From Acidobacteriota bacterium (GTDB lineage: Bacteria > Acidobacteriota > Terriglobia > Bryobacterales > Bryobacteraceae): a DNA stretch of 34,073 nt. Position 1 is the stretch's first letter; each line of letters opens with the position of its first letter. Positions 1 through 34,073 of this stretch are shown here, piece by piece. A program made the position numbers and the translations under genes. Location of the stretch: the NCBI GenBank assembly GCA_947470805.1, contig CANIVU010000096.1, forward strand, positions 1 to 34,073, given 5' to 3'. The notes below the pieces were generated by a model, which did no database searches, was not told the origin of the DNA, and saw nothing but the letters and a program-made list of their open reading frames with translations.

Positions 1-432
1 GGGTATCATCGCAATGTGGACGCCGAGGGGTATCCGGTGATTCAGCCGCCGTGGGGGCAGATTTCGGCGATTGATTTGAGTGGCGCCAAGATCGTGTGGC
101 AGGTGGCGCATGGGGAGTTTAAGAAGCTGACGGCGCGGGGGATGAAGCGTACGGGGACCTATATTCGCGGCGGGAACATTGCGACGAAGGGGGGCGTGCT
201 GTTCGCCGGTGGGACGTTGGATAGTGTCATTCGGGCTTATGATTCGCGGAGTGGAAAAGTACTGTGGGAGAAGTATCTGGGAGGCGGGGCGTTTGCGACG
301 CCGTCGACGTATATGGCGGGCGGGAAGCAATACGTAGTGGTGCCGGTGAGCGATGATTTGAATCCGGAGGAGCCGAGCGAGGCGGGGCCGTACAAGATCG
401 GCGATTTTGTGGCGTTTGTATTGCCGGGGTGA
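1..432 (+). CDS. PQQ-dependent dehydrogenase, C-terminal part (5' truncated)
   Basis: The reading frame is open from the first base, so only the last 143 or so residues of a larger protein are present. The fragment opens with G-Y-x5-D-x2-G-Y-P-x3-P-P-W-G followed by AIDL, which is the blade pattern of membrane-type quinoprotein (glucose/alcohol) dehydrogenases. Further on come GGVLFAGGTLD and ATPSTYMAGGKQYVVV, the last propeller blades. Proteins of this family oxidise sugars or alcohols in the periplasm with pyrroloquinoline quinone and pass electrons to quinone or a cytochrome. The stop codon overlaps the start of the multiheme cytochrome gene, which is a plausible electron acceptor. The substrate cannot be told from this fragment. 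Confidence 0.87.
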   Translation, partial: GYHRNVDAEGYPVIQPPWGQISAIDLSGAKIVWQVAHGEFKKLTARGMKRTGTYIRGGNIATKGGVLFAGGTLDSVIRAYDSRSGKVLWEKYLGGGAFATPSTYMAGGKQYVVVPVSDDLNPEEPSEAGPYKIGDFVAFVLPG

Positions 433-938
433 GTATGCGGATTTTGTTATTGCTGGGTTTTGCGATGGTTTTGCTGGGGCAGGCGCCGCCGCCTCCGAAG
501 GTGTTTGTGCCGAAGACGGCGCCGGAGCAGCCGATTCCGTTCAGCCATAAGACTCACGTCGATTCCGGGATGCAGTGCCGGAACTGCCATGCGATTAAGC
601 CGCCGGGGGATAAGGCGGGGTTGCCGGCGGAGGCGCTTTGCATGGGATGCCATTCGTCGATCAAGAGTGATTCGCCGGCGATTCAGAAGTTGGCTTCGTT
701 TGCACGGGAGAAGCGGGCGGTGCCGTGGGTGCGGGTTTACAAGCTGCCGAAGACGGTGTATTTTTCGCATGACGTGCATGTCCGGCAGGCGAAGGCGGAG
801 TGCGCGACTTGTCATGGACCGGTGCAGGAGCGGGTGGTGCTGGGGCAGGAGAAATCGATTTTCATGGCCGAGTGCATGGCGTGTCACGATCAGCACAAGG
901 CGTCGAATAAGTGTGATCTCTGTCACGATACGCATTAG
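429..938 (+). CDS. Pentaheme c-type cytochrome (c7/class III-like), exported
   Basis: A 169-residue protein with an N-terminal signal peptide (hydrophobic ILLLLGFAMVLLG, then a proline-rich linker). It has five CxxCH heme-attachment motifs: CRNCH near 50, CMGCH near 71, CATCH near 125, CMACH near 149 and CDLCH near 162. Extra histidines in FSHKTHV and FSHDVHV are placed to act as sixth heme ligands, as in c7/c3-type cytochromes. The GTG start at 429 overlaps the stop of the PQQ dehydrogenase gene; an ATG at 435 is an equally possible start. The overlap implies translational coupling and a shared role in periplasmic electron transfer. The heme count is direct; the partnership with the dehydrogenase is inferred. 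Confidence 0.88.
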   Translation: MSMRILLLLGFAMVLLGQAPPPPKVFVPKTAPEQPIPFSHKTHVDSGMQCRNCHAIKPPGDKAGLPAEALCMGCHSSIKSDSPAIQKLASFAREKRAVPWVRVYKLPKTVYFSHDVHVRQAKAECATCHGPVQERVVLGQEKSIFMAECMACHDQHKASNKCDLCHDTH

Positions 939-948
939 GCGGTTGAAG

Positions 949-986
949 TACGAAGAGTTTCGTTGACAACTACGAAGATCTTCGTA
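949..986 (+). promoter_or_regulatory. BlaI-type operator pair
   Basis: A perfect 16-bp palindrome, TACGAAGATCTTCGTA, lies at 971-986. A second site begins at 949 with the same left half TACGAAGA but a poorer right half (GTTTCGTT). The two half-sites are 22 bp apart, close to two helical turns, as expected for two repressor dimers on one face of the DNA. BlaI/MecI repressors bind dyads with TAC...GTA ends, and the blaI-like gene starts 12 bp downstream, so autoregulation is the natural reading. Confidence 0.75.
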
Positions 987-990
987 TATT
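963..990 (+). promoter_or_regulatory. Sigma-70-type promoter of the blaI-M56 operon
   Basis: A consensus -35 box TTGACA at 963-968 is followed after 16 bp by TATATT at 985-990. The palindromic operator fills the whole spacer, so bound repressor would block polymerase. The ATG at 999 lies only 8 bp past the -10 box, so the transcript would have almost no leader. Confidence 0.72.
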
Positions 991-998
991 GTTCCGAT

Positions 999-1370
999 AT
1001 GACTCGAATTCGTCCGACTACCGGGGAGTGGGAGATACTGCAGGCGCTGTGGAAGCTGGGGCCGGCGACGGTGCGCGCGGTGCATGATGAGATCGGGGCC
1101 GGGCACTACAACACCACCTTGAAGCTGATGCAGATACTGGCGGAGAAGGGTCTGGTCGTGCGGGATGAGGAGGCTCGGGCGCATGTTTATAAGGCCGCGG
1201 TGGGGCGGGAGGCGTTGCAGGGGGACGCGGTGGAGGATGTACTGGAGCGGGTGTTTGGCGGGTCGGCGGCGGAGTTGATGCAGCGGGCGCTGGAGCGGCG
1301 GAAGTTGAAGAAACGGGAGTTGGAAGAGCTACGTCGGATGATCGATTCGTTTGAGGGGAAGAAGTCATGA
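999..1370 (+). CDS. blaI: BlaI/MecI/CopY family transcriptional repressor
   Basis: A 123-residue winged-helix repressor. The N-terminal T-x2-E-W-E-I-L-x3-W and the helix-turn-helix with the K-L-M-x2-L-x2-K-G-L core are diagnostic of the BlaI family. The C-terminal half (about 75-123) is charged and helical and would form the dimer. The ATG at 999 is chosen over an upstream in-frame TTG at 963 because family alignment begins at MTRIRPT and because 963 lies in the -35 box. The stop overlaps the next gene's ATG (ATGA), so repressor and membrane protease are co-translated. In known systems the protease causes cleavage of the repressor. No beta-lactamase gene is nearby, so the regulon here is unknown. 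Confidence 0.9.
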   Translation: MTRIRPTTGEWEILQALWKLGPATVRAVHDEIGAGHYNTTLKLMQILAEKGLVVRDEEARAHVYKAAVGREALQGDAVEDVLERVFGGSAAELMQRALERRKLKKRELEELRRMIDSFEGKKS

Positions 1371-2677
1371 TGGACCGGATGCTGGTGGCGGTGGGGTGGG
1401 CGATGGCGGATTCCTTCTGGTGGATTACGGGGATGGCTGTTTGTGTTTGGTTGGTGCTGCGGTTGACGGAGGGGGCGTCGCCGGGCCTGCGGTATGTGGT
1501 GGCGGGTGTTGGCGTTGCCGGGGCGATGGTGGCATTCGCGGCGGGGGTGGTTGGTGATGGGGTGGCGGGTGTCCCGGTGCGTCTGACGGGGCCGGCGGGG
1601 CCGTTGCCGGTGGCGATTGGCTCGGCGCCTTTCGACGGGGCGGACTGGTCGCGGCCGCTGGCGATGTTGTGGTTTTGCGGGGTGATGATTCTGTCGCTAC
1701 GGACAGTTGGGGGATGGGTCTATTTGCGGGTGTTGATCCGGCGGGCGGCGGTGCGGGAGTTGGCGGCGTTTTCCGAGTTGTGTGCGCGAATGGGTGTGCG
1801 TCGGGGTGTGGAGTTGCGAACGACGGTCCGGGTGGATTCGCCGTTTACGGCTGGTTTGTGGCGGCCGGTGATTGTGATCCCGCTGGCGACGCTGGCGGGG
1901 TTGCCGGCGGACCAGTTGGAGGCAGTGCTGTTGCATGAACTGGCGCATATCCGGCGGCATGACTATTTGGCGGAATGGGTGTTGCAGATCGCGGAGACCG
2001 TGCTTTTCTACCATCCGGCGATCTGGTGGATGACTTCGATGATGCGGAAAGAGAGAGAAAGGAGTTGTGACGACATGGCGATTGCCTCGGGAGTGGAACG
2101 CGGGTGCTATGCAAAGGCACTGTTGCGATTGGAGGAGATGCGGGTTCCTGTACTGGCGAACGGCTGGACGGGTTCGGACCTGAACGGGCGTGTGATGCGG
2201 GTATTGGGCAGTCCGTCGCGAACCCCGTCTTGGCCGGTGTTGGCTGCATTGGCCTTCGCGTTGGCGGCGCCGTTTGCACCGCTGATGGTGGCTCAGGTCT
2301 CCAAGCCGTATAGCATGTGGCTCAACGAAGATGTGACCTACATCATTGAGCCGGCGGAACGGAAGCGGTTTGAGTCGTTGCGGAGCGACGCGGAGCGGGA
2401 GCAGTTCATTGAGCAGTTCTGGAAGCGGCGGGACCCAACACCGGCGACGATGGAGAACGAGGCGAAGGACGAGCATTACCGGCGGATTCGATACTCCAAT
2501 GATCGGTTCAAGGAGAGTGGGAAAGCCGGGTGGGCGACGGAGAAGGGGCGGACCTACATTCGGTTTGGCCCGCCGGACGAGATTGAGAGCCATCCGGAGA
2601 GGGGCTACGAGCAGTGGTTGTACAAGGAGATCCCGGAAGTGGGGACGAAGGTGATTTTCGAATTCGGCAAGCGCTGA
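1367..2677 (+). CDS. M56 (BlaR1-type) membrane metallopeptidase fused to a GWxTD domain
   Basis: A 436-residue protein. Hydrophobic segments lie near 14-32, 42-62, 98-118 and 289-309. The zinc-protease motif HELAH is at 190-194, inside the L-L-H-E-L-A-H-I-x-R-H-D-Y block typical of peptidase M56, with a downstream glutamate in the KERERSCDD segment as the likely third zinc ligand. BlaR1 and MecR1 carry a penicillin-binding sensor after the last helix. Here the tail (about 315-436) instead matches the GWxTD domain: W-L-x2-D-V-x-Y-I-I, R-x2-F-I-x2-F-W-x2-R-D-P, G-W-A-T-E at 388-392 and Y-I-R-F-G-P-P-D. The aspartate of the name motif is glutamate here. It is coupled to blaI by ATGA. A role as sensor-protease is inferred; the signal is unknown. 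Confidence 0.85.
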   Translation: MMDRMLVAVGWAMADSFWWITGMAVCVWLVLRLTEGASPGLRYVVAGVGVAGAMVAFAAGVVGDGVAGVPVRLTGPAGPLPVAIGSAPFDGADWSRPLAMLWFCGVMILSLRTVGGWVYLRVLIRRAAVRELAAFSELCARMGVRRGVELRTTVRVDSPFTAGLWRPVIVIPLATLAGLPADQLEAVLLHELAHIRRHDYLAEWVLQIAETVLFYHPAIWWMTSMMRKERERSCDDMAIASGVERGCYAKALLRLEEMRVPVLANGWTGSDLNGRVMRVLGSPSRTPSWPVLAALAFALAAPFAPLMVAQVSKPYSMWLNEDVTYIIEPAERKRFESLRSDAEREQFIEQFWKRRDPTPATMENEAKDEHYRRIRYSNDRFKESGKAGWATEKGRTYIRFGPPDEIESHPERGYEQWLYKEIPEVGTKVIFEFGKR

Positions 2678-2697
2678 AGGCGAGTAAGCTGGGAGGG

Positions 2698-3126
2698 ATG
2701 GCCGAACAGAATTTTCAAAACCACACGAAGTGGGACCCGCCGTTTCACTTCTTTCTTGCGCCCGTGATATTGGGCACGCTCATCTTCTCGGCGAAGCACG
2801 CGTGGGCTTATCCGAATGGCATTACGCTTTGGCTTGTTTTGCTTTCGGTGGCGCTGTTTGTATGGCTGATCAAGACCCGCACCTATGCGCTGGGCGTACA
2901 GAACCGGCTGATCCGGTTGGAAGAGCGGCTGCGGATGCAACAGGTGTTGCCGCCGGAGTTGATGGGGCGTTTTGACGAGTTGACGGTGGGGCAGATCGTG
3001 GGGCTGCGGTTTGCTTCCGATGGAGAACTGACCGACCTGACGCGCCGGGCGCTGGATGAACGGCTGAGCCAGAAACAGATCAAGGCCGCCATTACGAAAT
3101 GGCGGCCCGATCACGTTCGGATCTAG
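2698..3126 (+). CDS. DUF6526-like small membrane protein
   Basis: A 142-residue protein of unknown function. It begins MAEQNFQNHTKWDPPFHFF, a Q-N-x-x-N-H-x-x-x-x-P-x-H pattern that I associate with the DUF6526 family. Two adjacent transmembrane segments lie at about 20-37 and 44-65. The rest is a cytoplasmic, helical, charged region containing RLIRLEERLRM and an RALDE..SQKQIKAAI segment. A GGAGG-like sequence directly precedes the ATG at 2698; in-frame codons further upstream fall inside the M56 gene and are not supported. It is 20 bp from the M56 gene, probably the third gene of that unit. Its stop overlaps the stop of cysN on the other strand. Confidence 0.72.
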   Translation: MAEQNFQNHTKWDPPFHFFLAPVILGTLIFSAKHAWAYPNGITLWLVLLSVALFVWLIKTRTYALGVQNRLIRLEERLRMQQVLPPELMGRFDELTVGQIVGLRFASDGELTDLTRRALDERLSQKQIKAAITKWRPDHVRI

Positions 3127-4838
3127 ATGCCTTCACCGCGCTCGAAGCGGTCCTTGCGGCGCAGGACGCCCAGGTCTTCGAGGCGCTTGATGATGACTTC
3201 GACGGCGTCGTCGTCGCGGGCCGGGAGTTCCTTGGCGGGAACTTCCAGGAACCGGTTGGCGGCGGCGAACCCGGCGGCGCGGTCGCGTTCGCTGGGGTCA
3301 GGCGAGGCGATGGAGCAGATGGCGATGAGGCCGGCGTTGCTCAACACGCGTGAGAGTTCGGGCAGCAGGTGGCTTTCGCTATCGTCGGCGAGAACGTGTA
3401 CCTGGCAGCCGAGATCGAACAGGCGGCGTTCCAGCAGGTAGGCCACGGCGCGGCGGGCGGTGAGCCAGACGGTGGCCGGGTAGTGTCCGGCGCGTGCGAA
3501 GCGTTCGGCATTGGTCAGCTGGGTGCCGGTTGCCGATTCATTGGCTTCGCCGACGAATTCGAGATTGCGGAGCTGGAGCGGTTCGACCGATTCGGGCGTC
3601 GACTCTTCGATCATGCCGGCGGCAACGGTGAGGTTGCTGATGGGATCGATCAGGATGAACGCGCCCATGGCGCGGTTCTTCGAGTAGGCGTCGAAGTACA
3701 GCGGCCGGCGGGTCTCCATGACCACAGCGGCGATTTCGTTCAGTTCGAGTTTTTCGGCCTGGACGTTTTCGAGCGTGTTTATATCGACACGGTGGCGGAT
3801 GCGGCGGATCTCGCAGGGCACCGTTTGCGTGGCGTGTTTCAGGAGATAGGTCCGGTTGGGGCCACCGGCTTCGTCGAGCATCCAGACGAGCTTGGCGGCG
3901 AAGCGGCGGGAGACGTGGGGGACGTGGTTCGGGTCCACCAGCATGTCGCCGCGGCTCAGGTCGATTTCGTCTTCGAGGACGACGGTGATCGACATGGGCG
4001 GGAAGGCTTCCTTCAAGGGCCCGTCGAAGGTGGGCAGTTCCTTGACGCGGGTGACGCGGCCCGCGGGGAGCGACATGACTTCGTCGCCGGGCTTCAGGAC
4101 GCCGGAGGCGAGCTGGCCGGCGAAGCCGCGGAAATCGAGGTTGGGCCGGATGACGTATTGGACGGGGAAACGGAGTTCGGTGAAGTTGCGGTCCTCGGCG
4201 ACGGGCGCCGATTCGAGATGTTCGAGGAGCGGCGTGCCTTTGAACCACGGGGTGCGGGCGCTGCGTTCGACGATGTTGTCGCCATCGAGCGCGGAGATGG
4301 GGAAGAACGCCAGGTTCTTCAGTCCGATGTCTTTGGCGTAGGCGGAGAAATCCTTCTGAATTTGATCGAAGACGGTCTCGCTGAATTCGACCAGATCCAT
4401 CTTGTTGACGGCGACGGCGATGTAGGGAATGCCGAGCAACGAGGCGATGTAGGCGTGGCGGCGCGACTGGGGCAGGACGCCCTTGCGCGCGTCGATCAGC
4501 ACGATGGCGAGATCGGCCGTGGAGGCGCCGGTGGCCATGTTGCGGGTGTACTGTTCGTGGCCCGGCGTGTCGGCGATGATGAACTTGCGCTTGGGCGTGG
4601 CGAAGTAGCGGTAGGCTACGTCGATGGTGATGCCCTGTTCGCGTTCGGCGCGGAGGCCATCGGTGAGGAGTGAGAAATCGATGGGGCCGGTGGAGCGGTT
4701 GATGCTCGACTTTTGCAGCGACGCCATCTGGTCTTCATAGACACCTTTGGCTTCGAACAGCAGGCGGCCGATGAGCGTGGATTTCCCGTCGTCCACGCTG
4801 CCGGCGGTGGAGAAACGGAGGAGTTGCGATTCCGACAT
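3123..4838 (-). CDS. cysN: Sulfate adenylyltransferase large (GTPase) subunit with degenerate APS-kinase-like tail
   Basis: A 571-residue GTPase that drives CysD-catalysed formation of adenosine 5'-phosphosulfate from ATP and sulfate. GTPase motifs are complete: GSVDDGKST at 13-21, GITID near 69-73, DTPGH at 90-94 and NKMD at 145-148, followed by EF-Tu-like barrels to about 430. Stand-alone CysN is near 475 residues and CysNC fusions near 630, so this one is intermediate. Residues 447-558 align with CysC around VWLT, LLERRL, AGLIAICSIASP and SERDRA, but the expected GLSGAGKST P-loop after VWLT is replaced by ARRAVA, and the DGDN region is also lost. APS kinase activity is therefore unlikely. 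It follows cysD after 3 bp and is surely co-transcribed. Confidence 0.93.
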   Translation of the reverse strand: MSESQLLRFSTAGSVDDGKSTLIGRLLFEAKGVYEDQMASLQKSSINRSTGPIDFSLLTDGLRAEREQGITIDVAYRYFATPKRKFIIADTPGHEQYTRNMATGASTADLAIVLIDARKGVLPQSRRHAYIASLLGIPYIAVAVNKMDLVEFSETVFDQIQKDFSAYAKDIGLKNLAFFPISALDGDNIVERSARTPWFKGTPLLEHLESAPVAEDRNFTELRFPVQYVIRPNLDFRGFAGQLASGVLKPGDEVMSLPAGRVTRVKELPTFDGPLKEAFPPMSITVVLEDEIDLSRGDMLVDPNHVPHVSRRFAAKLVWMLDEAGGPNRTYLLKHATQTVPCEIRRIRHRVDINTLENVQAEKLELNEIAAVVMETRRPLYFDAYSKNRAMGAFILIDPISNLTVAAGMIEESTPESVEPLQLRNLEFVGEANESATGTQLTNAERFARAGHYPATVWLTARRAVAYLLERRLFDLGCQVHVLADDSESHLLPELSRVLSNAGLIAICSIASPDPSERDRAAGFAAANRFLEVPAKELPARDDDAVEVIIKRLEDLGVLRRKDRFERGEGI

Positions 4839-4841
4839 GGC

Positions 4842-5747
4842 CTAGAAATACCCCTCGCGCTTCTTCAATTCCATGGAGCCTTCCTGGTCGTGATCGATGA
4901 TGCGGTTTTCGCGTTCGCTGCGGCGGAACTGGACCAGTTCGTTGATGATTTTGGGCATCGTATCGGCGTCGCTCGCGATGCCGCCGGTGCAGAAGGTGCA
5001 GCCGAGGGAGCGCATGCGGCTCATGATCATTTGCGGCTTTTCGCCGGGGGCGAGCGGCATGTTGTGTTCGAGCGGGATTAGCTGATTGCCGCGCACGACC
5101 ATCTCGCGCTCTTTGGCGTAGTAGAGCGGGACGATGGGGATGTTCTCGAGTTCGATGTAAGCCCAGACGTCCATTTCCGTCCAGTTGGACAGGGGGAAGA
5201 CGCGGATGGATTCGCCCTTTTCGACCTTGCTGTTGTAGAGGCTCCAGAGTTCGGGGCGCTGGCTTTTCGGGTCCCACTGGCCGAACTTGTCACGGAAGGA
5301 GAAGACGCGTTCTTTGGCGCGCGATTTCTCTTCGTCGCGGCGGGCGCCGCCGAAGGCCGCGTCATAACCGCCGGCTTCGAGAGCGTCGAGCAGGGCGCGG
5401 GTCTTCAACAGGGCGCAGCATTTGCTGGTACCGAGCTTGAAGGGGTTGGCGCCTTCGTCGATGGCCTTCTGGTTGGTGTGGACGATCAACTCCGCCCCAA
5501 GGTCCTTGGCGAATTGATCGCGGAATTCGATCATTTCCTGGAACTTGTAGGTGGTGTCGACGTGCAACAACGGGAAGGGGAGCTTGCCGGGGAAGAAAGC
5601 CTTTTGCGCGAGGCGGACCATGACCGAAGAGTCCTTGCCGATGGAGTAGAGCATCACCGGTTTGGCAAATTCGGCGACGACCTCTCGCATAATGTGTATG
5701 CTTTCGGCTTCCAGCGCGCGAAGATGGCTGAGAGTACGCGAATCCAT
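4842..5747 (-). CDS. cysD: Sulfate adenylyltransferase small subunit
   Basis: A 301-residue PAPS-reductase-fold protein, the catalytic subunit of ATP sulfurylase. The PP-loop motif [10 protein letters not shown] is near 34, followed by [12 protein letters not shown], the [15 protein letters not shown] segment, and [11 protein letters not shown]. Length matches the usual 300 residues. The start at [19 protein letters not shown] aligns with characterised CysD proteins, so an upstream in-frame codon at 5789 is not used. Together with cysN it activates sulfate for reductive assimilation or for sulfotransferases; no cysH, sulfite reductase or intact cysC is in the window. The start codon shares the tetranucleotide CATG with a possible start of the divergent esterase gene. 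Confidence 0.95.
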
Positions 5748-6909
5748 GTTTCTATTCCAAGGTAGCAATCTAATCGCCCTATTGTCCATGGGGATTGCGG
5801 TATTTGGGCAGGGCGCGCCGGCGCGGTTGACGCAGCATCGGGTGGTGGCGAAGGGGAGTCCGGCGCCATTGGCGGGGGCGGAACAGGTGGAGCTTCCTCG
5901 GCTGGCGGCGACGCGGGCGGAGTGGGAGACGCAGCGGCGGCCGGAGTTGGTGACGGCGTGGAAGCAGATCTTGGGGAAGCTGGAGCCTTCGGCCTCCGAC
6001 CGGCAATGGTTCCACGATGTGCCGCTGATCCGGGAGATCTCGCGGACGGAGTTGCCGGGGTATACGCGGATTCATATTGAGCTGGCGCTGGAGAAAGATT
6101 TTTGGCAGCCGTCGTTGTTGTTGCTGCCGAAGAAGGGGAAGTCGCCGTATCCGGCGGTGATTGCGTGGACGTCGACGACGCCGGACTGGCAGGAGCCGGA
6201 GAAAAACTGGGGGGCGTGGCTGGCGGAGCGCGGCTTCGTGGTGCTGACGGGGTGGAGCCATATACGGAATTACCGGGACGGGTCCACCTACGCGAAGGGC
6301 GCGGCGGAGAAGGTGTATGAGCGGTTTGGGCGGTGGGCGGGGCTGAGCCGGATGGTTTGGGATGTGCGGCAGCAGGCGGCGTTTTTGCGGTCGCGGGGGG
6401 ATGTGGACGCTTCAAAGATCGGATTTATGGGGTTTTCGTTGAGTGCGAAGACGGCGGTGTATGTGGGGGCGTTTGCGCCGGAGATTGCGGCTGTGGTGGC
6501 GATTGATCCGCATATTGCGTTGAACGGCGGCACCAACTATTACGCGCCGTGGTACATGGATTGGACTCGCTCGTTTCCCGACATCGATACGCCGCAGAAG
6601 ACGGTGTTGAGTTTGCTGGATACCGATCCGGGGCGGGCGGGGCTGGAGCATGATCATCACGAGTTGCTGGCGCTGGCGGCGCCGAAGCCGTTTCTATTAA
6701 TTGGCGGGGCAGGGGAGCGGGAGGACAATGGCGGGGATTCCGACGACCGGCAGAGCTGGGGATATGTGAACCGGGCGCACGAGATCTACCGGTTGCTGGG
6801 GGCTCCGGACCGGTTGCGATTTGCGTTGACCAACGATGGGCATCACGCCAACGGGCCGGCGATTGATGATGCGTGGCGGGAGTGGCTGATGCGGTTCTTA
6901 GGTCAGTAA
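5746..6909 (+). CDS. Secreted alpha/beta hydrolase (CE15/acetyl-xylan-esterase-like)
   Basis: A 387-residue hydrolase when started at ATG 5746. That start gives a plausible signal peptide (hydrophobic [13 protein letters not shown], ending near GQG-AP). A later ATG at 5788 would cut it short. The nucleophile elbow GFSLSAK places Ser231 in the position of the GxSRxGK serine of CE15 enzymes. The block AAVVAIDP follows, then [21 protein letters not shown], a pattern of this family, and a C-terminal DGHHANGP with the likely catalytic histidine near 366. The closest roles are glucuronoyl or acetyl esterases acting on plant polysaccharide. The substrate is not known. The gene diverges from cysD and overlaps the following minus-strand gene by 12 bp. 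Confidence 0.8.
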
Positions 6910-7275
6910 GTTCGCGTCGCGGAGGAGTACCCATTCGCCGCTGGAACGCTGCCGTAGGACGGTGAGGGTGTGGCCTTTGCGGATGCGGGCCGGGCCGCCG
7001 GCGCGGGGCGTGAGCGTGACGGTGAGTTCGGCCCAGCAGCAGGCCATGTGGCCGTTGATGGTGATGTCGTGGATGGTTCCGGTGGGTTCGATGCGGACGT
7101 ACTGGAGCGCGTCGGTAAAGGCTTTGGCGAAGGCGTCGCGGCCCTGCATGGGCGGCTGGCCGGGGGCGAGGAAGACGACGTCTTCGGCCATGAGGTCGAG
7201 GAGGCGGGCGGTGTCTTCGGCGATCGTGGCGCGGTGCCATTCTTCGAAGAACTGGCGGATGGGGGCGTCGCTCAT
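6898..7275 (-). CDS. NTF2-like (SnoaL/DUF4440-type) protein
   Basis: A 125-residue protein with the NTF2-like cone fold: IRQFFEEWHRATIAEDTARLLDLMAEDVVFLAPG..PMQGRDAFAKAF, then paired strands ending in [12 protein letters not shown]. The W-x-x-A-x-x-x-x-D and D-V-V-F-L-x-P-G motifs are typical of the SgcJ/DUF4440 group. Members are small enzymes or ligand-binding proteins, and no activity can be assigned. There is no signal peptide, so it is cytoplasmic. An AAGG sequence sits just before the ATG. The gene follows the membrane regulator at 7279 by 3 bp, so the two are probably one transcript. Its stop lies within the end of the convergent esterase gene. Confidence 0.82.
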   Translation of the reverse strand: MSDAPIRQFFEEWHRATIAEDTARLLDLMAEDVVFLAPGQPPMQGRDAFAKAFTDALQYVRIEPTGTIHDITINGHMACCWAELTVTLTPRAGGPARIRKGHTLTVLRQRSSGEWVLLRDANLLT

Positions 7276-7278
7276 ACC

Positions 7279-8553
7279 TTAATTCTCTATCAGCGTATGC
7301 GTGGCGTAGCGGTGGGTGAGGGGCAGCATCTGTTCGATGGTGGTTTTGACGATGACCTGGTAGGCCTTCGGAAACGGCGCGCCGTGGAGGGCCTGTTTGA
7401 ACTCCGCCAAGCTGCGTGGGGAGGTGAAGAAGTCCATGGCGGCTTGTATCCCGGCAGTGTAGGTGCCGACGACGGCGATGGTGCGCTGTTGGCCGTCGGA
7501 GCCCTCGCTGGGAACCACGGTGAGGAGCCCGTAGGCCTCGATCAACTGGTTCTGGGCGTTGCGCCGCGCGGCGAAGATTCGCTTCTGGCCGGTGCTTTCC
7601 ATGATCGAAATGTCCCCTGTTTCGGGGTTAAAACGCGTCGAAAACGGTGCCTTTTTGAGCCAGTATTGGATACTTTGCGTCTCAACGGAGCCTCCCATGA
7701 GCACGACGTTTCGCTTTCTCATCGCCGCCAAGGGGACGACACGTTCGGGGACGACCTGGAAAGTGGCGCCGGCGGTGGCTAGCAGCCGGGTGGCAGCAGC
7801 GGCGCCAAGTGCGTCGCCGAGGCCGACCGAGTTATAGGTCGGCAGGAGGAAGATCTTTTTACCGGCAGAGGCGGGACGGAGACGGCGGTACCACTCGGTG
7901 ACGTTGGGCGGCGCTTCGAGCATCGGCTCGCCAGCGAGGGGTTTCCAGATGCCATCCACTTCGCGGACGGGCATTTGGGGGGAGGTGGCGACGCAGATGA
8001 CGGCGTTGGCATCGGAGTCGAGGAGTGGGCCCCAGGCTTCGCGGAGAATGGGATCGATCGCGGGGCGGGAGGGGGCGGTGGTCCACCAGGCAGCGCCGGC
8101 GACGGCGAGTCCGGCGGCGAAAGCGAGAAGGATCGGCCAGCGCGACGGCTTGGCGGGGGCAGGCGTCTCCGCGCGGGGCGGTTCGATGACGGGGGTGGCC
8201 GCGGGGGTGGCTTCGACGAAGCGGGGGACGTAGCTGCCCTTGGGGAATTCGATCTGGAGGGCGGTTGCGGTGAGTTCGGTCCGGTAGAGATCTTCGAGTT
8301 TGCGGCGAAGGGTATAGGCGCGGTTCCGGACGGTGGAATCCTCCCCGGGGGCGTAGCTGGCGGGAAGGCCGATTCCCTCGACGCCGATTTGGTATTCGCT
8401 GAGTTGGGCGGCCTCGCCGGCGATCTCTTTTTCGACGAGAAACCGCAGGAGACTCTTCAATTGCTCGGCCCGGCCGAGGGTCTTGCTTTGCAACGCGGCA
8501 TCAAGCGCGGCGCGCTTCTGTTCGTTCGAGATCCGACTCAACAACTCCGGCAT
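7279..8553 (-). CDS. Membrane-anchored winged-helix regulator (ToxR-like topology)
   Basis: A 424-residue protein in three parts. Residues about 28-112 match a winged-helix DNA-binding domain common in Solibacter-type proteins: LKSLLRFLVEKEIAG, LSEYQIGVEGIG, D-S-T-V-R-N-R-A-x-T-L-R-R-K-L, and the wing FPKGSYVPRF. A Pro/Ala-rich linker follows, then one transmembrane helix at about 139-158. The remaining 260 residues would be periplasmic and form an alpha/beta domain (VVLMGG, TIAVVGTYTAGIQAAMDFF) that I cannot name. The layout is that of a one-component membrane regulator like ToxR or CadC. It diverges from the TonB receptor gene across 128 bp, which makes that gene its likely target. Direct evidence of DNA binding is absent. 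Confidence 0.75.
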   Translation of the reverse strand: MPELLSRISNEQKRAALDAALQSKTLGRAEQLKSLLRFLVEKEIAGEAAQLSEYQIGVEGIGLPASYAPGEDSTVRNRAYTLRRKLEDLYRTELTATALQIEFPKGSYVPRFVEATPAATPVIEPPRAETPAPAKPSRWPILLAFAAGLAVAGAAWWTTAPSRPAIDPILREAWGPLLDSDANAVICVATSPQMPVREVDGIWKPLAGEPMLEAPPNVTEWYRRLRPASAGKKIFLLPTYNSVGLGDALGAAAATRLLATAGATFQVVPERVVPLAAMRKRNVVLMGGSVETQSIQYWLKKAPFSTRFNPETGDISIMESTGQKRIFAARRNAQNQLIEAYGLLTVVPSEGSDGQQRTIAVVGTYTAGIQAAMDFFTSPRSLAEFKQALHGAPFPKAYQVIVKTTIEQMLPLTHRYATHTLIEN

Positions 8554-8669
8554 CGCATTCCCGTTCCAAATAAATCAGCAAGTTAGCGGGCGTTCAAAAA
8601 CGTTTGGAAACGCGCCGCGCACTTCTGCCGACCCCTTTTCTCCCTCTATCATCACCTAAACGTCTCCTT

Positions 8670-8684
8670 GGAGGAAGTCCTTTG
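8670..8684 (+). promoter_or_regulatory. Shine-Dalgarno and TTG start of the TonB receptor
   Basis: GGAGG at 8670-8674 lies 7 nt before an in-frame TTG at 8682. Starting there gives a short basic n-region (PRR) followed directly by a hydrophobic signal core. An upstream in-frame ATG-like start at 8604 would add 26 residues before the signal peptide and has no such ribosome site. Confidence 0.72.
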
Positions 8685-11600
8685 CCGCGTCGCATTCAAC
8701 TGTTTGCAATCGCGTTTTCATTTGCCGCTGTCTGTTTTCCACAGGCCTTTACGGCGAGCGTAACGGGTCTTGTTACCGACCCCAATCAAGCCGCTGTGCC
8801 CCGCGCCAACGTGCAATTGCGTAACACGAGCACCCAGGAGGTCCGCCAAACGGTCAGCAGCGGAGATGGGCGATTCGTCGTCTCCCAGGTGATCCCGGGC
8901 GAATATACGTTGACGGTGGAGGCGGCGGGGTTCAAGAAGTTCTCGAGCGGCAAGGTGACGCTGCGCGCCAATCAGGCCGCCGAAATCAATGCGGCGATGG
9001 TGCTGGGCCAGGTGACCGAGACGATTGAAGTCTCGGCGGCGGCGGCGCAGTTGGATACGCAGAGCGCGAACCAGTCGGTAACTTTGACGCGGGATCAGAT
9101 TCTGAATCTGCCGTCGAACGCGCGGAACCCGTTCGTATCGGTTCATGCGATTGCGGGTGTGACGTCGATGAGCGTGGCCCAGTCCAACAATACTTCCGAC
9201 CAAAACATGGCGCGGATCGCCTTTAACGGAGGCCGGGACATGAGCGGCCTGGTGCTGGTGGACGGCATTCCGGCGACCGCCGGCGACTGGGGCGGCCTGT
9301 TGGCCAGCCCTTCGATTGAATCCGTTCAGGAAGTGCAGGTTTCACGCAACAGCTACGACGCCGAGTTCGGGAAGTCCGGCGGCGGTGTTGTGAGCGTCGT
9401 GTCCAAAGGCGGGTCGAACGATTTCCATGGCTCGGTGTTTAACTTTCTGCGGAACGACAACCTGGACGCGAACGCCTGGGCGAACAACCGTGTGGGCCGG
9501 CCGAAGGTGGAGTTTAAGCGCAATCAGTTTGGCGCCAACCTGTCCGGTCCGCTGTGGAAGGCGAAGAGCTTGTTTTTCCTGGCTACCTATGAAGGTTTGA
9601 AGCAGGGGTCCCCGGCGACCACGACGGCGACCGTGCCGACGGACCTGCAGCGGGCGGGCAACTTCAGCCAGACGTTGAACAACGATGGGAGTCTGTCGGC
9701 GATCTTCGATCCGTTCTCCGTGCAGACGGCGGGCGGCGCGACCACGCGCACGCCGTTCCCTGGCAACATTCTGCCGCGGACGCGGTGGGACGCCGTTGGC
9801 GCGAAGGTTTTGGAACTGTATCCGAAAGCCAATTCGGCTCCGACGAGTGTGATCACCCAGGCAAACAACTTCTTCGGCGCGGGCAACTCCGTGACCAACA
9901 ACTTCCGGTGGGACGGGCGGCTGGATTGGGCCAAGAGCGAGAAGTGGCGCATGTATGGCCGCGTGACCTACGCCGAACAGCAGGGCATCACACCGCGCTT
10001 CTACGGCACCGGCGGTGACACGGGAAGTGAAGGCACTTCGCCGCGCTACCATGCCACCTGGGCGAACACGTTTGTGCCGAACCCGAACTGGGTGATTAAC
10101 GTGACAGTGGACAGCGGCCGATGGCGCGAAGAGTCCATCCCTGTGACCCTGGTTGACGGCGTGTTGGGAACCAACATCGGCTTGCCGGCCAGCCTGGTTT
10201 CGCAGATGGATTCGCCGCACTTGCCGCAGTTCAATATTCAGGGCTTTGCCGGTATTTCGAACGGCCGCATTCTGAATTTCCCCCGCCGCACCGACAACCT
10301 GCAGGTGAACAATACCCGTGAACTCGGCCGCCACAGCGTGAAGTTCGGTGGCAACGTGGAGAACGCTTATTTGAATTCGATTGACGTCCGTTCGGCCGAC
10401 TTTGCCTTCGACCGCGGTATGACGTCCGGCCCCAACGCGGCCGTTTCGAGCGCGACCTCCGGTAGCGGCCTCGCTTCGCTGCTTCTTGGCACCGGCATCG
10501 GCGCAGCGGCTACCGGGGCGACCGGCGGCGTGACGGCGGTGAACAACGCCATTACCAACCGCGTGCAGCCGGCGCCGGTGATCCGATATTACGGGCTGTA
10601 TGTGCAGGACACCTGGCGCGTGAACAACCGCCTGACCCTGAACTTCGGCATGCGCTACGAACAGCAGCGGCCCCGTACGGAGCGTTACAACCGCTACAAC
10701 TACTTCGATTACGACGCGGCCAATCCTCTGAGCCAGCAGACTGGTTTGAGCCTGAAAGGCGGGCTGAAGTTCGTGGATGGCAACAGCCGTGGCCAGACGC
10801 AGCTCGACAGCGCCGACTGGGCGCCGCGCTTCGGCTTCTCCTACAAAGTGACCAACCGCATTGTGGCGCGCGGCGGCTACGGTATCTTCTATCTGCAGGC
10901 CTGCTGCAACGCGTTGCAGGGCGGGCCGGCGGCTGGTACCGACGGCTTCACCGTCACCAGCAACTGGGTGACCTCCCGCGGTGGCGATGGCATTACGCCG
11001 CAGGATCTCTTGAGCAATCCGTTCCCGAACGGGTTGAATAAGCCGGTTGGCGGGAGCCGCGGTTTGCTGACGCAGACCGGTGGCGATGTGACCGCCGTGC
11101 AGCGCGGCCGCGATACCGGCTACTCGCAGAACGCTTCGCTTGACTTGCAGTTCGATCTGGGCCGGGGCAGCATTTTTGAAGCCGGCTACTCCGGTTCGCA
11201 GGGCCGCAAGTTGAACCTGGGCGGACTGCCGAATGTGAACCAGTTGCCTTCGTCGGCGCTTTCGCTCGGCAACGCGTTGAACGAGCAGGTGCCCAATCCG
11301 TTCTTCGGCATCTTCCCGAATGGCGTGCTGAGCGGACGGACGGTGCCGCGGCACCGCCTGCTGCGCCCGTATCCGCAGTTTGTGACGGTGGAGCTGAGCG
11401 GCGACACGCCGGGGGCTGGTTCCAGCTTCCACTCGTTGTTCCTTCGTTATGCCAAGACGTTCCAGAGTGGATTCAATTTGCTGGCCAGCTATCAGTTTTC
11501 GAAGGCGATCGATAACGCCAGCGAGAACCAGGGCTGGATCATCAACGAACGATTCCGCGACGTGAACAACCGCAGCCTGGACCGTTCGATTAGCGCGCAC

Positions 11601-12155
11601 GATGTGCCGCAGAGCTTTGTGACCGCGCTGGTGTATCATGTGCCGGTTGGCAAGGGCCGGAAGTTCGGCGCCACGATGCCGAAGGCGGTGGAGTTCGTGG
11701 CCGGCGGATGGGAAGTGTCGAGCGTGGTTCGGTTCGCCAGCGGGTTGCCGCAGCGGTTGGAAGCGCAGAACACTCTGGCCACCTATGGCTTCTCCATTCT
11801 GAACGCGCAGGTGTCGAATTTGTCCGATCTGAACGTCTCCAGCCGCACGCCGGCGCAGTGGTTCAACACGCCCGGGGCGAAGCAGCCCGCTGCCTTCACG
11901 CTGGGCAATGTGGCGCGCTTCATTCCGAATCTCCGGGCTGACGGCACGCACCACGCCGATATCAACATCGCCAAGAACTTCCAGTTCCGCGAACGGATCC
12001 GCGTGCAGTTCCGCGGGGAGATCTTCGACTTCACCAACACGCCGCAGTTCTCGCCGCCCGGTCTGACGGTCGGTAACGCGGACTTCGGCCAGGTGAACGG
12101 TACGCGCTTTGCGGACCGCCGGAATATTCAGCTTGGGCTGAAGGTGATGTTCTAA
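8682..12155 (+). CDS. Oar-like TonB-dependent outer-membrane receptor
   Basis: A 1157-residue protein from the TTG at 8682. A signal peptide (IQLFAIAFSFAAVCFPQAF) is followed by a carboxypeptidase-regulatory-like beta-sandwich at about 24-110 (V-T-G-L-V-T-D-P-N-x-A-A-V-P-x-A-x-V, PGEYTLTVEAAGFKKF). Next is a plug region (NGGRDMSGLVLVDGIPA, SIESVQEVQVSRNSYDAEFGKSGGGVVSVVSKGGSNDFHGSVF). Beyond it lies a long beta-barrel with many aromatic strands (YGLYVQDTWRVNNRLTLNFGMRYEQQ; LFLRYAKTFQSGFNLLASYQFSKAID), ending in FRGEIFDFTNTPQF and a C-terminal aromatic residue (KVMF). This is the standard size and order for the Oar-like family abundant in Acidobacteriota. It would import an unidentified large substrate using TonB energy. 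The divergent membrane regulator and the downstream peptidase are its context. Confidence 0.92.
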   Translation: MPRRIQLFAIAFSFAAVCFPQAFTASVTGLVTDPNQAAVPRANVQLRNTSTQEVRQTVSSGDGRFVVSQVIPGEYTLTVEAAGFKKFSSGKVTLRANQAAEINAAMVLGQVTETIEVSAAAAQLDTQSANQSVTLTRDQILNLPSNARNPFVSVHAIAGVTSMSVAQSNNTSDQNMARIAFNGGRDMSGLVLVDGIPATAGDWGGLLASPSIESVQEVQVSRNSYDAEFGKSGGGVVSVVSKGGSNDFHGSVFNFLRNDNLDANAWANNRVGRPKVEFKRNQFGANLSGPLWKAKSLFFLATYEGLKQGSPATTTATVPTDLQRAGNFSQTLNNDGSLSAIFDPFSVQTAGGATTRTPFPGNILPRTRWDAVGAKVLELYPKANSAPTSVITQANNFFGAGNSVTNNFRWDGRLDWAKSEKWRMYGRVTYAEQQGITPRFYGTGGDTGSEGTSPRYHATWANTFVPNPNWVINVTVDSGRWREESIPVTLVDGVLGTNIGLPASLVSQMDSPHLPQFNIQGFAGISNGRILNFPRRTDNLQVNNTRELGRHSVKFGGNVENAYLNSIDVRSADFAFDRGMTSGPNAAVSSATSGSGLASLLLGTGIGAAATGATGGVTAVNNAITNRVQPAPVIRYYGLYVQDTWRVNNRLTLNFGMRYEQQRPRTERYNRYNYFDYDAANPLSQQTGLSLKGGLKFVDGNSRGQTQLDSADWAPRFGFSYKVTNRIVARGGYGIFYLQACCNALQGGPAAGTDGFTVTSNWVTSRGGDGITPQDLLSNPFPNGLNKPVGGSRGLLTQTGGDVTAVQRGRDTGYSQNASLDLQFDLGRGSIFEAGYSGSQGRKLNLGGLPNVNQLPSSALSLGNALNEQVPNPFFGIFPNGVLSGRTVPRHRLLRPYPQFVTVELSGDTPGAGSSFHSLFLRYAKTFQSGFNLLASYQFSKAIDNASENQGWIINERFRDVNNRSLDRSISAHDVPQSFVTALVYHVPVGKGRKFGATMPKAVEFVAGGWEVSSVVRFASGLPQRLEAQNTLATYGFSILNAQVSNLSDLNVSSRTPAQWFNTPGAKQPAAFTLGNVARFIPNLRADGTHHADINIAKNFQFRERIRVQFRGEIFDFTNTPQFSPPGLTVGNADFGQVNGTRFADRRNIQLGLKVMF

Positions 12156-12191
12156 ACCGCGGTGGACGAGAGCGGTCGCTACACTAACAAT

Positions 12192-13805
12192 ATGCGACTG
12201 CTCTCGTCTCTTCTTGTTGCCGCGCTGGCGCTGCAGGCCCAGGACGCGATTACCGGCGAAAATATCCGCGCCCACATACGGTTTTTAGCGAGTGACTTGT
12301 TGGAAGGGCGCGGGGTGGGCACGCGGGGCGGGGAACTGGCGACGAACTATATTGCGTCGCAGTTGGCGATTGCCGGGGCGAAGCCGGCGGGGGAGAACGG
12401 CACCTATTTCCAGAAGGTGGAACTGGTGGGTGTGGAGCCGCAGACGTCGGCCACGCTGAGCGCGGGGAAGGGCGGCGCGGACGGGGTGTCTTTCAACTGG
12501 TCTGGCGGCTTTGTGGGCAACACGATGCAGCAAAAGGCGCGGGCGGATTTCGACGCCGAGGCTGTGTTTGTGGGGCATGGGATTACGGCGCCGGAGTTTG
12601 AGTGGAGCGATTACAAGGGCGTCGACGTGAAGGGCAAGGTGGTGGTGTTGTTCACCAACGAGCCGCCGAGCGAAGACCCCAAGTTCTTCGGCGGCCGGGC
12701 ACTTACCTACTACGGGCGCTGGACCTATAAGTACGAAGAAGCGCTGCGGCAGGGCGCGGTGGCTTGTGTGATCATTCACACGTCGCCGACGGCCGGGTAC
12801 GGCTGGGAAGTGGTGAAGAGTTCGTGGGGGAAGGAAGACCCGCAGGTGAAGCTGACGCCCGGGGCGGCGGCGTTGGCGTTTGCCGGCTGGGTGTCGAAAG
12901 ATTCCGGGGAGAAGCTGGCAGCGTTGGGCGGATACACAGTGGATGAGCTGTTGAAGAAGGCCGACACCAAGGGCTTTCAAGCGTTTCCGTTAGGGATTCG
13001 AATTAAGGGTTCCGTTCCGACGAAGATCCGGCAGATTCAGGCGTCGAATGTGGCGGCGATCATTCCGGGCAGCGATCCGGTGTTGAGCAAGGAAGCAATC
13101 GTTTTTAGCGCGCATTGGGACCATCTGGGAATTGGCGATCCGGTAAACGGGGACAAGATCTACAACGGTGCCGTGGACAACGCCAGCGGTTGCGCGGTGC
13201 TGATTGAGATTGCGCGGGCGTGGGGCGCGCTGCGGAACCGGCCGAAGCGGTCGGCCATTTTTGTGGCCGTGACGGCGGAGGAGAGCGGGTTGCGCGGTGC
13301 GGAAGTGTACGCGGTGCGGCCCGTGATTCCGATGGGGAAGACGGCGTTGAACTTGAACTTTGATTCGTTCTTTCCATTCGGTCGGGTGAAGGATGTTGTC
13401 GTCAACGGCGCCGAGCGCACCTCAGTGTTTCCGGTGGTGCAGCAGGTGGCGAAGCGGTTCAACCTGAGCATCAAGGCGGATCCGCGGCCGGAGCAGGGGC
13501 ACTACTATCGCTCCGACCACTTCGCGTTTGCGCGCGCCGGGGTACCTGCCTTTTCCATCAATATGGGCGATGAGTACATCGGCAAAGACGAGACGGCCGG
13601 GGCGCAGTTGGCGTTTGAATACAACGCCAAGAACTACCATCAACCGAGCGATGAGTACAAAGAGAGCTGGGACATGGGCGGGCCGGAGCAGATGGCGCGG
13701 TTCGGCTTCACCATCGGTCTGACGGTTGCCAACACGGCGGCGATGCCCACATGGCGGGCCGGGGACGAGTTCCTGCCGGCGCGGCAGAAGAGTCTGGGTC
13801 AGTAG
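12192..13805 (+). CDS. Secreted M28 family metallopeptidase with PA insert
   Basis: A 537-residue protein. The ATG at 12192 gives a clear signal peptide (MRLLSSLLVAALALQAQ). The region ITGENIRAHIRFLASDLLEGRGVGTRGGELATNYIASQL is the usual start of M28 aminopeptidases. A PA-type insert runs about 90-270 (KGKVVVLFTNEPP). The zinc site is visible: SAHWDHLG with His near 308, AVDNASGCAVL with a bridging Asp, AEESGLRGAE with Glu, and YRSDHFAFARAGVPAF with a late His. It would cleave N-terminal residues from peptides in the periplasm or outside. It follows the TonB receptor by 36 bp and could process what that receptor binds. No ribosome site is seen; a TACACT box ends 6 bp before the ATG. It overlaps the P450 gene by 7 bp. 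Confidence 0.9.
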   Translation: MRLLSSLLVAALALQAQDAITGENIRAHIRFLASDLLEGRGVGTRGGELATNYIASQLAIAGAKPAGENGTYFQKVELVGVEPQTSATLSAGKGGADGVSFNWSGGFVGNTMQQKARADFDAEAVFVGHGITAPEFEWSDYKGVDVKGKVVVLFTNEPPSEDPKFFGGRALTYYGRWTYKYEEALRQGAVACVIIHTSPTAGYGWEVVKSSWGKEDPQVKLTPGAAALAFAGWVSKDSGEKLAALGGYTVDELLKKADTKGFQAFPLGIRIKGSVPTKIRQIQASNVAAIIPGSDPVLSKEAIVFSAHWDHLGIGDPVNGDKIYNGAVDNASGCAVLIEIARAWGALRNRPKRSAIFVAVTAEESGLRGAEVYAVRPVIPMGKTALNLNFDSFFPFGRVKDVVVNGAERTSVFPVVQQVAKRFNLSIKADPRPEQGHYYRSDHFAFARAGVPAFSINMGDEYIGKDETAGAQLAFEYNAKNYHQPSDEYKESWDMGGPEQMARFGFTIGLTVANTAAMPTWRAGDEFLPARQKSLGQ

Positions 13806-15139
13806 CGCGGTTCGGCGCGCAGGCGGAGGCCGCCTTTGGCGCGGAGGGTGAGCAGCGGCGCTAGTTGCACTGGCGCCGCGTCCGCGCGCCGGAAGCGCCA
13901 TTTACGGGCGAGGGCGGCGAGGATGATGACGCCCTCCATCCAGGCGAACCGTTCGCCAATGCATAGGCGCGGTCCGCCGCCGAAGGGGTAGTAGGCGAAC
14001 TTGGGACGGTCGGGGTCCTCGGTCTCCCAGCGTTCGGGTAGGAAGCGGTCCGGCTCCGGCCAGTATTTGGGGGACCGGTGCATGGTGTAGGGGCTGAGCA
14101 GGACGATGGACTTGCGGGGGATCTGGTAGCCGGCGATTTCGAGGTCCATGGTGGCCATGCGCCCGATGGCCCAGGCGGGTGGGTACAGCCGCATGGTTTC
14201 GCCGAAGACGTGGCCTGTATAGGGGAGGAAGGGCACGTCTTCGAACGTTGGCTCGCGGTCGCCCAGGACTTCGTCGAGTTCGCGATGCATCTTCGCCTCC
14301 ACCTCCGGATGTTCGGCGAGCAGGTACCAGGCCCAGGTGAGGGCGGTGGCGGTGGTTTCGTGGCCGGCGATGAAGAGGGTCAGCGTTTCGTCGCGGACCT
14401 GCTTATCGGTCATGCCGGAGTGGTCGCCTTCGGTGTCGCGGGAGGCGAGCATGGTGCTGAGCAAGTCGCCCGTGTCCTCACCGCTGGCGCGGCGCTCGTT
14501 GATGATGCGGTAGATGGTTTTGTCGAGCGTTTCGCCGGCCTTCATGAAGCGGCGCATGAAGGGGATGGGGAGATATTGCAGGTACTGCGAGAGTGGGAAC
14601 ATGAGCACCGGCATCATTTCTAGCAGGGCGTTCATGGCTTCGCCGACCGTGGGGGCGTCCTCTTCGACGTCGGCGCTGAAGAGGGTGCGGCCGACGATGG
14701 CGAGGGTGAGACGCATCATTTCGCGATCGATGTCGACAACGGCGCCATCGGCGTAGCGCGCGCGGGAGCGGATGGCGAGGGCGCTCATGTCGGTGGCGTA
14801 GCGCTTGAGGCGGTCGCGGTGGAAGGCGGGTTGGACCAGGCGGCGCTGGCGAAGGTGGGAGGCGCCTTCGTTGGTCAGCAGGCCTTCGCCCAGGAGGGAC
14901 TTGGCGCGTTGCAGAATGCGGCTTTTCATGAACGCCGCGTTCTTCGTCACCAAGGCTTCCTGCACCAGCGCGGGCGAGTTCAGGAAGTACATGTGCTGGT
15001 GCCCGGCACGGAAGTAGCAGAGGTCGCCGTAGTCCTCGGTGCAGCGGGTGAGGAAGCCGAGCGGGTCGGCACGGAATGCGCTGAAGCTGCCGCCCAGGGA
15101 GCGGACGCGCGGACCGGGAGGACGCACCAGACGTGCCAT
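13799..15139 (-). CDS. Cytochrome P450
   Basis: A 446-residue P450. The I-helix oxygen-binding motif AGHETT is at 258-263, the K-helix ExxR (ETMR) at 314-317, the FLPERW block near 366-371, and the heme loop FGGGPRLCIG at 386-395 with Cys393 as the thiolate ligand. The sequence resembles class-I bacterial P450s of the CYP102/CYP4-like branch more than CYP101; the exact family cannot be called by eye. It lacks a membrane anchor and a fused reductase, so separate redox partners are needed and none is in the window. The start is 4 bp after the heme c/copper oxygenase gene, so the two oxidases are probably co-transcribed. The substrate is unknown. Confidence 0.93.
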   Translation of the reverse strand: MARLVRPPGPRVRSLGGSFSAFRADPLGFLTRCTEDYGDLCYFRAGHQHMYFLNSPALVQEALVTKNAAFMKSRILQRAKSLLGEGLLTNEGASHLRQRRLVQPAFHRDRLKRYATDMSALAIRSRARYADGAVVDIDREMMRLTLAIVGRTLFSADVEEDAPTVGEAMNALLEMMPVLMFPLSQYLQYLPIPFMRRFMKAGETLDKTIYRIINERRASGEDTGDLLSTMLASRDTEGDHSGMTDKQVRDETLTLFIAGHETTATALTWAWYLLAEHPEVEAKMHRELDEVLGDREPTFEDVPFLPYTGHVFGETMRLYPPAWAIGRMATMDLEIAGYQIPRKSIVLLSPYTMHRSPKYWPEPDRFLPERWETEDPDRPKFAYYPFGGGPRLCIGERFAWMEGVIILAALARKWRFRRADAAPVQLAPLLTLRAKGGLRLRAEPRY

Positions 15140-15143
15140 GGAG

Positions 15144-16427
15144 CTAGCGCCGGTTGTTGTGCTTCTGGAACTTGATCAGGTCGATCAGGCTTTGGTTGTC
15201 GAGCGTGACGCCCATGAAGGCCAGGCACATTTCGTCTTCGGTGCCTTCACCCCAGCGAACGTCCTTCAACGGATTGGAGGGGTTTTTGGGGTTGTCGGCC
15301 GAGTTGTCGAAGCGGCAGGTAACCCGCATCTGGTCCAGGTTGTTCATGCGGATCGGTTCGACAAACGAATAGAAGCCTTGCCAGTTGAAATCCCAGTCGT
15401 CGATCTTAATGAGGGAGTTCTTGGGGCGGCCGAACAGGTCGGTATGATTCACTTCGATCTTCTTGCCCAGCAGGTGCATGTGCGGCACCACCATATAGAC
15501 GTTGCCGGCGGGCATGGGGAACGCCGCGTTCACGGCCTGATCTTTCGCGCCAGCAGGAATGCGGAAGGAGGTGTTCACGACCGGCAGGAACACCATACGC
15601 TTTTCCAGTTTTTCCTCGGGTTTGGCGAAATAGAGGCCAACCTTCGTCTGGTCGGCGTACTCTTTTCCTGCGGGGAAATAGTGCATCTGGATGATGATGC
15701 GGGCTCCCTTCGGAAGGAGGAGACCAACGCCCTCCGGCAGCAGAGCCTGGCGGGAGCCGGGGACCCATCCGCCAAGCATGGAGCCTGCCGAGAGCTGCAC
15801 GCCCTGGCCGGGGCCGCCGAAACATTCGTAGCCCGGTTCTTCGTCCTTGGCGTCGAGTTCAGCCGATTTGCCCGTTTCGTCGATGTAGAGGATTACGTGG
15901 TGGGCCACCTGGCGATTGCCGGGGACTACCTGCACGGCTTTCACCCAAACGTCTTCATCGAAGCCGGCAGGTACTACGAAGCAGCGGTAGATATCCTTGC
16001 GGCGCGGAACGTTGTAGAGTTCGGGCATGCGGATGACCGCGTCGGGTTCGCCGAGCTGCCATTCGCCCGTCTCCGGCTGAGCTTCGGGCAGGTCCGCCGG
16101 ATCGCCTTCGGGCGCGCCGGCTGTGAACCAGTCGAGCAGCATCTGCCGTTCGTCTTCGGTCAGGCCGAAGTCGTTCTTGAACTTGCCGTGCGCGTCGGTG
16201 GGTTTCCACGGCGGCATGATCCGGTCCTTGACGACGCGTTGAATGTCGGTGCCCCAGGTTTTAGCGGCTTCGTAGGAATCGAGCGCGAACGGAGCGATGT
16301 CTCCGGCGCGGTGGCAGCCTTGGCACTTTTCCTGGAAGAGCCGGGAGATCTCTTTGGTATAAGTGACCTCCGCCGTCGCCAACGGCGCCAGCGCGAACGA
16401 TGCGAATAGGGACAGAACGAGCTTCAT
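15144..16427 (-). CDS. Heme c domain fused to a PHM-like copper monooxygenase
   Basis: A 427-residue exported protein (signal MKLVLSLFASFALAPLATA). Residues about 22-105 are a cytochrome c domain with CQGCH at 35-39 and MPPW near 71 giving the methionine ligand. Residues about 140-420 follow the copper type II, ascorbate-dependent monooxygenase (peptidylglycine hydroxylating) fold. The ligand set is complete by pattern: HH at 176-177 in AHHVILY, His249 in IIIQMHYF, HMH at 316-318, and Met400 in EDEMC. The reaction would be C-H hydroxylation in the periplasm, with heme c as the probable electron inlet; the substrate is unknown. A good ribosome site (GGGAG) precedes the ATG. It is 50 bp downstream of ispF and 4 bp upstream of the P450 gene. 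Confidence 0.83.
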   Translation of the reverse strand: MKLVLSLFASFALAPLATAEVTYTKEISRLFQEKCQGCHRAGDIAPFALDSYEAAKTWGTDIQRVVKDRIMPPWKPTDAHGKFKNDFGLTEDERQMLLDWFTAGAPEGDPADLPEAQPETGEWQLGEPDAVIRMPELYNVPRRKDIYRCFVVPAGFDEDVWVKAVQVVPGNRQVAHHVILYIDETGKSAELDAKDEEPGYECFGGPGQGVQLSAGSMLGGWVPGSRQALLPEGVGLLLPKGARIIIQMHYFPAGKEYADQTKVGLYFAKPEEKLEKRMVFLPVVNTSFRIPAGAKDQAVNAAFPMPAGNVYMVVPHMHLLGKKIEVNHTDLFGRPKNSLIKIDDWDFNWQGFYSFVEPIRMNNLDQMRVTCRFDNSADNPKNPSNPLKDVRWGEGTEDEMCLAFMGVTLDNQSLIDLIKFQKHNNRR

Positions 16428-16477
16428 ACGCTTCTCCCATTATGGACGCTCCCGGTCCACGTTTGGAGAGAAGGAAT

Positions 16478-16957
16478 TTACTTGACCAAAGTGGCGATGG
16501 CCTGCGCTTCGCCGGACTTGCCTTCGCCTACCGGTCCGACCTTTTCGGCGGTTTTGAACTTCACGCCGACTTGATCGATGTCGAGTTCGAGGAGCCGGGC
16601 GATGTTGGCGCGGATGGCTTCCCGGAAGTCCTTCAGCTTGGGGCGCTGCAGGACGACGGTGGTGTCGACGTTGGAAATGGTCCAGCCGCGCTCGCGGACG
16701 AGCTTGGCTGCGTGGAGCAGGAAACGGTCGCTGGAAGCGCCCTTCCACTGCGGGTCCGTATCGGGGAAGTGCATGCCGATGTCGCCCAAAGCGAGGGCGC
16801 CGAGCAGAGCATCGGTCAGGGCGTGGAGTAGGATATCGGCGTCGGAATGGCCGTCGAGCCCGAATTCACAGGGCACGGTGATGCCGCCAAGAATCAGCGG
16901 CCGGCCGTCGGCAATCCGGTGATTGTCCCAGCCCAACCCGGTACGGATGGCGATCAT
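16478..16957 (-). CDS. ispF: 2-C-methyl-D-erythritol 2,4-cyclodiphosphate synthase
   Basis: A 159-residue enzyme of the non-mevalonate (MEP) isoprenoid pathway, making the cyclic diphosphate from CDP-ME 2-phosphate. The N-terminal R-x-G-x-G-W-D-N-H-R supplies the Asp and His metal ligands, and GHSDADILLHALTDALLGALALGDIG is the family signature. HFPDTDPQWKGASS and VKFKTAEKVGPVGEG complete the active-site blocks. Length is normal for a stand-alone trimeric IspF. The start overlaps the ispD stop by ATGA, so the two enzymes are translationally coupled without being fused. Confidence 0.96.
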   Translation of the reverse strand: MIAIRTGLGWDNHRIADGRPLILGGITVPCEFGLDGHSDADILLHALTDALLGALALGDIGMHFPDTDPQWKGASSDRFLLHAAKLVRERGWTISNVDTTVVLQRPKLKDFREAIRANIARLLELDIDQVGVKFKTAEKVGPVGEGKSGEAQAIATLVK

Positions 16958-17676
16958 GCCGACTGGCGCTCCCGCTCTTCGGCCAGGAACAGCTTGGCCA
17001 GATAGAGATCGGTCGGCTTGGTGATTTTGATATTGCGGTCGCTGCCGGGGACGACGTGGATGTTGACGTTTTCGAGCCGTTCTACGAGGCTGGCTTCATC
17101 GGTGCCGACGAAGCCGTCGGCGGTGGCTTTCGCAAACGCCTCGCGGATGATGGGGAGAGAGAACACCTGCGGCGTCTGCGCCATGACCAGCCGCTCGCGC
17201 GGGATGGTCGTTTCGATGCGGCTCAGGTGGACGCGCTTCACGGTGTCGACCGGGACGATCCCGAGAATGGCGGCACCGCAGGCGGCGGCTTCCTCGATCA
17301 CCTTCTCGACGGCGTCGAGTTCGACGAAGGGCCGCACGGCATCGTGCACGGCAACAAGCGTCGTGTCGGCGTCGAGATGGCTCAGCGCGTTTTCAACGGA
17401 CTGCTGCCGCGATTCGCCGCCGACCACTAGGCGTACCGGCTTGGCGAGGCTTTCGGCATCAAGCAGATCCTGGACCCAGGCAATGTCATCCCCGCGCAAG
17501 GCCACGACGATTTCGCCAACGGCCGAGCAGCGGGCGAACTTGCGAATGGTGTGCAGCAGAATCGGCACGCCTTCCAGCTGCAGGAACTGCTTGCGGCTAT
17601 GCGTTCCGGCGTCGGGTTGCGACTTGGCCATACGAGTCCCGAGACCCGCGGCAGGTAAAATGACAGCGACTTTCAT
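16954..17676 (-). CDS. ispD: 2-C-methyl-D-erythritol 4-phosphate cytidylyltransferase
   Basis: A 240-residue nucleotidyltransferase that joins CTP to MEP. The N-terminal ILPAAGLGTRM carries the CTP-binding loop, followed by RKQFLQLEGVPILLHTI. VVGGESRQQSVENAL and VAVHDAVRPFV are the other conserved blocks, and TDEASLVERL and SDRNIKITKPTDLYLA close the domain. A short insertion (KSQPDAGTHS) before RKQF is slightly longer than usual. It lies between the yacL-like gene (36 bp upstream) and ispF (4-bp overlap), the same order found in Bacillus-type genomes. Confidence 0.95.
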   Translation of the reverse strand: MKVAVILPAAGLGTRMAKSQPDAGTHSRKQFLQLEGVPILLHTIRKFARCSAVGEIVVALRGDDIAWVQDLLDAESLAKPVRLVVGGESRQQSVENALSHLDADTTLVAVHDAVRPFVELDAVEKVIEEAAACGAAILGIVPVDTVKRVHLSRIETTIPRERLVMAQTPQVFSLPIIREAFAKATADGFVGTDEASLVERLENVNIHVVPGSDRNIKITKPTDLYLAKLFLAEERERQSA

Positions 17677-17712
17677 GGTAGAGGGAGCCTAACTTGCTAT
17701 TGTAAGCCCGAT

Positions 17713-18747
17713 TTAGTGCGACGCGGCGCGCTCGGCTGGCTTTTCCGCTACATGGATCCGGTCGTCGAAGCGGCCGAAGATCATTTTGCCCGCCGTCGTT
17801 TGCAGGACGCTGGTGACGGTGATCTCGATTGTCTTTGAGATCAGCTTCTTCGCGTTGTCCACGACCACCATGGTGCCGTCATCGAGGTAGGCAACTCCCT
17901 GGTTCGATTCCTTGCCCTCTTTGATGATGAAGACCTTCATCATCTCGCCGGGCAGCACGACGGGCTTCAAGGCGTTGGCGAGCTCGTTGATGTTCAACAC
18001 CTGCACGCCGTGGAGCGTGGCCACCTTGTTCAGGTTGAAGTCGTTGGTCACGACGCTGCAGTTGTAGAGCTTGGCGAGTTCGATCAGCTTCATGTCGACT
18101 TCGCGCGTTTGCGGAAAGTCGTCTTCGACGATGCGGACCTGGAGGTCGGGGTTTTTCTGGATCTTTTGCAGAATGTCGAGCCCACGGCGGCCGCGGTTGC
18201 GCTTCATGGAGTCGGCCGAGTCGGCGACGAGTTGGAGTTCGCGGAGGACAAATTGCGGGATGACGAGGACGCCGTCGAGCAAGCCGGTTTCGACGATGTC
18301 GGCGATGCGGCCGTCGATGATGACGGAGGTGTCCAGAATCTTGAACTGCTGCTTGGTGGAGATCTCGCCGCCGAAGACGCCGCCAAGGGCGGACAGATTC
18401 AGCATTTCGCCTTTGTGGGCGCCGACGACGAGTCCGCAATAGGTCATCCAAAGGAGGATGGAAAGCTCGATGAAGGGAAGTGCGCTGCGGTCGCCTGCCA
18501 GTGCTTTTTCCAGAACGAGGGAGATCAGGAACGCACCGACGATGCCGAGGAGCGAGCCCGCCGCCGCGCCCATGAGGCGCTTCAACGTGATCTCGCGGAT
18601 CCGGTGTTCAAAGAACAGGATCAAGCCGCAGAGGGCAACGCCCACACCCGCGGCGAGCGGCCGTTCGAGGCCGAAGGGCTGAAGAAACCAGGCGGCTGAG
18701 GCCAGGAGCAGCAACAAGGTTGCCCGGAGTAGTAGAAAGTCCCGCAT
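17713..18747 (-). CDS. Membrane PIN-TRAM domain protein (YacL-like)
   Basis: A 344-residue protein. Four hydrophobic helices fill the first 120 or so residues. A PIN domain follows, starting at KILDTSVIIDGRIADI, with acidic residues in DTS, D-x-x-VETG, RELQLVADS and VVTNDFNLNKVA forming the metal site. The end (about 265-330) is a TRAM domain (VAYLDDGTMVVVDNAKKLISKTIEITVTSVLQTTAGKMIFGRF) expected to bind RNA. YacL-family proteins are likely membrane-tethered ribonucleases. An AGAGGA ribosome site lies a few bases before the ATG. On the upstream side a TATAAC box lies 26 bp before the start, with TTAACA further up at a short spacing. The neighbouring ispD-ispF order is conserved elsewhere. Confidence 0.9.
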   Translation of the reverse strand: MRDFLLLRATLLLLLASAAWFLQPFGLERPLAAGVGVALCGLILFFEHRIREITLKRLMGAAAGSLLGIVGAFLISLVLEKALAGDRSALPFIELSILLWMTYCGLVVGAHKGEMLNLSALGGVFGGEISTKQQFKILDTSVIIDGRIADIVETGLLDGVLVIPQFVLRELQLVADSADSMKRNRGRRGLDILQKIQKNPDLQVRIVEDDFPQTREVDMKLIELAKLYNCSVVTNDFNLNKVATLHGVQVLNINELANALKPVVLPGEMMKVFIIKEGKESNQGVAYLDDGTMVVVDNAKKLISKTIEITVTSVLQTTAGKMIFGRFDDRIHVAEKPAERAASH

Positions 18748-18817
18748 GCGTCCTCTGGGGTACGAGCGACTCCGTTATATCACGGATTTCACTTTGTTAA
18801 CAGCCCAATACAAAACA

Positions 18818-18849
18818 GAAAAGGCGACCTCTTGCGAGATCGCCTTTTC
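18818..18849 (-). terminator. Intrinsic terminator after the RRM gene
   Basis: AAAAGGCGA at 18819-18827 pairs with TCGCCTTTT at 18840-18848. The helix extends inward through CTC/GAG with one mismatch to a TTGC loop, and outward by one G-C pair. The helix is GC-rich in its core with T-runs on both strands. It starts 21 bp after the stop of the RRM gene and stops minus-strand transcription before the yacL-like gene; it could also act on the other strand. Confidence 0.82.
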
Positions 18850-18869
18850 CAAACGACGGAAAACTTTGT

Positions 18870-19298
18870 TTACAGCGCCTTTGCCAATTCCTCGGCAAAT
18901 GCACTCGTCGGCTGGGGCTTGTTGCTTTTACGCTTTGCCGCAGTGGGAGCGCCAGCGTCGCGGTTCGGCCGCGGACGCTTGTTCCGATCCATTCCAGGAG
19001 GCCCAGTCATGGGGCCGGCCGCCTTTACAGGGGCTCCGCCTTTCGACTTCGGCGGCTGTGCTGGATTGGCACGGAGCAGGCGATCTTCCAGAGGCGCGCG
19101 ATCAAATCGGCGGATGATCGAATTCATCTCCTCCACGTTGGGAGCTTCAATGAATGCGAACCCTTTGGACTCTTGTGTTTCGGGGTTACGGATGACCTTA
19201 ATGGAATCAGCGACCAGGTTCTCAGCAGAGAGCCAGGACTTGATGTCGTCGGCGGTCACCCAGGCAGGAAGGTTGCCAAGGAAAACGGTATTACTCAT
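18870..19298 (-). CDS. RRM RNA-binding protein with basic low-complexity tail
   Basis: A 142-residue protein. Residues 1-80 form one RNA-recognition motif: RNP2 is VFLGNL near 5-10 and RNP1 is KGFAFIEA near 45-52, with the expected aromatic residues for stacking on RNA. Residues 81-142 are rich in Pro, Lys, Arg and Ala (KRPRPNRDAGAP, KRKSNKPQP) and probably disordered, adding nonspecific RNA affinity. The layout matches bacterial Rbp-type glycine-rich or cold-responsive RNA-binding proteins, and a post-transcriptional role is likely but not shown. It is a single-gene unit, flanked by terminators at 18818 and 19410. No strong ribosome site is close to the ATG; a GGAG lies 16 nt away. Confidence 0.88.
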   Translation of the reverse strand: MSNTVFLGNLPAWVTADDIKSWLSAENLVADSIKVIRNPETQESKGFAFIEAPNVEEMNSIIRRFDRAPLEDRLLRANPAQPPKSKGGAPVKAAGPMTGPPGMDRNKRPRPNRDAGAPTAAKRKSNKPQPTSAFAEELAKAL

Positions 19299-19334
19299 TC
19301 GGCGGTGCTAACCACTCCGTTGCGGTGGGATTTT

Positions 19335-19350
19335 CGAGGTAAATTCCTCG
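19335..19350. repeat. Short dyad in the leader of the RRM gene
   Basis: CGAGG and CCTCG are separated by six A/T-rich bases, 37 bp upstream of the RRM start codon. It could be a small RNA hairpin in the leader or a protein site. The arms are only 5 bp, so chance is possible. Confidence 0.3.
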
Positions 19351-19409
19351 GGGAGCACTCCCATGCTAACACACGTGCAGGGGTGCGCAAACACAACACT
19401 TAGCGAATT

Positions 19410-19454
19410 GCAAGAAAAAAGCCGTTCCCGGCCTGGGAACTGCTTTTTTCTTGC
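19410..19454 (-). terminator. Strong intrinsic terminator after serA
   Basis: GCAAGAAAAAAGC at 19410-19422 is the exact reverse complement of GCTTTTTTCTTGC at 19442-19454. Inside, GTTCCC pairs with GGGAAC around a 5-base loop, with one mismatch between the two helices. A T6 run follows the GC-rich helix on either strand, so it can end serA transcription (14 bp after its stop) and is symmetric enough to work in both directions. Confidence 0.9.
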
Positions 19455-19467
19455 CTTAGTAACGGGT

Positions 19468-21057
19468 TTACGCCAGGAATTCGACCGGACGGACCGTCAG
19501 AATTGCCGGATTGGATTGCAGGTCGGCGCGAACAGCATCGGTAACGACACCATCCACTTCCACCACCGCGATTGCCTGGATGTGCTGGCCCGCCGCTGCG
19601 GCCTCCTGGCGCCCCAGGGAGAAGTTGGCGATGTTGATGCCAGCCTTGCCCAAAGAATTGCCCACGTGGCCGATCACGCCCGGCACGTCGTTGTTCTTGA
19701 GGTACAGCAGGTGCCCGCTCAGCGTTGCTTCGCAGTAGATGCCGTCCACCATGATCAAGCGGGGCTTGTTGAGGATGACCGCGCCTTCCACGACCGTCAC
19801 GCCGGCATCGGTTTCCAGTTCCAAACGGATGGAATCGATGTGGCCGGAGCGCTTCTCATGGGTTTCAGAGACGCTCAGGCCGCGCTCGGTGGCGATCGGC
19901 ATGGCGTTCACCAGGTTCGCCCGCTGTTCGAGGGACCGGTTCAGCACGCCCGCCATGCCCGCGTTGCGGAGCAGGGTGGTGTTGAAGTCGGCGATACGGC
20001 CGGAATAGGTGAGCTTGACGCCTTTGGGGTGCCCTTCGGCAGCGAAGGCGGCGAAGTTGCCCAGCCGTTCGGCCAGCGCGATGTAGGGGCCGACGGCCTT
20101 GTACATGTCCGGCGAAAGCGCGGGCATGTTGACCGCGTTCAGCGCGATGCCGTTGACCAGGTATTCCACCAGCTGTTCGGCAATGCGCACGCCCACGATT
20201 TCCTGCGCCTCGTCGGTCGAACCGCCGATGTGCGGGGTTGCCAACAGGTTCTCAGCGGCCAGAAGCGGGTCGTCCGCTGCCGGCGGTTCCTTTTCGAACA
20301 CGTCCAAGCCCGCGCCGCCCACCTTGCCGCTGGCCAAGGCCGCGGCGATGTCAGCCGATTTGATCAGTTCGCCGCGGGCGCAGTTGATGATGCGCACGCC
20401 GGTCTTCATCTTGTCGAAGGCCGCCGCGTTCAACATCCCGTGCGTTTCCGGCGTCAGCGCCATATGCAGGGAGATGTAGTCGCTCTGGGCGTACAGAGAA
20501 TCCAGCGTGACCAGTTCGACGTTCAGGTCGGCCGCGGTCTGCGGGTTCACGAACGGGTCGTGCGCGATGATACGCATGTCGAAGCCGGAGGCGCGTTTGA
20601 CGACTTCCCGGCCGATCGAGCCCAGACCCATCACGCCCAGCGTCTTGCCACGCAGTTCGTTGCCCTGGAACTTCTTCTTTTCCCACTTGCCGCTCTTGGT
20701 GGAGGCGCTCGCCGCCGGGATGGCCCGAGCCAGCGACAGCATCAGGCCGATGGTGTGTTCAGCCACCGAAATCGCGTTGCCGCCCGGCGTGTTCATGACC
20801 AGCACGCCGGCAGCCGTCGAAGCTTCCAGGTCGACGTTGTCCACGCCGACACCGGCGCGGCCGACAACCTTCAGCTTCGGAGATTTCGACAGGACGTCTT
20901 TGTTGACCTTCACCGCGCTGCGCACCAGCAACGCGTCGCAGTCACCAAGGTGTTCCGCGTATTCCTTCGGGTTGGAGACGACGATGTCCCACCCGGCCTG
21001 CGCACGCAGTAATTCCAGACCGGCCGCTGCCAGTGGTTCCGCTACAAGAATCTTCAT
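19468..21057 (-). CDS. serA: D-3-phosphoglycerate dehydrogenase, long form with ACT domain
   Basis: A 529-residue enzyme catalysing the first step of serine synthesis. The substrate-domain block GRAGVGVDNVDL is followed by the NAD-binding GVMGLGSIGREVV, the catalytic Arg in NCARGELI, Glu in DVFEKEPP, and His in TPHIGGST. Residues about 320-450 are the intervening allosteric-substrate domain, and the last 75 form an ACT domain (YLKNNDVPGVIGHVGNSLGKAGINIANFSLGR) that suggests serine feedback. A GGAAG ribosome site lies 7 nt before the ATG. It follows the class V aminotransferase gene by 24 bp, consistent with a serine-pathway operon ended by the terminator at 19410. Confidence 0.96.
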   Translation of the reverse strand: MKILVAEPLAAAGLELLRAQAGWDIVVSNPKEYAEHLGDCDALLVRSAVKVNKDVLSKSPKLKVVGRAGVGVDNVDLEASTAAGVLVMNTPGGNAISVAEHTIGLMLSLARAIPAASASTKSGKWEKKKFQGNELRGKTLGVMGLGSIGREVVKRASGFDMRIIAHDPFVNPQTAADLNVELVTLDSLYAQSDYISLHMALTPETHGMLNAAAFDKMKTGVRIINCARGELIKSADIAAALASGKVGGAGLDVFEKEPPAADDPLLAAENLLATPHIGGSTDEAQEIVGVRIAEQLVEYLVNGIALNAVNMPALSPDMYKAVGPYIALAERLGNFAAFAAEGHPKGVKLTYSGRIADFNTTLLRNAGMAGVLNRSLEQRANLVNAMPIATERGLSVSETHEKRSGHIDSIRLELETDAGVTVVEGAVILNKPRLIMVDGIYCEATLSGHLLYLKNNDVPGVIGHVGNSLGKAGINIANFSLGRQEAAAAGQHIQAIAVVEVDGVVTDAVRADLQSNPAILTVRPVEFLA

Positions 21058-21081
21058 TGGTTTGCTTCCGCTCCCGTATTG

Positions 21082-22254
21082 TTACGCCTTGGCCGCGGGC
21101 GACATGGCCGCCTCGGCATATACACGCTGCACCGCTGCCACGCCAGAGCCCAATTCCACCTTGTGGCCGTTGGCTTGGAGGATCAGTTCGAGTGCCGCGA
21201 TCACCGCGAACATATCGGCAAAATCAAAGTAGCCGAGATGCGCCATGCGGAAAATCTGCCCCTTCATCGTGCCCTGGCCGTTGGCGATGATGGCGCCAAA
21301 GTGGGTACGGAAGCCCTTCACGATCACGCCGGAATCCATGCCGGCCGGAGCCTTGATGGCCGTCACGGAGTTGCCAGGCGCGGTGGGCGCGAACAGTTCC
21401 AGACCCAGCGCCTTGGCGGCTTCGCGCGTGGCTTTCGCCAGCAACTGCGCGTTTTCGATCAACTTCGGCATGCCCAACTGCTTGATGTAGTCCAGCGCGG
21501 CGTTCAATGCGATGATGTGCGAGGTGTTCGGCGTCCAGCTGGACCCCTCACCCTTGTCGATCATCTTCTTTTCCTTCTTCAGGTCGAAGTAGAAGCGCGG
21601 AATCGTGGCCGTTTCATTGGCTTTCCAGGCCTTGGCGCTGACCGTAACGAAGGCCAGACCGGGAGGAATCATGAACGACTTCTGGCTACCGCCGACGCAG
21701 ATATCGATGCCCCAGCCGTCGATGTCGAGCGGCATGGTGCCGATGCCGGTGATCGCGTCCACGATGAACAGCGCGTCGGTCTTCTTCACCGCCGCCGCCA
21801 TCGCTTCCACGTCGTGCATGGCGCCCGTCGACGTTTCCGACGCCTGCACCATCACGGCCTTGACATCGGGATTTTCGGCCAGCGCGGCTTCCACACGGTC
21901 CGGAGTGACAACGTCGCCGTATTCGGCCTTCAACACGACCGCGTTCAAAGAGTACGCCTTGGCGATCTCCACCCAGCGTTCGCCGAACTTACCGGCGCAG
22001 CAGATGATGACTTTGTCGCCCATCGACAGGAAGTTCGAAGCCGACGCTTCCAAGCCGCCCGAACCGGAAGAAACCAGAATGAACACATCGTTGGACGTGC
22101 CGAGGACTTCCTTCAGCGAAGCCAGTGCCTGGTTCTGGATTTTTACGAAATCCTGGGTGCGGTGGTGGACATCCGAAGCCATCATTGCGTGGAGGGCTGG
22201 CGGATAGAGGGGCGTCGGGCCCGGTGTCAGGAGACGTTGCTTTTTAATGTGCAT
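21082..22254 (-). CDS. Class V PLP aminotransferase (alanine/serine-glyoxylate or phosphoserine type)
   Basis: A 390-residue fold-type I PLP enzyme. It opens LTPGPTPLYPPAL and HHRTQDF, the family signature; SSGSGGLEASASNFL binds the cofactor phosphate; DAITGIGTMPLDID holds the PLP-ring aspartate; and VGGSQKSFMIPPGLAF contains the Schiff-base lysine. Relatives are annotated as alanine-glyoxylate or serine-pyruvate aminotransferases. Its position directly before serA suggests it may transaminate 3-phosphohydroxypyruvate, taking the place of SerC; this is inference from context. The start MHIKKQR at 22254 has no obvious ribosome site. It diverges from the yqeY gene over 50 bp. Confidence 0.9.
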   Translation of the reverse strand: MHIKKQRLLTPGPTPLYPPALHAMMASDVHHRTQDFVKIQNQALASLKEVLGTSNDVFILVSSGSGGLEASASNFLSMGDKVIICCAGKFGERWVEIAKAYSLNAVVLKAEYGDVVTPDRVEAALAENPDVKAVMVQASETSTGAMHDVEAMAAAVKKTDALFIVDAITGIGTMPLDIDGWGIDICVGGSQKSFMIPPGLAFVTVSAKAWKANETATIPRFYFDLKKEKKMIDKGEGSSWTPNTSHIIALNAALDYIKQLGMPKLIENAQLLAKATREAAKALGLELFAPTAPGNSVTAIKAPAGMDSGVIVKGFRTHFGAIIANGQGTMKGQIFRMAHLGYFDFADMFAVIAALELILQANGHKVELGSGVAAVQRVYAEAAMSPAAKA

Positions 22255-22304
22255 GGGATAGGAGAAATGAGAACTGCTAGAGCGTACAATTAGGATAACA
22301 AAAC

Positions 22305-22751
22305 ATGCCTCTCCTCGATCAGATACAGAAGGATATGGTGGCCGCGATGAAGGCCAAAGACGAGGCCCGCCTCAGCGCCATTCGCATGGTGAAGTCGGCC
22401 CTGCAGAAGTTTCAGATCGACAGCATGAAGCCGCTGGACGAAGCTGCGGAGATGCAGGTTTTGACCACCATCGCCAAGCAGCGCCGGGAGTCGATGGAAA
22501 TGTTCCGGGCCAACGGCCGCGCCGAACTGGCCGACAAGGAAGCCGCCGAACTGGCGCTGGTGGAGGGCTATCTGCCCGCCGCGCCGTCGGATGAGGAGAT
22601 CGACTCGGCCATCGCCGCCGCGATCGCCGAAACCGGGATCACCGATAAGTCGAAGATGGGTCTGGTGATGAACGCCGCCAAGGCGAAACTCGCCGGCAAG
22701 CGCGTCGACGGCAAAGCTTTGAGTGAAAAAGTGCGGGCGAAACTCGGCTAG
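22305..22751 (+). CDS. yqeY: GatB/YqeY domain protein
   Basis: A 148-residue protein of the YqeY family, related to the tail domain of the amidotransferase subunit GatB. It starts LLDQIQKDMVAAMKAKDEARLSAIRMVKSAL, then has KQRRESMEMFRANGR, AELALVEGYLPAAPSDEEI and GLVMNAAKAKLAGKRVDGKALSEKVRAKL, all conserved blocks. The role is not firmly known; a link to tRNA-dependent amidation is proposed from the domain. A TACAAT box at 22285-22290 and an AGGA sequence lie before the ATG. The stop codon is inside a palindrome shared with the convergent hydrolase gene. Confidence 0.93.
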   Translation: MPLLDQIQKDMVAAMKAKDEARLSAIRMVKSALQKFQIDSMKPLDEAAEMQVLTTIAKQRRESMEMFRANGRAELADKEAAELALVEGYLPAAPSDEEIDSAIAAAIAETGITDKSKMGLVMNAAKAKLAGKRVDGKALSEKVRAKLG

Positions 22752-22763
22752 TAGCCGAGTTTC
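22739..22763. terminator. Palindrome across two convergent stop codons
   Basis: GAAACTCGGCT at 22739-22749 and its exact reverse complement at 22753-22763 enclose a 3-base loop. The stops of yqeY (22749-22751) and the hydrolase gene (22748-22750 on the other strand) both fall in it, so the hairpin could stop transcription from both sides. It lacks a long T-run, which lowers confidence. Confidence 0.6.
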
Positions 22764-23836
22764 ACTACGCCGTCCTTCTTACCGCTAACTGCGCCATCGC
22801 GCAGCCACTCAAGCGACGCCTGGAACAGCAGCAGATGGTTCTTCTCCCACAACGCGTTGTGGGACGTGCACCCGAGGTCCAGGAATACTTTTTCCGTGGC
22901 GCCGAAGTCGTCGTAGAGGGCGCGGACGTTCGCCGGTAACGCCTGTTTGTCGTGCGCCGCGGCAACGAACAGACCGGGGATCTTCATCTTTCCTACGACC
23001 TTCTCGTTCCAACCCCATGTCCCGAGCAGCGGCGCCCGCCGGACGCCGGAACCCCACGTGGCTGCCTGCGGGTCGGAGGACTGCATGTCGGCCCACACGG
23101 CTTCCCTCGCCTTCGGATCCACCTGCTCCGGACAGCCCAACTGCCGGTCCCAATTCGCGTCGAACTCTTCGCGGGATTGCGTAGCGAACGTCGCTCCCGC
23201 CGCCGGGACCTGCGCCGGAGCTGCATCGGCCGAGCCCCGCCGGTAAGCCGGCGCAAGCAGGATCAGCTTCTTCACCTTGTCGGGATGTTGCGACGCATAG
23301 CCGCCCGCCCGCGGACCACCCAGCGACCAACCGACAAGACTCACCTTCTCCACTTGCCGTAACGCCCGTAAATAATCAACCACCGCGCCGATGTCATTCC
23401 AATCGGAGGCAATCGTCGTCATCTGCTGGCCATAGCTGGGCGCGCAGGTCACGCCGAAGACGGACTTCTGCTGATCGGCCGCCAGGTTGCACGGGTCGTT
23501 CATCGCCAGCGGACGCGTGGACCGGCCGTACCCGGTCATATCCATCGAAAACACGTCATACCCGGCCTTCGCCAGATACGCCATCCAGCTGTAGTCCTGA
23601 TACGGAACATCGAAGGCGACCTCCGCCGGCGTTCCGGCGCCATGCACGAACAGTACGATCTCTTTCCCGTGCCTCGCGCGCGTCACTTCGCGGACATAGA
23701 TGTTTGTCGTCTGGCCTGCGATCGACGGCACCGCGGACTTCACGCGGACGTAGTGATCCAGCCGTAGGATTCGCCCGCTATCGTCGCCGAAACAGGTCAG
23801 CCCAAAGGCAAGAATGAGTACCGCCGCGTGTCGCAT
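22748..23836 (-). CDS. Secreted alpha/beta hydrolase
   Basis: A 362-residue hydrolase from the ATG at 23836, which gives a signal peptide (MRHAAVLILAFGLTCFG). The oxyanion loop HGAG is near 65, DMTGYGRS near 99, the nucleophile elbow GWSLGG at 169-174 with Ser171, the acid Asp296 in AAAHDKQ, and His326 in TSHNALWE. It thus has a full triad. Four cysteines in the cap region could form disulfides. The substrate is unknown; the fold is shared by esterases, haloperoxidases and epoxide hydrolases. No ribosome site is visible, but TATAGT lies 7 bp before the ATG with a TTGCCG box 18 bp further up. An upstream in-frame codon at 23899 would spoil the signal peptide. It overlaps the yqeY stop by 4 bp. 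Confidence 0.83.
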   Translation of the reverse strand: MRHAAVLILAFGLTCFGDDSGRILRLDHYVRVKSAVPSIAGQTTNIYVREVTRARHGKEIVLFVHGAGTPAEVAFDVPYQDYSWMAYLAKAGYDVFSMDMTGYGRSTRPLAMNDPCNLAADQQKSVFGVTCAPSYGQQMTTIASDWNDIGAVVDYLRALRQVEKVSLVGWSLGGPRAGGYASQHPDKVKKLILLAPAYRRGSADAAPAQVPAAGATFATQSREEFDANWDRQLGCPEQVDPKAREAVWADMQSSDPQAATWGSGVRRAPLLGTWGWNEKVVGKMKIPGLFVAAAHDKQALPANVRALYDDFGATEKVFLDLGCTSHNALWEKNHLLLFQASLEWLRDGAVSGKKDGVVKLGY

Positions 23837-23843
23837 GGAGACA

Positions 23844-23873
23844 ACTATATGGGTACGCCTACAATAACGGCAA
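23844..23873 (-). promoter_or_regulatory. Likely promoter of the secreted hydrolase gene
   Basis: Read on the minus strand, TTGCCG (23868-23873) is followed after 18 bp by TATAGT (23844-23849). The -10 box ends 7 bp before the ATG, so the start of transcription would fall at or next to the start codon. Confidence 0.5.
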
Positions 23874-23996
23874 GTCGGCCCGCAAATCCCTGTTGCCAAA
23901 ATTCACGGAACTATTATTCTGACCGTAACTGGGATTTTTGGACAGTCCAGGCTCCTGAATTGCCAAACGAGCCCCGTTTCGACTCGATCAATCGGG

Positions 23997-24046
23997 GTCT
24001 CCGCTAGAGGGGTTGTCGTTGGGGAAAGGGTCTCTCTAGCGGAGAC
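23997..24046. repeat. 13-bp perfect inverted repeat with 24-base loop
   Basis: GTCTCCGCTAGAG at 23997-24009 is exactly repeated in reverse complement at 24034-24046. The loop is G-rich. No T-run follows on either strand, so it is not a standard terminator, although it lies after the TPR-redoxin gene stop (24090, minus strand). A small RNA, RNA-stability hairpin or remnant of a palindromic repeat element are the options. Confidence 0.65.
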
Positions 24047-24089
24047 TGACCGTTATCTGGATATACGGTCCAATTTGGAAATGGTTCCG

Positions 24090-26210
24090 TCAATCTGTAC
24101 TTTTGTTCACCCGGTCGAGTTCCTTCAATAGGCCGTCGAAATCGGTGAACGGATCGCCGCCGCGCTGAGCCCAGCGGACCCGGCCTTTCGCGTCGATCAG
24201 GATTGTCGAGTGCAACTCCAGACGCTCGAAATCGTCGTAGGACAGGAACCGTTTGGAGTTCTCAAAACGGTCATCGGAGAGCAGTCGGAACGGCAGCGGT
24301 TTCAGCTTCACGGAGTCGGCATTATCTTCCGGCTTGTTGCTGGAAATCGCCAGCACGGCTACGTTGCGCTTCTCGAAGTCCTCTTTCCGTTTCGCCACCG
24401 CTTGCAGTTGCTCCAGGCAGTGCGCGCATTCCTGGCCCAGATAGAAGATCAGCACCACATTCCGGCCGGCGTACTCCGCCAGCGTAACTTTCTTTTTTTG
24501 CGGGTCCAGCGCGTCCAGCTTCGGCGCCGCGAACGGAACCCACAGGTCCGGACCCATCGCCGAAAGCGTTGTCTTCTTATAATTCCGCTGGGGGCCCGGC
24601 GAAACGTCCGTTGCCTTGCCCGCAACCGATGGCGGGACATCGGCGTCACCCCAAACGTGCAACAGTCGCCCGTTGAAAGCGGCCGCCTTTTCCTTGTCCC
24701 CTAACGCGGCGTGCGCCTCTGCCAATCCCGCCAGTGCCCAGCCGTTATTCCTGACCAATTCCAGGCTGCGCCTGTACGCCGCCACCGCCAGCACCGGGCT
24801 CTTCGCCTGCAGATACGCCCGCCCCAAATCGTCGTAAACATTGGACGGATAGAACGGCGGATCGTTCTGCTCCTGCAGCAGCGCGCCCCACGCAATCGCC
24901 GCCTCCCCCAACTCCGTCAACCCCTCCAGCGTCTTCCCCGACGCCAACAACAACTTCCCCTTCAATTCCCGCACCATCAGCCCGTGCCACGACTTCACAT
25001 AGTAGTCGTCCTTCTTCTTCACTTCGCCCTGCAACGCTTCCAACTCCGCCAACGCCTTCCGCGCCTTCGCCACATCGCCCAATCCCAAATGCGCCAGCGC
25101 CTCCACAAACGGCCGCTGCACCTTGTTGCCCAGTTTCCTGTCGTCCCATTCGAACTGTTCGGCCTCCAGCAGTTCCTTCCACCGGCCGAACCGCACGTAG
25201 GTCCGCAACAGGATAATTTGCGCCTCCATATGCACCGGGAACGCGTCACTGCGACGATTCACTTTCTCCATGCGCGGCGCGGCCAGCAACTGCCGCCCCG
25301 CACTCAGCGCGGCCTTCTCCATGCCCAATTGCGCCTGAATATAGGCGAGGTAGTTCTTGTTGTGTGGATAGTTCCAGTTCTCGAACGGGAACGTCTGGCG
25401 GTCCTGCATGTACTTTTTCTCAACCCGCGTAGCCGCGTCCATGGAGATCGCCGCCTCGTGCCACATTCCCGCGCCCGCATAGACGTGGCCCGGCATATGC
25501 ACCGCGTGGCCGATGCCGTAGGCGATCTCGCCATACTTCCGGCAGCTCTCCAGTGCAAACTCGGGATCCTTGCCGTCCCAGTTGTGAATCCGGTAGTGAT
25601 GGGCGCCCGGGTGATTCGGTGCTTTCGCCAAGATCTCGCGGATGAGCAACTCCGTCCCCATTCGGTTCTCGCCCATCGTGTCCAGCGCCAGGAACGCCTT
25701 CGCCTCCAGGTCATCCGGATACTTCATCACCAGACGTTCCATGATCTGCCGCCCGGTCTTCGCTTCTGCCTTTTCCCCCACCTCCGGCAGAACGAACGAT
25801 GCATCGGCCTCAATGTACATCCGCTCGCGCTCAGTCACGGACGCCTTCCGTTTCACCGCCTCCTGCAAGAACTCTTTCCCGCGCTTACCGCCGGACTGGC
25901 TCCGTGCCAGGCCCCACCACGCCATGGCGTTCTCCGGTTCCAACTGCAAACACCACCGGAATGACCGCTCCGCCTCGTAATACCAGAACGAGTGCAGCAG
26001 CGAAACACCCTGGTTGAACCACTTCTGCGTCTCCGCGTTCTTGTGGGTGATCGGAAACGACACCGTCCCCGTGCCAGGAATCTCCCACGGCTTCTGGCGC
26101 GGCCCTTCATTGAAACCCTCGCCCATGTGCGAGTGCCCCTGGCGATACTTCGCCGGTTGCGCCACGGCCATCATGCTCAGCAAAAAGGGAAGAAAAAACG
26201 CGTATCGCAT
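24090..26210 (-). CDS. Exported TPR protein with C-terminal thioredoxin-like redoxin domain
   Basis: A 706-residue protein with a signal peptide (MRYAFFLPFLLSMMAVAQ). From about 60 to 520 it is helical TPR repeats: NQGVSLLHSFWYYEAERSF, PENAMAWWGLA, HPGAHHYRIHN, HAVHMPGHVYAGAGMWHEAA, DDLGRAYLQAKSPVLAVAAYRRSLEL. Residues about 565-700 are an AhpC/TSA-like domain: LAEYAGRNVVLIFYLGQECAHCLEQL, with a CxxC at 595-598, VLAISSN, FRLLSDD and HSTILIDAKGRVRW. The redox pair looks complete. It may reduce or oxidise cysteines of proteins held by the TPR part in the periplasm; this is inference. A GGAGGAA ribosome site is at the ATG. It is the last gene of the sigma-factor cluster. Confidence 0.86.
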   Translation of the reverse strand: MRYAFFLPFLLSMMAVAQPAKYRQGHSHMGEGFNEGPRQKPWEIPGTGTVSFPITHKNAETQKWFNQGVSLLHSFWYYEAERSFRWCLQLEPENAMAWWGLARSQSGGKRGKEFLQEAVKRKASVTERERMYIEADASFVLPEVGEKAEAKTGRQIMERLVMKYPDDLEAKAFLALDTMGENRMGTELLIREILAKAPNHPGAHHYRIHNWDGKDPEFALESCRKYGEIAYGIGHAVHMPGHVYAGAGMWHEAAISMDAATRVEKKYMQDRQTFPFENWNYPHNKNYLAYIQAQLGMEKAALSAGRQLLAAPRMEKVNRRSDAFPVHMEAQIILLRTYVRFGRWKELLEAEQFEWDDRKLGNKVQRPFVEALAHLGLGDVAKARKALAELEALQGEVKKKDDYYVKSWHGLMVRELKGKLLLASGKTLEGLTELGEAAIAWGALLQEQNDPPFYPSNVYDDLGRAYLQAKSPVLAVAAYRRSLELVRNNGWALAGLAEAHAALGDKEKAAAFNGRLLHVWGDADVPPSVAGKATDVSPGPQRNYKKTTLSAMGPDLWVPFAAPKLDALDPQKKKVTLAEYAGRNVVLIFYLGQECAHCLEQLQAVAKRKEDFEKRNVAVLAISSNKPEDNADSVKLKPLPFRLLSDDRFENSKRFLSYDDFERLELHSTILIDAKGRVRWAQRGGDPFTDFDGLLKELDRVNKSTD

Positions 26211-26235
26211 CTTCCTCCATCTTCCGCTGGAATGT

Positions 26236-26946
26236 CTAGAAAAGGAAATCGCGCGATCGGTCCCGCGGCGCTAATCCGCGATTGAAGAACGTCACCATGG
26301 GCGTCATCGCCCGCAGCCGCTTCACAATCTCCGGCAGCAGCTTCGGTGTGACAGCCAGCCCCAAGTCCAGATCCGTCTTGAAGTAATACCACTGCTTCTT
26401 CTTGATCCATTCGAGCGCGGGGTCCTCCGCCGAAAAACCCTTCGGCGGCCGCGACAAAGCATCGCCCTGCAACGAACCCACCAGCTTCGTCACCGCCTTG
26501 TCCCCGGCCAGCTTCGAAAACTCATCGAAGTGCCCGGAAATATGCTGACGCAACCGCAACAACTCTTCCGGCCCCGGCATGTACACGCCCGCCGCGATTT
26601 CGATCTCATCGGCGCCGACGCTGAAGTAATACCCAGCCGCCGCGTGCTTATCCGCGCCCTGCTTGTGCAGGTTCGCCGCGATGTGCGTCTTGTACGGCGT
26701 CTTGTCATGACTGAAACGCGTGTCACGATAAATGCGATAGATCGCCTTCGCCGGCTCGGTCAAATAGTCCGGCGCGAAATCGGCCAACTCTGCGTTCACC
26801 GCCTCCACCAGCGCCACCATCGGCGCCTTCACGCTGCTGTCGAAGACTTCCTTCCGAGGCGTGAACCACTCGCGCGTGTTGTTCGCTTTCAACTCTTGCA
26901 GAAACGTCAATCCCTGCTGGGGAAATCCGGAGAACCGAGCAGCCAT
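26236..26946 (-). CDS. DUF2461 family protein
   Basis: A 236-residue protein of unknown function. The N-terminal FLQELKANNTREWFTPRKEVFD, then YRIYRDTRFSHDKTPYKTHIAANL and AAGYYFSVGADEIEIAAGVYMP are the conserved blocks of the DUF2461/TIGR02453 family, and the size is typical. It has no signal peptide or membrane segment and would be cytoplasmic. It starts 6 bp after the ABC ATPase gene and ends 25 bp before the TPR-redoxin gene, within a run of same-strand genes. Nothing in the sequence indicates an enzymatic function. Confidence 0.9.
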   Translation of the reverse strand: MAARFSGFPQQGLTFLQELKANNTREWFTPRKEVFDSSVKAPMVALVEAVNAELADFAPDYLTEPAKAIYRIYRDTRFSHDKTPYKTHIAANLHKQGADKHAAAGYYFSVGADEIEIAAGVYMPGPEELLRLRQHISGHFDEFSKLAGDKAVTKLVGSLQGDALSRPPKGFSAEDPALEWIKKKQWYYFKTDLDLGLAVTPKLLPEIVKRLRAMTPMVTFFNRGLAPRDRSRDFLF

Positions 26947-26952
26947 ATGGCT

Positions 26953-27660
26953 CTAGGATGCCGCAGTCGCCGTGGCCATCGCATTCTCTTCCACGATCCG
27001 CCCGTCGAACAGCCGGATGCTCCGTTCGGCGCACCGCGCGAATCGCGGGTCGTGCGTCACCATGCAAATGGTCGCGCCGCCGGCGTGCAGCTCTTCCAGA
27101 AGTGTCATCACCGCCTCGCCGTTCTGCGAATCCAGGTTCCCGGTGGGTTCGTCGGCCAACAGCATCGATGGACTCCCGCCCAACGCCCGTGCTACTGCCA
27201 CGCGTTGCTGCTGCCCACCCGACAACTGCGACGGATAATGTTTGGCCCGGTGGCTCATGCCCACGCGTTCCAACGAATCGAGAACGGCTTTCCGCCGCTC
27301 GGCTGAAGGCATGTTCCGGTACGTCAACGGCAGTTCCACGTTCTCGTACACCGTCAAATCGCCAATCAAGTTGAACGCCTGGAAAATGAACCCGATCTCG
27401 CGGTTCCGGATTCGCGCCCGCTCGGCTGCTTTCAACGAAGCCACCGGCTGCCCGCGCAGCGTGTACTCCCCGCCCGACGGCGAATCCAGCAGCCCCAGAA
27501 TCGCCAGCAAGGTCGACTTCCCACACCCCGACGGTCCGGAGATCGACACATACTCCCCGCGGCGAATCTCCATGTGGATGTCGACCAATGCGTGCGTCTC
27601 CACCTCATCGGTCTGGAACACCTTCTTCACGCCGCGCAACTTGATGATCTCGTCAGCCAT
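26953..27660 (-). CDS. ABC transporter ATP-binding protein, LolD/MacB type
   Basis: A 235-residue ATPase. Walker A GPSGCGKST is at 42-50, the Q-loop in FIFQAFNLI, the signature LSGGQQQRVAVARAL, Walker B MLLADEPTGNLDS, and the switch His in MVTHD. The N-L-I-x-x-L-T-V-x-E-N-V-E-L-P-L block and DSQNG loop place it with LolD/MacB-type ATPases, which power lipoprotein extraction or macrolide/peptide export with FtsX-like permeases. No permease gene adjoins it, so its partner must be elsewhere. A GGAG ribosome site lies 7 nt before the ATG, and 3 bp separate it from the HEAT/TPR gene. Confidence 0.93.
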   Translation of the reverse strand: MADEIIKLRGVKKVFQTDEVETHALVDIHMEIRRGEYVSISGPSGCGKSTLLAILGLLDSPSGGEYTLRGQPVASLKAAERARIRNREIGFIFQAFNLIGDLTVYENVELPLTYRNMPSAERRKAVLDSLERVGMSHRAKHYPSQLSGGQQQRVAVARALGGSPSMLLADEPTGNLDSQNGEAVMTLLEELHAGGATICMVTHDPRFARCAERSIRLFDGRIVEENAMATATAAS

Positions 27661-27663
27661 AAC

Positions 27664-28704
27664 TCACTCCTGCAGTAGTTCCACCAGATAAGCCTGCGCC
27701 TCTTTCGAACGCATATTGCTCAACCGGCGGACGATTTCTTTCTTCATCCCCGCGTCTTTTTCCACCCGTGCCAATTCCACCAGCACGCCCGGTTTCCCGT
27801 AATCACCCAGTGCGGCGACCACCGTCAGCCGCACCCCGTGATCGCTCTCCGTCCGGTACAACTCCTTCAACATCTCCGCCGCATCGGTCCGGCCCAACTG
27901 CCGGATGGCTTCCTTCTTAAACTCCAAGTCCGCCTCCGCCTTCACAATCTGCAGCAGCATCGCCCGGTCCTTCGCCCGCGCCATGCCCTGCAGCGCCATC
28001 CGCTTCACCGCCGCATCGTTCGAACCCTGATAGATCTCGCCCAGTGCCCGTGTCGCCTCCGGTGTTGCCACCGCGCCCAGGTAGTCAATTGCCGTCAGCT
28101 GTAAATCCGGGTTCGCCCCGCCCCGCGCATACTGCGCCACCAACTCGCGCGCCCTCCCGTTCCGGCTCTGCGCCAGCACGTACAGCGCCCGCTGCTTCAT
28201 TCGCGGTGAACTCTTGCCCGAAGCAAGGATCTTCTCCAACAATGGCACCGCCGACTCCGGCTCATTCTGCACCAGTCCGTTCAGCGCCAGCAGCTTCAAA
28301 TCCTCATCGTCCTGCGACGCCGGCGCGGGCTGGCGAATCTCCACTTCCAGCGCCTTTGCATCATTTTTCCAGCGGCTCGACGGATACCCCGTGGCCAACT
28401 CACCCAGCGTGCTCAACGCCTCCGAGTTCTTCCCCAGTCTCCGCAGTGCATAGGCCTTCCAATACAGTGCCCCTTCGACCCGCGCGCCTTTCTCGCGCAC
28501 CACCTGATCAAACAACAGCACAGCTTTCTCATACTGCCGCTCGTCGATCAGCCGGATCGCGCTCCGATACAGGTCCGCCCCCGCCCAAGTCATCTTGGGG
28601 GTAGGGTGCGTCGCGGGGTGCGCCGCCGGAACCGGAACCGGTTGTGCCAGCATTCCGCCGGCCGTCATGAGCATCGCCAATCCAATACGAGTTTTTATAC
28701 GCAT
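27664..28704 (-). CDS. Exported TPR/HEAT-repeat protein
   Basis: A 346-residue protein. The ATG at 28704 has a GAGGA ribosome site and yields a signal peptide (RIGLAMLMTAGGMLA). A GTG at 28722 overlapping the anti-sigma stop (GTGA) is the alternative start. Residues about 40-115 are TPR-like (YRSAIRLIDERQYEKAVLLFDQVV, ALYWKAYALRRLGKNSEALSTLGEL). From about 135 to the end come HEAT-type helices at roughly 30-residue spacing (LKLLALNGL, AIDYLGAVA, KRMALQGMARA, KKEAIRQLGR, LTVVAALGDYG, KKEIVRRLSNM). It is a periplasmic scaffold or binding protein of unknown partner, set between the anti-sigma gene and the ABC ATPase gene. Confidence 0.83.
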   Translation of the reverse strand: MRIKTRIGLAMLMTAGGMLAQPVPVPAAHPATHPTPKMTWAGADLYRSAIRLIDERQYEKAVLLFDQVVREKGARVEGALYWKAYALRRLGKNSEALSTLGELATGYPSSRWKNDAKALEVEIRQPAPASQDDEDLKLLALNGLVQNEPESAVPLLEKILASGKSSPRMKQRALYVLAQSRNGRARELVAQYARGGANPDLQLTAIDYLGAVATPEATRALGEIYQGSNDAAVKRMALQGMARAKDRAMLLQIVKAEADLEFKKEAIRQLGRTDAAEMLKELYRTESDHGVRLTVVAALGDYGKPGVLVELARVEKDAGMKKEIVRRLSNMRSKEAQAYLVELLQE

Positions 28705-28718
28705 ACGTTCCTCGAAAG

Positions 28719-29369
28719 TCACAAAATTCCTTCTCTGCCCGTTCGCACCTGGATGGCGAACAACACACCCTTGGCCTCAATCCGCCGGCGCAGCTCCTCC
28801 GAGCCCGCCGGCGCATGGGCCACCTCCACCAGCACTTCTTCCAGATCTTCCAGCAGTTGCCCCGTGTCGGCCTGGCCCTCGGCCTCCGCCGTTTGCCGGT
28901 ACAGACGGTTGTCCGCCAGTAGATCCTCCGCCGTCTGCCGCGTCCACCCATCTCCGGCGTCTTGCCCATTCACAATCTCTGTCAATACCAAACGGCTCGA
29001 TTCCAGATGGCTCTCCAATGCCACCTCCAGCACCCGCGCCGAAACGTCATCCCGCGCCGGGGCAAACGCCTCCTGCCCGCTTCCAAACTGCAATGCCACC
29101 CCTACCAACAGGCCCGCCGCCAACGCGCCCGCCGCAGCCCAGGAATACCGCCGCACCCGCACCCTAGCCTCCACCATCGCCCAAACCCGCCTCCCATATG
29201 CCGAGTCCCGCTCCGGCACCGCGCCGGCGTCCATCGTGTTCAACAGCCGCTGCAACGACTGATACTCCTCGCGGCAAACCGCGCACGCCTCGACGTGCGC
29301 ACGGGTATCCTCCGTGCCCGTCTCCCCGTAATAGAGCAACACCAGCGCTTCTTCATTTACATGGTCCAT
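28719..29369 (-). CDS. Transmembrane zinc-finger anti-sigma factor
   Basis: A 216-residue protein from the ATG at 29369. The zinc-binding anti-sigma motif H-x3-C-x2-C is at His25, Cys29 and Cys32 (AHVEACAVC). One transmembrane helix lies at about 75-96 (YSWAAAGALAAGLLVGVALQF), after a basic stretch that fixes the N-terminus inside the cell. The periplasmic part is rich in acidic helices (LLEDLEEVLVEVA). The protein would hold the ECF sigma factor at the membrane until a signal arrives. The gene overlaps the sigma gene by 13 bp, which ensures balanced production. Confidence 0.9.
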   Translation of the reverse strand: MDHVNEEALVLLYYGETGTEDTRAHVEACAVCREEYQSLQRLLNTMDAGAVPERDSAYGRRVWAMVEARVRVRRYSWAAAGALAAGLLVGVALQFGSGQEAFAPARDDVSARVLEVALESHLESSRLVLTEIVNGQDAGDGWTRQTAEDLLADNRLYRQTAEAEGQADTGQLLEDLEEVLVEVAHAPAGSEELRRRIEAKGVLFAIQVRTGREGIL

Positions 29370-29923
29370 AACGTAATCACCACCAATCCCACCCAAGGCC
29401 CCAACACCTGCCGCAGCTTCCGCACGGCCCGAAAAATCGATTGCTTCGTCGCGTTCTCGCTCAAGCCCAACTTCTGCGAGATCGCATCGATCCCCATCCC
29501 CTCGTAGTGCCGCAGCGTGAACGCCATCCGCTCCTGAAAGCTCAATTGCTCCATCGTCCTCGCAATCACCTCTCCGATCCGCCGGCTATTCGCCTCCCGG
29601 TCCGGCCCGGGCGCCTCGCAAGCCGCATCAACCTCGACTGCCGGATCCACAAACCGCTTTCGCCGTCGAATCATGTCCAGCGCGCAATGCGCCGCGATCG
29701 TCCCTACCCAGGTGGCGAAACTCGCTCGCGACTCATACCGCCGGATCTCCCGAAACGCCCGCAAAAAAGCCTCCTGCACAACCTCTTCCGCATCGCTCTC
29801 GTTCCCGGTAATCCGATACGCCAACCGGAACACACCCCGGCTGTGCCGCTCCACCAGCAGCCCAAACGCGTCCCGGTCTCCACCGATCACCCGGCCAATC
29901 GCCGCCAGGTCCGTTTCTTCCAT
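29357..29923 (-). CDS. ECF RNA polymerase sigma factor (RpoE-like)
   Basis: A 188-residue sigma factor from the ATG at 29923; an ATG at 29950 would add nine residues. Region 2 is clear: GDRDAFGLLVERHSRGVFRLAYRITGNESDAEEVVQEAFLRAFREIRRY, FATWVGTIAAHCALDMIRRRKR. Region 4 follows: LSFQERMAFTLRHYEGMGIDAISQKLGLSENATKQSIFRAVRKLRQVL, the helix-turn-helix for the -35 element. A weakly hydrophobic tail (WVGLVVITLWTM) overlaps the anti-sigma gene. Five same-strand genes with gaps of 3-25 bp follow, so this unit is likely autoregulated. It is divergent from murB by 46 bp. Confidence 0.93.
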   Translation of the reverse strand: MEETDLAAIGRVIGGDRDAFGLLVERHSRGVFRLAYRITGNESDAEEVVQEAFLRAFREIRRYESRASFATWVGTIAAHCALDMIRRRKRFVDPAVEVDAACEAPGPDREANSRRIGEVIARTMEQLSFQERMAFTLRHYEGMGIDAISQKLGLSENATKQSIFRAVRKLRQVLGPWVGLVVITLWTM

Positions 29924-29969
29924 TCCCAAACTTAGACTCCGCCGCCCCATTCCGGTTAGCCTGAAAAGG

Positions 29970-30938
29970 ATGACGTTTTCCCCAGAGGTCCTCGGCAGAC
30001 TCTCCCACGTACCCGGCCTTCGCGTTCTCCCCGGCGCGGAACTCCGCCACCATACCCGGTTCCAACTCGGCGGTCCCTGCTGGTTCCTGGCCGATGCCGA
30101 GACCCCCGAAGCCTTTCAATCCGCCTATCAAACGCTCTCCGCCGCCCAGATCCCCTGGACCTCCATCGGCCGCGGGACGAATCTCATCGTCAACGACGCC
30201 GGCTGCCCCGGCGCCATCCTTCGCTACTCCGCCGCCCAAAAAACCGTGTCACACACAATTATTTCTGTGCACGCCGGAGCCGAGCTGAACGACCTCGTCG
30301 ACTTCGCCAATGCCAACGCGCTCGCCGGCCTGGAATCCATGGCCGGCATCCCCGGCTGGGTCGGCGGCGCCATCTACGGCAACGCCGGCGCCTACGGCCA
30401 GTCCATTCATCAGCGCATCGAATCCGTCGAGTTTTTCGACGGCGCCGCCGTCCGCGTCTGGTCCAACGAGGAGTGCGGCTTTCGCTACCGCCACTCCCGC
30501 TTCAAGGAAAACAAGGCCCTGCAAATTCTCTCCGCCCGGCTCCGTTGCGAACCCGGAAATCAACAAATCCTTGAGGAAAAGTCGAAAAACATCCGTGCTA
30601 CACGAGACGCCAAATTCCCGCCGACCATGCCCTGCGCCGGCAGCATCTTCAAAAACTTCCTGCTGAAAGACCTCCCCGAAAAAGCCCGCGCCGCCGTCCC
30701 GCCCGAAAAGATCATCGAAGGCAAAGTCCCCGCCGGCTGGTTCCTGGAACAGATCGGCGCGCGCGGCATGCAGGTCGGTGGAATCCGCGTTGCCGACTAC
30801 CACGCCAATCTCATCTACAACACCGGCACCGGCACCACCGTCGACCTCCTCACCCTCATCGCCACCCTCAAAAATGGTGCCAGGCACCATTTTAATCTTT
30901 CGCTCGAAGAAGAAGTCCAATACCTGGGATTCGCATGA
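29970..30938 (+). CDS. murB: UDP-N-acetylenolpyruvoylglucosamine reductase
   Basis: A 322-residue flavoenzyme that reduces UDP-GlcNAc-enolpyruvate to UDP-MurNAc with NADPH, in peptidoglycan precursor synthesis. The FAD-binding motifs are IGRGTNLIVND and G-x-E-x-M-A-G-I-P-G-W-V-G-G-A-I-Y-G-N-A-G-A-Y-G at 120-143. GSIFKNF at 224-230 holds the catalytic serine (Ser225), and HANLIYNTGTGTTVDLL is near the end. The start at ATG 29970 fits family length; AAAAGG abuts the codon. A long upstream in-frame extension is ruled out because it lies in the sigma gene. A perfect palindrome sits inside the last 25 codons. The stop overlaps the ankyrin gene's ATG (ATGA). Confidence 0.94.
   Translation: MTFSPEVLGRLSHVPGLRVLPGAELRHHTRFQLGGPCWFLADAETPEAFQSAYQTLSAAQIPWTSIGRGTNLIVNDAGCPGAILRYSAAQKTVSHTIISVHAGAELNDLVDFANANALAGLESMAGIPGWVGGAIYGNAGAYGQSIHQRIESVEFFDGAAVRVWSNEECGFRYRHSRFKENKALQILSARLRCEPGNQQILEEKSKNIRATRDAKFPPTMPCAGSIFKNFLLKDLPEKARAAVPPEKIIEGKVPAGWFLEQIGARGMQVGGIRVADYHANLIYNTGTGTTVDLLTLIATLKNGARHHFNLSLEEEVQYLGFA
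30871..30893. repeat. Palindrome inside the 3' end of murB
   Basis: Arms AAAATGGTGCC and GGCACCATTTT (11 bp each, perfect) flank a single A. It is read in frame as Lys-Asn-Gly-Ala-Arg-His-His-Phe within the C-terminal helix of MurB. Its A/T ends and GC core look like a mobile palindromic repeat or terminator-like hairpin, but it lies 45 bp before the murB stop. Confidence 0.7.
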
Positions 30939-31789
30939 TCGATATCGCCATCCAAACCGCCGACGTCGGCGCCCTGAACCTGTTGCTCACCGACGACCCC
31001 TCCCTCGCCACCCCCGGCCTCGTCCAACTCGCCTCCCAGCCCCCGGTCGCCGGTCCCGACACGCTCCGCCGCATGGCCGATTTGCTCCTCCACGCCGGTG
31101 CCGATCCCAATCACCACGAGGTCCTCTACCACGCCTGCGAACACCCCCACCACGCCATTCTCGAACCCGTCCTCAATTCCCCCCGCCTTGAACCCCCGTG
31201 GCTCAGCTACTGCCTCCTCCACAAGCTCGACTACGAAGACCTTGAAGGCGTCCAACTCATGCTCAAAGCCGGTGCCGACCCCAATCTCCGCTCCCGCACC
31301 GGCGACCGTGAAATGAGTCTCCACCACGCCATTCGCCGCGGCCGCTCCGCCACCATGCTCGATCTGCTTCTCAGCCACGGCGCCCGCCCCGACATCATCA
31401 ACATCCACAACCACACCGCCCGCCGCCAAGCCATTCGCTTCGGCCGTACCGACCTCGGCAAAACCGCCCCCGAAGCCACGCCGCTCGATCACTGGCTCTA
31501 CCAACTCTGGCACGAACCGGCTGAATCTCCCGCTCCCGAGCCGCTCACTAAGCAGGACCACCGCCTCCTCCCCGAAGCCGCCTGGATGCAGAACCATACC
31601 GCTGTTTCGAACATGCTCGAAGCCGGCTTTCCCGTCGACGCCACAACCCACGACGACCTCCAGGCAATCGACTTCGCCGCCTATCACAACGACGAACGCC
31701 TGCTCGAAATCCTGATCGCCCACGGGGCGACGCAAGAACAATACGACGCGGCCGTCGACTGGCTGACCGGCGACGCCAGCCCATCCTGA
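30935..31789 (+). CDS. Ankyrin-repeat protein
   Basis: A 284-residue cytoplasmic protein. Ankyrin units are visible as LLLHAGADPNHHEVLYHACE, VQLMLKAGADPNLRSRTGDREMSLHHAIRRGRSATMLDLLLSHGARPDIINIHNHTARRQAIRFG and VSNMLEAGFPVDATTHDDLQAIDFAAYHNDERLLEILIAHGA, with the H-A-G-A-D-P-N turn repeated. There are about six units, some degenerate. It would bind another protein; the partner is not known. The gene overlaps murB by ATGA, so it is co-translated. Codons end mainly in C, unlike plus-strand genes at the left of the window. Confidence 0.85.
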   Translation: MIDIAIQTADVGALNLLLTDDPSLATPGLVQLASQPPVAGPDTLRRMADLLLHAGADPNHHEVLYHACEHPHHAILEPVLNSPRLEPPWLSYCLLHKLDYEDLEGVQLMLKAGADPNLRSRTGDREMSLHHAIRRGRSATMLDLLLSHGARPDIINIHNHTARRQAIRFGRTDLGKTAPEATPLDHWLYQLWHEPAESPAPEPLTKQDHRLLPEAAWMQNHTAVSNMLEAGFPVDATTHDDLQAIDFAAYHNDERLLEILIAHGATQEQYDAAVDWLTGDASPS

Positions 31790-31797
31790 TCGTCCGT

Positions 31798-32730
31798 CTA
31801 CGACGCCGTCGCTACCAGATAATTCGCCGCCGCCAGCCCGGATGCCACCGCTCCCCCAACCCGTCCGCCCCCAAATACATCGCCCGCGAATACTAACCTG
31901 TCCACCGCGTGGAACAATTCGGGCATCTGCATCGCCGGCTCCGCATAACGCCACCGGTGCAGGTAGTACGATCGAACTCGCCCGCTAAAATAGGGCTCCG
32001 CCGCCGCCAGCATGGCATGCACCGCCACCGCCTGCGGTTCGTCCCAGTGCGCCTCGCTGAACTCTCTCGTGCCGTGCAGCGTCAGGCATCCCGGCATCGC
32101 GGAAACCCCTTTGGCCTGATTGTCGCCTACCCACGCCAACACTCCATCCCCAGGCTCCGCAAACCCGTTCTCTCCCACCTGCGTCGTTCCTTCCACCCGA
32201 ACCAGGATCGTGACGCATTTCCAGTACGAAGCCTGTTCTAACACTCCGCGGTCCGCCGCCTCCAGCTCAACTCCGCCTTGTTCCAGCAGCGCCAACGATT
32301 GCGGCACCGGGGGCGTAAGTAATAGCTTCCCCGTCTGCACCGTCTCGCCCGTTTCCAGCTCCACCGTCCATCCGCCCCCAGCCGATTCCACCCGGACCAC
32401 CTTCACTCCCGTACGCACGTCCAATCCCGCCGCCAGCGTCTCCGCCACGGCTCGCATCCCCTCAGCCGATCGAAATCGATGTTCCGTCCAAGGAACCGCC
32501 AACCCACTCGCAATCCACGGACGGGCCAACTCCGCAAAGGAATCGTCCCGTGTCGTGAAAAACTGCGCGCCATAATCGAACCGGCCCTCGTCAAACGTCC
32601 GAGTGGCCATCCTTCCCCCCGCCACTCGCCCTTTGTCCACAATGGTCACCCGCCAACCAGCGGACTGCAGCCGTTGTCCGGCGGCCAATCCCGCCATACC
32701 CGCGCCGACAATCAGGCAGGTTCTTTCCAC
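31798..32730 (-). CDS. FAD-dependent oxidoreductase, renalase-like
   Basis: A 310-residue flavoprotein from the GTG at 32730; a TTG at 32736 would add two residues. The N-terminal LIVGAGMAGLAAGQRLQSAGWRVTIVDKGRVAGGRMATR is a Rossmann dinucleotide fold with the G-x-G-x-x-G and a following G-G-R-M motif, as in amine-oxidase/renalase-type enzymes. RFDYGAQFFTTRD and the C-terminal LVFAGDVFGGGRVGGAVASGLAAANYL bind FAD. Related proteins oxidise isomeric nicotinamide cofactors or amines; the real substrate here is not known. The stop lies 8 bp from that of the convergent ankyrin gene. The DUF1501 gene is upstream on the same strand, 44 bp away. Confidence 0.85.
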   Translation of the reverse strand: MERTCLIVGAGMAGLAAGQRLQSAGWRVTIVDKGRVAGGRMATRTFDEGRFDYGAQFFTTRDDSFAELARPWIASGLAVPWTEHRFRSAEGMRAVAETLAAGLDVRTGVKVVRVESAGGGWTVELETGETVQTGKLLLTPPVPQSLALLEQGGVELEAADRGVLEQASYWKCVTILVRVEGTTQVGENGFAEPGDGVLAWVGDNQAKGVSAMPGCLTLHGTREFSEAHWDEPQAVAVHAMLAAAEPYFSGRVRSYYLHRWRYAEPAMQMPELFHAVDRLVFAGDVFGGGRVGGAVASGLAAANYLVATAS

Positions 32731-32750
32731 GAACAACTAGATTTCGGAGC

Positions 32751-32766
32751 GCACCCTGTCGGGTGC
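32751..32766. repeat. Small hairpin between the DUF1501 and renalase-like genes
   Basis: GCACCC and GGGTGC flank a TGTC loop, 8 bp after the stop of the DUF1501 gene. There is no T-run after it on the minus strand, so it is at best a weak terminator or a processing site. Confidence 0.35.
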
Positions 32767-32774
32767 AACTTAAT

Positions 32775-34073
32775 TTACAGGAGTACCTTCTTCACCACTT
32801 CCCCTCGAACTCCCGTAATCCTCTGATTGAAACCCTGATAGAAATACGTCAACTTCGTATGGTCCAGTCCCAGCAGATGCAACAGTGTCGCGTGCAAGTC
32901 CGAAACATGTACCCGGTCCTCGACGGCCGCAAACCCCAAATCGTCAGTCGCCCCAATCGCCTGCCCACCCTTCACGCCCGCCCCGGCCAGCCACATCGAA
33001 AACCCATGCCAGTCGTGGTCGCGCCCAGGCTTCCCCACGCCCTCGCTCGTCGGCGTCCGCCCAAACTCGCCTCCCCATAGCAGCAGCGTCTCATCCCACA
33101 ACCCCGTCGCCTTCAAGTCTTCAATCAGTGCCGCGATCGGCTTATCCGTCTCCCCGGCATGCAACCGGTGGTTGGTGATGCAGTCGTTGTGCCCGTCCCA
33201 GGTGTCTTCAATATGCCCGCCCCCGGAGTACAACTGCACGAACCGCACGCCCTTCTCCAACAGTCGTCGCGTCATCAAACACTTCCGCCCGAAGTCGGCG
33301 GTCAGCTTATCGTCCAACCCATACCGCTCCCGCGTCGAAGCCGTTTCGCGTGACAAATCCACGACCGACGCCGCTTCCATCTGCATCCGGTACGCCAGTT
33401 CATACGAAGCAATCCGCGCCGACAACTCGCTCTCCTCCGCATGCGTCGCCAAATGCTCTTCGTTCAATTTCTTCAGTAAATCCAACGATTGCCGCTGCGT
33501 CCTGTCATCCACGCCCGCCGGCGGCTTCAAGTCCAACAACGGCGCCGCCCCCGACCGGAACAGCGTTCCCTGATACGCCGCGGGCATGTACCCAGCCGTC
33601 CAGTTCGACGCACTGCCAATCGGTCCGCCCCGCGGATCGGTCATCACCACAAACGCCGGCAGGCTCTGGTTGTCGGTCCCCAGTCCATAGGTCACCCACG
33701 CCCCCGCGCTCGGTTTGCCCAGAAAAATGCTGCCCGTGTTCATCTGCAAACAGCCCGAAGCATGCGCCGCCGTATCGGTGTACATGGACCGGATCACGCA
33801 CAAATCATCGGCATACTTCGACGTGTGCGGGAACAGGTCACTGATCATCAACCCGCTCTTCCCGCGCGGCTTGAACTCAAACGGCGACTGCATCAAATAC
33901 CCCACCGGCCGCCCATTCGAACCTACCGCCAACGGCCCCTTGTAGGCCTGCCCGTTGTACTTCGTCAACTCGGGCTTGTAGTCGAACGTGTCCACCTGGC
34001 TCGGCGCGCCATTCATAAACAGGAACACCGCCCGCTTCGCCTTCGCCGCGAAGTGCGGCTTCTTCGGCGCCAA
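32775..34073 (-). CDS. DUF1501 (sulfatase-like) protein, N-terminus outside the window
   Basis: 432 residues are present; the frame runs off the right edge, so the true start is not seen. The blocks RAVFLFMNGAPSQVDTFDYKPEL, GLMISDLFPHTSKYADDLCVIRSM, DTAAHASGCLQMNTG, GAWVTYGLGTDNQSLPAFVV and LLLWGGEFGRTPTSEGVGKPGRDHDWHGFSMWLAGAGVKGG are the DUF1501 signature. The fold belongs to the alkaline-phosphatase/sulfatase superfamily and would be exported. In Planctomycetes and Acidobacteria such genes usually follow a cytochrome-containing DUF1549/DUF1553 gene, which would lie beyond the right edge. The enzymatic role is unproven. Confidence 0.92.
   Translation of the reverse strand: MAPKKPHFAAKAKRAVFLFMNGAPSQVDTFDYKPELTKYNGQAYKGPLAVGSNGRPVGYLMQSPFEFKPRGKSGLMISDLFPHTSKYADDLCVIRSMYTDTAAHASGCLQMNTGSIFLGKPSAGAWVTYGLGTDNQSLPAFVVMTDPRGGPIGSASNWTAGYMPAAYQGTLFRSGAAPLLDLKPPAGVDDRTQRQSLDLLKKLNEEHLATHAEESELSARIASYELAYRMQMEAASVVDLSRETASTRERYGLDDKLTADFGRKCLMTRRLLEKGVRFVQLYSGGGHIEDTWDGHNDCITNHRLHAGETDKPIAALIEDLKATGLWDETLLLWGGEFGRTPTSEGVGKPGRDHDWHGFSMWLAGAGVKGGQAIGATDDLGFAAVEDRVHVSDLHATLLHLLGLDHTKLTYFYQGFNQRITGVRGEVVKKVLL

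What the first reader, a model, noticed from the sequence alone, without database searches (positions are those of the whole stretch)
1..34073. Strand G/C asymmetry reverses inside the window: candidate replication-terminus boundary near 18-21 kb
On the given strand, bases 1501-1560 (plus-strand gene) contain 34 G and 9 C, and 4141-4200 (minus-strand gene) 26 G and 11 C. On the right, 25021-25080 (minus-strand gene) contain 9 G and 31 C, and 31021-31080 (plus-strand gene) 15 G and 31 C. The sign depends on position, not on which strand is coding. Between them 18241-18300 is still G-rich (23 to 14), 18961-19020 is even (21 to 21) and 20281-20340 is C-rich (16 to 26). Leading strands are usually G-rich, so a plus-to-minus change along the strand is what a terminus gives. 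I found no canonical dif sequence.
Basis: partly seen in the sequence, partly recalled or inferred. Interest (0 to 1): 0.72.

Follow-up and report, generated by a model that had tools for sequence, protein, structure and literature searches.

The report
Bacterial chromosome with sawtooth strand asymmetry
The G/C reversal is real but is probably not the chromosome's single end point: it is one of many alternating strand-bias domains in this bacterium, which looks as if its DNA were copied from many starting places instead of one.

Summary
In detail: all seven base counts are exact, and cumulative GC skew peaks at 20.6 kb, a swing that no permutation of 0.5- or 1-kb blocks matched. The reading as the chromosome's terminus is not upheld.

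The window is a whole contig (C96) of an 8.7 Mb Bryobacterales genome. In 1.34 Mb of that genome skew alternates about 24 times per Mb (16 rises, 16 falls), which extrapolates to roughly 100 domains. 100 kb of E. coli and 120 kb of family member G025 show none. Rises are sharper than falls (not significant in G003 or G171). dnaA with DnaA boxes sits at one rise. A dif-like site lies on another contig, where skew rises.

The bias is positional: both gene strands and intergenic DNA share it, the same gene block trends oppositely in other species, and own-lineage substitution ratios flip along the window.

Best explanation: fork polarity alternates locally, so replication commonly starts at many sites; the window is one fork-convergence zone. 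Rearrangement junctions add some sharp steps, rises and falls alike. The mechanism is inferred; no initiation motif was found.

The parts
1..18900 (.). G-rich (plus) flank of the skew domain; third-position skew +0.50 at 0-8.5 kb and +0.31 at 12.2-18 kb on sites aligned in G003 and G014
18938..23089 (.). zone of sign change (fork-convergence zone in the favoured reading); cumulative-skew maximum at 20,599
   Evidence: maximum and bootstrap interval; codon-corrected maximum 20,602
23090..34073 (.). C-rich (minus) flank; third-position skew -0.32 at 24-28 kb and -0.54 at 28-34 kb on aligned sites; in G014 and G003 the DNA continues into the relative of own contig C5:1, which in own stays minus for about 52 kb
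6896..12190 (.). stretch absent at this place from G003 and G014 (in G003 the missing part begins at 5.8 kb); its 8604-12155 part, an outer-membrane (TonB-receptor-like) gene on the plus strand, has near-zero skew: likely an insertion not yet adjusted to the local bias
16478..18747 (-). ispF-ispD-PIN/TRAM genes; the PIN/TRAM gene is the anchor used to compare the locus in other Bryobacterales

Best explanation
The window is one descending limb of a sawtooth of strand asymmetry that runs through all of the genome I read at length. SHOWN: skew alternates about 24 times per Mb; it affects third codon positions, both gene strands and intergenic DNA; asymmetric substitution is seen in the own lineage and flips along the window; minus-to-plus changes are on average sharper than plus-to-minus changes in this genome; the dnaA locus is one of the minus-to-plus sites; three other such sites kept their place to within about 1 kb in one collinear relative each. 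INFERRED: the asymmetry tracks the local average direction of replication forks, so forks commonly start at many sites (about one per 80 kb, roughly 100 in all, oriC being only one) and meet over broader zones between them; this window is one such zone. The sites other than oriC have no strict DnaA boxes, so initiation there would be DnaA-independent, for instance recombination- or R-loop-dependent (guess). Rearrangement breakpoints coincide with some of these sites and with some falls, and add sharp steps.
For: Alternation. Both gene strands and intergenic DNA alike. Same gene block and orientation with opposite skew trend in other species (L148, L118 falling; L124, L141 rising; L160 minus through most of its length): so not transcription. 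Own-lineage substitution at third positions: C>T per C over G>A per G is 3.4, 2.2, 0.64, 0.36 from left to right. Sawtooth asymmetry: skewness of successive differences 1.00, 1.18, 1.07, 0.76 at 3, 4, 6, 8 kb bins, P 0.0040, 0.0026, 0.0054, 0.0144. dnaA and DnaA boxes at a rise. Rises kept in collinear relatives: C4/G003, C5/G014, C3/G002. Decline in the window kept in G003 and G014 with collinear genes. Falls lie nearer the midpoint between rises than uniform, P=0.0066, n=7.
Against: No replication data; skew is a proxy. No shared motif, gene family, tRNA or AT-rich spacer found at the rises. Genes are not co-oriented with the G-rich strand (516 of 1002), unlike most bacteria (recalled). The sawtooth asymmetry is not significant in G003 (400 kb) or G171 (160 kb), and some rises in relatives are gradual (G003 137-155 kb; L124, L141). 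The dnaA rise is weak on its left and was not picked up by the step scan. The midpoint result is P=0.078 against uniform over 0.15-0.85, and one of its seven pairs uses a rise added by hand. Two of the sharpest rises (C7, C8) and two of three falls examined (C2, C8) are at or close to rearrangement junctions.
Confidence: 0.47

Rival explanations
1. One origin and one terminus, but a chromosome so often inverted that blocks of opposite skew lie side by side; the alternation is a rearrangement mosaic not yet erased.
For: Rises at C7:13.09 kb and C8:86.97 kb and the fall at C2:25.7 kb coincide with synteny breakpoints to within tens of bases to a few hundred bases of the skew estimate. The C8 fall is at 69.34 kb by cumulative maximum, 0.14 kb from a break at 69.2 kb, or at 70.8 kb by step scan. 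G010 joins the C7 left block to DNA like C6:103 kb, minus on both sides. The near-zero skew of the inserted gene in the window shows that moved DNA takes time to adjust.
Against: Inversion should give equally sharp steps of both signs, but rises are sharper than falls in this genome. The gradual reversal inside a block collinear in own, G003 and G014 has no inversion ends to make it. Own-lineage substitution bias runs in opposite directions at the two ends of the window, whereas after an inversion both sides would be driven the same way. Rises at C4, C5 and C3 lie in stretches collinear with at least one relative.
Confidence: 0.28
2. A strand-asymmetric, domain-scale process other than replication (for example recombination-linked repair synthesis or long-range gene conversion starting at fixed sites) drives the bias.
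For: Three of five rises examined are places where some relatives differ by rearrangement or insertion; no strict initiator box except at dnaA; no gene co-orientation.
Against: The dnaA locus shows the same polarity of change as the other rises, though smaller on its left. G over C and T over A on the same strand is the usual leading-strand signature (recalled). End resection at a break would give the opposite sign at the sharp sites (reasoning).
Confidence: 0.18
3. The window holds the chromosome's replication terminus.
For: Polarity, and the extremum at 20.6 kb; the decline is present in two relatives.
Against: 16 falls in 1.34 Mb; dif candidate on C63; dif-arm search in the window gives 2 matches with 2 mismatches each against 6.5 expected by chance.
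Confidence: 0.02
4. Transcription-linked asymmetry or gene-orientation composition.
For: A coding-strand effect exists at codon positions 1 and 2.
Against: Both gene strands carry the same positional skew; the same block with the same gene order has opposite trends in other species.
Confidence: 0.03

Closest known systems
Skew N-domains of the human genome (PMC3320577 and PMC2722678, passages seen)
   Same: Abrupt minus-to-plus jumps and slower decline between them; evolutionary breakpoints tend to lie near the jumps (PMC2722678); the bias is read as average fork polarity.
   Different: A bacterium; domains of about 80 kb instead of about a megabase; larger skew (human size recalled); no gene co-orientation found here; jumps not experimentally mapped.
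Ordinary bacterial replichore skew (single oriC, single terminus/dif; recalled)
   Same: dnaA with DnaA boxes at a minus-to-plus change; one good dif-like site; leading-strand-type G and T excess.
   Different: About 24 reversals per Mb in the part read; dif candidate not at a plus-to-minus change.
Multi-origin archaeal chromosomes and recombination-dependent replication (recalled; PMC11005403 and PMC12999951 seen only as search listings)
   Same: Several starting points on one chromosome; the recombination-dependent mode needs no initiator site.
   Different: Roughly a hundred domains by extrapolation, in a bacterium that has dnaA.

Membership tests
Single replication terminus of a bacterial chromosome | unique plus-to-minus skew change per chromosome | tested here: not met
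   16 plus-to-minus and 16 minus-to-plus alternations in 1.34 of 8.71 Mb
Single replication terminus of a bacterial chromosome | dif site at or near the change | tested here: not met
   candidate on C63 near 25.12-25.15 kb; no good arm match in the window; the candidate is a motif match only
N-domain (replication skew domain) | sharp up-jumps, gradual declines | tested here: met
   own genome P 0.003-0.014; not significant in G003 and G171
N-domain (replication skew domain) | skew independent of gene strand, present in intergenic DNA | tested here: met
N-domain (replication skew domain) | decline crosses zero near the middle of the domain | tested here: inconclusive
   7 complete domains, P=0.0066 or 0.078 depending on the null
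N-domain (replication skew domain) | jumps are initiation sites | not testable with these tools
   only the dnaA rise has strict DnaA boxes; no replication data
Inversion mosaic | reversals coincide with synteny breakpoints | tested here: inconclusive
   5 rises examined: C7 and C8 at breaks in the relatives aligned there, C3 mixed, C4 and C5 inside collinear stretches; 3 falls: C2 at a break in 3 of 5 genomes, C8 0.14 to 1.6 kb from a break depending on the estimate, window collinear

The most novel reading that the evidence does not exclude
A bacterial chromosome is routinely replicated from about a hundred fixed but largely DnaA-independent starting sites, making eukaryote-like replication domains of about 80 kb whose borders are also places of frequent rearrangement.
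Probability: 0.33. Interest if true: 0.95.

Novelty: new variant of a known kind. Interest (0 to 1): 0.77.

Why it matters
Bacteria are taught as having one origin and one terminus per chromosome. A sawtooth of this density would mean either that an acidobacterial lineage replicates differently, or that strand asymmetry can be written by a process not yet described. A relative in the same family has a 9.48 Mb contig in a two-contig assembly with a weaker sawtooth in the 160 kb I read (G171), so fork mapping in a cultured member could decide. It also warns that skew-based calls of origin, terminus and misassembly may be unsafe in such genomes.

Tried and rejected
Gene orientation as cause: rejected. 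Common gene family at rises: 20 proteins near 13 of 16 rises were scanned; no shared family explains them (two have the outer-membrane barrel OMP_b-brl_4), 4 had no Pfam match at 1e-6, and none of the names is a transposase or integrase. Common 8-, 10- or 12-mers within 1 or 2 kb of 16 rises: only low-count words, which I judge not significant given the number tested. DnaA boxes: strict boxes near the dnaA rise only; a relaxed form gives 3 hits near two other rises. tRNA genes: 6 found in 1.34 Mb, none within 20 kb of a rise. Repeats in the window: only short chance-like pairs and one terminator-like hairpin. No tRNA in the window. Literature: nine searches were answered (two of them with no paper at all); titles and abstract starts listed no sawtooth skew in a bacterium. 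I saw passages only of PMC3174227, PMC2330069, PMC3025954, PMC8941118, PMC2722678 and PMC3320577. The Solibacter paper (PMC3174227) shows GC skew in figures that I could not see. SkewDB (PMC8941118) mentions multiple origins, inversions or assembly problems as readings of one odd Salmonella plot. Subscription papers and preprints are largely outside the library.

Limits: 1.34 of 8.71 Mb was read. C1-C8 were taken for length (C3 and C5 whole, the others not to their ends), C36 for dnaA, C10 and C120 because their first 20 kb showed a reversal, and C96 is the window. Of the 18 other contigs first sampled, 12 are not in the counts. The dnaA rise and one rise at C6:13 kb were added by hand; the step scan did not list them. 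C120 was left out of the width list. Gene calls come from my own simple caller. Synteny was examined for 5 rises and 3 falls only.

Full report
Observation. The range of cumulative skew was not reached in 10,000 permutations of 0.5- or 1-kb blocks (P 0.0003 and 0.0017 with 2- and 3-kb blocks). Skew falls from +0.3 to +0.4 to about -0.3, with the cumulative maximum at 20,599 (bootstrap 18.9-23.1 kb). The window is the whole of contig C96 (34,073 bases) of an 8,706,545-base, 220-contig genome. Its closest named relatives by the PIN/TRAM protein are MAGs titled Acidobacteria, Candidatus Sulfopaludibacter and Bryobacterales. The genes look ordinary: peptidase M56/GWxTD protein, EF-Tu-type GTPase and PAPS-reductase-domain protein, outer-membrane barrel protein, cytochrome P450, IspF, IspD, PIN domain protein, 2-hydroxyacid (phosphoglycerate) dehydrogenase, MurB-type protein, DUF1501.

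The reversal is not unique. First stretches (3 to 20 kb) of 18 other contigs already showed sign changes in C3, C10, C30, C40 and C120. Reading 1,336,009 bases of 12 contigs (profiles) shows a zigzag: 264 five-kb bins have SD 0.223, 69% exceed 0.15 in size, and there are 16 rises and 16 falls, 24 alternations per Mb. The same measure gives 0 alternations in 100 kb of E. coli K-12, 0 in 120 kb of family member G025, 1 in 120 kb of G147, 4 in 160 kb of G171 (on a 9.48 Mb contig) and 4 in 400 kb of genus-mate G003. Of 20-kb stretches, 27 of 111 in own show a reversal at a 0.08 threshold, against 0 of 6 (E. coli), 0 of 10 (G025), 2 of 38 (G003) and 1 of 14 (G171). Extrapolated from 15% of the genome, there would be about 104 rises.

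It is positional and mutational. In chosen domains of 6 contigs (364 kb), third-position skew in plus domains is +0.54 in minus-strand and +0.43 in plus-strand genes; in minus domains it is -0.43 and -0.51; intergenic DNA is +0.22 and -0.24. The block PIN-IspD-IspF-monooxygenase-P450-peptidase, in the same order and orientation, falls from plus to minus in L118 and L148, rises in L124 and L141, and is minus through most of L160. Of 40 loci of 20 kb or more around this gene, 3 show a plus-to-minus reversal at a 0.08 threshold, 0 the reverse and 2 are constant plus; the other 35, L124 and L141 among them, pass no class, so most of the family is weaker than this genome. At sites where G003 and G014 agree, own-lineage changes at third positions show C>T per C against G>A per G of 3.4 at 0-8.5 kb, 2.2 at 12.2-18 kb, 0.64 at 18-23 kb and 0.36 at 24-34 kb (17 to 74 changes per class; parsimony can misassign some). 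So the bias has acted in this lineage and changes along the window. Third-position skew on sites aligned in all three falls from left to right overall in own, G003 and G014, with zero near 21-24 kb in own, near 20 kb in G014 and near 28 kb in G003.

Shape. Successive differences of skew are positively skewed in the own genome (1.00, 1.18, 1.07, 0.76 for 3, 4, 6, 8 kb; P 0.0040, 0.0026, 0.0054, 0.0144 with block sign flips), meaning sharp rises and slower falls; this is not significant in G003 or G171. A step scan with 5-kb arms lists 15 rises and 10 falls. For 7 pairs of neighbouring rises (one of them using a rise added by hand) the fall lies at 0.26-0.71 of the distance, nearer the midpoint than uniform (P=0.0066) but not clearly so if falls cannot lie in the outer 15% (P=0.078). 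Widths between -0.15 and +0.15 are 2.25-5.75 kb for 14 of 15 rises measured (one gave no value; C120 was not measured) and 3.0-12.75 kb for 7 falls.

Origin and dif. The one DnaA match of the genome (C36:25,758-26,243) lies at a rise, which is weak on its left and was not listed by the step scan. Strict DnaA boxes occur 4 times in 1.34 Mb, two of them beside dnaA and none near another rise. A dif-like 28-mer lies on C63 near 25.12-25.15 kb; the core is found there at 1 mismatch and on C146 at 3, with 0 in the backward control. A 23-base form with up to 3 mismatches is found in 6 of 19 genus genomes (3 of 13 of the more complete ones), once in five and twice in G014, varying mainly in the middle hexamer. 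Skew at C63 goes from -0.3 through zero near 28 kb to +0.17 at 30 kb. The match to dif arms rests on recalled consensus sequences; PMC3025954 (passages) reports dif predicted in 3 of 3 Acidobacteria.

Relation to rearrangement. Five rises were set against relatives. C7:13.09 kb and C8:86.97 kb are breakpoints: matches stop or start within tens of bases of these places in G010 and G014 (and G004, G003 for one side), and G010 continues with other DNA in both cases. C3:12.35 kb is collinear in G002 and G018 (and in G004 with a short insert), moved in G014, and carries a 7.2-kb insert in G003; G002 keeps the rise on a 6.3-kb contig, G018 shows it weakly, and G003 and G014 lack it. C5:132.4 kb is collinear in G010, G002, G014 and G004, with no good match in G003; G014 keeps the rise in the same 0.5-kb bin, though its right side is weak. 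C4:40.35 kb is collinear in G003 and kept. Of three falls, the window is collinear in G003 and G014 apart from the inserted stretch; the C2 fall at 25.7-26.1 kb is at a break in G003, G014 and G002 but not in G010; the C8 fall, at 69.3 or 70.8 kb by two estimates, has a break at 69.2 kb with collinearity to its right. So rearrangement makes some steps of both signs, but not the gradual fall of the window. The number tested is too small for a rate.

Interpretation. A gradual, recently maintained reversal inside a stable gene block needs a spatially changing strand bias. The simplest known source is average fork polarity, as argued for human N-domains (PMC3320577, PMC2722678, passages). This implies many common start sites. 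Rises other than dnaA show no shared motif, gene or spacer in what I tested, so I can only guess at a recombination- or R-loop-dependent start. The absence of gene co-orientation (516 of 1002) is a real point against a long-lived fork-direction pattern, though fast reshuffling would also remove it.

Novelty. Nine answered searches of the open-licence library listed no account of such a pattern in a bacterium. That is not proof of absence.

Noticed in passing
window 6896-12190: Stretch absent at this place from G003 and G014; its outer-membrane gene (8604-12155) has nearly zero skew inside a plus domain, so lack of local bias may date insertions.
   Followed up: partly
window 19410-19454: 20-base inverted repeat with a 5-base loop between an RRM-protein gene and the phosphoglycerate dehydrogenase gene: a strong terminator-like hairpin.
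   Followed up: no
G000:C63 near 25.12-25.15 kb (L267, L269): Candidate dif site: one copy in five genus genomes, two in G014, not found in 13 of 19 at 3 mismatches; the middle hexamer varies.
   Followed up: partly
L110 (DYJN01000051.1): Record titled Arcobacter sp. carries a Bryobacterales-type locus at 66% GC: probably mislabelled.
   Followed up: no
window right end / G000:C5:1: In G014 and G003 the relatives of C96 and C5 are adjacent, so C96 and C5 are probably neighbours in this genome.
   Followed up: partly
G018:C64:10447-11451: The PIN/TRAM gene match has one in-frame TAG in G018.
   Followed up: no
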